Shown: piece by piece, positions 1 through 64,000 of the stretch
Numbering within the stretch: position 1 is the stretch's first letter
How the letters are laid out: the number at the start of each line of letters is the position of its first letter
From: Mesostigma viride
Taxonomy: Eukaryota; Streptophyta; Mesostigmatophyceae; Mesostigmatales; Mesostigmataceae
Length of the DNA: 64,000 nt
Assembly: GCA_009746045.1 (NCBI GenBank)
Contig: RPFO01000380.1
Location: 1-64,000, forward strand
Reading direction: 5' to 3'
Notes under the pieces: generated by a model
Told to the model about the DNA's origin: nothing
The model's input: the letters and a program-made list of their open reading frames with translations, nothing else
The model's database searches: none
Program-made: the position numbers and the translations under genes

Positions 1-2
1 GA

Positions 3-1080
3 AAAGGCGCTCGAAATGGGAAAGGCGCGCAATCTCGCAAGGCCTATCGAGCCGAGAAGCGCGCGCTGAACGAGGAGAGACGGGCTAGACGCGCGGAAAA
101 GGAGGCGCAAAAAAAGGCGAGCCGCGTCCACGAATCCGTTGCGCGAGAGGAACCGAGGAGGGCGGAGGGGGTCGCACAACCCCGGCAGCCCGTGTCCGTC
201 GATCGCGCCCCCGTCGCGCGAGAAGAACCGAGGAGGACGGAGATCACGCAGTCCCGACAGGTCGTGTCGGTCGCGCCCGGTCCCGCGGCGCGAGTCGTCG
301 ACGAGCCCGGAGACGCGGCGAGGGGCGCCGGGGCCAAGAGCGGGGATCGCGCCAACGCGGGGGCGAGGAAAGCCGGACGGACGGGCCGCGGGACCTTGGA
401 GCACGAGTACGACACGTGGGTCGCCGGGCGGCGTCTCTACGCCACGAGGGACGGACGACCGGGCAAGGACGGCCGCGCGCCGGTCAAGAAGGGCGAACGG
501 AAGTCGATCGCGGCCCTGATCAAACAGGGCGGACGTGTGTGCGGCAAGCGCGAGTTGGACAACGAGACGTTCCTCGCGTGGCGGAACATCGAGCATTACC
601 TGAAGGGCAGGGCGCATTCGTCCATGAACGCCGCCGATTACGCCCACCTCCGCGCCGAGCACAAGTACGGCGCGGAACTGCTCGACCAGTTCCGCAAGGG
701 CAACTTCTGGCCGGGCGCCGAGCACCTCAACAAGTGTGTCTCTTGCACCGGGAGACCCCCTCGAGTCGCGAGTACGCGAAGGGGAAAGCGACCGCCGAGG
801 AGCGCGCGCGCAAGGCCAACGAACGCGCGGACGAACGGATGACCAGGATCCGAGAGGCGATGGCGGCGGCGCGCGAGGCGATCGAGGACGCGCGCGATCC
901 GACCGAAGACCCGGTCACGACGTCCGCCGCGAGCGAGGGGTACGACGACCCGGACGACCCGGACGATCCGGACGAGCCGTACGCGGACGAAAGGATCGAG
1001 ATCGCGAACCCGGCCGCCGACCCCGCCAGGCACAACGCGGACGCCTCGTATTACCGCCGCGCCTCGTCGCGTCGACGTCG
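3..1080 (+). pseudogene. partial, frameshifted orphan gene of the virus-like block
   Basis: An open frame enters from the left edge (codons from position 3) and runs without a stop to about 750, then the plausible coding frame moves by one (frame of position 2) and continues to about 1080. The N-terminal part is rich in Lys, Arg, Glu and Ala, as in a charged helix or coiled coil. The middle (about 560-740) is more globular, with Trp and Tyr residues and a CVSC motif just before the frame change. The C-terminal part is again charged, then has an acidic Asp-Pro repeat near 945-985. I do not recognise a family. The frame change may be a true mutation or an assembly indel. The 3' limit is uncertain, because beyond 1080 a gene on the other strand gives the better reading. 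Confidence 0.45.
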
Positions 1081-1141
1081 AAGTCGAGGTCGACGCGGGA
1101 CGACGCGCCAGGTGCAAGGAGAACGGGCCGACGCGGGCCGA

Positions 1142-1713
1142 TCAACCCGTGGTCGAAGACGCCGACTCGCCGACGCGCGACGGGCGCCCGGACGCGGCAC
1201 CGGAGGCCGTGACGGCCCCGAAGTCGCGAGGGTCCAGCTCGCCCAAGTCGACGCACTGGGTCAACGCGTGCCACCCGATCTCGGGCATGCGCTCCTTCAG
1301 AGAGCGGAGGAGCGAGTCCTCCGGCTCCCACTCTTCCCACCTCCGCGCGGCGGCCGGCAGGAGTCCGCAGTTCGCGCACGGACACGAAGGGACGGGGACG
1401 GTCGGGTCGTTTACGCGCAAGGCCTCCTTGACGAATTCCTCCGTCCAGTCCTCCGAGTCCGCCGCGGACCCGTCGCCCTTTCCTCACCCTCCCCGCTTCG
1501 GTCCTCCTCCAGCCCCTCCTCGCTCGCCGCGTCGTCGCCGTCGAGTCCCGCGATGATCCGCCGCGTCGCCGCAACCTCCGCCTCGAGATCGGGTCGGTCC
1601 ATGTGACCCATGGTCTCGACGCGCAGGGCGGCGTTGACGATCGCCAGCACGGGCGCCGGTCTCGCCGTGTCGGGGTTGTGCGTAAGGAACTCGTTCGCGC
1701 GGCGACACGTCAT
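1142..1713 (-). pseudogene. orphan gene with CPCANC cysteine motif, broken by a frameshift
   Basis: Reading leftwards from an ATG at 1713, one frame encodes a helical segment (with MTCRRANEF and HNPDTARP) followed by an acidic linker. Near 1480 the coding frame shifts, and the other frame continues through a region containing CPCANCGLL and WEEWEPEDSLL to a stop at 1142. The two halves join sensibly as one protein of about 190 residues. The cysteine cluster could bind a metal, but only three closely spaced cysteines are visible. The frame stays open upstream to 1854, but that stretch lies in the repeated intergenic element, so the internal ATG at 1713 is preferred. Family not recognised. Confidence 0.45.
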
Positions 1714-1764
1714 GTCGAGGATATTACACACGATGGCCTCCGCCAAATCCCGCGCGCGCGCGCG

Positions 1765-1935
1765 TCCGTCACGATCCCCGCCGTGCCGACCACGGCCGTC
1801 GAATCTCGCCCGGCTTTCATGAACGAGTAGGACGAGCGCGTGTGCATCCCGCACCGTCGGACGGGGTCGACCCTCATCCTACTCGCATATATTCCCCTCG
1901 CCCGACCGGACGAAGCACCGTGTCGGTCCGAGTCA
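1765..1935. promoter_or_regulatory. repeated intergenic element, copy 1 (candidate viral promoter)
   Basis: About 160 bp recur at 3532-3692 with clear but imperfect identity. Shared words include TCCGTCACGAT, ACGGCCGTCG, ACGAGTAGGA, ATATATTCCC and CCGGACGAAGCACCG in the same order and spacing. Both copies lie between genes in the virus-like block. The AT-rich core stands out in very GC-rich DNA and could be a TATA-like element. Regulatory function is inferred from position and conservation only. Confidence 0.45.
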
Positions 1936-2105
1936 CCTCGTCAGATATCCGGCACGATGCGATCGACGGGCGACACGCCGCGACCCGCTCACGAGGGCGC
2001 GACGAGACCAAATATGTCTTACCCATATACAGACCGATTCATGAGGCCGATAGGCATCGCTCCACACGCCACGAGAAGACATAGATCTCGGCGGAAAGCT
2101 CCGGT

Positions 2106-3480
2106 CCCGCCCCGACCGTGGAATTGACGACGGAGGCACCGGCGGAGACGTACGACTCGCCCGTGCTCGTGACGGCACGTTCAGCGCGCCGGTCGTCGGC
2201 TTTGGTCTGTCGGCGCTTTCGCTGTCCAACGGGACCGCGAACTCGCTCGCGGGAGAGGGCGCGTCGTATACGTTCTACGTTCAATCGACCGCGCCGTACA
2301 CCGCCACGAGGATTTCCGTCGGCGCGGGACTGGTAAGCGTGCTCGGTACGTCCCGGGGGTCACCAACCTGGCATCGAACACCATTTCGTTCACGTATCTC
2401 CCTCCCCTGACCGTGGGACTGACGACGACCGCACCGGCGGAGACGTACGACTCGCCCGTGCTCGTGACGGCCACGTTCAGCGCGCCGGTCGTCGGCTTCG
2501 GTCTGTCGGCGCTTTCGCTGTCCAACGGGACCGCGAACTCGCTCGCGGGAGAGGGCGCGTCGTATACGTTCTACGTTCAATCGACCGCGCCATACACCGC
2601 GACGACGATTTCCGTCGGCGCGGGACTGGTAAACGCGCTCGGTACGTCACCGGGGGTCACCAACCTGGCATCGAACACCATTTCGTTCACGCATATCGCG
2701 TACAATCCGAAGACCGATTCCACTCTCATGGCTTGGTACGACCCATCCGACCTGTCGACTCTCACCGACAGCGCGGGGACGGGGACCGCGAGCGTCGGCG
2801 GTAAGGTGCGCACGATGGCCAACAAGGCTCAGAGCGCTTATAACCTGTCCCAGACCACAGCGTCGACGCAACCCGAACTGGACGCGCGTTCGGGCGGGGT
2901 CGCGACAAGTGGCTGAGGTTCTACGCGTACCCGAACCGGAGATACTTGTACCACGTTTCGACGCCTTTCTTGAATGCGAGCACGCGTACCGTCGTCGTCG
3001 TCTTCAAACAACGCAACACGGCCTCTGCACGCCCGGATCCTTACACCGCCGCCGGCGCGTGACGGATAAAGGGTCGTGTTCGTAGCGGGGGGGCTGAGCA
3101 CGTTCGGCATGCCGCGGATCGCGTACGATACGTCTTTGCTGACCGTGAAAGCGTATTCCGGCGCGAGTACGTTCAATACGCTGGCAACCAGCGCCGATAT
3201 ATTCGACGACCAGACCCACATCGCGCACGTGGCGTACGACACGGCGTCGACGTCCAAGGTATGGAGCGCGGCTCTCGATGGCGCAAACGGGACCAATTAC
3301 CAGGGGACGCTGAGCTCGGCCCCCGCATACTCTGGCTTTTCGATAGGCGGGAGTTTCACCAGTCCGTATTACGCATTTGACGGGTGGGTAGGAGAGGTGA
3401 TGGTATTCAACGTGTGCAAGACGTCGTCCGAACTCGCCGTCGTCAACGCGTACCTTAAGTACCGGTGGGGCACCGAGTGA
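2106..3480 (+). pseudogene. tandem Ig-like repeats plus LamG-like domain protein, degraded
   Basis: Two copies of a segment of about 300 bp (about 2108-2400 and 2410-2695) encode a bacterial-type Ig-like domain of the class found in adhesins and phage or giant-virus fibre proteins: motifs SPVLVTATFSAPVVGF, LSNGTANSL and GEGASYTFYV. Copy 1 differs from copy 2 by single-base losses (near 2176 and 2362) that break its frame. The second copy runs into a LamG/concanavalin-like region (about 2700-3480), with WYDPSDLSTL at its start and DGWVGEVMVFN and YLKYRWG at its end. That region is itself split by frame changes near 2905 and 3060. No good start codon was found upstream. Viruses use such architectures as surface or fibre proteins; as sequenced the gene cannot make one continuous product. 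Confidence 0.7.
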
Positions 3481-3531
3481 GCGCCCGCGACCACTCGCGC
3501 CACCGAATCTTCCGTACCACCTTCGCGCGCT

Positions 3532-3692
3532 TCCGTCACGATTTACGACCGGCCGATCCACGGCCGTCGGATCGCGACCGGTTTTCAACGAGTAGGATGA
3601 ACGCGTCGTCGTCACGAACCGTCGGTTAGGGGTCCTGCTCGAATATATTCCCCACACTGACCGGACGAAGCACCGGATCGGCCAGACCCACC
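3532..3692. promoter_or_regulatory. repeated intergenic element, copy 2
   Basis: Second copy of the element at 1765-1935, with AATATATTCCCC and GACCGGACGAAGCACCG. It lies between the end of the LamG-like gene (3480) and the start of the next ORF (3785), about 95 bp upstream of that start. This is the position expected for a promoter of the downstream gene. Confidence 0.45.
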
Positions 3693-3784
3693 ACCACTCG
3701 CGAGAACCGAATCCTCGTCCGGACGCCTCGACTGTCCCACGCGTCCCGCGCTCGAGACAAAAGCCGAGACCTTACGAGTATACG

Positions 3785-4984
3785 ATGACGGACACGGCGG
3801 ACATGCCTATTGTCCATAACCCAACGGGAGGGTCTCCCGCCGATAAGACCGTCGCCGCGGCCGCGGAGGGCACGGCGGACGTCCACGCGCCTCGGCGGTT
3901 CGAGATCCCCGACTTCCTGCAGCGGAAGGCCGCCGTCGCCCCGAGCGAGCTGTACGCGAACGCGCACATCTGGAACGAGATCGCCAAACACATGGACACG
4001 GAGTCCGTCCTCAAGGTCCGCCAGGCGTTCGAGGGACGCGAGGACGCCGCCGACGTCCGCGACGTCCTGGCGAGCGAGCGGGAGACGCGGGTCGCCAAGG
4101 CCCGCGCGCTCCTGCGTCCGATCCAGCAAAAGTTGCTGGAGTCTTCGCGATCGGGCGACGCGGTCCTGTTCAACCAGGCCGTGGACGAGTTCCGGACGGC
4201 CGCGAAGACCGTCGACGTCGCGTCCGCCCCGGACATCTGCGTCCTCGACCTGGCGACGGCCGCCCTCGAGCCGACGCCCGGCGCGTGGACGCGCGACCAC
4301 GCGAACGCCCTCCGCCTGATCTTCCCCCTCCCGAGCTCCGACCGCGCGGACAAGGTGGCGGCGCACTTCGGCGAGCTGACGCGGTCCGCGTACCTCCTGG
4401 TCAAGGGCGACGACGGCCACAAGTCCCTCCCGATCGTCACGGCGGGGTTCGCGTTCGCGCACGCGTACGGGGCGGAGGCCGGGATCGCGTTCATGTGCAC
4501 CCTGCTGATCTTCTTCCGCACGCACACCCGCCGGAGGTGCTACCGCCTGATGATAGAGATGTTCCGCCGCACGACGGCCGAACTTCCGCGCACGGCGCGC
4601 GGGCCGCCGATCCGATCGATCGTCCACGCGTGCAACGCGATCCACGACAACCGCCGGATCAAGAACTTCCACCACGAGGTCATGCGGTGCGTGTTGCCGC
4701 GCGGGATGGAAGTCCGCGCCTACCGCGCGTCCAAGGACGACTACAAGTGCGTGCGATCCGGCGACATGTCGTCGTTCGACGCGTGGCTGGACGCGAAGAA
4801 GGCGGAGATCGACGCGAAGGCGGACGAGCACCGCGCGACGCTGAAGAGGGTGCACGCGATGATGAACGAGGGGACGGCCGGCAAGATGGCCTACGTGTCG
4901 TTCAAGTTCGGTCGCGCGATCGCGCACCTGCCCCCTTGCTTCCCGGATACGTGGCCGTACGTCCCTTACTTCTACGCCATCTGA
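3785..4984 (+). CDS. orphan protein, 399 aa, intact
   Basis: An uninterrupted ORF with strong GC3 codon bias, the best-preserved gene of the virus-like block. The N-terminal 40 residues are low-complexity. The rest is predicted mostly helical, with the motifs HIWNEIAKHM, TRDHANALRLIFPLP, a hydrophobic segment around residues 219-240 (AGFAFAHAYGAEAGIAFMC), and a conserved-looking C-terminus rich in aromatics (FPDTWPYVPYFYAI). The hydrophobic segment is too mixed to call a membrane helix. The ATG follows a short AT-rich stretch (GAGTATACG). The next ORF starts 42 bp downstream on the same strand. Not recognised as a known family. An intact frame beside broken neighbours may mean selection, recent insertion or chance. 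Confidence 0.75.
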   Translation: MTDTADMPIVHNPTGGSPADKTVAAAAEGTADVHAPRRFEIPDFLQRKAAVAPSELYANAHIWNEIAKHMDTESVLKVRQAFEGREDAADVRDVLASERETRVAKARALLRPIQQKLLESSRSGDAVLFNQAVDEFRTAAKTVDVASAPDICVLDLATAALEPTPGAWTRDHANALRLIFPLPSSDRADKVAAHFGELTRSAYLLVKGDDGHKSLPIVTAGFAFAHAYGAEAGIAFMCTLLIFFRTHTRRRCYRLMIEMFRRTTAELPRTARGPPIRSIVHACNAIHDNRRIKNFHHEVMRCVLPRGMEVRAYRASKDDYKCVRSGDMSSFDAWLDAKKAEIDAKADEHRATLKRVHAMMNEGTAGKMAYVSFKFGRAIAHLPPCFPDTWPYVPYFYAI

Positions 4985-5026
4985 CGCGCCGTTTTTTATC
5001 GCTCGGTGTAAGTATAAGACGGCGAG

Positions 5027-5611
5027 ATGACGGTGGTCCAACGCATGATGCCCTTCGTGACGCTCAACTGCCCCATCTGGAGCGCGTTCCCCCAGGCGGG
5101 GATCGCCCGGCCCGCGTTCAACTGGAGCGACATGTACCGCTCCCCTCACACCAGGATCGGGTACGTGACCTACGACAACGCGCCCCCCTCGCCCGAGCGG
5201 TCGTACGCGAAAAACGCGGACTTGGCCGGCAGGCGGTGGAAGGTCTGGTTCCAATGGTGGCCCTCGAGCGCCCCGTCCGAGGACGACAAGCGCGCGGCCG
5301 ACATGATCGCCAAGATCCTGGTGGGGGAGTACGCGGTCGACGGCCTGACGGTGGTCGCGCCGGACCCGCCGCCGGGCAGCGTCGGACCGGGACACTACCT
5401 GGTCCTGACCTCGGGGAGTTCGAACGGCCCGGCCGTCCCCTTGGCGGATTTCCAGGCGGCCGACAGCACCCTGTCGAACTGGCAACTCGACCCGTTAGCG
5501 ACGGAACCGGACCTGGTGAGGTACGTGTACAAGGCGTCCGTGCCCGACACTAGCCGCGTCGCGCGCACCGGACGCGCACCGGACGCGCCCGCGGAACGAC
5601 GGATTAACTAG
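5027..5611 (+). CDS. orphan protein, 194 aa, intact
   Basis: The ORF begins 42 bp after the previous stop, behind an AT-rich leader with GTAAGTATAAG about 15 bp before the ATG, a plausible late-type promoter. The product starts with a mixed hydrophobic segment, has an aromatic core (RRWKVWFQWWPSSAP), then an alternating polar and hydrophobic region with GHYLVLTSGSS that could form beta strands, and ends in a basic low-complexity tail. No signal peptide or membrane span is clear. Family unknown. Close spacing with the 399-aa gene suggests coordinated expression. Confidence 0.7.
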   Translation: MTVVQRMMPFVTLNCPIWSAFPQAGIARPAFNWSDMYRSPHTRIGYVTYDNAPPSPERSYAKNADLAGRRWKVWFQWWPSSAPSEDDKRAADMIAKILVGEYAVDGLTVVAPDPPPGSVGPGHYLVLTSGSSNGPAVPLADFQAADSTLSNWQLDPLATEPDLVRYVYKASVPDTSRVARTGRAPDAPAERRIN

Positions 5612-5752
5612 CTAGAGAGTACGCACAGAAATCGTGCCTGACACGCATGCAGATTGGACGGCATACCCATGGGATCGTAATGAACATGAAGCTTTATTGA
5701 ATGGAATGAATATTGATGTGTTAATAAACGTACAAAAATCGTTTTCTCACGA
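5612..5752. other. AT-rich island at a gene-convergence point
   Basis: About 110 bp (5640-5750) drop abruptly from more than 65 percent GC to clearly AT-rich, including AATGAATATTGATGTGTTAA. The island starts right after the stop of the 194-aa gene. It could be a transcription-termination region between convergent genes. No gene is supported within it. Confidence 0.4.
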
Positions 5753-6091
5753 TCACAAAGTGTCCATAGTTCCTTCCAGGCGCACACGGCGCGGCACAGC
5801 GTCCGGGGTCCATCGGCGCGCGGACACTCGGGACATCCCGCGCGTCCTCGACCGCCCCACAGGACACGGGGGCGCGAGTGGATCGACCTCCATGGGGGTG
5901 ACAGACGGGGAGGGGTCCGGCACCGCGGCGGGACCGTCGGACTCGCCCGGCGTCCCGGCGAGACTATCGGACACGTCCCGTGTCTCGTTCATTCTACCGC
6001 GCGCTTCTATCGTTGAGAGGGAGAGAGGAAGGGATGAGGGGAGACGAGGGTCTCGGCGGCTCATGTAGGCGCACTCCTCCCGATCCTCCAA
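5753..6091 (-). CDS. possible small low-complexity protein, 112 aa
   Basis: A reverse-strand frame open from an ATG at 6091 to a stop at 5753, ending at the AT-rich island. The product is rich in Pro, Ser, Arg and Asp with no recognisable domain. A forward-strand frame (5634-6068) covers the same DNA and is equally open, so GC-rich composition alone may explain both. Listed because it converges on the upstream pair as expected for a real gene; support is weak. Confidence 0.22.
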   Translation of the reverse strand: MEDREECAYMSRRDPRLPSSLPLSLSTIEARGRMNETRDVSDSLAGTPGESDGPAAVPDPSPSVTPMEVDPLAPPCPVGRSRTRGMSRVSARRWTPDAVPRRVRLEGTMDTL

Positions 6092-6210
6092 CCGACGCGA
6101 TCCGATCCTCCGATCCTCCGAACCGACACGGGAGTCCCGCGGATCCGGCGCGCCGTACGTGGACCTCCCCGTGGACCTTCCCGTGGATCTCCTCGTGCCA
6201 GGACCCTACC

Positions 6211-6560
6211 CGTCCCCAATTTCCCGCCAAAACCGAGCGATCCGATTGGTCGCTACTCGAGCGCCGCGCCATCCGTCACATCGGCGAAACGGAGCGATCC
6301 GATTGGCCGATACTCGGAGCGCCGCGCCGATTCGGCCCGAAACGGGTGCATCCTCTGTTCCACCCTCCCTTTTTGCCCTCTTCACCCCCTTTTTTGACCC
6401 CCGAAAACCCCCTTCCCGACCCCCGAAAAAGGCCTGTTCCGGTGTTCCGGCCCACCCCCCCTGGGCCGGTATCATTTGAAAAAAAAATTTTTTGGGACCG
6501 AAATCCTCCGTTTCGGACTTAGCCGATTTCGGCCTCCTCTCTCTCTCTTCCCTCTCTCTT
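6211..6560. repeat. direct repeat copy 1 with E2F-like and inverted CCAAT sites
   Basis: This unit recurs at 6708-7080 (offset about 497 bp). It holds TTTCCCGCCAAAA (6220-6232), a close match to the E2F/DP consensus, and two ATTGG boxes (inverted CCAAT) each inside GATCCGATTGG. It ends in a homopurine/homopyrimidine run. Between the two units (6570-6707) is a short-period repeat built on CGATTCGACC and CGAGAGTCCC words. No gene lies in 6092-7690. Confidence 0.7.
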
Positions 6561-6707
6561 CCCTCTCCCCTCTCCCTCCGATTCGACCCGATTCGGCCCG
6601 ATTCGACCCGAGTCGGCCCGAGAGTCCCCGATCCGACCCGAGAGTCCCCGATCGACCCGAAACTCCCCGAGTCAGCCCGAGATCTCCACGGAGAGCGCCG
6701 CGCCGAT

Positions 6708-7080
6708 TTCCCCCAAATTCCCGCCAAAACCGAGCGACCCGATTGGTCGATACTTGGAGCGCCGCGCCACCCGTCACATCGGCGAAACCGAGCGATCCGA
6801 TTGGTCGCTACTTGGAGCGCCGCGCCGATTCGGCCCGAAACGGGATGTGCATCCCTCCGTTCCACCCTCCTTTCCGCCCTCTGAACCCCCTTTTTTGACC
6901 CCCGAAAACCCCCTTCCCGACCCCCGAAAAAGGCCTGTTCCGGTGTTCCGGCCCACCCCCCCTGGGCCGGTATCATCTGAAAAAAAAAATTTTCTGGGGC
7001 CAAAATCCTTCGTTTTGGACTTAGCCGATTTCGGCCTCCTCTCTCTCTCTTCCCTCTCTCTTCCCTCTCCCCTCTCTCTC
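6708..7080. repeat. direct repeat copy 2, also left arm of the palindrome
   Basis: Near-identical to 6211-6560, with the E2F-like site ATTCCCGCCAAAA (6717-6729) and two more ATTGG boxes. Its distal part, from about 6840, forms the left arm of the large palindrome. Confidence 0.7.
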
Positions 7081-7690
7081 CTCTCCCTTCCCGTCTTTAC
7101 ATATCCAGGGTATAGGGTTCTATTTATTTATTTTTCCTAGAAATCAGTTTATAAAATGATACCAGCACGCCCCCTCCGGGAATAGGAACGGTATATATAG
7201 GCGGCTATTCGTCCTATTTAACCGTGGGGCGTGAATAGGACGCCGTCTCATATATCCTATTTCCGGGATGGCGTGCCGGTATCTTTCTATAAACTGATTT
7301 CTAGGAAAAATAAATAAATAGAACCCGTATACCCATGGATATATAGGGACGGGAAGAGAGGGGAGAAGAGAGAGGGAGAGGAGAGAGAAAGGAGAGGGAG
7401 AGAGAAAGGAGAGGGAGAGAGAAAGGAGAGGGAGAGAGAGGAAGGAAGGGAGGGAGAGAAAGGGGAAGAGGAGAGGCCGAAATCGGCTAAGTCCGAAACG
7501 GAGGATTTTGGTCCCAGAAAAATTTTTTTTCCAAATGATACCGGCCCAGGGGGGGTGGGCCGGAACACCGGAACAGGGCTTTCTCGGGGGTCGGGAAGGG
7601 GGTTTTCGGGGGTCAAAAAAGGGGGTGAAGAGGGCAAAAAGGAGGGTGGAACAGAGGGTGCACCCGTCTCTGGCGCGGCGCTTATAGTTC
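6840..7690. repeat. large near-perfect palindrome, centre near 7222
   Basis: The left arm (about 6840-7215) and right arm (about 7230-7690) are inverted copies. Innermost matching words include TTCTATTTATTTATTTTTCC with CCTAGAAATCAGTTTATA (7109-7154), found inverted at 7279-7324. Outside these lie polypyrimidine/polypurine tracts, then CCCAGGGGGGGTGGGCCGG-type blocks and the GGGGGTCAAAAAAGGGGG block. The centre holds a smaller hairpin with CGTCCTATT and AATAGGACG arms. Genes on both sides point towards the palindrome. Viral genome ends joined head to head, or an origin, would look like this; function is not shown. Confidence 0.85.
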
Positions 7691-7950
7691 CGTCAAATCC
7701 GCCGACGCCACGTGGCACTCTCTATGTCAACGACGCCAATTCTCGCGTCCAATCGGATTCGCCGAATTTCGGTTACGCCTCCGCCTCCCCCGCCTTCCCC
7801 GCCCTCCCCGTGGCCCCCCGCCTTCCCCGTGGCCTCCCCGCGTCCCTTCGACTCCTCTACGGCCACGCTCCACACCGGCCGCGCCAAATCTCCCGTCCAA
7901 TAGAACCTCGCCACGTGGCACTCCACACCGGCCGCGCCGAATCTCCCTTC
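7691..7950. other. spacer without a supported gene
   Basis: GC-rich spacer right of the palindrome with short repeats of CACGTGGCACTC and CACACCGGCCGCGCC. Open frames exist on both strands but look compositional. Confidence 0.4.
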
Positions 7951-7954
7951 GTCC

Positions 7955-8285
7955 AGAGGAATCGCCCGGCGACGTCTTCCTCTGCAGGACCTCGTCTCCA
8001 GAGGAATCTGTGACGACTTCCTCTGCAGATGAAGCAACCTCGTGTCCAGAGGAATCAGCCCGGCGACGTCTTCCTCTGCAGGACCTCGTCTCCAGAGGAA
8101 TCACCCCTGTTACGTCTTCCTCTGCAGATGAAGCAACCTCGTGTCCAGAGGAATCAGGCATCACACACCTCGTGTCCAGAGGAATCAGCCCGAATCGTCT
8201 CACATCAGAGAGGATTCACACTGTGATCTCTTCCTTCCAGAGGAATCAGGCATCACACACCTCTCCCCAGAGGAATCGGCCAGAG
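7955..8285. repeat. interspersed CCAGAGGAATC repeat cluster
   Basis: Eight copies of CCAGAGGAATC in 330 bp, alternating with CTTCCTCTGCAG, which is close to the inverse of the same word. The array is therefore a set of overlapping direct and inverted repeats with variable spacers. It lies just downstream of the 3' end of the reverse-strand gene at 8348. No ORF is credible here. Confidence 0.8.
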
Positions 8286-8347
8286 TAAGCTCGGTTTCAA
8301 GCCGAGTCCGCCCTCCGCCCCCTGCCTCCGCCGGCGCCCGCGCGCGC

Positions 8348-8824
8348 TCACGTCCGCGGCTTGCTGCCCAGCATCTCGAGCCGCAGCACGAGCGTCCAGT
8401 CGCCCACGACGGGCCGCGCGCCAGCGGTCAGCGGGCTGGCCGCGTCCAGGTGGCACACGCGCACGCGGAACGAGCCCCCGTCCCTGAGCAGCCGCGGGTT
8501 CGCGACGGGCAAGTAATTCTGCTGGTTGACCACGGTGACGTCGGACGCGAGGTTCGAGAGCGCCGTCTCGGCCGCCAACAGCGTCATCCCCCCGTCCGCC
8601 GCCCCGAGGAACCCGTCCGAGTAGATCCCCACGACCCGGCTGGTGCCCGCGGGCACGAAGCCCTTCACACACGCGTAGAGCAGATGCATCTTCCACCGCG
8701 GGCCGAGCAAAGGCGCGGACTCGTCGGCCGACACGGTCACGACCCACTCGTTGGCCGCACTCGTGGTCGCGTCGGTCACGTTGGCCGCGTCGGAGTGGAT
8801 CGTCAGCACGCGCACGTCGGACAT
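8348..8824 (-). CDS. 158-aa structural-type protein, possible minor capsid/penton-like
   Basis: Intact reverse-strand ORF. The product has alternating hydrophobic and polar segments typical of an all-beta fold: EWVVTVSADESAPLLGPRWK, MHLLYACVKGF, SRVVGIYSDGFLG, SFRVRVCHLD and DWTLVLRLEML. There is little helix, no signal peptide and no membrane span. The order of an N-terminal 'asparagine/serine then strand' motif and a final strand-rich WTLVLRL resembles single jelly-roll minor capsid proteins of virophages and Polinton-like viruses. That is inference from pattern, not a recognised match. Its start is 66 bp downstream of the next gene's stop on the same strand, which suggests joint transcription. 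Confidence 0.65.
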   Translation of the reverse strand: MSDVRVLTIHSDAANVTDATTSAANEWVVTVSADESAPLLGPRWKMHLLYACVKGFVPAGTSRVVGIYSDGFLGAADGGMTLLAAETALSNLASDVTVVNQQNYLPVANPRLLRDGGSFRVRVCHLDAASPLTAGARPVVGDWTLVLRLEMLGSKPRT

Positions 8825-8890
8825 GGTTCGGGTCCGGATCCGGATACGATTCGCGCAGAAGATTTCGCCGGCCGCCGCCGGGCCCGTCGG

Positions 8891-9442
8891 CTAAAAATAG
8901 ACGATCTCGTCGTCCACGGACAGCTCCTCCTCGACCGCGCCCGCCGCCGCGAGCGCCGCCAGCTCCTCGTCCTCGTCCCCCTCGATCCCGACGATCGCGT
9001 CGTGCGTGCGGTCGTACCCGTCGGCCGCGGTCCCGGCCGCGAGCTCCATGACGTCGAACTCCTCGAGTCCCTTGGGTATGACGTAGGCTACCGCCATGAC
9101 AATCCGTACGACGCGGATGCCGATCCGCACCGCCCTGGCCACGCGCGCCCCCTTGGTGCCCAGGTAGCTCTGCAGCCCGCCCATGTTAAAAGCTTTAAGG
9201 GGCGAATTGAACTTCAGGAGGGCCTGCAGCCCCCCCTCCCGCTTGATGGCCTCCTTAATGATCCGCGAGCCCACTTTCCGGAACAGCAGCTTGAGCACGC
9301 CATTGAACGCGGTCTGGAGGAACCCGGATGGCTGCTGCACGGCCGGCGGGATCCCCTGCGCGGCGGCGAGCTGCAGCATTCGCTTTCGGCGGGCGTCGGG
9401 CGCGGCACCCTCCCGCCTGTGGTACGGCGACGCGACGGTCAT
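8891..9442 (-). CDS. orphan protein, 183 aa, with central amphipathic/hydrophobic helix
   Basis: The frame is open to 9562, but the ATG at 9442 (product begins MTVASPYHRR) is preferred because the upstream part is unlike the rest and lies in a low-complexity leader. The N-terminal half is basic (GVLKLLFRKVGSRIIKEAIK), the middle has a basic-hydrophobic helix (VARAVRIGIRVVRIVMAVAY) that could lie on a membrane or bind nucleic acid, and the C-terminus is acidic, ending DDEIVYF. The split into a basic front and an acidic tail suits a virion core or scaffold protein, but no family is recognised. It is transcribed leftwards ahead of the 158-aa gene. Confidence 0.62.
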   Translation of the reverse strand: MTVASPYHRREGAAPDARRKRMLQLAAAQGIPPAVQQPSGFLQTAFNGVLKLLFRKVGSRIIKEAIKREGGLQALLKFNSPLKAFNMGGLQSYLGTKGARVARAVRIGIRVVRIVMAVAYVIPKGLEEFDVMELAAGTAADGYDRTHDAIVGIEGDEDEELAALAAAGAVEEELSVDDEIVYF

Positions 9443-9629
9443 GTGGGAGTTCGGAGATACTTCCCCCGTACACATTTTTCCCCGTACTCCCCCGCATTCC
9501 CCAACCTCCGCGTACTTCCCTCCAATCCATACACGCCACGTGGCAGGCACAGGACGCGCCAAGTGACATCGTCCGAATTGCGGTTACGACCCCCCCAACA
9601 CCTCCCTGGATATCCGCCTGCCCGCCCGC

Positions 9630-9985
9630 GGACGTCTTGAATGTCCCTCGGTCCTGCGGACGTCTGGAATGTCCCTCGGTCCCGCGGACGTCTGGAATGT
9701 CCCTCGGTCCTGCGGACATCTGGAATGTCCCTCGGTCCTGCGGACATCTGGAATGTCCCTCGGTCCCGCGGACATCTGGAATGTCCCTCGGTCCCGCGGA
9801 CGTCTGGAATGTCCTCCGGTCCCTGGACATCCGCGCTGTCCCTGGGTCCCCGGACATCTGGTATGTCCCTCAATCCTGCGGACATCTGCTATGTCCTCCG
9901 GTCCAGCGGACATCCGGACTGTCCCTGGGTCCCCGGACACCTGGTATGTCCTCTGGCCCCTGGACATCTGGAATGTCCTGGACCC
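9630..9985. repeat. 28-bp GC-rich minisatellite
   Basis: About twelve copies of a 28-bp unit built on GTCCCTCGGTCCTGCGGACA plus TCTGGAAT, degenerating to the right. Because 28 is not a multiple of 3 and the unit lacks stops, long frames appear on both strands; they are not genes. The decayed end (9986-10,196) leads straight into the retroelement and probably marks the edge of the virus-like block. Confidence 0.92.
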
Positions 9986-10196
9986 TGTTGCGTACCCTTG
10001 GGCCCCTGGAGAGTCCCTGTCTTCCTTGGCCTCCCTGGGAATCCCTAGATATCCTGGGATTTCCTGGGAAATCCATAGACCCTGGGAACTATCCGCAACC
10101 CCCTGGGAACTAACCAGCAACTAGTAGGAACTACCGCGAACTACCGGGAAGCGTACGGGAAGCGTACGCGAAAGTCCCTTGGGGGTCACGTCGCGA

Positions 10197-12796
10197 AGCG
10201 GTTGCTATATTACAAGGAAAACAGCTTTGGTAAGGTTGGAACTTGGCTAGGTCCAGTTACCATCCGTGGATTTACCAAAAAAGGCAAGACCGTGGAGGTC
10301 AAGCACAATACCAATGGGAAGCGTCACAGGGTGAGCTGTCATAGAATTAAGAAGTATTATTCTCCCATGGCAGACGTGCCTGGGGAAGAGTCTTTAAGCA
10401 TGGACTCACTACTTCTATCTGGCAACTCCAGCATGCCCAGCAGTAGCCATGAGCCACCAATTACTGCTGTTGACAGCACCACAGCACCCTCTGTGAACCC
10501 TTCCACCCTCAGTGAAGCCAGGCCCACTTCACAACCTGGGGATAGCTTAACCAGGCACGAGGTAGCTGGGTTGGAAGCATTAGCTCAGCCCCAAGGCACC
10601 AAATTGTCTGCCAACCCTCCCGCTCTGAGGTCAAGATTGGCAGTCGCCTTGCAAGCATTACACAGGTCACATAAGCAACAAGCTGCTGTGGCCGAAGGGT
10701 TGGCAAAAGTCTCAGCTGTGTGCACTAGTCAGGACCCCTGGACCCTGGCAATAGACACTCAGGCACAGGTCAGTGTGATCAGTGCACAAGCCATCCCTGG
10801 TCTTGAGATTGCACCTTCATTTTGGGCACGGGTGCAGGATTTCTCAGGCCAAAGCTCACTGGATGTAGTGGGACAAGTGATGCTCCCTATACTTGGTATT
10901 CAGACACCCTTCCAGGTGGTGGAGGGGTACTCTGGTAACACCTTGTTGGGGGAACCTTTTGTATCCTATCCTGGGGTGCTTATCTCAGCTAATGAGCTCA
11001 GTGTCACAGGGGTGGGTGCAGTTCCTCTGGACCACTTTAAAATCCCTCTCTCCAGTATTGTCCCTGGTATGGATGCTGTCATCAAGGCAGTCAACACTCA
11101 GTATGCACCAGGGGAGATCCCTGATCTGGACAAGTTAGTGCACAGCCAGTTCCTCCATCCCTCAGCCTTTGGGCTGGGTAAGTGGGACATAGCCATGCAC
11201 TCACCCCACCAAATCTCCCACGTCATACAAGAATGCAAAACACAAAAAGGGTTTACCAAGTGGCTGATGGCCATTGTCCACCAAGCCAGGCAGGAATGGG
11301 TCCTGCCCAACCCCAAAAACCCTCAATACAAACCTCCTGTCACCCCTTCATGGGACGTGCCAGAGGGAGCCAAAAAGCTCAGATTAAAATTTGTTCTCAA
11401 ACAAAAACCACAAAAAGTGGGCTCCCCAATCTTCCATGCCAGACCATGTGTCACAGAATTAAAGGGGACCTCCACACTGCCAAAAGGGGAAACTACACAC
11501 CTGGGCTGCAACAAACCTCACTCAGGATCATGCTCTCCCTCTTCCTCCACAACCTCAATGCAGGCCAAGACTATGTCTGCAAAGCCACTGATATTAAAAG
11601 GGCCTTCCTCAGGGGGGACCCAGAAAAGGCTGAATCTGTGTGGAAAGGGAAGGTGTACGTGGTAGACACCCCAGCTGTGTGGAAACCTTACATTGATGAG
11701 CCCCACCTTATCATCAACATTGGGGTGGAAGGGCTTGTCAGTGCCCCAAAATTTTCAGAGACTCAGCAGAGGAAGTATTCAAAAAGCTCAAGGCCACGTA
11801 TGATGACCTGGACCCATGCTTTTTTGTTGTACCCACCCCCTCTGGACTGCTGTTCTTTGTGTGGCATGGAGATGACCAACTCATTTGTGGGCCTAGAGCT
11901 GAGGTGGAAAATTTATTCAGCAGGTCCAGGAATCATATGAGATTGGCAAACAGGTGGAATTGAGCACAACCCCCATCCAGTTCTGTGGCATCATGTTGCA
12001 GCTGCACAGGCAGCCAGATCAGTGGGTCTGCTCTCTCTCTCCCTCCTGCAGAATATATTCAAGATTGTCTAGATCTGCTGCAACACAACTACCTCCCCTT
12101 ACACATGTGTGCCACTGTTCAGGGCAAACTGGGGTGGTGGTCAGCCATCTGTGGGGCTCCCTTAGCTGTCATCAGCAGGGTCACCCATGATGTTCTAGTC
12201 AAAATAAAATGCAGTCACATCAGGAAGTTGGTCAATGACTGCCCCCCCTCATCCTCCATGGCCTGAATCTGATGGAAGACATCCACATCCACAGTGTCAT
12301 GGACAGCTCCATGGAGAGCAGAACAATCAATCAGATGGGGGCACGGGAATCAGGGCTGTTTTTTCTCACCAACAGGTCAGATTACATGTCCCTCACTTCC
12401 TGGTACAGCAGGCTACACCGCAGAAAACCTGGCAGCAGCAACTCAGCTGAATGTCGTGCTGTGGTGTCTGCTGCATTGCATGCTCGTTCCCTGCAGCACA
12501 TGCTCACCTGGCTACAAACCCAGGCAGGCAGCACATGCAATGTCATCTCACATCTCTATACTGACAGCTTCTCTGTGATCAGTTTTCTAACCAAGAAATC
12601 TGTTTCTGCTGCTGTCCACACTGACTTGGATTGGGTGATCCTCAAACAGGAGGCCACCTACTTTTCCAGCTGGACTCATGTGGATGATGAGGACAACCCA
12701 GCAGACGCTCTAACGAAGCTGCGGGATGCTGCTGGCCAACAGTACCAGCTCCTCTTTCAGAACATGAACCCCTATGATATCAGAGTCAGTGTTTGA
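10197..12796 (+). pseudogene. copia-like retrotransposon pol, 5'-truncated and frameshifted
   Basis: The reading begins in a segment resembling an integrase C-terminal domain (GTWLGPVTIRGF ... HRVSCHRIKKYY, 10,230-10,370). After a Ser/Thr-rich linker comes a retropepsin-like region, with IDTQAQVSVIS at about 10,751-10,783 and LLGEPFV near 10,945. Reverse transcriptase follows: TDIKRAFL with its catalytic Asp at 11,590, then the active-site box as HGDDQLI, Asp-Asp at 11,871-11,876 in another frame. Ty1/copia RNase H comes last: SSAECRA, YTDSFSV and the signature HVDDEDNPADALTK at 12,677-12,718. At least three frame changes (about 11,520, 11,700-11,830 and 12,050) and DTQ in place of DTG make it inactive. 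Base composition is far less GC-rich than the flanking viral block. No 5' LTR or gag remains. Confidence 0.78.
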
Positions 12797-13120
12797 ATAA
12801 ATGACTGGCCATAGCACAGTACACAACCACCACACCCCCTTACCACAGCGATAGCTGCTGGGCGCCATAAAATTCAACACATTTGCTGTGGGGTGTGAGT
12901 GCTGGCTAGGTCAGATTTGTATCCATTTGCAGCTTGAGGACACAAGCTTTGTATCCACTTACTTAATGTGTGCTCCAATAACTGGCCAAACCAGCCAGCT
13001 GTGTACACCTTATTTAATGTGCAATATAACACCTGGCCAGAACAGCCAGCTGTAACCAACCTGGCTCAACCAGCCATGTCTCTTTTGTACCCCTAATCAA
13101 CTTAAAAACAATAACAATAA

Positions 13121-13520
13121 TGTTGGGGGTGCAGACCTGCATTAAGAAATAAATAATAAAACAATACTGGAGTTAGTCTCCATGCTTTGCTGTAGACTAA
13201 GTCTCAAAGGCATTGTGAATAATACAACGTATGAATAAGCCTTGTAAACCTACGTTGGTATGTGAATATAAATACCACGTGGGCTATGCAGATAGGAATG
13301 CTAGTCGAGTCGCATACGTTTCCCTAGATAGGTACTTTGGGTACTGGGGTACGTGACAGATGTTAGTACCCAGTATACGTAGTGTCCTGTCATTGGACGG
13401 TACTAGAGTATCCTAGATAGGGACCGTACTGCAGCGTGCATTGATCTGTGATCACACGATGCAGTGACTAGACTGCGACCTGTCATCGTGCGGCCTCGGG
13501 CCAACGGTCTGCACCCAACG
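13121..13520 (+). repeat. candidate 3' LTR of the copia-like element
   Basis: It starts TGTTGGGGGTGCAGACC, a common copia-type LTR start, and ends with the near-inverse GGTCTGCACCCAAC (13,506-13,519), giving terminal inverted repeats. A TATAAATA box lies at 13,267-13,274. It follows the RNase H stop by about 320 bp. No partner LTR is in the window and the final CA is not intact, so the limits are tentative. Confidence 0.45.
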
Positions 13521-14181
13521 GTCACTGGCGGCGCAGCCAGTGAGAGGAACGTTGATAAAGGGTAAACCTATTTTCTAATGAACCAAGCAATTCATTGCTC
13601 TCAGCTCACAGTGCTCTCAAGCAATATACCAAGTCGCTCTTTCCATTTACTAACTATGACCCCACGTGTGGCGCGCCAATAGACCTCACAACGTTGGATG
13701 ATGCACCGAGTGATGCTCATGCGACACGGATGCTTCGGACGAGTTTTTTGACGAATGGGATGACCCCTCCGAACCTCTTAGTACGACCTATGCTGCCGTT
13801 TGAGATGGCAGCATAGACTTGTGGTATGCACTTTGAGCTTTCAACCCTTCAAGGCTATGAACCCTTCATGCTTAGCCATTGATAATCCGTTGTGACAGTC
13901 CCATGCCATCAATTTGATTGATTATTGGTAATGTGACAGTTGGTGACAACAAATGTGCTTAGTAGACATTCACAAGAAAGGAATGAACAACGTAGAATCA
14001 AAGACTAAAAAAAAAACATGTTACCTTGCGCCACGGAGTAGAAATAGATAGGAGTTAACGTTAATAACCCCGAATGCACTCCGAGAAGAAGTCCAGGAAG
14101 TCTTGTGTAGTTGTGTACATGTTCTAGTTCTATATAATTTGTTCTTCATTGGTGAGTGAGTTGCTTTTCTCCCTCCCTCCC
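13521..14181. other. unassigned region
   Basis: Low-GC DNA with a small hairpin at its left end (CACTGGC/GCCAGTG). I see no gene, RNA or element in it. Confidence 0.4.
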
Positions 14182-15874
14182 TCACTCGATCACTCACTCA
14201 CTCACTCACTCACTCACTCACTCACTCACTCACTCACTCACTCACTCACTCACTCACTCACTCACTCACTCACTCACTCACTCACTCACTCACTCACTCA
14301 CTCACTCACTCACTCACTCACTCACTCACTCACTCACTCACTCACTCACTCACTCACTCACTCACTCACTCACTCACTCACTCACTCACTCACTCACTCA
14401 CTCACTCACTCACTCACTCACTCACTCACTCACTCACTCACTCACTCACTCACTCACTCACTCACTCACTCACTCACTCACTCACTCACTCACTCACTCA
14501 CTCACTCACTCACTCACTCACTCACTCACTCACTCACTCACTCACTCACTCACTCACTCACTCACTCACTCACTCACTCACTCACTCACTCACTCACTCA
14601 CTCACTCACTCACTCACTCACTCACTCACTCACTCACTCACTCCGGCACTCACTCACTCACTCACTCACTCACTCACTCACTCACTCACTCACTCACTCA
14701 CTCACTCACTCACTCACTCACTCACTCACTCACTCACTCACTCACTCACTCACTCACTCACTCACTCACTCACTCACTCACTCACTCACTCACTCACTCA
14801 CTCACTCACTCACTCACTCACTCACTCACTCACTCACTCACTCACTCACTCACTCACTCACTCACTCACTCACTCACTCACTCACTCACTCACTCACTCA
14901 CTCACTCACTCACTCACTCACTCACTCACTCACTCACTCACTCACTCACTCACTCACTCACTCACTCACTCACTCACTCACTCACTCACTCACTCACTCA
15001 CTCACTCACTCACTCACTCACTCACTCACTCACTCACTCACGAGTTCACTCACTCACTCACTCACTCACTCACTCACTCACTCACTCACTCACTCACTCA
15101 CTCACTCACTCACTCACTCACTCACTCACTCACTCACTCACTCACTCACTCACTCACTCACTCACTCACTCACTCACTCACTCACTCACTCACTCACTCA
15201 CTCACTCACTCACTCACTCACTCACTCACTCACTCACTCACTCACTCACTCACTCACTCACTCACTCACTCACTCACTCACTCACTCACTCACTCACTCA
15301 CTCACTCACTCACTCACTCACTCACTCACTCACTCACTCACTCACTCACTCACTCACTCACTCACTCACTCACTCACTCACTCACTCACTCACTCACTCA
15401 CTCACTCACTCACTCACTCACTCACTCACTCACTCACTCACTCCGGCACTCACTCACTCACTCACTCACTCACTCACTCACTCACTCACTCACTCACTCA
15501 CTCACTCACTCACTCACTCACTCACTCACTCACTCACTCACTCACTCACTCACTCACTCACTCACTCACTCACTCACTCACTCACTCACTCACTCACTCA
15601 CTCACTCACTCACTCACTCCGGCACTCACTCACTCACTCACTCACTCACTCACTCACTCACTCACTCACTCACTCACTCACTCACTCACTCACTCACTCA
15701 CTCACTCACTCACTCACTCACTCACTCACTCACTCACTCACTCACTCACTCACTCACTCACTCACTCACTCACTCACTCACTCACTCACTCACTCACTCA
15801 CTCACTCACTCACTCACTCACTCACTCACTCACTCACTCACTCACTCACTCACTCACTCACTCACTCACTCACT
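14182..15874. repeat. giant CACT tetranucleotide array, about 1.7 kb
   Basis: Nearly pure (CACT)n in one register throughout. A unit is replaced by CCGG at 14,643, 15,443 and 15,619, and once by a GAGTT-type variant at 15,041. The array ends against CCGG at 15,875. All frames are open (Leu-Thr-His-Ser repeats), which is a by-product of the repeat and not coding. Confidence 0.98.
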
Positions 15875-16107
15875 CCGGATAAGCAGCGTTTGGCGGACGT
15901 TGTCAAAGACTACGACCGGGCCGTACGTACGAACTGTGGGTCCTAGGAAATATAAAAAGCATGGTAGGCATTGTTTGCGTGCATGCGCAAGATTAGCTCT
16001 AGGCCTCACTTGAGGCCCAGGTTTGCAGTGGACATCATACATTTATACGTGTTGGTCAACGTCGATCTTGGGGAGACTTGCACTGTACCTTCAATTGGGA
16101 ATTCATT

Positions 16108-16165
16108 GCTCCGTGGTCCCCCAACTGACGGGGACACGAGACTAACTAATTAATTTAATTATTTG
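16108..16165 (+). mobile_element. LINE 3' end fragment, TCCCC-type hairpin
   Basis: CCGTGG, then TCCCC paired with GGGGA around an enlarged loop, then CACGAG and an AATTAATTT tail. It is a minimal 3' end on the plus strand. The flanks (15,879-16,107 and 16,166-16,340) show no gene. Confidence 0.5.
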
Positions 16166-16341
16166 TATTTTAGTGTAATCCGTACATTGTCAAGGAGGTA
16201 ACATGGAAAATCAAATAACGGTTCAATTGGAGCGCAATATTGATAAATGTTGTGCACTAAACACCAGTCATCACGAACATAACAAACATAAAAAAGCTTT
16301 TCTCTAAAAACGATGGCAAGATGTATAAAGCAACATACTAG

Positions 16342-16762
16342 GTATTAATTAATTAATTAATTAATTAATTAATTAGAAACATAACTCCGTTGGGAGTACA
16401 TGTAGCTAGCACATATCCCGGAGAAGGGGCATATGGCCGCATACGGCAGGCTCGAGCTACCATGGTCCGGATTCTCCCGATTTCTGGCCTGCGCTGGTTG
16501 TCTCTTTGATATGGCTTTTAATACATTCTGGGCTACTTCCTGCATGCAAGAGGGGCATACGGCAGGCTCGAGCTACCATGGTCCGGATTCTCCCGATTTC
16601 TGGCCTGCGCTGGTTGTCTCTTTGATATGGCTTTTAATACATTCTGGGCTACTTCCTGCATGCAAGAGTGGAATGTATAAGCAACACTTGCTCTAGGTGC
16701 CTCAAGGGCACCGGCACCACCATGCTGTCTCAGGTTCAACCCAACTAAGGGGATCCTGGCAT
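16342..16762 (-). mobile_element. ORF1-only-type LINE 3' UTR with internal duplication
   Basis: The tail (TTAA)n lies at the left. The hairpin ACTCC/GGAGT with loop GTTG (plus-strand reading) is at 16,384-16,397, followed by the type-A 3' UTR. A segment of about 115 bp starting ACGGCAGGCTCGAGC is present twice (about 16,444 and 16,559), and part of it recurs at 57,566. The segment is absent from other type-A UTRs, so it is an insertion later duplicated. Confidence 0.7.
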
Positions 16763-16903
16763 TAAAAAATTAAATTAAATTATAACATGTCTCCGTTGGG
16801 AGATCATGTAGCACATATTCCAGGTTGGATGGGTGGTGTGGAGGAAGCCGCGTAATCGAACTAACCTAACTCTAAGCTATATCTAGTCTAAAGCCTATCT
16901 ACG

Positions 16904-17098
16904 CTACTCATCAAAACGGCTCCTCCGTTTGGGGGGAGGCGGCTTGCCCACAGGGGCTGGCGTGTGCGCCTTGACAATCTTCTTCCACCGCGTCTTGTCC
17001 TGCATGGCAGTCCAAAGACGGGAGAGAGAGTGGATGCGGTACTCAAACTGGGCTGGGACCACTAGGTCGTCCAGCAACATCTGGGTATAGGTCATGGC
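16904..17098 (-). pseudogene. LINE ORF2 C-terminal end, separated by the nested insertion
   Basis: Encodes QMLLDDLVVPAQFEYRI and TRWKKIVKAHTP, identical in order to the ORF2 end of the second copy (54,129-54,330). It ends in a Lys/Arg/Pro-rich tail. It was continuous with the RT portion before the element at 17,109-19,055 landed. Confidence 0.8.
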
Positions 17099-17108
17099 AT
17101 GTTTCCCT

Positions 17109-19055
17109 GCCACGAGCCACGAGCCACGAGCCACGAGGTAGCCATGGCTGACGGCGGAGCTCATAACTTTCACGTTTGAGCCCCAAATTCAGCTGTGAAT
17201 ATCACTATCGCTTCGTCTTTCTAAGACGCACATGCTGATATAATTTTCCGAATCTAACACGCAATATATGACGAGCAAACGTCCTTTGACGCAACGCAGT
17301 TTGGCGGATGCGCTCGCCCATGAAAATGCGGCAGCTTCGGCTGCAGCTTCGCCATCAGGTCCGGCAGGCAGCGGTGACACTAGTCGTGCACTGGTAGCCA
17401 CCCAGCAACCTCCCGGGCTTAAAGCCTCGCCATCGGCATCGCCTGACCCGAAACGCACCCGCCCAGCCGACAAAACAGGATGGTCCCGCCCCTCGGAACC
17501 GCGCTTTCGGTTCCACCCTTTCAAGGTCGATGACCACGACTGGAACAACATGTCTCCTGAGGATGCTATGGACTGCATCTTCTTCGGGGACTACGCCTCG
17601 CTTTACGACCTGTGCCTCCATCTCTCCGACCAAGGTCGCCTCCTCTGCAGCAACGGCAGCCCCTGGCTAGCCTCCGGCGCCATGCTTGGCTGCTCCCGCC
17701 CCGAACTCCAGCACGTCGTCCTCAACTCCCTTCTCCAGCGCTCTGACGGCGAGATCTGGGCTCCATCCATCTCCGCCCCCACACTCCGTTCCATCCTGAC
17801 GGAAGCCTTTCAGCAGCACGTGACCCCCCTTGCTGCCGACATTTCAGCAATCGGCGGCACGCTGACTGCTGAACTTCCTCACATTTCCACCGCCGCCGCC
17901 TCCACCTCCACCGCCGTTTCCGCCTTCACTGCCGACATCAAAGCCCAGCTCTTCGACGTCGACCAACGCCTTCAAGCCACCGCCACCGCCCTTGAGAGCT
18001 TGCATGACACCGCCGGCCTCACCGCCCAAGCGGTGCAGGAAATCGCTGCCCAGCCGGCACCTGCTGGCCCGGCCAGTGATGTTCCCTCCACCTGGGCGGA
18101 CTTGCTTAAGCAGCACACCACCTCCACCACCTCCACCATCTCGGCACAACTAAAGCAACAAGCCCTCGACCTTCGCGAGGAAACCGACATCGCCCGGCGC
18201 AGCCACAATGTCATCGTCAAGCACTTCGACCAGCCGGCAGGTGAGACCTCCACGGGCCTTCTTGAGGCATTTAAGCGCGACATTCTTGCCCCCATGCTAC
18301 TCGCTGGTGAGCTGGACGTGTCGGCTGTCCGCCTCCCCCGCGCGCGGGGGAAGGCTGGCCCGGCACCCGTGCTCCTCACCTTTAAGTACATGGCGGACAA
18401 GCTGTCGTTCCTTAAATGCCGCAAGAAGCTCTCGAGGACTCGCTTCACGCTGGACGACGACTTGACCCTGGCTCAGCAACAGCGGCGACGCGAGCTATGG
18501 CCGACCTACCTTCAGCTCCGGCACAGCGCAGGGGGGAAGCCGGTATACTGGAGGGGGGCGGTCATCCACGTTGACCACAAGCCCTGGCAGCCCCCTCCTG
18601 CCACCCCAGACTAGGGAATTCATACCAGTAGTGTAGATTAGTCAGGCTTAGCCTAGCATGTGGCCCACGCGCATGTGCGCCCATAATGGCCCCCATGGAT
18701 GTTGTCTACAGAATTTAGCCAAGCCCTGCCTATAACGGGACCCCCATGGATGTTGCATTAAGAATTGAGCCATGCTATGCCATGCAGAGAGATGCTCTCT
18801 GTCGAGAAGCCATGTCCTAGCTCTTGTATAGCCATGATGATCTTCCTCCCTCACAGGCATGCTCCCCCCTTACCCGGGCATAGCGTGATAGACCATGAGG
18901 GTGCAGGTGCCCTGGTGCACCTAGAGCAGGGGTAGCTTACATTCCCACCCTTGCATGAAGTAGCCTAGAATGTATGATAGGCCATATGCCCCTTCTCTGG
19001 GCTATGTGCTACATATACTCCCAACGGAGTTATGTTACAATTCAATTCAATTCAA
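17109..19055 (+). mobile_element. ORF1-only (half-LINE) element, copy 1, nested in LINE copy 1
   Basis: Starts after a CCACGAG mini-repeat and GGCTGACGGCGGAGCTCA, a 5' motif also seen at 24,914, 27,375 and 29,798. It carries a 5' leader, an intact ORF1, a 440-bp 3' UTR, the hairpin ACTCC/GGAGT (19,017-19,030) and an (AATTC)n tail. The 10-bp duplication ATGTTTCCCT flanks it (17,099-17,108 and 19,055-19,064), and the two halves of the host LINE rejoin across it. Its 3' UTR retains TGTATAGCCATGATGATCTT, the leader of ORF2 in LINE copy 1. ORF2 itself is gone. Confidence 0.88.
17268..18614 (+). CDS. LINE ORF1 protein, intact, 448 aa
   Basis: The N-terminal 80 residues are Ala/Ser/Pro-rich and probably disordered. 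A globular part follows (HDWNNMSPEDAMDCIFFGDY), then a long Ala/Thr/Gln-rich heptad-like stretch (about 180-300) likely to trimerise as a coiled coil. An RRM-like domain of the L1 ORF1p type (about 315-440) begins NVIVKHF, has [18 protein letters not shown], then [15 protein letters not shown] and a final [15 protein letters not shown]. In L1-type elements this protein coats the RNA and acts as a nucleic-acid chaperone. The intact frame, with a near-identical intact sister at 35,735-37,084, points to recent amplification. Confidence 0.88.
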   Translation: MTSKRPLTQRSLADALAHENAAASAAASPSGPAGSGDTSRALVATQQPPGLKASPSASPDPKRTRPADKTGWSRPSEPRFRFHPFKVDDHDWNNMSPEDAMDCIFFGDYASLYDLCLHLSDQGRLLCSNGSPWLASGAMLGCSRPELQHVVLNSLLQRSDGEIWAPSISAPTLRSILTEAFQQHVTPLAADISAIGGTLTAELPHISTAAASTSTAVSAFTADIKAQLFDVDQRLQATATALESLHDTAGLTAQAVQEIAAQPAPAGPASDVPSTWADLLKQHTTSTTSTISAQLKQQALDLREETDIARRSHNVIVKHFDQPAGETSTGLLEAFKRDILAPMLLAGELDVSAVRLPRARGKAGPAPVLLTFKYMADKLSFLKCRKKLSRTRFTLDDDLTLAQQQRRRELWPTYLQLRHSAGGKPVYWRGAVIHVDHKPWQPPPATPD

Positions 19056-20650
19056 TGTTTCCCTACCTTTTTAGGAAGGTTCTTGGGGCCAGGCCAGGTC
19101 AAAATGTGCCGCCCCGGTTGGCCGAGCCGCTGGGGACCGGCCAGACCAAGGGCGGTGTCGACCTGGCTGGTGCGAGCAAGATGTCCTACAAATGCTATCC
19201 TACGCTGTCTAATCTCGTCCGAAATACGCGGCATACCGTGATACAAAGACTCTAAGGACCTACGCTGAGAAAACCCGACATTCAGGACCTGTCGGAGCAT
19301 CCGGGTTACCGTGCCGTCTAGCTTGGCTGCCAGTGTTGCCGTGAGTGTCCACGCCTCGGCGCCATACGTGAGCACCGTGAGGACGAGGACCTTGAAGAGC
19401 ATGCGCTTGCGGTGCTCGTCCAGGCCCTTGGAGCGCCAGTAGGTGTTGAGCGAACGGAGCTTGGCCCAGGAAAGGCCGATGCGGGTGTCCACATCGTCGG
19501 CAGTGTCCGGAAGCCAACTCCCCAACAGCTTGAAGCGGTCGCGGAGTGGGACCTCCGTCCCGTCTAGCAGGCGCGGCAGCGGTGGGCGACTGGAGGCCCC
19601 AATCACCATCGCCTCAGTTTTGACACTAATCTCCAACCCCACCGCCCTCGCCTCCAGGCCCAGACAGTCCAGCCAGGTCTGAATGTGCTCGGGGCGCGCG
19701 ATGAGGGTGGTGTCGTCCGCATAAATCAGGTCAGCCAGGCGGTAACCCGTGCTAACCCCGCCGTGCCCACGCTCGTTAAGGATGTCCAAGCCTGGCTCGA
19801 ACCCCTTAAGAGCAGTAAAGCGCGCACGTGCCTGGCGCATGACGTGGTCCACGACAATAATGAACAGGTATGGAGACAGGACACAACCTTGCCACACCCC
19901 GTGGTGAAGGGGGAATGGTGGGGTGGTGCCTTCCGCAGTCCGCACTACTGCCTGTGAGCCCTCATACAGTCGGCGAATGGCAGCAATAAACGCTGGTGGC
20001 ACGCGGTCCAGAGCTAGGATGGCCCAAAGAGCCTCCCAGAGGACCGTGTCAAAGGCCTTGATATAGTCAACAAAAATGAGGACCAGCGGCAAACTGTCAG
20101 GGGGAAGGCGACGCACCTCCTCCATCAACCGGCGCGCGACAAACACAGCCATGACAGTGTTACGACCACTACGGAAACCCATCTGAGACTCACCCAGGTG
20201 TGGGTCCAGCGCGGCGCGGAGCCTGTGCAGCATCATGCGCATGAAGACCTTCAGCGCGGCGCTCTGGAGGCAGACACCCCGGTAGTTACCGGGGTCAGCA
20301 GCAGAGCCCTTCTTGTACAGCATGACGCGGATGGCCGTCTGCCACTCAGCAGGCGGAGGCTCGTCAGAGAGCAGGACACGGTTGCAGAACGCCAGCAGAA
20401 GATCCCTAACCGCCAGATCAGGGGTCTTCAGCAGCTCAGCAGAAAGGTGGTCGGCACCGACCGCCGCATCGTACCGCAGGCGAGCAAGGGCGCCGTCCAA
20501 TTCCTCCAAAGTGAAGGGGTGGACGACGTCGTTGGTGGCAAGGCAGCCCTCCTTCAAGGCGGGGACTTGGTAGTCCGCGGCCGAGGAGGGGGGCGCTGGC
20601 GGCGGCGGGGGTCCGGCGACCCCGAGGCGGGCGGCCGTCTCGGGGTGAAG
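19056..20650 (-). CDS. LINE ORF2, reverse transcriptase portion
   Basis: Continues ORF2 one frame over. Counting from the Met at 20,557, palm motif A (VDYIKAFDTV) is at residues 163-172, motif B (HHGVWQGCVLSPYLF) near 218-232 and the catalytic YADD at 279-282. They are followed by a thumb and a conserved C-terminal region (LTYGAEAWTLT, IRQRRIAFVGHLAR). All catalytic residues are present. The frame is cut after KKVGKH where a plus-strand ORF1-only element inserted; the missing C-terminus is found beyond it at 16,904-17,098. RT was probably functional before the nested insertion and the poly-C indel. Confidence 0.85.
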
Positions 20651-22362
20651 CGGCGGGGGGGGGCGCGAGCCCCACCGGTCAAGGAAACATTGTGGGCCAA
20701 CCAGCGGTCAAGGCTTACCGGCGCCGTGCCGTCCCCCGTGTGCTCCACCGGGGTGCGCTGCCGCCGGCCGCCGAGCCGGTCGAGGTGGTACCACATGTCC
20801 TTGCCCTGGTTGCGAGCCTGGCAGGCCTTGGCATCCGCGATGCACTGGGCCGCCTCCGCGTCCTGAGCGTGCTCGTAGGCCTCCACAAGGGCGGCCTTGA
20901 GCAATGGTTTCTGCAGCGGGTCCCGGTTACGCTTGAGGCGGTGCCGGGCGGCCAAGACCTTGGGGTCCTGGCGGTAGAGCGGGCCGGGGCGGCGGCGGGG
21001 CATGACCGGCAGGTGCCGGGCCGCCAGCAACGGGGCACGGGCCGCAAAGCCCGCAAAAATGGCTGCGTTGGGGGCACCATTGTCCAGCTCGTCGACGTCC
21101 GCCCGGGCGTCCAGTGCCGACAGGTACTTCCGTCGGCACCAGTTCCGCTCGTGCTCGGCGTCCGTCCAGTCCTCAGGATCTCCCTTGACCGGACGTAGAG
21201 CAGACCAGTCAGGGCGGACCACTGGGGCGCGGCGCGCGGGGACGTGGAACCGGAGCCGAAGGGTCGCGCGCACCAACCGGTGGTCAGAGCACACCGTGGG
21301 CGTGTCAAACACTCGGGTGTCCAGAACCGAGGTACACCTGGGCTGCCGTACCACCACGTAGTCCAGACAGGCCTGACGGCCGTTAGGGCCACGAAAAGTG
21401 ACCAAGTCCTGGGAGGGACGTTGGAAGTGGCAGTTGACAGCAACCATCCCGCTATCCCGCAAAAAGGCAGAAAACAGGGGAGTGTTGTCATTAGCAGCAG
21501 TGTCAGCAGGCGCAAAGCGACTGCCAGCAGTACCCACGGGGAGCGTGGCATTGGCGTCTAGCAGCATAACCAAAAAGTGGCGGGCCGGGGTGGCCCCCTC
21601 AAGGCTATGCAAGTCCTCGAAGAACTTCTGGCGTTCCAACGCAGGTAGACCACTATGGGGTGCGTAGCCCACCCCCACCGTGAGGTGGTGTTTAGACCGC
21701 CCCTCGACGGAGGTGAAGTGTGCTACCATAAGGCGTGGCGTTAGAAACTTAAGCGTGCTGAGGCTAGCAACTGCCAGCGGCGAACACAAAAGACCAACAC
21801 CACCTTGGCCAGACGTACCGCTGCCAGCAAAGTAAAACCTCCAGCCACCCGCCAAGCGAGCAGTGCTCACCATGCCAAGTGGCACCGTGCGGCGGTGTTC
21901 CTGGACGCCTAATATAGATACACGATGCTCAATGCAGAATGCGACTAGCTCCTCTACCCGGCAGCTATGGTCGTCATCTAGCAGTGTGCGGGTGTTAAAA
22001 GTGGCAAGGGCCAAGGATGCCTGCTGGCCCACCAGGGGAGGACGACGATGGATGATGGGGGTGGATGCGGCGGGGGGTGGAGGTGGGGGTGAAACGGAGG
22101 GGGGAAGTGAAGCGGTAGAAATAGTGCTTTTCATCGCATTTATTTTGTCCTGCAAGCGTAGGATGCGAGCCTGCCGCTTGCTCGGGGTATTCGGGGTTGG
22201 GGCTGATTGCACAACGCCGAGGCGTAGGTAATCGAGCAAACGTTGGGTTTTACGAATCTGACATTTGACAGATGAGGTTGTGGCCCGAAATACCGGCACC
22301 ACCATGGCTTTCACCCGACGGTTAGGTCGAGGCATCCTGGCATGGGCGAGGGATCCTGGCAT
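20554..22362 (-). CDS. LINE ORF2, AP-endonuclease portion
   Basis: A frame of 602 codons. After a basic and proline-rich leader, an exonuclease-endonuclease-phosphatase fold carries the expected motifs: ATFNTRTL (Asn123), QEHR (Glu155), LLDANA (Asp269, Asn271), CLDYVVV (Asp334) and SDHRL (Ser359-Asp360-His361). This domain nicks target DNA to prime reverse transcription. The frame leaves the RT frame at a run of nine C (20,655-20,663 on the plus strand as G), so the last 40 or so residues are out-of-frame. Otherwise the domain looks complete. Confidence 0.85.
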   Translation of the reverse strand: MPGSLAHARMPRPNRRVKAMVVPVFRATTSSVKCQIRKTQRLLDYLRLGVVQSAPTPNTPSKRQARILRLQDKINAMKSTISTASLPPSVSPPPPPPAASTPIIHRRPPLVGQQASLALATFNTRTLLDDDHSCRVEELVAFCIEHRVSILGVQEHRRTVPLGMVSTARLAGGWRFYFAGSGTSGQGGVGLLCSPLAVASLSTLKFLTPRLMVAHFTSVEGRSKHHLTVGVGYAPHSGLPALERQKFFEDLHSLEGATPARHFLVMLLDANATLPVGTAGSRFAPADTAANDNTPLFSAFLRDSGMVAVNCHFQRPSQDLVTFRGPNGRQACLDYVVVRQPRCTSVLDTRVFDTPTVCSDHRLVRATLRLRFHVPARRAPVVRPDWSALRPVKGDPEDWTDAEHERNWCRRKYLSALDARADVDELDNGAPNAAIFAGFAARAPLLAARHLPVMPRRRPGPLYRQDPKVLAARHRLKRNRDPLQKPLLKAALVEAYEHAQDAEAAQCIADAKACQARNQGKDMWYHLDRLGGRRQRTPVEHTGDGTAPVSLDRWLAHNVSLTGGARAPPRRFTPRRPPASGSPDPRRRQRPPPRPRTTKSPP

Positions 22363-22419
22363 GGGGGAGGAAGATCATCATGGCTATACAGTGCCCCGAG
22401 ACAGCTTGTCCGGCCTAGT

Positions 22420-22650
22420 CTGAGGTGGCAGGGGGGGCTGCCAGGGCTTGTGGTCAACGTGGATGACCGCCCCCCGGCTCCAGTATACCGGCTTCCCCCC
22501 TGCGGTCTGCCGGAGCTGGAGGTAGGTCGGCCATAGCTCGCGTCGCCGCTGTTGCTGGGCCAGGGTCAAGTCGTCGTCCAGCGTGAAGCGAGTCCTCGAG
22601 AGCTTCTTGCGGCATTTAAGGAACGCCAGCTTGTCCGCCATGTACTTCAA
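22420..22650 (-). pseudogene. LINE ORF1 C-terminal fragment upstream of ORF2
   Basis: Encodes the ORF1 C-terminal block ([36 protein letters not shown]) nearly identical to the intact ORF1 at 17,268-18,614. It ends about 60 bp before the ORF2 start. The insertion is truncated at about 22,685. Confidence 0.85.
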
Positions 22651-22685
22651 GGTGAGGGTGCCGGGCCAGCCTTCCCCCGCGCGCG

Positions 22686-23820
22686 TGACAACAATTTGAA
22701 TGCGTGATTCATACTATCCGTGGCTGTTTGCGACAAGCCCGGAGCGAGTGTGCAGGGGGGGCGCGGGGTCTGGTAGGGGGGGGGGGTAAAGTGTGAATGA
22801 GAATGAAAGGTGCGGTCCATTAATTACGGCACCGCCACCTTCATGACAGGCAATCCGGCCCAATCAGCCGATTCTTGAGACAATGCTTTATCATCAAAGC
22901 AACCAAAAGACCTTTCAATTCCAATGAGATACATGACGAATTACAAAGACTGTCGAGTTGTAATGTTGCAGTTATAAGAGCAGCTGTGAGGCCCCTTGGG
23001 TGACGCCACTGCATGCAGGTCCCTTGTGACGGCAGTGTGCGTGTGTTCCCGACCTAGTTCCTACTGGCACGCATGCCAACGACGACCAGGCCGGGCCGGT
23101 TGCCCGAAGGCCCTGTCCCTTGTCTCGTTCTCAGTCTTACACACATTCCAAAACCAATACATTGTCGTATCCGTCAGTCTGGACATCCTCATGGCAACTG
23201 ACTGCATGCAACCACTCACGGGGGCTGCTCCGGGCTGCTCGAGCTATTTCACCCCATGAAGACAGGCAAACCAGTTAATTGTGAGGGAGAGAAACGGACG
23301 AACAACGACTGGTCACCATGGTTCGTTGCTCATCCTTCTATACTGCTCAAAGAGCTCTCAAGCCTGGCGGCTGGCGCCACTAGCGCCACTTTTGACATCA
23401 GCCAATGATAACATTGTCTAATTTCCGACAAGCTAAACTTCAAGCTTTAACTTTCAAGCGAACACAAATATACAAGGGCAAATCTATCGGCCATGCCAGG
23501 CACCGCCTGGGGCTTCCTTGCATGTTTGTGTCTGGTGTCCCGCGTTGACATCCTGAAATTGCACAGCTGCTCAGCGCCTCGCCAGCTTGCTGTGTACCAG
23601 CATTCGATCGGCAAACTGCCCTTGTGACGAATGTCAGTGAAATTCAGGTCCGCCCAAAAGTTCCGTCAGCAAATTCAGCGGACTTGGCGCGTAAGTACAA
23701 CATAGATCCGCAGCGTCAGTACCGGACTGCCGGGCCGCGGTATAGCAACCCGCACAAGGCTGCGGACGTCAGAATTACGCCAAAATCTGAATTGCGGATC
23801 GACGTGATAAATCACGGACG
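22686..23820. other. unassigned region
   Basis: Between the truncated 5' end of the LINE and a G-rich repeat I see no gene, RNA or element signature. Short homopolymer G tracts occur near 22,755-22,790. Confidence 0.4.
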
Positions 23821-24085
23821 CGACAGGGGGGCGTTGAGGGTCCAACCCCCCCCACCGCCTGGTACTGGTCGAGGGGGTAGGGGCGGGTTGAGACCCCCCC
23901 CCCTGCCCCCCTTCTGCAGTACTAGCCCTGGGGGAAATAGGGGGGGGGGGGCCGGGGGGGTTTGAGGGTCCGAACTCCCCCACCCCCTGGCAGGGGATGA
24001 GGGGGAGGGGGTGGGTTGAGACCCCGGCACCCCGCCCGGGCCCCCTCCCCTAGCTCCCTCGAGCCCGGGGGTGGGGGGGGGCGGG
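23821..24085. repeat. imperfect G-rich repeat with quadruplex potential
   Basis: Two to three degenerate copies of a unit of about 120 bp with G tracts of 4-12 and C tracts of 5-9. Shared words are GGGTTGAGACCCC and GAGGGTCC. G tracts on both strands could form quadruplexes. No coding support. Confidence 0.7.
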
Positions 24086-24237
24086 TAGTGCACACTCGCT
24101 CCGGGCTTGCCGCAAACAGCCAGCGGCATATCATGAACTGAGAAGACACGCTGCATCATTCTTCCCCCATGATCGATGACGTGCACGTCGGAGTATTATT
24201 TACGTTGTCTCTCTTATTAATGAAGTGAGACAACTAA

Positions 24238-24600
24238 ATTCCTGGACGCATGCAGATCCAACGTCGTGGAAGGACTAGGGTTATAGTATGTTGATGATCA
24301 TCTCAAGTGAGACAAATCAGCCAGCCATGGTTTTAACGTACACAGCCATAATATGCATTTGCACCGGCCTCCACTCATTTTCGTATAGTCGATCCTGAGC
24401 GGCTTGCTACCTCGACAAACGCGGATAAGTGCAGCACGGCCACTGTCCGGATTCTCTGCAGATCTCTGGTTCGTTGTACGTCTAGGATTTTATACTCGTG
24501 CTCGATCCCGTTGGGGCGTTACGGAGCGAGCATCATTATCCCCGATGCTGCGCGCTACAGATACTCCCAACGGAGTTATGTTTCTAATTAATTAATTATT
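24238..24600 (+). mobile_element. LINE 3' UTR fragment with ACTCC/GGAGT hairpin
   Basis: Plus-strand 3' end: hairpin at 24,563-24,576 and a TAATTAATTAATT tail. Upstream at 24,238-24,290 is the word TTCCTGGACGCATG ... CGTGGAAGGACTA, which recurs near 33,535, 34,300, 35,130 and 38,735. Confidence 0.6.
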
Positions 24601-24900
24601 TAAATTATCCCCGATGGATGGATGGATTCATGGAGACACGCAATCCTACCGGCCGGTCTAGATCTATAAGCTATCTACAAAAACAATCCTACTCTATACG
24701 ATCTATGGTCGCCGCGAGCCTATATAGCTAGGGGTCTTGTCAAGCATGCTTCCGGCATTAGTTGTGCAAACACGCGGCTCCCCCCCTAAGTCCAGAGGGG
24801 GTTCGTTGTCCTGGCTATGACCCAGGAGCCCACTTGGCCTTGTCCATAATCTTTTTCCAAATCTCAGCAGAGAAGAGTAGCTCTCTGCATGGGAAGGGAT
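24601..24900 (-). mobile_element. type-B LINE 3' relic with GGAT repeat
   Basis: (GGAT)4 followed by the type-B UTR (CTATCTACAAAAAC), then a decayed end of ORF2 with CACTTGGCCTTGTCCAT, matching 33,830-33,845. The terminal hairpin is missing. Confidence 0.55.
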
Positions 24901-24913
24901 GCTAAAATGGCTT

Positions 24914-26025
24914 CAACGGCGGTATGGCTGACGGCGGAGCTCAGATCTTTTGCGTCTGAGCCCCAAATTCAGTCAGATCCGACTTGCATTCTGACACGCC
25001 TTTTTAAGACGCACTCGCCAGCATAATAATCGGTTATGGCTGTTCAAAACGTAGTATCGAAAAAGAAGAAACCCTGCCACGGTCGCAAATGGAGCCATTT
25101 CCTTCCATTGAGCCACGACTCCTTTTTTTCGATCCCCGTCAATGGATGGCCCTGACGAAGAAAAAATGCGGCGAAATAGTCAAGTTCTTAGCACAGGAAC
25201 GCAAGCTCCTCGGGCCCGGCGGGCCCATACACGCCGACGTGCACACCCTTCACCTCGCTATCCTGCATGCAGCTATACTTCCAGCGCTCCCTGAAGACGA
25301 CATCGCCGCTAAGCTCTGCACCCCATGCATGGGCCGCAGCCCGGCCTGCTCAGCCGGCAGCCACATGATTCGGCTCCCTCCCTCTGCAAGGATGACGTCC
25401 GAGCAGCTATAGTGCTGGAGGAGCACGTGACCTGGCCCGCGTTGGTCGAGAAGCTGACCCCGCTGAACACGACGCTCAACACGGTAGAGGCCCGGGTCTC
25501 CATGCAACGTGGTGGAAACCAAGGTCACGTCCACAATCCAATTACCTCAGTTCACTGAAGACCTTCGCCAGGCACAACAACGGGAGGCCACCGAGCGCGC
25601 CCGCCGCGACTGCCGGGTGGTGCTTCGCCGCTGCCCCCATGGGATCTGCAGATCGAAGCCAGGTGAGACCTCAACCACCCTTGCCGACGAGCTCAAGGAC
25701 CAGCTCCTTATACCCTCATGGGCCTGGTACGTATGTAAGGTAGAACTGCGTGGCCGGTGCCACCGCCTTCCCCACTCACGGGACTAAGGCGGCTCCCCCA
25801 CCACTGATCGAGCTAGTCCTGCTCACCTTCCCCTCCCCTGAGGACAAGCAGCGGTTCATCTCTCGTCGCAAGCGGTTGCACGACCATGCACACCTGGACG
25901 CTGGATGACGACAGCTGACCCCTGCTCAGCATGCAGCAGCACAGCGACGTGACCTGCATGTGGCCGGAATACCTATAGAGCTGCCACAACAAGCAGGACC
26001 CCCAGAAGCCCAAGGTGTACTGTAC
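24914..26025 (+). pseudogene. divergent ORF1 relic, plus strand
   Basis: Begins with the shared 5' motif GGCTGACGGCGGAGCTCAGA, leader, and an ORF1-like reading broken by several stops and frame changes. Recognisable words are EIVKFLAQERK and GPIHADVHTLHLAIL near the start and DKQRFISRRKRLHD and PPEAQGVL near the end (about 25,840-26,020). The last two align with the RRM-like block of the intact ORF1. It represents a second ORF1 subfamily, also seen in the next two relics. Confidence 0.65.
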
Positions 26026-26044
26026 CGATGTGGGTGCTGCAAGG

Positions 26045-27375
26045 CTGCGCAGGCCGGGCTGGTTTAATTGCGGAGAATAGTAGCGACGAGGTCGTCGCCA
26101 GTTAGCTAACTTATAGCTTGAAGAAGCTGAAAAGGATGGCAAGGCGGTGGTTGAATTCTGGCAGGGCGAGGAACTCCTCCACTTTGTCGGCGTGGATATG
26201 GGCCCATCGGGCCCATGCATGCACCGGGGCTAGGTGTTCCTGTGCGTAATACTGGACTATCTCGGCGCATTCTGCGTCGGTCTGGTGCAGCAAGCCGCGG
26301 AAAGAGAAGCTTGCGTAGTAGTCTAGCTGGGAACTGTCGCCATTTGCATTTGTCATATATATAGCATGGTTTCTTGGGCTCTGGCGAGGCGCTTGGCGAT
26401 GGGTTTGCTGGCGGTGGGTTGGCGGGCCCAGACGACTGGGAAATTAACCCCTCCACCGTCTCTGCCCTCGTGACTAAAATGAGTCATGAGTTGCACAATA
26501 TTATGCCACATGTGGCCCCATTCAGCCTAATTATTTTTTCTAGACCATACTAGGAACCATGCAAGCATAACCATATTATAGGGCCCACCTGGGGGTATAG
26601 TGTGTGGTCCCAGTGCTAGGCCCCCCTGCTCTATAAATAGCTCCCCCCCTCAGGGGGATACGGTGAGTGTGCGCGGTGCATGCATGACACCCTTATTATG
26701 ATGGATGGTAGACCCCCGTTTCCTCGATGTGTTGACCCTGGGGTTGGATTTGTAGATAGATTTTTTAGTTAGGATGGGATACAAACACTAAAAGTTGTAA
26801 CTGCCCCAGCTAGGGACCCATCAGCTGGTGCTAAAAATAACTGGGTTTTTTCCCTACTCAGACAGCGGTGCACCAGGGTACCCCAGCCAGTACCCCCTTG
26901 AGTTTGACCAGGGCTTCCACCCTAGCTGATACGATGGTCAAATACCGTCAGACAAGTGTCCTACGGATAGAGTGAATCTAGATCTTTTCGGTGGTCTAGC
27001 TAGTTGGTTCCCGCCAAAACCTTCCCGCCAAATCCCCACAGGGCGCACAAACTCGTGCATGCAGAACGTGAGGCATGAGAAAGACTCGAAGTCGAAAATC
27101 GGCACGAGGACAGTTGAGGGGTTAAGGACGATGGCGAGTGGGTTGGGCTGGGAGCCAGAAAGCTCCTTTTCCAAACCTCGTTTTGCTTTTGGGGTCGTCA
27201 TAGCTGCTTGTCACGTGCGTAACTTTGTTTGCCGATACTGCGTAAACTTCCGATGCATATAATCGATTAAGTACTGGCGAGTGCGTCTTAAAAGGCCGCG
27301 CGTCGAATGCAAGTGCATGGTCTGACCGAATCTGGGGCTCAGACGCAAAGGATCTGAGCTCCGCTGTCAGCCATT
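26045..27375 (-). pseudogene. divergent ORF1 relic, minus strand, interrupted
   Basis: The 5' end is at about 27,375 (inverse of the GGCTGACnGCGGAGCTCAGA motif). An N-terminal ORF1 stretch (26,356-26,111) encodes SSQLDYYASFSFRG and DAECAEIVQYYAQEH. The leader is interrupted at about 26,443-27,110 by unrelated DNA containing two E2F-like words (TTCCCGCCAAAA and TTCCCGCCAAAT, 27,008-27,033). The C-terminal part is missing; it abuts the plus-strand relic tail to tail at about 26,040. Confidence 0.6.
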
Positions 27376-27640
27376 AATTCATTAATTAAACTCGTGCTCC
27401 CGTTGGGGAGTCACGGAGCACCGAAGTGCTTTTAATCCCTGCATGTGCAACATTGCAACAGGAAGAAAGCACTGTTGGCAGAGACCCCCTTTCTCCTTCA
27501 TGCGGCATGCCTTCGAGGCATGCCACAGCGGCAATCGGACACGCCATAGACGATCCGGCAAGCCAGTGCTGTGGGTGCAATAAGAACCATGTGAGCATAT
27601 TCTGATTTGGCACGCCGCAAGGGTGAAAACCATTTGCGTT
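27376..27640 (-). mobile_element. LINE 3' end, CTCCC/GGGAG hairpin (type B)
   Basis: AATTA-rich tail, then CGTG-CTCCC, loop GTTG, GGGAG, one unpaired T and CACG (27,393-27,415), then a 3' UTR with AGAGACCCCCTTTCTCC that recurs inverted at 31,140 and 58,760. It sits directly against the 5' end of the neighbouring relic, in the same orientation. Confidence 0.7.
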
Positions 27641-28089
27641 CAGTGCCGGTCCACGGAAAACGCGGGAAAACGCTATCTGCAAATGAATCCAGGCTGGAAT
27701 CGAACTGGGGACCTCTCGCACCAATTTTGCTGACTATAGGACGGACGTCTCCGGATCCTATAAGGCATGCATCGCCAACTGACACCTACAGTCATCCGCA
27801 AAAGTTCTCCTTTCCGGGGAGTGCATGATGCAAGCCTTTCGGATTTGGTACTAGATAAATCATTCGAGATCTGTGTGTAGGAGTACGACACACGTGTCTG
27901 CACTCAATAACAAGTAGCGTGGGCAAGTACGTAAGCTGATCATAGCCAGGACGTAGCATGGCTGTACTTAAGGGCTAAGCTGAGGCTATGGCTGGTTGTG
28001 TACCGCCGGTGTGTTAGCGGTGCACTTGACTAGGTATGGTGGCACAGCTAGGCAAACACTCTATATAGGCATGGCTGCCATAGCGGCAG
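27641..28089. other. unassigned spacer
   Basis: No gene is seen. The minus strand has one GTTCGATTCC word (near 27,692) resembling a Pol III B box, but no tRNA fold surrounds it. Confidence 0.35.
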
Positions 28090-29800
28090 TGACTACCAAT
28101 GGATACAACAAGCTAGGGCTAATATTACAAGCTATTCTAGCCCGCTGGGGGCGTCCACAGTCTTGTCCCCGCCCCTCCAGTACACCTTGGGCTTCTGGGG
28201 GTCCTGCTTGTGGCAGAGGTAAATATTCCGGCCACAGGTCACATCGCTGCATGCTGCTGCTGTGCACATGAGCGGGGGTCAGGTCGTCGTCCAGCGTCCA
28301 GGTGAGGTCGTGCAACCTCTTGCGACGAGAAAGGAACCGCCGCTTGTCCTCAGCTAGGAGAGGGGAAGGTGAGCAGGACTGCATGGTGGGGGAGCTAGCC
28401 GCCTTGTCCCGTGATCGAGTGGGGAAGGCGGTGGCACCCGCGCAGTTCTACCGCACCTACCGGGCCCATGAGCGGGTGAGAACTAGCTGGTCGATCCTTA
28501 ATTGAGCTCGTCGGCAAGGGTGGTTGACGTCTCACCTGGCTTCTGGGGGAAACGACGCAGCACCACTTGAGTGCTCGGCGCACTCGCGGCGAGCGCGGTC
28601 GGTGGCCTCCCGTTGTTCGGCCTGGCGGTGGTCCTCCAGCTCCTGGAGCTTCGTGGCGATGGCGTCGGTGGTTGAGGCGGTCGCTGACCGCAGCAGGTCC
28701 GCATAGGAGAGCGGGGGGAGGTCGCCAGCATCCTGCCGGGTTGGCTGGGATGCTATGGTGGCCGTCTGCTCCGCTAGATCTTTGGGACCTGTTGTGTGGC
28801 CAGAGCCTCGGTGTGGGCAGTGATGGCGCTTCAAGCTTCTTCATGAGCACGCCACACTCTTGCGCCCTCCACCTGGTTGAGGCGGGAGAGGAGTGCATGC
28901 AGCATGTGCCTCGGATGCCTGCGCCGTGGTCTGCAGCGCCGTGCATGAGCTGAGGTTGTAGCTTAATTGTGTGCGACCTTGGTTTCCGTATTGGAGACCT
29001 TGCTTGGCCTCCACCGTGTTGAGCGCTGTAGTCATCAAACGTCATCTTCTCGGCCAGCGCGGCCAGGTCACATGCTCCTCCAGCACTGCTCGGAGGTCAT
29101 CCTTGCAGAGGGAGGCAGGCGGTGTGGCTGCCGGCTGCGCAGGCCGGGCTGGGTTGCGGAGCCGAGCGTCGAGGTCACGTGCAGTGAGCTTGTCATAGAA
29201 GCTGAAGAGGATCGATGGCGAGGCGATGGTGGAATTCTGGCAGGGCGAGGAACTCCTCCACCTTGTCGGCGGGGATGGGCCCATAATTGGGCCCACGGAG
29301 CTTGTGTTCCCGTGCGTAGTAATGCACTAGTTATATCTCGGTGCAGTGTGCGTCGGTCAGTCGCAGCCAGCCGCTGACCGTAGTAAAGCTTGCGTATATA
29401 GTCTAAGTACTGTCGCCATTTGTTTGATTCGTAGCAGAATTTCTTGGGCTCTGGCGAGGCCGGGGCTCAAGGTGATCTGGGTTTGCTGGCGGTGGGTTTG
29501 CGGGCCCAGTCGACTGCATGGGCAAGGATGATGGCGAGTATAGTCCCGTTTTCTAGCGTGGGTTGGGCAGGGAGCCGGAAAGCTCCGTTTCCAAACCTCA
29601 TTTTGCTTTTGGAGTCCTCATAGCTGCTTGTCACGAGCTGCTTTTGGAGTCGATACTGCGTTTCAGCCGTAACCGATTATACTGGCGAGTGCGTCTTAAA
29701 AAGGCGCGTCGAATGCAAGTGGTCTGACCGAATTTGGGGCTTGAGCAGACGCAAAAGATCTGAACTCCGCCGTCAGCCATACCGCCGTCAGCCATTATTT
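28090..29800 (-). pseudogene. divergent ORF1 relic, minus strand, nearly full length
   Basis: The 5' motif (inverse of GGCTGACGGCGGAGTTCAGA) lies at about 29,760-29,798. The ORF1 N-terminus is at about 29,400-29,050, the middle at 28,830-28,500 (YADLLRSATASTTDAIATKL, similar in character to the coiled-coil region), and the C-terminus at 28,384-28,100 with DKRRFLSRRKRLHDLTWTLD and DLWPEYLPLPQ. Multiple stops and frame changes. It is the most complete member of the second ORF1 subfamily here. Confidence 0.65.
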
Positions 29801-30082
29801 ATCCAATCATTGCTTTATCCCATTGGAGTGAAGGGCTGCCAGAAGAACCAGATTTATTACATATAAGTGATAAGCCCACGTCAAGGCCGTAGCCAATCTG
29901 AGACTCTAGACTAACTAGGCCACCCGACAGGTGGCTAGGATCGACATCACATTACCAGGGCCAACTCACCTGGGCCATGCAGTCATGAGGACCTGGACTT
30001 GTAATACCCTCAAGCAGCAAGGGAGGGCGGGTGGGAGCTGCAAAGAGGCCTATAATTGTGGCAGTACCACAACCCTAAGTAC

Positions 30083-30556
30083 TGTAGTGGTCAAAATCAC
30101 TTTGCGACAAACCTCTTTGCGAATCGACCTCGCAAACTACTTTTCATGGGCTTCATTTTGGGTCGCAAAGTTCAAAACTTACCGCGTCGCGACAGGTACC
30201 GCGCCGTGCCGCACGCAGACAGGTAGAACGAACGCCTGGCGCCAAAACTTTCGCGCCTTTAATTTGTCACTTGTCATGCGAAAGCAAAAGGTTTAGGCTT
30301 GTGCAGCCATGCACGTTGTCTTGGCACGATGGCAGAAGAGCGGGGAGGCCGGCAGGCCAGCAGCTAGGCAGTCAAGCCTGCTGGCCTATAAATTTACAAC
30401 ATCGAGTACCTGCCAGTTGCCACTGACCATAAACAAGTCGATGGGCTCGCAAACCTACAACTTTGCCTTCATTTTGGGTCGCAAACTATAAATTTCACCC
30501 TGTTTTGGGGTCGCAAAGTAGGTTTGTTGCAAAGTGATTTTGACCACTACGGTAGT
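30083..30556. mobile_element. candidate MITE with inverted ends
   Basis: Left end TAGTGGTCAAAATCACTTTG (30,083) is matched by the inverse at the right end (CAAAGTGATTTTGACCACTA, to 30,556). The match extends about 35-40 bp with one or two differences. The internal word CTTCATTTTGGGTCGCAAA occurs twice. No transposase frame and no clear target duplication, so the class is unknown. 29,801-30,082 holds nothing else. Confidence 0.5.
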
Positions 30557-30565
30557 CGGACCGCC

Positions 30566-30705
30566 CTGGGGTGGCGCGTGCCAGCCCACTGACCAAAAGG
30601 CCAGTGGCACCGTGACGCGCGCCAGCCCACTGACCTAAAAGGCCAGTGGTGCCGTGGCGCGCGCCAGCCCACTGACCAAAAGGCCAGTGGCGCCGCGCCA
30701 CCCCC
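30566..30705. repeat. three tandem hairpin units of about 45 bp
   Basis: Each unit contains CCCACTGACC, AAAA and GGCCAGTGG, which folds as a hairpin. The units differ by few bases. They directly follow the right end of the candidate MITE. Confidence 0.8.
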
Positions 30706-30844
30706 GGTCCACACTACCCCCCCCCTCACTTCTAGTCGGACTGACTACTGCGGCCGCCCCTCCCCCTTTGAGTATGCCGCAAGTCATAGATAATACGAGC
30801 GTGAGCTCACAAAATACTATGGCGGCGTTATCATGCTGTGGCAT

Positions 30845-31020
30845 TAAATAATTAATTAATGATTTAATTAGGAACATTATTAACTCCGTTGGGAGTATAT
30901 GTAGTACATATCCCGGAGAAGGTGCATATGGCTTTTAATACATTCTGGGCTACTTCCTGCAAGGGTGGGGATGTCAACGACACTTGCTCTAGGTGCACCA
31001 AGGGCACCTGCACCACCATG
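30845..31020 (-). mobile_element. type-A LINE 3' UTR fragment
   Basis: AATTA tail, hairpin ACTCC/GGAGT (30,883-30,896), then GCATATGGCTTTTAATACATTCTGG-like UTR through TGCTCTAGGTGCAC. It matches the 3' UTRs at 16,342 and 35,294. Just beyond, 31,045-31,095 carries three copies of GTGGAAGTGCTGTTGG. Confidence 0.7.
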
Positions 31021-31127
31021 TTAACGCAGCAGACCTAGGGGTCTGGCATGGGGTGGAAGTGCTGTTGGGTGGAAGTGCTGTTGGGTGGAAGTGCATGTGC
31101 ATGGGGTGCATATATGGAAGTGCTATG

Positions 31128-31260
31128 GCAGGCCTCTGGCATGAAGGAGAAAGGGGGTCTCTGCCCTTTCTTCCTGTTGTGCAGGCATACAGGGACTTAT
31201 AATAAGCACTTCGATCGGCCGGTGCTCCGTGATCGACTCCCCAACGGGTGCACGTAATTT
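31128..31260 (+). mobile_element. LINE 3' end fragment, degenerate type-B hairpin
   Basis: Contains AGGAGAAAGGGGGTCTCTGC (inverse of the block near 27,490) and ends in GTGCTCCGTG, CTCCC, CAAC, GGGTG, CACG and TAATTT. It is a plus-strand 3' end whose stem has decayed. Confidence 0.55.
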
Positions 31261-31659
31261 CCAATTCACGGAGAGTCCTATAGCCGCCCCTCATGACCTC
31301 TACGAGCTGCTCTTTGTAGCTAGGCGCGGGCCTTGCATGCGGCGTCTAGCATTGCTCAGTGGGCCCGCCGGGCCCATGCACGTGAGGCTCGCATGTGCGC
31401 CTGGCTCGGTGCCGGCCAGGCTGAGCGGGGCGCAGCACTGCAGAGGGGCCATGGGAGGCCTGTCTACCTGGTTGGTGCGAGCTAAGTGCCCCAGTATACT
31501 TACTAGCTGCAGGCGCCGCTGCTTTCAAGATGGTGCTGGTGATAAGTGGCATGCCTAGGTACAAGTCCTCCTTGCGGACATGAGCAGCGTATCCCACACA
31601 GAAAATTGACCGCAGCATGTTGGTGACCGCGCCGTCCAGCTTTTTGGCAAGGTCGGCGG

Positions 31660-33378
31660 CAGAGTGAGATCGTACGTTATACGCGTTATACGGTCACGGT
31701 GGAGTATAATGTATAATACGGTATAATACGGTATAATACGGTATTATACGTTTTCGTACGGACACACTCAGAATACTCTGATTTTACACATTTTAAGACA
31801 CCCACCATCAATCCACATGTTTTTAACACTGTTTTGGACATAATCCAAGGTTGCCCTACCCTCGGCTATACTCTATACGGTGGATATTGTGGACACGATC
31901 GATGTATTGCATGTAATACTGAGAATGTAAACGTGCGCATGCATAATTGTGTGTATGTGTATATATGTGGCTTTATATTGGTTATGTTTACTTGGGTGCC
32001 TTCACTTTGATGCAAGTAATTATATATTTTAATATATATATGTGGCTGTGCATGCACGCAAATACTACAGTAGTATACAATTAATGCATGTAGTATGTTT
32101 GCATGGTGCGATGCTATGTGAATATACTGAGCTTCATGTGACTACAGGTGTGTGACTCGTGGTGTGCATTAATTAATTAATTAACTGAATTAATTAATTA
32201 ATATCTCGTGTCCCCGTTGGGGAACCACGGAGGCTAAACAGGTGGGGATGTGATAAGTAACTCACATATTCTCACCTTCCATACAACAACCTTGTTTTCC
32301 AGCAGGCTGAAGAGCATGACAGGCGTCTATGAGCTCGCCAGCTCCTTGCAACGGTGATGCCGCTCCCAGGCAGCTAGGGTCCTTGACTACGCAATATAGA
32401 ATGTCTACCGTGTGAAAACCTCCATACAGGAAGCGTAGCAAAGCCAGATAACTGCCCGATCAATTCTGGGTAGCTTTAGGAAGCATGGCATACGCAGCGT
32501 AAGGAAAACCATTGAAAGCTGCGGAAAATCTGATAGCACAACTGCAACAAGTGGAGAACAAAATAGCAAGAAAAACCCAGAAACGGCGCAAAAAGTTTCA
32601 TGCCAGGTTCATTAAGAGCGCAAACAGACTGGGCGGTGACATGCGGCAAATCAACGTACCACGGCCGGCATTATTTCCTACCCAGGCGCGCAAGAAAAGC
32701 CAGCCAGCCATGGATGGATTAACCGCGGATCGCGCAGGCCTGAACGAAATCATTTTAGAAATGACAGGAAATGGCCGCAGATCGAAGATGCTTAGGTTAT
32801 TTTCATGGTGTCCGTTACTAAACGGCTCTTGCTGCATCAAAATAACCCACGAATGTCGAGTTCTACCGTCGCAGGCACACATGCTAGATTATTCATCGCG
32901 GCCAAATTGACGTTGGATGAGACCCCCGTGCAAATCTGTACCAACAAAGGCAGCGAATTTGCAAATAGTGCAGATCTTGCTATGAAACATCATAATAGAA
33001 CATCACTTTTAACCATCGGCTTAATTTTTTCGCCTGTCGCCCGCCGGATTAGCCATATTTTAACGGAACGCACGTCGCCATGGCCACCTCCGCACGGTGC
33101 GCGCACTGTGCACCACAATGTCAAAATAAGATCGCGTCGAATTGTGAAAGTTCAGACGGGTCAGTACTTAGTACAGATACGAAATCTGTGGCTTCAAATC
33201 GTTGCCCTGTCGTTCTGGCATCCTAGCCGCGCAAAACGTAAAAAAAACGCGGAAAACACGGTATTATACGTCATTATGCGCTAAAACGTATTACGTATGA
33301 AAAATTATACGCTAAAAGCCAGCGTATTACGTATTATACCGTATTATACCGTATTATACGGCGTATGATCTCACACTG
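31660..33378. mobile_element. hAT-like DNA transposon, non-autonomous, 1,719 bp
   Basis: The 8-bp target duplication GTCGGCGG flanks it (31,652-31,659 and 33,379-33,386). Terminal inverted repeats of 17 bp (CAGAGTGAGATCGTACG against CAGTGTGAGATCATACG) differ at two positions and start with the CAGNG typical of hAT. Subterminal arrays of TATAATACGG (31,712-31,742) and the inverse (about 33,330-33,360) resemble transposase-binding repeats. Longest internal frame: 32,512-32,910 (132 aa, Lys/Arg-rich), with no hATC or zinc-finger motif that I can see. The class rests on TIR and duplication length. Confidence 0.78.
32168..32260 (-). mobile_element. LINE 3' end with TCCCC/GGGGA hairpin inside the hAT element
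   Basis: Repeated TTAATTAA tail, CGTG, TCCCC, GTT, GGGGA and CACG (32,207-32,229). A LINE fragment therefore inserted into, or was captured by, the DNA transposon. Confidence 0.65.
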
Positions 33379-33572
33379 GTCGGCGGTGAGGGTCCACGTC
33401 TCGGCCCCGTACGTAAGAACAGGGATCGAGGACTGGCCACCGGTACGTCTACTGAGGATGGATGGGTGGAGGGAGGGAGGGAGGGATGGATACACAATCC
33501 TACCGGTCTATTGTATCTTAAGTGCAAGACAACTATTCCTGGACGCATGGCCGGCGATCCAACGCCGTGGAA

Positions 33573-34298
33573 TTAATTAATTAATTAATTAGACTCGTGC
33601 TCCCGTTGGGGAGTCACGGAGCATTAACCCCGATGGATGGATGGATGGATGGATGGGTGCAAACAGTCCTACCGGTCTAATCTATCTACAAAAACTATCT
33701 ATATCTTCATCTATCAACTCAAGCTACAAACATCAACTCTACCCTAGGGGACCTGTCTGGCTTGCAGGTTTGCACACGCAGGCGCTTCCCCACGGGGGGG
33801 GGGCTCGTTGTCCTCTATGACCTGGGCCCACTTGGCCTTGTCCATCATCTTTTTCCAAATCACGGATAGGCCTAGGCCCCCCATGTCCTCTACTAGCTGT
33901 TCTTTGAAGGTGCCGGGCCTTGCGTCGTCTAGCATCACGGGGCCCGGCCCATGTCAGGAGGTGCCGGCCAGGCTGAGCTGGGCGCAGTCCCGCGGGGGGG
34001 CCACGTGAGGTGTCTATCTGGTTGGTGCGAGCTAGGTGCCCTACGAGCTGCAGGCGTCGCTGCTTAATTAATGGTGCTGGAGATATATGGCATGCCAAGG
34101 TACAGGTCCTCATTGCGGACATGAGCAGCATATCCTACTCTGAAAATGGATCGCAGCATGTTGGTGACCGTGCCGTCCAGCTTGCGGGCCGGCCAGGTCG
34201 GCGGTGAGGGTCCACGTCTCGGCCCCATACGTAAGAACAGGAAGGACGAGGACCTTAAACAGGTCCTGTTTCTCGATCTTGCCCAAGGGCTTGCGCCT
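33573..34298 (-). mobile_element. type-B LINE, 5'-truncated, with target duplication
   Basis: Tail (AATTA)n, hairpin CTCCC/GGGAG (33,600-33,613), (GGAT)5, UTR, then decayed ORF2 end. One frame encodes WKKMMDKAKWAQVIEDNEPP (about 33,840-33,780), another RLQLVGHLARTNQIDTS and LTYGAETWTLTADL near 34,220-34,240. The duplication CGCCGTGGAA is at 33,563-33,572 and 34,299-34,308. The filled and empty forms of the target word can be compared with 24,270-24,290. Confidence 0.78.
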
Positions 34299-34308
34299 CG
34301 CCGTGGAA

Positions 34309-35030
34309 GGACTAGGGTACCTAGTTGTCTGATCTCGAGGAACTTTAGATCGACGCAAAGACCGCGGGCCGGCTCCAGCCTAAACTAACAAACCGGGGGT
34401 TATGCCACGTATAGCAGACCTGTAGTGCACCTAGTTCTAGCGGTATGACACCAGGATTTCTTCCCACGATGCCGTGACACGCCTCTTCCCCACTGTTTGG
34501 GGGTCGTTGCATTCCTCTACCGCAACCTGGGCCCAGATGGCCTTGTTCTGCATCTTTTTCCATATGTAACACGGAGAGGCCCCGCGGCCTTTTCTCCCCA
34601 CGGGCCCCGCGGCCCGCTGCTAGCCAGGGTAGAAGTCCGCAGGTGGAGGTTATTGGTCCTGAGGATAGCCGCTACACTACCGCCTCGTCTGCCATTACAG
34701 TAGAGGACAGCTCGGATGAGGATTACATCCCCATCTAGTGCTTAACGGTTGGGGGATGATGCAGACGATATTTGTTTAAACTTTTGTGTAATTTTTTTTC
34801 TAATGAGATTAGCATCTAGTACTCCGTGGCATGCCTTTGCGCATGACACGCAAGTACTTACTTACGGAGAGGCCTGAGCCCCTCATGTCCTCTTCTAGCG
34901 CTGCTCCTTGAACGTGCGGGCAGCCCGGCGTGGACCAGATTGCTGGGCCCGTCCACACGTAAGGAGGTGCCTACCCGGCTGTGCGGGCCGCAGCCCTGCT
35001 GTTGGGCCTCGCGACAAGTCTAGCTGGTTG
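34309..35030 (-). mobile_element. scrambled LINE RT-end relics
   Basis: Short blocks match the ORF2 end of type-B elements (TTCTGCATCTTTTTCCATAT near 34,546; CTGAGCCCCTCATGTCCTCTT near 34,875). The plus strand at 34,640-34,738 has a short acidic reading ending EDSSDEDYIPI and a stop, of unknown origin. Confidence 0.45.
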
Positions 35031-35075
35031 GTGCTCCGTGGTCCCCCAACGGGGACACGAGACTTCTAATAATAT
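35030..35075 (+). mobile_element. LINE 3' end, TCCCC/GGGGA hairpin
   Basis: CCGTGG, TCCCC, CAAC, GGGGA, CACGAG (35,036-35,060) and an AT-rich tail. Plus-strand orientation. Confidence 0.6.
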
Positions 35076-35293
35076 AAGTCATTAGCTGGTTGGTGCGGGC
35101 CACGCGCCCGACTAGCTCTAATCTAAAACTACCATAGTCCTTCCACGACGTTGGAACGCCATTAATTAATTAAACTCGTGCTCCCGTTGGGGAGTCATGG
35201 AGCATTAGCCATTAATTATACCGATGGATGGATGGATGGATGGATGGATGGATGGATGGATGGATGGATGGATGGATGGATGGATGGATGGAT

Positions 35294-37139
35294 TGAATTG
35301 AATTGAATTGAATTGGAACATAACTCCGTTGGGAGTATATGTAGCACATAGCCCAGAGAAGGGGCATATGGCCTATCATACATTCTAAGCTACTTCCTGC
35401 AAGGGTGGGAATGTAAACAACACTTGCTCTAGGTGCACTAAGGCACCTGCACCCTCATGATCTTCACACTATGCCCAGCTAAGGGGGAGTATGTCATGTG
35501 GGGGAAGATCATCATGGCTATACAAGAGCTAGGGCATGGCTTCTCGACAGAGAGCATCTCTCTGCACTGCGTAGCATGGCTAAATTCTTAGTGCAACATC
35601 CATGGGGGTCCCGTTATAGGCAGGGCTTGGCTAAATTCTGTAGACAACATCCATGGGGGCCATTATGGGCGCACATGCGCGTGGGCCACATGCTAGGCTA
35701 AGCCTGACTAATCTACACTACTGGTATGGATTCCCTAGTCTGAGGTGGCAGGAGGGGGCTGCCAGGGCTTGTGGTCAACGTGGATGACCGCCCCCCTCCA
35801 GTATACCGGCTTCCCCCCTGCGCTGTGCCGGAGCTGAAGGTAGGCCGGCCATAGCTCGCGTCGCCGCTGTTGCTGGGCCAGGGTCAAGTCGTCGTCCAGC
35901 GTGAAGCGAGTCCTCGAGAGCTTCTTGCGGCATTTAAGGAACGACAGCTTGTCCGCCATGTACTTAAAGGTGAGGAGCACGGGTGCCGGGCCAGCCTTCC
36001 CCCGCGCGCGGGGGAGGCGGACAGCCGACATGTCCAGCTCACCAGTGAGTAGCATGGGGGCAAGAATGTCGCGCTTAAATGCCTCAAGAAGGCTCGTGGA
36101 GGTCTCACCTGCCGGCTGGTCGAAGTGCTTGACGATGACATTGTGGCTGCGCCGGGCGATGTCGGTGTCCTCGCGAAGGTCGAGGGCTTGTTGCTTGAGT
36201 TGTGCCGAGATGGTGGAGGTGGTGGAGGTGGTGTGCTGCTTAAGCAAGTCCGCCCAGGTGGAGGGAGCATCGCCGGCCGGGCCAGCAGGCGTCGGCTGGG
36301 CGGCGATGTCCTTCACCGCTTGGGCGGTGAGGCCGGCGGTGTCATGCAAGCTCTCAAGGGCGTTGGCGGTGGCTTGAAGGCGTTGGTCGAGGTCGAGGAG
36401 CTGGGCTTTGATGTCGGCAGTGGAGGCGGAAATGGCCGTGGAGGTGGAGGCGGCGGCGGTGGAAATGTGAGGAAGTTCAGCAGTCAGCGTGCCGCCGATT
36501 GCTGCTATGTCGGCAGCAAGGGGGGTCACGTGCTGCTGAAAGGCTTCCGTGAGGATGGAGCGGAGGGTGGGGACGGAAAGGGGTGGAGCCCAGATCTCGC
36601 CGTCAGAGCGCTGGAGAAGGGAGTTGAGGATGGCGTGCTGGAGATGGGGGCGGACGCAGCCGGACAGCCCGTAGAGGTTGTCCCAGCGGCGGCCGTCTGG
36701 GCAGAGGAGGCGATTGATGGAGTGGAAATGGAGGCACAGGTCGTAAAGCGAAGCGTAATCCCCGAAGAAGATGCAGCGCATAGCATCGGTCGGAGAAATG
36801 GTGGCCCAGTCGTAATCTGCGACCTTGAAAGGCCGGGGCCGAAAGCTCGGTTCTGGGCGTGAAGACCCTCCTGTGTCGTCGGCTGGGCGGGTGCGCTTGG
36901 GGTCAGGCGATGCAGATGGCGAGGCGTTAAGCCCGGGGGGTTGCTGGACGACCACCAGTGCACGACTAGTGTCATCGCCGCCTGCCGGACCTGAAGGCGA
37001 AGCTGCAGCCTGAGCTGCAGACGTATTTTCATTGCCGAGCGCAGCCGCCAGGCTGCGTTGCGTCGAGGCGCGTTTGTTCGCCATATATTGCGTTTTAGAT
37101 TCGGAAAATTATATCAGCATGTGCGTCTTAGAAAGACGG
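35294..37139 (-). mobile_element. ORF1-only (half-LINE) element, copy 2
   Basis: (TTGAA)n tail at the left, hairpin ACTCC/GGAGT (35,323-35,336), 3' UTR with the ORF2-leader remnant, intact ORF1 (37,084-35,735) and a short leader, slightly 5'-truncated relative to copy 1. It is flanked on both sides by GGAT repeat, so the duplication cannot be measured. Organisation and sequence match copy 1 at 17,109-19,055. Confidence 0.87.
35735..37084 (-). CDS. LINE ORF1 protein, intact, 449 aa
   Basis: Same domain order as the 448-aa ORF1: disordered Ala/Ser/Pro-rich start, globular part ([20 protein letters not shown]), heptad-like middle and RRM-like end. Differences from the sister copy are mostly substitutions concentrated in residues 90-160, while the C-terminal 150 residues are almost identical. 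This suggests purifying selection or gene conversion on the RNA-binding part. The start is chosen by alignment with the sister. Confidence 0.88.
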
Positions 37140-37447
37140 ATGGATGGATGGATGGATGGATGGATGGATGGATGGATGGATGGATGGATGGATGGATGGA
37201 TGGATGGATGGATGGATGGATGGATGGATGGATGGATGGATGGATGGATGGATGGATGGATGGATGGATGGATGGATGGATGGATGGATGGATGGATGGA
37301 TGGATGGATGGATGGATGGATGGATGGATGGATGGATGGATGGATGGATGGATGGATGGATGGATGGATGGATGGATGGATGGATGGATGGATGGATGGA
37401 TGGATGGATGGATGGATGGATGGATGGATGGATGGATGGATGGATGG
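37137..37447. repeat. GGAT tetranucleotide array
   Basis: About 75 uninterrupted copies. All frames are open (Met-Asp-Gly-Trp and His-Pro-Ser-Ile repeats) and are not genes. The array belongs to the type-B LINE 3' UTR. Confidence 0.97.
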
Positions 37448-37556
37448 GTACACCCGTCTAAGCTATCTACAAAAACAGTCCTACTATATATCTATGGTGC
37501 CTGCGACCCTACGTAGTAGAGGTCTTGTCTAGCATGCTTCCCACGTCTGCATTTAC

Positions 37557-38738
37557 GCGCGGCATGCGTCCACCGACTCCACCGACTCCATCACCGCCCA
37601 GCTCCGCGACATTGACCAACGTCTTAAGGATAATGCCATCGCTATCGAGGTCCTGCAGAACACCGCGGGCCTCACCGCCCAGGCGGTGAAGGACATTGCC
37701 GCCAAGCCAGCCTCTGCTGGCCTGGCCGGCGATGCTCCTCCCATCACGACCTGGGCGGACATGCTTAAGCAGCACACCACCTCCACCACCTCCGCCGTCG
37801 CAGCCCAGCTCCAGCGGCAGACGCTTGACCTCCGCGAGGAGGCCGAGCTTGCCAAGCGCAGCCTTAACGTCATTGTCAAGAACCTCGACATGGAGGAAGG
37901 TGAGAATTCCGAGAAGCTTGCACGTGCGTTTGAGAGAGAAATTCTTAGTCGCATGGGCCTTACTGGTGAGATCGACCTGGTCGCCCACCGCCTTCCCCGC
38001 GCGCGGGGTAAGGCAGGGCCGCCCCCGCTCCTTCTCACCTTTAAGACCCCGGCGGACAAGATTTCTTTTCTCCGACGCCGCAAGCGGCTCGAGAAGACTC
38101 TCTTCACCCTTGACGGCGACTTGACCCTGGCGCAGCAACAACGGCGACGGGAGCTATGGCCGACCTACCTCCAGCTCCGGCAGACCAAGGCGGGGCAGCC
38201 GGTGTACTGGAAGGGGGCGGCCATCTACATCGGCCACAAGCCCTGGCAGGCGACCCCCGCGGCCCCCACGACTCCAGACACCCCAGCTTAGGGGAATACA
38301 GCAGTAGTAGTGTAGCCTAGATAGACCGTGGCCATGTACATGTACGCCTCCTAGAGGCACTATCCTAGCTAAGCCACGCGCTTTATTTAATCATGTACAT
38401 GTGTGCCTATGATGCGCCACACTCCAGATGATGCCTAGCTTTATTTAGTTATGTTGTGCCCATGCAGGGAGGAACTCTCTGCTGAGACGCCATGCCCTAG
38501 CTTCTTTGTATAGCTATGCTGATCTTCCCCCCCATGACAGGCTCCCCCTTCGCTGGGCATAGCTTGAAGATCATGGGGATGCACGTGCCCTGGTGCACCT
38601 AGAGCAAGGGTCCTTTACATCCCCACCCTTGCAGGAAGTAGCTTAGGATGTATGATAGGCCATATGCCCCCTCTCAAGGGCTATGTGCTACATATACTCC
38701 CAACGGAGTTATGTTACAATTCAATTCAATTCAATGCG
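37557..38738 (+). mobile_element. ORF1-only element relic, 5'-truncated
   Basis: An open frame to 38,291 encodes the coiled-coil and RRM-like part of ORF1 ([47 protein letters not shown]), clearly diverged from the two intact copies. A 440-bp 3' UTR, the hairpin ACTCC/GGAGT (38,696-38,709) and an (AATTC)n tail follow. It is an older or separate lineage of the ORF1-only type with no ORF2. Confidence 0.82.
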
Positions 38739-41635
38739 TCCAGGAATAGTTGTCTCCAAGTCCAGGGATCGAGTTGTAGATCCAAGTCGTCAATTGTTGA
38801 ATCCACCTCTTGAAACGCATGTCTGGCATGACTCCAATTCTTCAAGAAGCTAGGCAACCCAGGTGCAAGCTATATTATGACTCCATCCTCACAACGCAAG
38901 ACTGGTGAACAAGACTACATGCGTGAGCCAGCCTTAGCTCAGCTCAAGTACCAATCACTTGGTGAGACAACCAACAATAGATTCATAACACTGCCCATGC
39001 CAATGCCACTGAAGGACCACAAGTAAGTAATACCAATGTGACGACTGTCGATGACCTATGTGCGTGCCAGGGGATTCCTGATGGCAAAGGCATGTGCTAC
39101 TGGTACAAGCGCCTCGGGCAATCGACTGGCCTTACCACACCGCTGACATGTCCCGGGCGCAAAAGGTGTATAGCATGCCAATGAACAAATGCGTGCGAGA
39201 ACAATACATCACAGCGACGAGATTTAAGACACCTGAGCAAGCGATGGGTGAGGCAGCCAATGCTACCTACCAAGGCACAAACAGAACGAGGGTAACTATG
39301 TGGGAAAAATGTTGAACAAAATGAGACATGCTTTATGAGATCCACACCGCGTTACTACCCTCGTTTTAGATCCACCGTCTGGCAAGTGCCACAAGAGTAT
39401 ACTGCCCACTCCTGTGGCCTGCCCGCCTGTGGCAGTGAGAGAAGCTCGGGCGATCTCCCTCCATGCTGTGTGCAGGAATTGAAGGTTCCTGTATTGGTAC
39501 CCACGTGACGCAGTCACATGCTATTAACTATCATTCTATGCAGCCCACGTCACTAACGAAGGATGGCAAGTATCCCAATTGTGAGTACAAGGCTGGCTAA
39601 AGAAGCTCGCATACTTAACGATGGCTTAATGACAGAGCCTGGACCTGGGGGGAAAACCTTGTGTGGAGCGATGCACAGATTCATGCCACTGTGGCATCGT
39701 CAGATACTTCGATAACAACACGGACATACCCTGGGTGCTATGACAAAGACAACTCAATAAGGGGAAGAGGCGTGACCTTCGAGCCCCGTAGTTCGCTCGT
39801 CCTGCAGTGCCCACTTGCAAAATTGACCACCTTGATCTCATCCTGAACTGGGCAACCCCGGCGCTCGCACGACCAAAACATCTTGGGGAAAGTGTCCGGC
39901 TGAGAAAGATACTCACCTAAACACAGCGTACCCGGAAGTCCAGGCACGTTACCTTAGCATATATTCATCAAGCGAAATGAGAACCCGCGGAGGTTCGAAA
40001 CATGTTGGTCTCCCCGCCGCCTGCGGTCCGCTGCTCACACAAGTAAATGCAAGCTAGCATGCAACAGTTGATGCGATGATACAACGCTAGTTTGTACTCT
40101 CAACTACTCTGACACCTCCAGGTTCAACCGCCTCGAGCAACTTCCCATTCTCTGACCATGTCCCCGCCACTGTTAAGTTACAACTAGTTTATTGATGCCG
40201 CCGCCATGGCGGCATCAATAATATTTCCTCTTCCGCCTGGCTCCATGCCTGGACTTGGCAAGTTTTCACGTTCTCTTTAGCAGGCCTTGTGTTGCTGCTG
40301 GCACTTTTGTTACGCCCACTTCAATTTTACGCGCACTGTACTAGCTTGAAACGATTGCTCTCAACTGCTATCTAGATTGTTGGATATTGCGGGTGCACGC
40401 TGACGCGAGCGCAGCCCGATCCGTTCAAAATCCCAGTGTTCCCGGCGCATGCCGTTCCATGCCGTTTCGATAGCCGTATTGCCCGCTCATGCCGTCTCGT
40501 ACTTACCTATTCATCTAACAAAGTGGCATTTTTTCGTCCTGTCCGTAGGTATCGCCGTATTTCCAACCCATGTTGTCATCGCACTGGGGCAGCACACGAT
40601 GCTCTGAACAAAAACCCCGCGTCGAGATGCTGAGATCCCTACCATCATGCGGGCCTTTGCTTGGGCCGAGCGCGCCGCGCCGTGCAATATCGATGCCATG
40701 CACGATCCTCCATGCAGCCTGTTGCGTGATCGATGGGGGAATGCTGATCGGGAGCAGATCGTAAGCGAAGGGTCAAACCGACCGTGGCGGAAGGAGGTGT
40801 GATAAAAACAGCGCGAAAGTAGGACACAATGCAACTCGTGTGGCGCAATGGGCGTGTAGCGGACTTGAAACGGGCTGTGTACGATGGTCGAACCCTTGTC
40901 GCTGCATGAGTTTTAGTCTGCAGATTTTACCTTGGGCCAAGGGCAGCTGTCTTGGGGGAGGTCGATTGGAGCCTAACCGTTTAGATGGAAGGTCGCGGGG
41001 TATTCACCCCAGGCCTTTCCAATTCGAGAATGTTTGCTCAGGATCTCAGTATTTTTTCTCGACGGGGAAATGTCTAAGGTATGAGGGGTGTATCAGACAA
41101 CGTTGTTGCCGTTGTAGCTGTTTTGGGACCGGTTGAGTCCTCGTACATGTTTTTAGATCATCGGTCGCTTTGTTACTTAGGTAACCTTTGTCACTAGTAG
41201 TAGCTTAGAGAGATCGCCTGCAAGGATTTTGGTTGTCATTGACGCTTATCGGTGCTGAGGCGCTATTAGAGCCATCGCTGCAATAGTAAGATAGCGTTCG
41301 TCCTTTGCCACGTCGCCGCTGGGTGGTCGCAGTCGCATTGTTTGCGAATCGAGCTGCCATCCTTCTTTTTTAAATAAGATTTTGAACAAGCGAGTTTAGG
41401 GGGGGGTATCGGCGCCAGCTATACATGATGAGTTCAGTTTGGCTTATCCGCCCTATGCGGTCCGCGATCTGGCTATGTTTGCGCGTTGTCCGTGCTACTT
41501 GTCCAGTAACCCTGCGTCTCTTTTCAAATCAGCAGCGGCCTACTTTCACACCGGTAACACGGATTTATAAGAAGCCCATACTGAGGTGCATCCGTAAATC
41601 ACCTGCCCTCTGCCGAAGGGGACCCAAGGCCAGCC
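38739..41635. other. unassigned region upstream of the kinesin gene
   Basis: 2.9 kb of mixed composition without a convincing gene. Open frames are short and lack domain features. The word GCGTCCAGGAATAGTTGTC at the left edge recurs inverted near 33,530. Regulatory DNA of the kinesin gene may lie at the right end. Confidence 0.4.
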
Positions 41636-41788
41636 ATGTTTAGCAAGGGGCCTGTGGGCAGGGGGGGGGCTAAACGTGGGAGCTCGTCCGCGGGCCGTAC
41701 CGCCACATTGAGCCGGAGGGCCTCCGTGGGTTCCTCCACAGGCGGGGATGAGGAAGAAACATATAGGACTGCGCCAGACCTCACTCAG
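41636..41788 (+). CDS. possible first coding exon of the kinesin gene
   Basis: An ATG opens a Ser/Gly/Arg-rich frame (FSKGPVGRGG ... APDLTQ) that ends exactly at CAG|GTGGGT in phase 0. A phase-0 acceptor, AACAG|TAC, lies at 42,385/42,386 in the next coding block. The composition resembles the adjoining N-terminal exon. An alternative start, GCCACCATG at 42,326, fits the Kozak pattern, so this exon may be absent or alternative. Confidence 0.45.
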
Positions 41789-42325
41789 GTGGGTCCAGCT
41801 AGGTTTATGAGATCAATTGGGTCTTCTTCCGATGTGGTGGGCGTGATATGCGTCTCTTTCTTCTATGACATAATTGCTTTGCAGAAAGATAGTCTTGCTT
41901 TTGACAGGCCTTCTTGTGTAGTGGCGTGGCTGTCAACTGGCTGTGCTGGTGGCTGTGATCTCCTATGGCTTCCAATGCTGGTGGCTGTTTAAGTGGTTGC
42001 ATAGGGGACCGACGCAGAGGTGAAAGGGAAGCATGAACCTGGGTTGGGTGATTGGCAATGCCTGTAGTATTTGCATGCCACCCTGTCAGATGCACCCACG
42101 TGTCTTTGGATCTTGTTCGGACAACGCGGTGGCTCATGTGGGGCAAAACCTACTGGTTGGCAAGGCAACCCCTTTTGGGGGCGTTGTAGGGGCCCCAAAG
42201 AGTGGTGGCATTTTGCTATTCTAGACCTAATCTGCTTTTCCAAGCCTCTTTGCGCTATTTGAAATGGAATTGCAATCTTCCTGGTCGCTGTTGTTTGATA
42301 AATGCACGCATTTTCCTGTGCCACC

Positions 42326-42910
42326 ATGTCGGTAACCAAACCCGGGGCGATGGCCACCATCCCAAACATCGCCTCCCAAAAACAGTACATGAAAAAGTCG
42401 GCTGCAACATCCAGCACCGCCACAAGCGGCGCCACCAAGGCACGCCCCTCCTCCGGCAGCACATCCACCACCGTGGCGCGGTCCATTCGCAGCTTCAGTG
42501 CGGGAGCAGCCTCCCATCTACCGGGTGCTGGCCCCACGTCCCAAGCTGTGTCCGGCCCCGTCTTGGCGCGCTCAGGAGCTAGCTTCTCAGGGACACAGCT
42601 CAAGCGGCCGTCCACGGGCGTCGCGGCAGCGGCGGCGATGGCGTCATCGGCACCGGCCGTGGGGAGCGCGCCAGGTGGCGGCACGATGCGGCAGCCCATC
42701 AAGCGCACCAACTCGATGGGCCGCGTGGACGCGCGCGTGAGGAGGATTGAGAACACAGCGGAGCAGGCCAGCGGGGGGATGTCCGTGACCGCGAGGTTTG
42801 TGTGGTGGTGGTGGTGGGGGTGGGGGTGGCATGAGGTGGTGTGACAACCAATGTTGTAACCGTTGGTATTTGGGGGGTGGAGGTGGGGGGTGGCGGGGGG
42901 GGGGGTGGAG

Positions 42911-42955
<45 letters not shown>

Positions 42956-45900
42956 TGTGCTGTGACAACCAATGGTGTAACCGTTGGTATTCGGGGGGGG
43001 GGGGGGGGGGGGGTACTGTGACAACCAATTTTGTAACCGTTGGTATTTGGTGTGTGTGTGGGGGGTGGAGGGGTCTGGGGGGGCGGTGGTGGTGGGGGGT
43101 GGGGGGTGATGTTTGTGTCTGGCTGCCCCGTTGTGAGGGGAGATAATGTTGAGGGTGTAATGTTTGGGATGGTATATGCTGATTGTTTGGTATGGTTGTT
43201 TGTATGTGCATCGTCATGGTAGTTTAGCTTCTTTTGGTCATGTTAAAGACGCAGTAGCTGTAGAGCGTTTTTTTTTTTTTTTTTCTGGGAATGACTTGTG
43301 CATGATTTGTGTGTAGCATCCCCATGCACATACACCAATGCTAGTTCATGCATGTGTAGCGGGCTTGACGGGATTCTTATGTAACGGATCCTCGCAAAGT
43401 CAAGCCAGTGCTGGTTGTGTGGTTCGCTGCACACACCCCTACTCACACACGTATTCATACGCACTCTCACTTACAGAGTTTTTTTCGTTCCCTACAAAAC
43501 TTGCTGCGCTCGCAGGGCGGCGCCGTCCTCCTCCCAAACCACGTCCCCCCGTGCAGTTGGCCTTGAGGGTCGGCCGGGCGGGGCGGACAACCCTCTGCTC
43601 ATTAACACGGCGTTGGCGGTGGAGCGCGCGGCCTCGCCCTCGCATGATGGCGACGACGACACGAGCCCTCGCAGCCTGACCAACTTGTGGTGGGAGGAGA
43701 GCGAGGCGGAAATGAACGGGAGCGCACACGGCGAGTCGGTGCTGGGCAACGTGGGCGCGCCAAAGGACAAGGTGGGCGGGATGGGTCCTGGGTGGTGGGT
43801 CGGTGGGTGAGAGGAAAACGCGTTTGGCAACGCGCGCCAAAAGGACATGGTGGGTGCGATGGGTAATACAGTCGGTGGATGATTGGTGATTATTTATCGT
43901 TTGATGAGGGATGCGCCATGGGTCGTGGATCAATTTCGAGTTTTTTAAGTGATGGGGAAATTTGCGGCAGGGCGCCCCAGAGGGCACATGTGGTGGGCGG
44001 TTGTCAAGAGTAGGGTGAGGGGGTAAAGACCGGCAGGGCGTGACGCAAGACAAGCTGCAGCTGCGATGATGGACAGGTTGATGGATGGGGTATCGTCACG
44101 CTGGCTGATGCTCATTTTGTGCAGGTTGGTGTCCCCGCCGTGAGATCGCCCGCTGGAGGTTTGGGCTGCAACGCGGACTTGGGGCCATGCATGCGCGGAA
44201 TGGACACGGCCAGGGTAAAGGATGGATGGGACAGGGCCAGGGTAAAGGATGGATGGGACAGGGCCAGGGTAAAGGATGGATGGTCATCGGGTGGCCACCC
44301 CGTGACTCAGTCATGAGATGCGAAGCGTTTGTTTGATGGTTAAAGAACCGCATGGTGTGATGGCCCTAAAGCTCACTCCTGCCTTTGGCTTTTCCCTGTT
44401 TACCCACGTCTTTGGTGGATGTGTCGTTGCCCGCCGCTACTACTGCCACACGTGCCGATGATTGAGCAGATTGTCGTGGCCGTACGCGTGCGCCCCCTGG
44501 CAGCCAAGGAAAAGGCGCTACAAAAGAGAAGGGTGAGTCGACGTCTCCTGTGTCCTCTGGATGTTGGCAACCGTTAACGACAGTATTTTACATTATCTGT
44601 GCGGTCCACTTCGGCAGCAGCGCCTCACTCCCCCCCCCTTTTCGGCTCATATTGGCCCTCTCTTCTGGGGTAGTTTCTTGTTGCGGGCTTGATATTAGAC
44701 CAGGCAAGCATCTTGATACTAGCCATGCCCTTAGCATGTGATTATTAACATGAGCACCTCCACGCCCCCCCCCCAATCCCCCGTTCTTTCGGTCCCCAGG
44801 TCCTGCGTACGGACGACTGCCGCGTGATGGTCGCTGAGGGCAACGCGGACCTGGACAGCGCGGACAGCAAGGGCAACATGCTGGGCTTTGTGTTCGACTT
44901 TGTGCACGACGACGGTGTGGCCGCCGAGAATGGGGCCACCAGCGAGGAGAGCCAGGCGTATTTGTACGACCGGCTGGGCGCGTCCTACCTGATGCAGTCG
45001 TTCGAGGGGTACAACGTCACGGTGAGCCTCCAAGAGTGTCTATTAAGTGTGTATCGAGCAAGTACGATTCCTATTAAGTGTGTATCAAGCGTGTACGATT
45101 CCTATTAAGTGTGTATCGAGCGTGTACGATTCCTATTAAGTGTGTATCGAGCGTGTACGATTCCTATTAAGTGTATCGAGCGAGTACGATTCCTATTAAG
45201 TGTGTATCAAGCGTGTACGATTCCTATTAAGTGTATCGAGCGAGTACGATTCCTATTAAGTGTGTATCAAGCGTGTACGATTCCTATTAAGTGTGTATCG
45301 AGCGTGTACGATTCCTATTAAGTGTGTATGGAGCGAGTACGATTCCTATTAAGTGTGTATCGAGCGAGTACGATTCCTTGGCGCACGCCGCTCCCCCCAA
45401 ACCCCGTTACCCTCTTGAAAGGTTTTGCCCATCATCAGGGGAGTAGAGCTTGCCTGTTTCCGTGCACGTCCCCAGGCCCCTGATAAAGCCTCCATGAAGC
45501 TGTGTGAAATGGACCGACCAGCGACATGCCCTCCCAGCGGGGCAGTGAGGAGCCTGTTTCGTGGGTCAACAGGTAGCAGCCCCTGGGTTGGCAGAGCGCA
45601 GTCACAATAGTGTGCTAGCAAGTGCCAGCCAATTCTCGCAACTGCGTGACCTGTTCAGGTGCCATAAAGAGGGCCACAGTGGTGCACCAAGAATAACCAG
45701 GATGGGGGCAAGGGAGCACAATTCCTGCACTTGATCTCAGAAATGGACCTTAAGTCTTGGACAGGGGCATCTGACTCCTGGTTGCCGTTTGGTTTGCCGC
45801 GCAAACTGTTTCCATGTTGGATTGCATGGCTACTGCACGGGTGGATTTACCTCAGCATGGGTGGTGTGTGCACAATGCGAAGATATGTGCCATGTTTATC

Positions 45901-48900
45901 TGAGCACGAATGCTGACCTGTGCTGCCTGCCTGTACATCCCCCCCCCTCCCTATGCAGATATTCGCATACGGCCAAACAGGAGCGGGCAAGACCTATTCG
46001 ATGATGGGCGATGACTCATGGGAATGTCGAGGATTGGTGAGTGGGTCTTGTGGGTGTTAAAGTGTCACTATGGTGAGCGCCATGGTGAATCATTTTTTGT
46101 AAGACCCACTAGGGTGATACCTGGTGGGCTTGCATGGCCTGTCCCTGCACTTGGTCACGGCAGTCTGCGATGTGCATTATACATTGCTGTGCGTCTCGGT
46201 GTTTCTCATTTTTTTGCTTCTTGTTTACTGGCACAGCTGCTTTATTACAAGGTAACGCTGGAGATACATTGTTTGTGTGTTGGGGGGGGGTGTCGCATCC
46301 CGCTTTATGGGCTTTTAACTAGTTAATTACGGGCGGCTCATCCCACGGTGGTTGTCCCTTGGTTGTCTCCACAAGGCCAGCCCCCCCGCTTGCATCTTCT
46401 TGTCACGGTCACTGTGACCTGAACTAACTACGTCGGCCACGCCCCTGCCTCGGTGGCCCCCCTTCCCCCCCCCCCCCTCCCTCCCCCAGATCCCCCGTTT
46501 GGCAGTCTCCCTCTTCTCAGAGCTTGAAGCACAGAAGATTGACTATGGCGTGGAGGTGGGTGGCGGCAGATGCCTAAAGCCACGGGTGGCCTTGCAGCAT
46601 CTTTTGCAGAATGATCTGCTACACCATGGGGCCTCCAGTTTGGGACCAGCCAGCACCTCCTGCAGTCTGCCTGACCTGCGCTCTTGATGTCAGCGAGGGG
46701 GGGAATTGTCAGTGCTAGCGTCACTCAACCGTCACCAGGCTAGCCCTGCTTTTACAGCACCCGCCCACCTTCACGGGGAGCATCTGTTCTTTCTACCGCT
46801 TCACTAGCCAATGCCTAAGTTTTCTTGCCTGTGCTGGCCTATTTTGGCGTACCACCCCCACCAGTCACAACCTCCGCAAATCTTCCCATGCCATGCTGTC
46901 TAGGCGAACATGTGAAGTTTGGTCATCTGGATTTCCACGTCTCTCAACAAGTCCCACGATTCCCCTTGCCACTCTTCCCTTCATAACCCCCCCCCCCCCC
47001 CCCTCCCCCTTCCCCCCTGCAGGTGAGCTACCTCGAGATCTACCAGGAGCAGGTGCGGGACCTGCTTTCCACCTACGTGGAGCGCCAGAATAAAGCCCCC
47101 GGCGAGGGCCACCCGGCCACAACCGGGCGCGCCCCCTGGGCGTCCATCTCCTCGAGCGGGGCCGCGTCCTCGGACCGCAAGCCGCTGCGGCGGTCGACCA
47201 GCGGCCGGCTGCTCTCCTCCAAGACCGCCCCGATCACACGCGACAGCAAGCGCGCGTCATCCGCGGGGAAATCCCGGGCGAGTAGTATAAACGGGGACGG
47301 GGATACGTCCGATGTGGGGGAGGATAGCGCGGGGGCCCCGGGGGAGGATAGCGCAGCTGGGCCCGCATCCGCGGACGCCAAGCGCGTGAGTGCGCGGGGG
47401 TTGGTCTCGGCAAGGGCGTCGCCGGTACGGACAAGCAACAATGGGGGCGCCACGGGGACAGGGGCGAGTGCAGGGGGTGCCGGCGGAAAGGAAAAGGGGG
47501 ACAAGGGTGGGTACGTGGGCGGATTCCCATGGGGCTCGGCGCCGGCCGCGGGGGCGAGCGCAAAGGAAGGCGGGGGTAGTGCCACGGGCGGCTCGCAGGG
47601 ACCCAGGGAGTCGCTGCGCGTGCGCGAGCACCCGAAGAAGGGGCCGTATGTGGAGGGGCTGACGGCGGTGAGTGGAAGCAGGGTGCTGCTCGTTTTGGCT
47701 TGTCACCTTAAGCCTCGGTGTTTGATTGCCTGGCAGTGGAGGGGGGTGGGGGCGAGGGTTGCGTGTGAGATTCATTCGGATGGTATCTTGCTGTTGCTAT
47801 GACGGGCTCTGCAGAACATAACCGCTGCACTCCTTTTTGTTGTTGCGTTGCAGAGGCCGCATTTTGCATGGCCTGCGAGTTCTGGAGTACATGCTCGGCC
47901 ATCGCGTTCACTTTCTGAACCGTCTTAATCCGACCCGATTTCGAAGGACTCAGTGATAGCCTGCACATTTTTCCATTTCCTGATCTGCTACCCAATTTCA
48001 CGTCAGTTGGCCCCATATCGTCTCCTCTCTGCCCTAGTTCTGCCCTAGTTCCGCACCTCCCCGCCCTCCGCCCCCCACCTCCCTCGTCTTTCGAAACGCG
48101 CCACGCTCACCCACCCACCCACCCACCCACCCACCCACCCACCCACCCACCCACCCACCCACCCACCCACCCACCCACCCACCCACCCACCCACCCACCC
48201 ACCCACCCACCCACCCACCCGCCCGCCCGCCCGCCCGCCCGCCCGCCCGCCCGCCCACGCTCACGTACCTGCCGTATCCCTGCCCTTACCCTGCCCTGTT
48301 CTCGCTCCTTTCCTGCACTCTTGCTGCCTCTGTCCTGCCTGGCCCTGCCTTTTCGTCTTCCCTCCGTTTCTCTCCTCAGGTCAAGATCCGTTCCTGGGAG
48401 GAGCTAGTGGACGTGCTGGTGGTGGGCGCCGAGGCGCGCACGATGGCGGCCACCGTGCTGAACGAGCACAGCAGCCGCAGCCACACCATCTTCTCCATGA
48501 CCCTCGTGCAGCACGTGCCGTCCACCAGCGACGACAGCAACCACGCGACCACCGAGCGCGTGTCCAAGATCAACCTGGTCGACCTGGCAGGGAGCGAGCG
48601 GCAGAACCGCACCAACGCGACGGGACGGCGGCTCACCGAGTCGTGCCACATCAACCGCTCGCTCGCGTCGCTCAACGATGTGGGTGGAACGGGTGGAAGT
48701 AGGATAGGAAATATAATTAGCATGGTGGAGCCATGGGTAACCGATTAATTGGACGTATGAGATGACATACTGGATGCGTGACGGTGAAGTGCTTGGGTAT
48801 GACACGTTGTATGTGCTGAATGTCTGAGGTGGCTTTCAGGTTTAGGTGCGTTCTTGTACGAAATAACGACCTAGTCACACGGCATCGAAGTGTGGGTGCC

Positions 48901-51234
48901 CCATTTGTACGTGTCCAGTGAGCGCTAGTGCTTTTTCCCCACTATAGCAGCATATGAGAATGCACACGTGCTTTTTATGAAGGGTCGGGTTGGTTGGAAA
49001 GCGGCTTGAGGGTGTACTAAGGAGGCTGGCTGGGTTGAAACCTGTCCTCGCATAAGCAATTCCTTTTTTAACTTCCCTTCCCTGTCCGGTGCTCGTGCCC
49101 CCGTCCAGCCTTCTTCAAGCCCATGCAAGCCCGTCTCTCCCTCCCTCCCTCCCTGGTTCCACTTTGCCACTTTAACCCTCGCCTTCTTTCCCCCCAATTG
49201 TTGCTGATGCTATAAATATATTGTCTGCCCCCCTCCCTGCAGGTGATCACCCAGCTCGCGCGGGGGAGCGACTTTGTCCAGTACCGCAACAGCGCACTCA
49301 CGTGGCTGCTCAAGGAGTCGCTCGGCGGGAACAGCAAGACGCTCATGATCGCCTCCGTGTCTCCCGCGGTGGCCGACCGGCAGGAGACCCTCTCCACCCT
49401 CCGCTACGCCAACCGTGCCAAGCGCATCCACAACCGGCCCGTGGTCAACGAGGACCCCCGCGAGATGCTCATCCGGGCGCTGCGCGACGAGGTCACCTCC
49501 CTCCGCAACTTTATCCAGGGGCTCGCGAACGAGGGCGCGTTCAGCGGGCTCGGCGCGGGGGGTTCCCGCGGCTCGGCCGGCTCCGGCGCCCAGAAGACAC
49601 TCATGGACGCGGCGGTGGAGGTCAGCACGGACGGCGGGTACAATCCCAACGCGGGCGTGGGGGAGGCCGCATCTGGTCTGAGCGTGAAGACAGGGAGGAG
49701 CATGGGCGACACGAATAGCGACGGCGACGGGGACGCGACGTCCGTGATCTCGTTGAACGCCGAAGGGGAGGCAGGGGACGCGCATAGCGACACGGACGAG
49801 CCGTTCACGCCGGGTTTCTCGACTGCCATCACCGACATGTCGCGGTTCCGGTTGGAGCATTTTGCGTTCTCCGTCGACAAGTCGACCCCATTCCTGTTGC
49901 AGCTGTTCCGCGGTGAGAAGAACGCGCGCAAGCGGCACAACATGACGGGGAAGCCGGCCGACGGGTCCGACGACCGCATTGACTACCGTCGCGGGTGCGG
50001 GTGGATGGTCCACTTCATCCGCATCGGCGTGACGCGCATCGGCTCGGCGCTGTCGTCCGATGTTATCCTCCCCGGGATCGGCGCTGAGCATTGCGAGATT
50101 ATCTATATCCCGCCCCGGCAGCGCACGCGCGCGAGCGGCTGCGTGATCCTGCGGCCATCGTCCAGCGTCCCAACGTACGTGAACAAGCGCGAGGTGGCCC
50201 GCCACATGGAGCTGTACACGGGGGACCGCGTGTGCTTTGGCCGCGACGGCAAGAACACCCTCTCGGGCCCCGTCATGTTTTATTTCGACCCTGCGTGCGA
50301 CCTGTCCAAGGGGCTGCCCTACGTGCCCCTCCGCGCCGACTTCAACGTGGCGGGCACACCGGACGCGGCCGGCAAGTCGAGCGCGACCAGCCGGCAGGCC
50401 GCGTGGGCCGCGCTGTTTGCGCAGGAGTTTGCGCAGTACGGAGAGATCACCCAGGAGACAGTCATCGCCTTCCTCAACGAGAACGGGGAGGATGGCGCCG
50501 CGCCCGTGGTGCTCCCAGCTAACTCTGGCGGCGGCGGGTCGATCGCCGCGGTGGCTTCCCAACTGGAGAGCCCGACGCGGGCACCTGGGGGTGGGGGCGA
50601 TGATGCCTCCAGGGGGGGTTCTGGCGACCGTTCCGTGGGGGTCCCTGGCGAGGGCTACATCTCCGGGGCCCAGGTCGCCAAGGGCATGCTGACCAAGGGC
50701 ATCTTTGGCAAGAAGCCAGCGCTGGCCGTGGGCGTATCCGGGGCGGGCCCCTCGGAAGATGCCACGGGGGTGGTCAAGCCGCTGAAGCCGGGCCTGGCGA
50801 TCCGGGTGAGTGGGCGGGGGGCGGCCGCCGAGTCCCTCGACGGGTTTGTGAACCGGGGCACGCTGAGCCCCTCGGCCGGAGACTCGACCCCGCTGACCGA
50901 GTTTGGCCGCAACAAGCAGTGGAAGATGCTTGCGTGTCGGTGCGGGTCGTCTCAGCCCGTCTCGATGTCGTCCTCACCCGCGCAGGACCTGACGGGCATC
51001 CCCCCTTCGCCCATGTCGCCGACGACGTGCCCCCAGTGCGGGGGCTTCCGAGCGGAGATGTCGCCCTTCTCGGACGGGCTGATGCTCCCCATCGCGCAGT
51101 CCAAGGCGCCGGCCCCCACGGGCAGCACGCCTGACGACGACATTGAGCGGCACATGCGTGTGGACGAGCGCAACATTGTGCTGGCGCCGCCCCGAGCGGT
51201 CGGGCCGGTCGTGTTCCCCAAGGACATCCTGTGA
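42326..51234 (+). CDS. kinesin-3 family motor protein with FHA domain (multi-exon)
   Basis: Exons with consistent GT-AG junctions: 42,326-42,795; 43,516-43,771; 44,125-44,214; 44,470-44,532; 44,800-45,021; 45,959-46,036; 46,490-46,555; 47,023-47,667; 48,380-48,679; 49,243-51,234. All introns are phase 0 except the first. The product is about 1,393 residues. A 270-residue Ser/Ala-rich N-terminus precedes the motor, which starts [10 protein letters not shown] (about 273). P-loop GQTGAGKT is at 372-379, switch I NEHSSRSH at 658-665, switch II DLAGSER at 698-704, and the motor ends near 795. A neck helix ([16 protein letters not shown]), a long acidic linker and an FHA domain (about 983-1080) follow. 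Motor then FHA is the kinesin-3 (Unc104/KIF1) order; such motors carry vesicles or intraflagellar cargo towards microtubule plus ends. All ATPase motifs are intact. Confidence 0.9.
42796..43515 (+). repeat. intron with GT dinucleotide and poly-G tracts
   Basis: (GT)n at 42,914-42,950, poly-G runs up to 20 near 42,990-43,012, and a thrice-repeated block TGACAACCAAT...GTAACCGTTGGTATT of about 90-bp period. All lie in the first intron of the kinesin gene. The donor is GAG|GTTTGT and the acceptor GCTCGCAG|GG. Confidence 0.8.
44125..44283 (+). promoter_or_regulatory. exon with triplicated, in-frame 5' splice donors
   Basis: The exon starting at 44,125 ends in CCAGG|GTAAAG at 44,214. A 27-bp unit containing that donor is repeated three times, giving equivalent donors after 44,214, 44,241 and 44,268. 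Because 27 is nine codons and the extra sequence has no stop, each choice adds nine residues (VKDGWDRAR) without changing the frame. Confidence 0.75.
45046..45377 (+). repeat. 27/29-bp minisatellite in a kinesin intron
   Basis: About twelve copies of a unit containing GTACGATTCCTATTAAGTG and GTATCGAGC. Copies differ by the presence of one GT and by CGAGCG/CAAGCG variants. It sits just inside the donor of the intron that follows the exon ending at 45,021. Confidence 0.93.
47023..47667 (+). CDS. kinesin exon with large insertion inside the motor domain
   Basis: It opens with [15 protein letters not shown] and closes with [19 protein letters not shown], which are adjacent in ordinary kinesins. 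Between them are about 175 residues rich in Ser, Ala and Gly. Part of the insertion (47,386-47,598) could be a retained intron: it begins CGC|GTGAGT and ends GCTCGCAG|GG, and both sides are phase 0, so splicing it out keeps the frame. Even then about 100 extra residues remain in a surface loop of the motor. Confidence 0.8.
48106..48256 (+). repeat. CCCA then CCCG tetranucleotide tract in a kinesin intron
   Basis: (ACCC)n of about 27 units changes to (GCCC)n of about 9 units, in the intron between 47,667 and 48,380. The unit differs by one base, which suggests spread of a variant by slippage. Frames through it are not genes. Confidence 0.95.
49243..51234 (+). CDS. kinesin last exon: motor end, neck, FHA and C-terminal CxC/CxxC
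   Basis: Starts [20 protein letters not shown], completing the motor ([23 protein letters not shown]). The FHA core reads [20 protein letters not shown] followed by CEIIYIPP, with the Arg, Ser and His of the phosphothreonine-binding site apparently kept. It ends GPVMFYFDP. The tail is Gly/Ser-rich and holds CRCG (about residue 1294) and CPQCG (about 1326), which could form a small zinc site. The protein ends KDIL with a TGA at 51,232-51,234. No PH domain is visible, unlike in animal KIF1A. Confidence 0.88.
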
Positions 51235-53547
51235 GGGCGGTGCGGGCGCATGGTTGGAGGTTCTCTTGTGAGAAGGGGCTGCATCACCTGTGATCGATGC
51301 CTGGGTACTCCGTGACGCCCCCCTCAAAGGGACACGTTATCGGAATGGATGTGGCGCGGGATTGGGCATGCATGTTGCCGGTGGATGGGTGTCACCTCAC
51401 GCAGTGCCAGAGTGGGCGCTTGCAGAAATCGGGCGCATGCGCGTGGCTGACTAGCGCGCAGGCTGCCAAGCGACCCACGCTTGCAGTGCCATCACAATGC
51501 TCTCTCTGCAGGGGGGTCACAGGGGGATGTTGACGTGGCGCCACGGATGCGGGTTGAGGGGGTACGGGTGGGTCTCTGGCAGTAAAGTGGGATAAAGGGC
51601 ACGGTCAAAGGGGGTGGCGTGGGAGGGAGGGCACCTGAGGTCATGCATGGCGTTTTGTCATGGTCATGGGTCGCACAGTGCCGTGGGGTGGGGGGGGGGA
51701 AATAAATGGTGCGGGCAAGGCCCCACCGGAAGTCATGACACTGAGAGACAGGGGGGTCATGGGAACCAATGGGGGTTGATGCCCCTGCTCTCGCACCCCC
51801 ACACGTCGGATATGACGCCACGTGTCGTCGTTGGAACATGCGTTGCCCAATGGACCACGCCAGTCACCGTCCTGTGTGGGATGTGGCCCTCACCGCACAT
51901 GTGTGCGTGTGCCCTCGCCGCGCAGGTGTGTGTGCATATCACACCTTGCCAGCGTATGCGCATCCTCTACTCGGGCTCAAGTACCGTTGGGGGAAGGGCA
52001 GTGGGACTGTAGCTCGCCTCGGTGGGAGCTGCCCATGGTGCTCATGTCATGCGCTTGGTTCATGGACACCCGGTGCGCATGCGGTGCCATCCTATTTCCC
52101 AGGGGAGGTGGGTGGCTGGTGACGGGCAGGTAGGGCCAGCGCAGCTCATGGGTTGCAGGCATCTAATGGTCCATGAGGACCCCTGTCTTGTGCTGGGGCG
52201 TGACACCTGTCCTCCTCAAGACCGACGAACAAGAAGTGCATCCTGTCCTCCTCAAGACCGGCGAACTGCCCAAGTGCGTTTTGGCCTCGCGACCGCCTCC
52301 GCTCACTTCCGGGCCACGCACTTTATCAGCAATGACCTGGTCATACGAGCCATCAGGAGTCATGGGAGGACTGGGGGGATGAGAGAGGATGACCAACGGG
52401 GGTGCTGAGAGCTGAGCAAAACCCTCCCGTCCCGCGCAACGGTCCACCACCACGGCACAGCTGTTGGTGTTGCTCCCTAATTCCTACTCCATCAGGGGCG
52501 TACTTGGCAAGGGCATGCGGCACCCACACCTGCGTGCATTACGGAGTAGCACAAATGGGTAGAGGGTCAGGCCATATCACTTCCAGTCGCTAGCAGGCAA
52601 AAGAGGATGCTCCTAGTGGTGCCCTGTACTGTGTGTGGCCATGTTTACGAACAATCCTTATGGACTCAACCTTTCTGGCCATCAAACGTCAACCTTTTGA
52701 GAAGGAAATTGCAGGCGTTTGGAGACACTGCCGACGCAAGATGATTTGGCGGGGATTCTGTCCGTGTCAGCAAGGGGCTGCTCCCCCCATGGTGTGGTGC
52801 CAAGTGCATAGCTCTCGTTTGGGGGCATGTGTTGTGCCCACTGGATGTGCTGGTTAGAAGCCGCTGATGCCCCTATGCTGGCAGCTAGGCAAAGCTCGGT
52901 TGCATGCATGGGGCCAGCATTTGACACACAGCCATGGCATGCTTGCCTGCACAGGCACCCTTGAGGTGTACCCTTGTGTGTCTTTGACAGGCAAGAACAA
53001 GTGCTCTTGTGGCCCCTTTTGTGGCATGTTCTGGACATGTAGCACAGTAGTCTCTTGACAGCTGGCACCTTTTTTACATGTTATCTTCCGAGCCTGGCTG
53101 GTTGCAATCCTGTGTTTGCTCAGCCCTGGTCAGTGTCTGGGCAGGGTGGGCATGTATGGTAAGACGAATTTGCGGATAGAAGACACCAATTTATTTCTTG
53201 CTTTCACGAAGCTCATCTGTTTGGCCCATGGGAGTTGGCTGCCTCGCTGGGAAGCAGGTATCCCATAACGGCGGTGACCTGAGAAAGGTGATGCCGCTGT
53301 CGTGGCCATCGGGGGGGAGCGCACATGCCTCCCTCTGTTGTTGTAAACCTTGTGCTGTGGTGCAAGCGTGAGCATGTAGACCCTTTGATGCCGAACCCTT
53401 TCGCTATGCCCGCAGAATGCTTTTGTTGTGAAGGACCTGGTGAGGAAGCGGTTTGCCTATGTTTTTCGGTTGGACATAATTTTGCAAAAACATCTCATTG
53501 GTAATCTTGCAAATATCAAGGAGACAACCAGCAAATATGTTTGTATG
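51235..53547. other. unassigned region downstream of kinesin
   Basis: 2.3 kb with only short unconvincing frames. A 45-bp segment around TCCTGTCCTCCTCAAGACCG occurs twice (about 52,206 and 52,244). No polyadenylation signal is obvious. Confidence 0.4.
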
Positions 53548-53559
53548 AATCATGGGTAT

Positions 53560-53729
53560 TAAATTAAACTAAATTAAATTATAACATGCCTCCGTGGGGA
53601 GGTCATGTAGCACATATTTCATGATGGATGGGGTGGAGGAAGCCGCGTGATCGAACTATCCTAACTCTATCTAGAAAATCCTAACTGCACTACTCATCAA
53701 AACGCCTCCTCCGCTTGGGGGGTATGGAC
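53560..53729 (-). mobile_element. very short LINE insertion (3' end only)
   Basis: (TTAAA)n tail, CCTCC/GGAGG hairpin (53,589-53,602) and the last 120 bp of the LINE, same as 54,030-54,165. The target duplication AATCATGGGTAT is at 53,548-53,559 and 53,730-53,741. Extreme 5' truncation is a hallmark of target-primed reverse transcription. Confidence 0.85.
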
Positions 53730-53759
53730 AATCATGGGTATGGACTATGGAAGCCTGCA

Positions 53760-53880
53760 ATTAATTACGCGCGGTCCCGTTTGGGACACGCCGAGCACAT
53801 GGAGCTAGTGCTTTACATCCGTGTATTCTGCACACTGGGAAGGGGGCTGAGATACCAATCTTCCTAGCTCATGCCCGGAG
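53760..53880 (-). mobile_element. LINE-like 3' end, GTCCC/GGGAC hairpin variant
   Basis: AATTAATTA tail, GCG, GTCCC, loop GTTT, GGGAC, one unpaired A and CGC (53,771-53,791). Same architecture as the other 3' ends but with a distinct stem and loop; the upstream body is not recognised. Confidence 0.45.
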
Positions 53881-54128
53881 GCAAGCCACTGACATGCAAG
53901 TGGGCTGATCTGTGAGTTGTAATGGGCCCATCCGATGGCCAGGTGGCCAGTATATCCCGGATCGAGAAGCTCTTTAATTGCAGTTAATTAAACGCGGAAC
54001 AACGTACAACGTATATTAAAATTAAATTAAATTAAATTATAACATGCCTCCGTGGGGAGGTCATGTAGCACATATTTCATGATGGATGGGGTGGAGGAAG
54101 CCGCGTGATCGAACTATCCTAACTCTAT

Positions 54129-55950
54129 CTAGAAAATCCTAACTACACTACTCATCAAACGCCTCCTCCGCTTGGGGGGAGGTGGCTTGCCCACAGGGTC
54201 GGGCGTGTGCGCCTTGACAATCTTCTTCCACCGCGTCTTGTCCTGCATGGCAGTCCAAAGACGGGAGAGAGAGTGGATGCGGTGCTCAAACTGGGCTGGG
54301 ACCACTAGGTCGTCCAGCAACATCTGAACGTAGTAATTGGTGACAGGTTTCCCTACCCTTTTGGGAATGTCCGCGGGGCCAGGCCAGGTCAGAATGTGCC
54401 GCCCTGGCTGGCCAAGCCGCTGGGGGCCGGCCAGACCAAGGGTGGTGGACATCGACCTGGCTGGTGCGGGCAAGCGGTGTCATACAAATGCTATCCTACG
54501 CTGCCTAATCTCGTCCGAAACACGAGGCATGCCATGATACAAAGACTCTGATGACGGACGCTCGGAAAAACCTACGGACCTGTCGGAGCATCCTGTAAAC
54601 TGTGCCGTCGAGCCGAGCTGCCAGTTTGGGTGGGAGGGTCCACGCCCCGGCGCCATACGTGAGCACCGTGAGGACGAGGACCTTGAAGAGCATGCGCTTG
54701 CGGTGCCCGTCCAGGCCCTTCGAGCGCCAGTAGGGTGTGAGCGAACGGAGCTTGGCCCAGGCAAGGCCGATGCGGGTGTCCACATCGTCGGCGGTGTCAG
54801 GAAGCCAGCTCCCCAACAGCTTGAAGCGGTCGCGGAACGGGACCTCCGTCCCATCGAGCAGGCGCGGCAGCGGTGGTTTACTGGATGCCCCTATCACCAT
54901 CGCCTCAGATTTGACACTAATCTCCAGCCCCACCGCCCGCGCCTCCAGGCCCAGGCAGTCCAGCCAGGTCTGAATGTGCTCGGGGCGCGCGATGAGGGTG
55001 GTATCATCCGCATAAATCAGGTCGGCAAGGCGGTCACCAGGTCTAACCCCGCCGTGCTCTTTCACGTTAAGGATGTCCAAGCCTGGCTCGAACCCCTTAA
55101 GAGCAGTAAAGCGTGCACGTGACTGGCGCATGACGTGGTCCACGACAATAATGAACAGGTATGGGGACAGGACACAACCTTGCCACCGACACCCCGTGGT
55201 GAAGGGGGCCGGAATGGTGGAGTGGTGCCCTCCGCAGTCCGCACTACTGCCTGTGAGCCCTCATACAGTCGGCGAATGGCAGCAATAAACGCAGGTGGTA
55301 CCCGATCCAGAGCTAGGATGGCCCAAAGAGCCTCCCAGAGAACCGTGTCAAAGGCCTTGATATAGTCAACAAAAATGAAGACCAGCGGCAAACTGTCAGC
55401 TAGGGGGAAGTCGACGCACCTCCTCCATCAACCGGCGCGCGACAAACACAGCCATGACAGTGTTACGACCACGACGGAAACCCATCTGAGACTCACCCAG
55501 GTGTGGGTCCAGCGCGGCGCGGAGCCTGTGCAGCATCATGCGCATGAAGACCTTCAGCGCGGCGCTCTGGAGGCAGACACCCCGGTAGTTGCCGGGGTCA
55601 GCAGCAGAGCCCTTCTTGTACAGCATGACGCGGATGGCCGTCTGCCACTCAGCAGGCGGAGGCTCGTCAGAGAGCAGGACACGGTTGCAGAACGCCAGCA
55701 GAAGATCCCTAACCGCCAGATCAGGGGTCTTCCGAGCAGCTCAGCAGAAAGGTGGTCGGCACCGACCGCCGCATCGTACCGCAGGCGAGCAAGGGCGCCG
55801 TCCAATTCCTTCAGAGTGAAGGGGGGGACGACGTCGTCAGTGGCAAGGCAGCCCTCCTGCAAGGCGGGGACTTGGTAGTCCGCGGCCGAGGAGGGGGGCG
55901 CTGGTGGCGGCGGGGGTCCGGCGACCCCGAGGCGGGCGGCCGTCTCGAGG
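54129..55950 (-). pseudogene. LINE copy 2 reverse transcriptase, frameshifted
   Basis: Same protein as 19,056-20,650 of copy 1, with YADDTTL near 55,015, FVDYIKAFDTVLW near 55,365 and GHLAR. Indels near 55,400, 55,190, 54,600 and 54,470 break the frame. Where readable, identity to copy 1 is very high. The end encodes TRWKKIVKAHTP and a Lys/Pro tail. Confidence 0.82.
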
Positions 55951-55989
55951 TGAAGCGGCGGGGGGGGGGGCGCGAGCCCCACCGGTCAA

Positions 55990-57044
55990 GGAAACATTGT
56001 GGGCCAACCAGCGGTCAAGGCTGACCGGCGCCGTGCCGTCCCCCGTGTGCTCCACCGGGGTGCGCTGCCGCCGGTCGCCGATCGAGCCGACCGGTCGAGG
56101 TGGTACCACATGTCCTTGCCCTGGTTGCGAGCCTGGCAGGCCTTGGCATCCGCGATGCACTGGGCCGCCTCCGCGTCCTGAGCGTGCTCGTAGGCCGCCA
56201 CGAGGGCGGCCTTGCGCACTGGTTTCTGCAGCGGGTCCCGGTTACGCTTGAGGCGGTGCCGGGCGGCCAAGACCTTGGGGTCCTGGCGGTAGAGCGGGCC
56301 GGGGCGGCGGCGGGGCATGACCGGCAGGTGCCGGGCCGCCAGCAACGGGGGCACGGGCCGCAAAGCCCGCAAAAATGGCTGCGTTGGGGGCACCCTTGTC
56401 CAGCTCGTCGACGTCCGCCCGGGCGTCCAGGGCCGACAGGTACTCCTTTCGGCACCTGTTGCGCTCGTGCTCGGCGTCCGTCCAGTCCTCAGGATCTCCC
56501 TTGACCGGACGTAGAGCAGACCAGTCAGGGCGGACCAGTGCGGCGCGGCGCGCGGGGACGTGGAACCGGAGCCGAAGGGTCGCGCGCACCAGTTACCGGT
56601 GGTCAGAGCACACCGTGGGCCGCGTGTCAAACACTCGGGCGTCCAGAACCGAGGTGCACCTGGGCTGCCATACCACCACGTAGTCCAGACAGGCCTGCCG
56701 GCCGTTAGGGCCACGAAAGGTAACCAAGTCCTGTGAGGGATGTTGGAATTGGCAGTTGACAGCAACCATCCCGCTATCCCGCAAAAAGGCAGAGAAAAGG
56801 GGAGTGTTGGCGTTAGCTTCCGTGTCAGCAGGCGCAAAGCGACTGCCAGCAGTGCCCACGGGGAGCGTGGCATTGGCGTCGAGCAGCATAACCAAAAAGT
56901 GGCGGGCCGGAGTGACCCCCTCAAGGTTATGCAAGGATTCGAAGAACTCACGGGCCGACTCAGGTAGACCACTGTGGGGTGCGTAGCCCACCCCCACCGT
57001 GAGGTGGTGTTTAGACCGCCCCTCGACAGAAGTGAAATGTGCTG
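55990..57044 (-). pseudogene. LINE copy 2 endonuclease, truncated and frameshifted
   Basis: Contains LLDANA (near 56,880), CLDYVVV and SDHR (near 56,600), split by indels near 56,600 and 56,350. The first 200 residues of the domain are missing through 5' truncation. At the junction with RT the C run is 11 long (G run at 55,960-55,970) against nine in copy 1. Confidence 0.82.
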
Positions 57045-57169
57045 ACAACGTATATGCACATGTTATACATGCCAGATGTCCTAGTTCGAATCCGTGTTTG
57101 AGCTACTTGAACATTCGCGTTTTTCGCGTCCCGGCAGCATTTAGTTAACTATTTGTTGCTTGCCTCGAC

Positions 57170-57290
57170 AATTAATTAATGAATTAATTAATTAATTAGG
57201 AACATAACTCCGTTGGGAGTATCTGTAGCACATAGCCCTTGAGAAGGGGCATATGGCCTATAATATCATGGCATGGCTAACGTGATGACT
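57170..57290 (-). mobile_element. type-A LINE 3' UTR fragment
   Basis: AATTA tail, hairpin ACTCC/GGAGT (57,207-57,220), then GTAGCACATAGCCC and GGGGCATATGGCCTAT. The rest of the element is missing. 57,291-57,545 has nothing recognisable. Confidence 0.65.
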
Positions 57291-57545
57291 GACTAGCTAG
57301 ACCTTTTCAGTGGTTTTCCATTTGCGGGTATTTCCTCGTAAATGGTGGGAGAGCGATCGCAGCAATGGTGCTCACCACTAGACACTCCCGGCCAGTTAGG
57401 CTAGAAACACACGCCCTGATCAAGCATGCTGTTTCCGGCCCCACCGTCTAGGTCATCTAGTCGCTCCACACGTAAGCCAGCCATAATTTCAATGCACAAG
57501 GATACACATTTCCATCACCATTCATCTTCATCATCCTGAACGACT

Positions 57546-57690
57546 CGAAAACGCGGAAAAGATAACGGCAGGCTCGAGCTACCATGGTCCGGATTCTCCC
57601 GATTTCTGGCCTGCGCTGGTTGTCTCTTTGATATAATATATTCTAAGCTACTTCCTGCAATGGTGGGAATGTAAACAACACTTGCATGCT
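57546..57690 (-). mobile_element. type-A UTR piece with the ACGGCAGGCTCGAGC insert
   Basis: Third copy of the segment of about 70 bp duplicated near 16,444 and 16,559, followed by TTCTAAGCTACTTCCTGCAA of the type-A UTR. Confidence 0.6.
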
Positions 57691-57829
57691 CTAATTAATT
57701 AATTAATTAATTAATTAGACTCGTGCTCCCGTTGGGGAGTCACGGAGCATTAACCCCGATGGATGGATGGATGGATGGATGGGTGCAAACAGTCCTACCG
57801 CATGCATATGCATGCAGTCCTACCGCATT
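57691..57829 (-). mobile_element. type-B LINE 3' end
   Basis: (AATT)n tail, hairpin CTCCC/GGGAG (57,726-57,739), (GGAT)5 and GGGTGCAAACAGTCCTACCG. Truncated at once. Confidence 0.72.
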
Positions 57830-57985
57830 AATTAATTAATTAATTAATTAATTAGACTCGTGCTCCCGTTGGGGAGTCACGGAGCATTAACCCCGATGGA
57901 TGGATGGATGGGTGCAAACATTCCTACCGGTCTAATCTATCTACATTGGCGACATACTACACTGACTGTCCTACCGCATGCTCTA
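57830..57985 (-). mobile_element. type-B LINE 3' end, second tandem copy
   Basis: Same as the preceding copy, with the hairpin at 57,863-57,876 and (GGAT)4. It continues a little further into the UTR. The two copies are in the same orientation, about 137 bp apart. Confidence 0.72.
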
Positions 57986-58165
57986 GGTCAAGGGATTCTC
58001 ACCTTCTTCCATGTCAAAAGTTCTTGAGTATGGCGTTGATCGAGGCTGCGCTTGGCAAGCTCGGCCTCCTCGCGGAGGTCAAGCGTCTGCCGCTGGAGCT
58101 GGGCTGCGACGGCGGAGGTGGTGGAGGTGGTGTGTTGCTTAAGCATGTCCGCCCAGGTCGTGGCC
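57986..58165 (-). pseudogene. ORF1 fragment
   Basis: Encodes [20 protein letters not shown] and LREEAELAKRSL, matching the relic at 37,557-38,291. About 60 codons, truncated on both sides. Confidence 0.75.
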
Positions 58166-58611
58166 TCTAGAATATGCATGTTGCATACGTACGTTGTTCT
58201 AGCATGCTAGATTGCCAAGATCATTTAGGGCGCAGATCCTGGAGACTCTTGGCTATGGTGAGCCTTCCTTTCTTGGTGGACAGTGCCATGGATCGATTTC
58301 TGCAACTTGATCCAGTGCAGATCAATCATCTCTTGTTGTGTAGATCAATGAGTTGACCATTGTCACGTATTAATTGCCTAGCCGTGCCACCATACCTAGT
58401 CACACGTGCACCGCTAACGCACGGTACACAACCAGCCTTAGCCTTAGCTTAGCCCTTAATGTACAGCCATGCATGCTAGCTAGCTACGTCCTGGCTATGA
58501 TCAGCTTACTTGCCCACGCTCCTAGTTATGATATGCTCACATGGGTCTTATTGCACCCACAGAACTTGCCAGATCGTCTATCGTGTCCGATTGCTGCTGT
58601 GGCATGCCTCT

Positions 58612-58738
58612 GGCTTAGAGTTAGATTAGTTCCTAGAATTAGGTTTCGCGGCTTCGCCCACCTCCATCCATCCAGCAAGGGAATATGTGCTACATGATCT
58701 CCCATGCAACGGAGTCATGTTTTAATTTAATTTTTAAT
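58612..58738 (+). mobile_element. LINE 3' end, plus strand
   Basis: Inverse orientation of the LINE 3' UTR at 54,030-54,140: TTCGCGGCTTCGCCCACCTCCATCC-like, GTGCTACATGATCTCC, a loop enlarged by four bases, GGAGTCATGT and a TTTAATTTAATTTTT tail. Confidence 0.65.
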
Positions 58739-59877
58739 ATGCCTCTGGCATGAATTAAGGAGAAAGGGGGTCTCTGCGGGAAGGCCCACACTAAATCACT
58801 AATCGAAAATTACTTGGGAAATGTTGTCTCGGGCTGATGGACATGTGTGCCCCTCAATTGCGGAGTTAAATTGGATGTATAATTGAATGAAATACATTAT
58901 TACATTCCATGCATCGATGCTCGAGTCATCGCGATATCTGAATATCTTACATAATTACAGACCCATCAATTGGAAGGTCAGAAAGCTCCAGTGCATCTGC
59001 TCTACGACCGGACGTCTCAATCGTACGTAGTGCTTTCGAGTTATAATTACCCTCAATGTATGTCTGGAAAATCCACGTGCAGGCAGTGTCAAATGCATGC
59101 TATATGAACTAGTTATGTACATGTCAAGATGATGACAGTCAAGCGAGGCCATACATGTTGACGGACAAGTGAGCCTGTAGACCTACGTCGATCCCCAGTT
59201 CCTCGATGTCGTGCGCAGCCCCGATATCATCAGATTTCCAATCCCCAACGGCCGTCGGCTCCGCAAAATCCACGTTCGCGATTAAACAGTGCAACCGCGA
59301 GGGCCGTTCTAACTTGTAATCCACCTATATAATGGGCTCCGTCTCGTCACCGTGCGTTCGCATCAACAGGACAGCCACGGGTGTCGCGACGTCTCGGACG
59401 CTGTGCACTACACGCATCATCTCGGTCATCGCAGCCGTCGAGCACGTCACAAGCATCAATTATTCTCTGGACGAATTCTCGTGACCGTGTTGATATTAAT
59501 GTCTGCCAACTTCACGACTGTGAACAGCAGCCTCACGCACGTCCGGTCCATCCGACTCCGTCAGGCGGTGTTGCGAATGGCGTCCTGCGTGCAAAAACCA
59601 GTACATGAAGGACAATAATGTTAGCCCGTTAGACAGATTTGTCTGTGGTTCCGCTTACAGCAGTACTAATCACCCGTTACGCGGATTTCGGGCAAGTGGG
59701 TATCCTCCTACATTACATGTATCCAATTATGGACGGGAGATTTAAAATGGGAAACAAGTATCAGCGAACCCAGAATCAAGGTATCCACGCAACGGTTTTG
59801 AAGAAACGGCTATGTACATATAGACACAATGAACTGAACAAAACTTTAGTAGCTCACTCGTCGTTCACTTGTTAGTC
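58739..59877. other. unassigned region
   Basis: One block (AGGAGAAAGGGGGTCTCTGC, 58,761-58,780) belongs to a LINE UTR. A CCAACGGCCGTCGG palindrome lies at 59,245-59,258. No gene is supported. Confidence 0.4.
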
Positions 59878-60000
59878 GTAACGGAGGCAGTCATTCAGTC
59901 AGTTTGCAAGTTCAGTTGGCAAGTACGGAAACACACGCAAGTGCGTAACGGAGGCAGTCAGTCAGTCAGTTTGCAAGTGCAGTTGGCAAGTACGGACCAC
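59878..60000. repeat. direct duplication of about 67 bp
   Basis: GTAACGGAGGCAGTCA...CAGTTTGCAAGT...CAGTTGGCAAGTACGG occurs at about 59,878 and 59,945. AGTC is itself locally repeated. A 33-bp duplication follows at 60,405-60,475 (CACCCCGACGAGGCACAAAT). Confidence 0.8.
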
Positions 60001-60300
60001 CAACCGCGTGTGTACGTCCATGATATCGCAATATATAATCAAGAATAACAGGGAACGGTTAATGTATCCTTTACGCAGCTTTTTCGTTCAGGGCATGTTG
60101 AAATAACGAAAGTGGGGTCAGGTGTTCGAACCTTCCAAGTGCCGAATTTTTTACGAACCAGCGCATTCACGAACCTTGCACTGGGGACGCGGTGGACGTG
60201 TACCATTACCCCGGCCTAATTCTAGCATTGTACACAAGGGGCGGTGGCTAGCAGTAAAGAAGGGCATCCTAGTCATAACGCTGGGCAAGTTTAAAAGCAC

Positions 60301-60979
60301 CAACGGCCGTTGAGTAGGAAAAAAAAAGAGCAGGAGAAGAGCACGTCGACGTTTCAACAGCAAGACAAAAATATTGAACCCCGAGTACCAATGAAAATGC
60401 TTTCATGCATGTCCACCCCGACGAGGCACAAATTCATGCATGCCCACCCCGACGAGGCACAAATTAATGAACGACAGATTTCTCACCCCCCCCCGGCACA
60501 TGGAACAAGTGCCATCGCACGCACACACTTTGTAGACAGGAGAGTTTCGAGAGTCCAACGGCCGTTGGCTCGGAGAAATTGACAGTACACCAGTAAAGAC
60601 ATTAAAATTATCACTTTGTTGTCTTATGTGTGCCGTGTCATTTCCCAAGGTCAAAAGCCGTCAACTTCTGCACCTCTTGTCCCTCCCACCCGTACGCACT
60701 AAGCATGCCCACCTTACACTACCACATGTGGCTCTTGAGAAAACTCCCCCCGACGATGCACATGTGCCATTCACGCACACACCTTCAGACAAGGCTATCA
60801 GTTTTTCGAAGTCCAACGGCCGTTGGCTCCGAGAAATGCTGTTACAACTCAAAATTACAATGGTGACATCCACGAGCTAGTGGTACGCCGAACAAGTGCT
60901 TGTATGACATATGGCGACTGCCCGTGAGGAAAAGTCCACCACCACACACGGTCAGTTTTTTGAGTCCAACGGCCGTTGG
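60301..60979. promoter_or_regulatory. recurrent CCAACGGCCGTTGG palindrome
   Basis: Perfect copies at 60,555-60,568, 60,813-60,826 and 60,966-60,979, and a 12-bp core at 60,301-60,312. One copy at 59,245 has a single change. Each is followed by GCTCnGAGAAAT. The half site AACGG is the core of Myb and plant M-phase (MSA) elements. Binding is inferred, not shown. Confidence 0.55.
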
Positions 60980-61116
60980 CTCCGAGAAATGCTGTTACAA
61001 CGCAAAATTACAATGGTGACATACATGAGCTAGTGGTACGCCGAACAAGTGCTTGTATGACATATGGCGACTGCCCGTGAGGAAAAGTCCACCACCACAC
61101 ACGGACAGTTTTTTGA
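60811..61116. repeat. 153-bp tandem duplication
   Basis: Two head-to-tail copies, nearly identical, from the CCAACGGCCGTTGG palindrome through GGAAAAGTCCACCACCACAC. The third start, after 61,117, has lost the palindrome. Confidence 0.88.
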
Positions 61117-61462
61117 CTCCAACGCAAGAACAGACGTAATGCACACCAAGTGACCAAGTGGCAAGATAAAGACACCCTTGCCAATCTCTACCCACAAAAA
61201 CTTAGCCCCGAAATCCGTAGCCCCGAAATCCGTGATTGATTTGTACATTGTAGATGACAATGCAGCGATCACATGTATTCTGAAACCAACACGTTTTTAC
61301 CTAGTTATCATGGTAACCAATTTATGGTTACCTAGTTATCCATGGCTAGAAAGTTGTAAATACACGATGTGGCCACACACGCCATAGATGAAAATCATAA
61401 CCAGATCACGCACATGATCATGGAAGGGGACTCTATTGATCTCAAAAAAGAAAGCTCAAGAC

Positions 61463-61520
61463 ACCCTACACCCTACACCCTACACCCTACACCATACATC
61501 CTACAACCTACACCCTTAAC
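61463..61520. repeat. CCCTACA heptamer array, telomere-like
   Basis: Four exact and about three degenerate CCCTACA units. The unit is one base from the CCCTAAA telomere repeat of plants and many algae. The array is interstitial here. Confidence 0.6.
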
Positions 61521-61552
61521 TCTCCACCCTTAGCTTACGTGACCTTTTTTTC

Positions 61553-61621
61553 GGAGAAATGTCCGAGTGGAATGCTATGTATGGGGTAACTTTCCCAAGG
61601 GTTCGAATCCCTCTTTCTCCA
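61553..61621 (+). tRNA. tRNA-Ser-like remnant, organelle or bacterial type, anticodon arm lost
   Basis: 69 nt. A perfect 7-bp acceptor stem (GGAGAAA with TTTCTCC, then A), an A box TGTCCGAGTGG, a variable-arm-like GGG/CCC hairpin around GTAACTT, and a B box GGTTCGAATCC with a T stem having one A-C mismatch. The part that should hold the D loop and anticodon stem is too short. Best read as a deleted pseudogene, possibly from inserted organelle DNA, since the flanks are AT-rich. Confidence 0.55.
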
Positions 61622-61734
61622 TTAGAGTTTTGTTTAGCTTCTATTCTCGTCTACACATAATTCACACGAAGTACGCTTGCAAATACTTTATTACTATTTT
61701 GTTTGATATACTACACTAATATTATAATTGTTGT

Positions 61735-61870
61735 GTGTGTGTGTTGTTCACGTGTGCGTGTGTGTGTTGTGTGTGTTGTGTGTGTTGTGCGTGTGCGTGT
61801 GCGTGTGCGTGTGCGTGTGCGTGTGCGTGTGCGTGTGCGTGTGCGTGTGCGTGTGCGTGTGTGTGTGTAT
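61735..61870. repeat. GTGTGC/GTGTGT microsatellite
   Basis: (GCGTGT)n of about eleven units between GT-rich stretches, adjoining the large minisatellite. Confidence 0.9.
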
Positions 61871-61907
61871 ATAATTTTTTGTTGTGTGTGTGTGTTGTGT
61901 GTTGTAC

Positions 61908-64000
61908 GTGCAAGGTGTATGTACATGTGTGTGCAGCCGGCCCTTGCGTGCGCGGTGTGTGTACGTTTCTGTGCAGCCGCCCCTTGCGTGCGCGGTGTAT
62001 GTACGTGTGTGTGCATGCCGGCCCTTGCGTGCATGGTGTGTGTACGTGTGTGTGCAGCCGCCCCTTGCGTGCGCGGTGTATGTACATGTGTTTGCACTCG
62101 CCCATTGCGTGCGCGGTGTATGTACGTGTGTGTGCAGCCGCCCCTTGCGTGCGCGGTGGATGTACGTGTGTGCGCACTCGCCCCTTGCGTGCGCGGTGTA
62201 TGTACGTGTGTGTGCAGCCGCCCCTTGCGTGCGCGGTGTATGTACATGTGTGTGCATCCTTGTCCTTGCGTGCATGGTGTATGTACATGTGAGTGCCGTC
62301 GCCCCAACCGTGCATTGTGTATGTACGTGTGTGTGCAGCCGCCCCTTGCGTGCATGGTGTGTGTACATGTGTGTGCATCCTTGTCCTTGCGTGCATGGTG
62401 TATGTACATGTGTTTGCACTCGCCCCTTGCGTGCGCGGTGTGTGTACGTGTGTGTGCAGCCGCCCCTTGCGTGCATGGTGTGTGTACATGTGTGTGCATC
62501 CTTGTCCTTGCGTGCATGGTGTGTGTACATGTGTGTGCAGCCGCCCCTTGCGTGCGCGGTGGATGTACATGTGCGGGCAGTTGCCCCTTGCGTGCGCGGT
62601 GTATGTACATGTGTTTGCACTCGCCCCTTGCGTGCGCGGTGTATGTACATGTGTGTGCAGCCGCCCCTTGCGTGCATGGTGTATGTACATGTGCTTGCAC
62701 TGGCCCCGTGCGTGCGCGGTGTATGTACGTGTGTGTGCAGCCGCCCCTTGCGTGCGCGGTGTATGTACGTGCGTGTGCAGCCGCCCCTTGCGTGCGCGGT
62801 GTATGTACATGTGTGTGCATCCTTGTCCTTGCGTGCGCGGTGTATGTACATGTGTTTGCACTCGCCCCTTGCGTGCGCGGTGGATGTACATGTGTGTGCA
62901 GCCGCCCCTTGCGTGCATGGTTTATGTACATGTGTGTGCAGTCGCCGGCCCCGTGCGTGCGCAGTGGATGTACGTGTGTGTGCAGCCGCCCCGTGCGTGC
63001 ATGGTGTGTGTACGTGTGTGTGCAGCAGCCCCTTGCGTGCGCGGTGTATGTACGTTTCTGTGCATGCCGGCCCTTGCGTGCATGGTGTATGTACATGTGC
63101 TTGCACTGGCCCCTTGCGTGCGCGGTGTATGTACGTGTGTGTGCAGCCCCCCTTGCGTGCGCGGTGTATGTACGTGTGTGCGCACTCGCCCCTTGCGTGC
63201 GCGGTGTATGTACGTGTGTGTGCAGCCGCCCCTTGCGTGCGCGGTGTATGTACATGTGTGTGCAGCCGCCCCTTGCGTGTGCGGTGGATGTACATGTGCG
63301 GGCAGTTGCCCCTTGCGTGCGCGGTGTATGTACATGTGTTTGCACTCGCCCCTTGCGTGCGCGGTGTATGTACATGTGTGTGCAGCCGCCCCTTGCGTGC
63401 ATGGTGTATGTACATGTGCTTGCACTGGCCCCGTGCGTGCGCGGTGTATGTACGTGTGTGTGCAGCCGCCCCTTGCGTGCGCGGTGTATGTACGTGTGTG
63501 CGCACTCGCCCCTTGCGTGCGCGGTGTATGTACGTGTGTGTGCAGCCGCCCCTTGCGTGCGCGGTGTATGTACATGTGTGTGCATCCTTGTCCTTGCGTG
63601 CGCGGTGTATGTACATGTGTTTGCACTCGCCCCTTGCGTGCGCGGTGTATGTACATGTGTGTGCAGCCGCCCCTTGCGTGCATGGTTTATGTACATGTGT
63701 GTGCAGTCGCCCCGTGCGTGCGCAGTGTATGTACGTGTGTGTGCAGCCGCCCCTTGCGTGCGTGGTGTGTGTACATGTGAGTGCAGCCGCCCCTTGCGTG
63801 CGCGGTGTATGTACGTGTGTGTGCAGCAGCCCCTTGCGTGCTTTGTGTGTGTACATGTGTGTGAATCCTTGTCCTTGCGTGCATGGTGTGTGTACGTGTG
63901 TGTGCAGCCGCCCCTTGCGTGCATGGTGGATGTACATGTGAGTGCCGTTGCCCCTTGCGTGCGCGGTGTATGTACGTGTGTGTGCAGCCGTCCCTTAATT
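61908..64000. repeat. 40-bp minisatellite, about 51 units, to the window edge
   Basis: Unit built on GTGCAGCCGCCCCTTGCGTG plus CGCGGTGTATGTACGTGTGT. Variants replace CAGCCGCC by CACTCGCC, CACTGGCC, CAGTTGCC, CAGTCGCC or CATCCTTGT, and TACGT by TACAT. The lack of stops in all six frames produces long artificial reading frames. A block of about 13 units is duplicated (see findings). Confidence 0.96.

Follow-up and report, generated by a model that had tools for sequence, protein, structure and literature searches.

A covarying 3' hairpin ends LINE-like and ORF1-only mobile elements in Mesostigma viride

Do unlike mobile elements in one alga end in the same RNA structure and, if so, which machinery would read it? 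This question is raised by a 64,000-nt stretch of Mesostigma viride DNA (the window), in which many LINE-like 3' ends appeared to fold alike. Protein identity likewise points to Mesostigma viride as the host. Mesostigma is placed among the earliest-diverging streptophytes (PMC7027972, in part), and Ohshima has raised the question of stringent recognition for the L1 elements of early green plants (PMC3747384, in part); a high-copy, covarying 3' signal in this species bears on stringent recognition by early green-plant LINEs.

We confirmed that the 3' hairpin of the Mesostigma elements is a real feature. At least fifteen similarly folded 3' ends had been predicted; a covariance model, built from 22 hand-chosen variants that partly derive from the window itself, returned 19 matches in the window, all lying between 16111 and 58720 (E 6.6e-08 to 0.0036; Table 1), and no weaker ones up to E = 10. 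The other 16 of 38 variants, most of them apparently decayed, were excluded from model building. A model-free count gave 11 CAAC hairpins of the 5+1+4 form, while 20 Markov-simulated windows held none in 18 cases and one in two. Fold z-scores were -3.2 to -3.7 in seven of eight tested copies and -1.15 in that at 32206-32230. With any loop admitted, 82 5+1+4 hairpins occur in the window against a Markov mean of 20.2; the structure by itself is unspecific, and it is loop and stem together that are specific. A GTAC loop accounts for 28 of these 82, which we guess to lie mostly in the satellite at 61.9-64.0 kb.

The CAAC loop, originally described as constant, is so in most copies, but CCAC replaces it at 53584 and 54042, and the loop is enlarged at 16111 and 58692. 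The inner stems ACTCC/GGAGT, TCTCC/GGAGA, CCTCC/GGAGG, CTCCC/GGGAG and TCCCC/GGGGA are all present as listed earlier, whereas GTCCC/GGGAC occurs solely in the enlarged-loop copy at 16111 and the listed outer stem GCG/CGC is absent from the covariance-model matches. Further pair types, for example ACATC/GATGT and ACAGA/TCTGT, are found outside the window.

Table 1. Hairpins and the elements that carry them in the window
Feature	Position	Strand	Remarks
Class B-like hairpin, enlarged loop	16111..16139	+	GTCCC..GGGAC; AT-rich tail; E 3.1e-4
Class A1 hairpin ending interrupted ORF1-A element	16379..16403	-	Covariance model; ORF1-A matches both sides of LINE-A insertion
LINE-A copy 1	16763..22349	-	ORF2: endonuclease + RT in two frames; PF03372 5.2e-06, PF00078 1.8e-23
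Class A2 hairpin of LINE-A copy 1	16785..16809	-	Best covariance-model match; then (AATTT)n tail
E1, complete ORF1-only element	17112..19054	+	5' UTR, ORF1 17268-18614, 3' UTR, hairpin, (AATTC)n tail
Class A1 hairpin of E1	19011..19035	+	Covariance model
Class A1 hairpin in minimal insertion 24548-24603	24557..24581	+	Insertion is little beyond hairpin + tail
ORF1-B element, 5' part	24924..26100	+	First 49 nt 90% to E1; body related to 29796-28178
ORF1-B element	27385..29797	-	Class B hairpin 27392-27416; ORF1 match 29-31%
Class A1 hairpin, degraded	30874..30902	-	E 0.0036
Class B-like hairpin	32206..32230	-	TTCCC/GGGGA; covariance model
LINE-B 3' part, ORF2-B C-terminal region	33590..34400 (upper bound approximate)	-	Class B hairpin 33595-33619
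Class B-like hairpin	35036..35060	+	TCCCC/GGGGA; covariance model
Class B hairpin	35176..35200	-	Covariance model
E2, ORF1-A element	35297..37138	-	Hairpin 35318-35342; 92% to E1 over 1852 columns
E3, partial ORF1-A element	37573..38736	+	Hairpin 38690-38714; 73% to E1 over 1186 columns
LINE-A copy 3, 5'-truncated	53560..53728	-	Hairpin 53584-53608, loop CCAC; duplication ATACCCATGATT
LINE-A copy 2, 5'-truncated	54017..57043	-	Hairpin 54042-54066, loop CCAC; 92.8% to copy 1; duplication ATATACGTTGT
Class A1 hairpin	57202..57226	-	Covariance model
Class B hairpin	57721..57745	-	Covariance model
Class B hairpin, insertion with duplication	57858..57882	-	ATGCGGTAGGAC; covariance model; duplication search
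Class A2 hairpin, enlarged loop, LINE-A remnant	58692..58720	+	E 1.8e-4; LINE-A 3' match 58613-58733

The signal is abundant and lies where an element end would place it. Its exact core, CTCCCAACGGAG, occurs 13,688 times (6808 + 6880) in the 440-Mb genome, compared with 21 (12 + 9) for the reversed control. As predicted for element 3' ends followed by short repeats, 77 of 90 hairpins from 52 sources carry at least two AATT, AATTT or AATTC units within 34 nt on the 3' side; the corresponding counts are 3 of 90 for the 5' flank and 169 of 5000 for random 34-mers. A scan of hairpins adjoining AATT tails found the loop CAAC in 67 of 78 and CCAC in 4 of 78, its reversed-sequence control being invalid because reversed complementary copies still contain the hairpin. 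A reading of the hairpin as part of host genes was dropped because 84 of the 90 have an AT-rich 3' flank. The A1 25-mer had no match in a set of viral contigs to which the window's own genome possibly does not belong.

The hairpins fall into two CAAC-loop classes, A and B, and a distinct third, C, with loop GCA, which comes from beyond the window. The hairpin of each class terminates both an ORF2 (endonuclease plus RT) lineage and an ORF1-only lineage, classes B and C having few copies. The original prediction of one signal serving several families thus stands insofar as a covarying 3' hairpin ends unlike elements, ORF1-only ones included, but three classes sort with lineage, with good sampling in class A only. 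Class A was matched by loop and form, not by identity, because A1 and A2 hairpins differ. The class B ORF1 count is three, one of which, at window 57871, was rejected as a stray ORF1-A fragment; ORF1-B assignments come from L008, L050 and window 27405 (797 nt away), and that of ORF1-C from the single locus L001. An ORF2-A fragment joined to a class A1 end (L052, +705) is read as a chimera, despite being tallied as A2/ORF2 in the class-by-lineage count. UTR bodies, earlier called dissimilar, do differ between ORF1-A and LINE-A but are related within families (73-100% in the ORF1-A 3' UTR and 66-100% in another, that of LINE-A, over local matches). The distance to the hairpin is 395-475 nt from ORF1 in 21 of 24 ORF1-A elements and 85-174 nt from ORF2 in 17 of 20 LINE-A elements.

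Among the nested insertions is a complete ORF1-only unit. LINE-A copy 1 lies within the 3' UTR of an ORF1-A element, whose pieces run from 22685 to 22350 and from 16762 down to a repeat tail at about 16344, and is flanked by the 13-nt duplication ATGCCAGGATCCC (22350-22362 and 16750-16762). Copy 1 is in turn interrupted by E1, whose own 13-nt duplication (17099-17111 / 19055-19067) is identical at 12 of 13 positions; the empty site, in the version of the 3' duplication, is found a single time in L029+L056, a LINE-A copy without the interruption. E1 is hence a mobile unit with ORF1 and without ORF2, as a HAL1-like element should be. Its protein, unrecognised in Pfam and PDB sequence searches, was recognised by its fold, which is that of human LINE-1 ORF1p and includes the coiled coil, RRM and C-terminal domain of L1-type ORF1 proteins. 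The ORF1-B element at 27385..29797 is inserted in a second ORF1-B element, at its 5' end, with the duplication TAATGGCTGACRGCGG (15/16, by eye), and the minimal insertion has a 13-nt duplication, ATTATCCCCGATG, at 24535-24547 and 24604-24616. Duplications, 5' truncation and 3' repeat tails, the marks of target-primed insertion, are all present; a search of hairpin flanks (2 of 81 hairpins excluded for short flanks) saw one duplication of at least 13 nt versus 1.3 under a swapped-flank null, which family sequence inflates.

LINE-A encodes apurinic endonuclease and RT domains, which are not RTE-specific. LINE-A shares a C-terminal region with P0005-P0009 and with P0011, named after the RTE-labelled CFDP2, in an RT phylogeny that has short references and low support; in local matches the LINE-B part is 51-63% identical in amino acids to the C-terminal region of the LINE-A RT. 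RTE-clade elements typically have a single main ORF and are not known for a long ORF1. ORF1-A is absent from two long LINE-A copies, although a leader peptide may belong to some other ORF.

The stem pairs covary across families while loop and form stay constant. This upholds the predicted compensatory covariation, but the six pairs with two-sided changes were reached by 165 of 500 shuffles; the count of further pair types was reached by 36 of 500. Two-sided, pair-keeping changes also occur inside one family, represented by the 29 hairpins that are preceded by a motif characteristic of ORF1-A 3' UTRs. Of 52 distinct alignment rows, 18 leave the outermost pair open. When column pairs were ranked, non-stem pairs, read as family structure, took ranks 2 and 5-11, and six stem pairs fell at 19 to 139, some ranking low for lack of variation. 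The model from the 22 hand-chosen variants was also the template for fitting the alignment, and inner-pair variation is under-sampled because most loci were fetched with the exact class A core; L004 and L021 were left out as overlapping loci, as was L046 in one analysis.

We consider it probable that these are RTE-like LINEs with stringent 3'-end recognition, and that the ORF2 lineage of each class mobilises, in trans, the ORF1-only elements that end in its hairpin. The hairpin and the AAUU-type repeat 3' of it would form the recognition and priming signal, each lineage's ORF2 protein (apurinic endonuclease plus RT) recognising, in the RNA, the hairpin class of that lineage. Target-primed reverse transcription would begin in the repeat tail and continue across the hairpin in the 5' direction, frequently stopping early. 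ORF1-only elements, which encode an L1-type ORF1 protein, would be moved in trans by the lineage sharing their class. ORF2 binding, class-specific recognition and trans-mobilisation are inferred; recognition by the RT is proposed by analogy with the zebrafish ZfL2 LINEs, for which the relevant part of PMC4176376 describes a loop read specifically and a stem exchangeable if pairing is kept, which fits the steady loop and varying stem in Mesostigma.

Compatible with RT recognition, and possible though short of likely, is an origin of the ORF1-only elements as deletion derivatives of bicistronic LINEs, akin to HAL1 (PMC5753468, in part), with the hairpin class inherited and the full LINE keeping its own ORF1. 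The 246-nt leader of L029+L056 encodes a peptide that ends 27 codons before the ORF2 ATG and is possibly the last part of an ORF lying upstream, yet this peptide matches none of the predicted proteins of 325-1034 aa and bears no likeness to ORF1-A by eye. The differing 3' UTRs and hairpin distances of ORF1-A and LINE-A also argue against deletion, as do the two longest LINE-A copies seen, both of them with duplications, whose start lies 14 nt upstream of the ORF2 ATG in one and 246 nt upstream in the other. Bolder, and in our estimate unlikely, would be a split LINE system in which an ORF2-only RT and an RNA-binding ORF1 protein reside on separate, interdependent mobile elements, the hairpin class being the address that pairs them, with three such pairs in one alga.

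It is improbable that the hairpin is a signal for terminating transcription, or forming the 3' end, of the element RNAs and that the RT reads the AAUU tail only. Such a signal would likewise need pairing, and the hairpin does lie directly 5' of the tail; a host-wide signal, however, need not vary by LINE lineage, yet the classes follow lineage among ORF1 and ORF2 elements alike, and an Rfam scan of the window gave no family at its gathering score. Shared descent of the 3' UTRs, with the hairpin an old common sequence without present function, fits the related UTRs within a class but is made most improbable by two-sided, pair-keeping changes within one family and across families under a constant loop and form.

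Stringent recognition by RTE-like machinery, the reading we prefer, has several parallels. A conserved 3' hairpin common to LINEs and non-autonomous partners, the mark of the stringent type, is present here, and the predicted likeness in kind is borne out by its covariation and its position at element ends. The L2-clade stringent LINEs UnaL2, ZfL2-1 and ZfL2-2 similarly end in a stem-loop followed by short repeats; they differ in that the Mesostigma RT appears RTE-like and several hairpin classes, each with ORF1-only elements, coexist in one genome. With RTE-clade LINEs the Mesostigma elements share endonuclease, RT and an apparently RTE-like C-terminal region. LINE-SINE tail pairs are known in that clade (PMC4176376, in part), and the portions of the literature searched held no covarying CAAC hairpin for it. 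HAL1 (half-L1) is also a mobile unit encoding ORF1p only, but its lineage, L1, is of the relaxed type that reads poly(A) (PMC3747384, in part) and is not hairpin-matched. The three hairpin classes, each with ORF1-only elements to match, offer a natural swap set for the RNA features that the RT reads, and let one ask whether ORF1p comes in trans. In the plant L1 lineage ME1 and monocot SINEs described by Ohshima (PMC3747384, in part), a 3' hairpin with compensatory changes is likewise common to unlike elements, but these belong to the L1 clade and have a UCU loop and a CGAG flank. Class B, too, has CGAG 3' of its stem, perhaps by chance.

The 3' hairpin of the Mesostigma elements is a real signal that looks functional, of a kind already known but newly arranged. 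It consists of a 5-bp outer stem, a single unpaired base on the 5' side, a 5-bp inner stem and a 4-nt loop, which we described by a covariance model with 25 positions, 10 base pairs among them. Searching the window with this model returned 19 matches, all at E <= 0.0036 and none weaker up to E = 10. Genome-wide (440 Mb), there are 6808 + 6880 exact copies of the core, versus 12 + 9 for a reversed control; five 10-kb stretches picked by place (L009-L013) hold 1 model match in total, in agreement with about 31 cores per Mb. The Mesostigma genome paper describes transposable elements as abundant, names LTR elements as their largest class, includes LINEs in a pie chart and uses the word hairpin once (PMC6947507). 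Short repeats follow the hairpin, at least two AATT, AATTT or AATTC units standing 3' of 77 of 90 matches.

Covariation was assessed in 69 sources (205,039 nt), giving 108 matches at E <= 0.1, 53 of them distinct. All six standard pair types occur at the first inner pair (unpaired in 7/53 distinct rows), the outer pair adjoining the inner stem appears as GC, AU, UG, GU and CG (unpaired in 3/53), and the outermost pair is unpaired in 18/52. Shuffled controls often reach two of the measures, and some non-stem column pairs rank high. Among ORF1-A hairpins, pair 5-21 underwent five two-sided changes with pairing never broken; where TCTCC is followed by GGAGT (locus L019), the unpaired base is displaced by one position in the predicted fold, with ten pairs retained. 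In zebrafish LINEs, recognition is specific for the loop, and the stem is exchangeable provided pairing holds (PMC4176376). The Mesostigma hairpin agrees with this in that its loop is steady, its stem covaries and a repeat tail follows; by this analogy it is likely that of a stringent LINE.

Hairpin classes are shared between ORF2 lineages and ORF1-only elements, class A being over-represented in our counts because its core was the bait for most loci. LINE-A copies (ORF2 identity 44-98%, best local matches) end in class A2 with mostly (AATTT)n tails, and ORF1-A elements in class A1 with (AATTC)n or (TAAT)n. A second ORF2 lineage, LINE-B (L045, L055, L002, L005 and one window copy), whose C-terminal region is ~53% identical to LINE-A, ends in class B, as do ORF1-B elements. 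A free scan, restricted to perfect hairpins adjoining AATT tails, yielded class C, CACGTGAC-GCA-GTCACGTG, at 8 places in 7 loci (L001, L007, L018, L019, L040, L054, L068) and none in the window; this hairpin closes copies of a third ORF2 lineage (L054, L007) as well as a single ORF1-C element (L001). From ORF1 end to hairpin the distance is 395-475 nt in 21/24 class A1 copies, 380 and 382 nt in class B (L008, L050) and 378 nt in class C (L001); from ORF2 end it is 85-174 nt in 17/20 class A2 copies, 130-160 nt in class B (5 copies); the two class C copies have 92 and 259 nt. ORF1-A and ORF1-B also share their first ~49 nt (GGCTGACGGCGGAGCTCA...), and are thus alike at both ends. At one locus, L052, an ORF1-A 3' end is fused to an ORF2-A fragment, possibly by template switch.

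Target-site duplications flank hairpin-ended copies of many sizes, from the complete ORF1-only element E1 (1.94 kb; 12/13 identical) and three window LINE-A copies (13, 11 and 12 nt) to minimal insertions of hairpin and tail almost alone, in the window and, by eye, in L064. The E1 target 13-mer occurs once in the uninterrupted LINE-A copy L029+L056. In the window, E1 lies within a LINE-A that lies within an ORF1-A element; in L029 an ORF1-A element hosts a LINE-A, with a 7-nt repeat.

ORF2 contains endonuclease and RT domains, and its C-terminal region resembles RTE-type proteins, with a weak supporting tree; its RT piece is 90-98% identical to three predicted jgi/Mesvir1 proteins over 47-59% of the piece. 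The LINE-A leader encodes a peptide ending 27 codons before the ORF2 ATG, which leaves room for an upstream ORF; a search among predicted proteins of 325-1034 aa returned no relatives of the peptide. All 44 of the ORF1 relatives found are named jgi/Mesvir1, which together with the ORF2 identities marks Mesostigma viride as the host; sequence searches of Pfam and PDB gave no recognisable family for ORF1. The predicted ORF1 model runs from a long helix through strand-helix-strand-strand-helix-strand to a helix and two strands, and the best five rows of a structural search were all human LINE-1 ORF1p; since mean pLDDT is 55, this likeness depends mainly on the RRM part. ORF1-only elements may be trans-mobilised by whichever ORF2 lineage shares their hairpin class, a reading that the matched pairs fit, and a split LINE, with RT and ORF1 protein on separate, interdependent elements addressed by hairpin class, is possible.

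Coordinates of elements, junctions and other sequence features
Feature	Location	Strand	Remark
E1	window 17112-19054	+	duplication 17099-17111 / 19055-19067
Minimal insertion	window 24548-24603		
LINE-B copy	window 33608		
Shared ORF1-A/ORF1-B start	window 17144-17192, 24924-24972, 29730-29796, 27374-27259		
ORF1-A/ORF2-A junction	L052:694-718		
LINE-A leader	L056:2926-3174	-	246 nt
CTCA repeat	window 14169-15875		1.7 kb, 98% matches
Kinesin motor match	window 46987-47799	+	weak, under Pfam's cut-off
(ACACCCT)n array	window 61461-61530		telomere-like by look only
Satellite	window 61907-63996		unit length 40 nt
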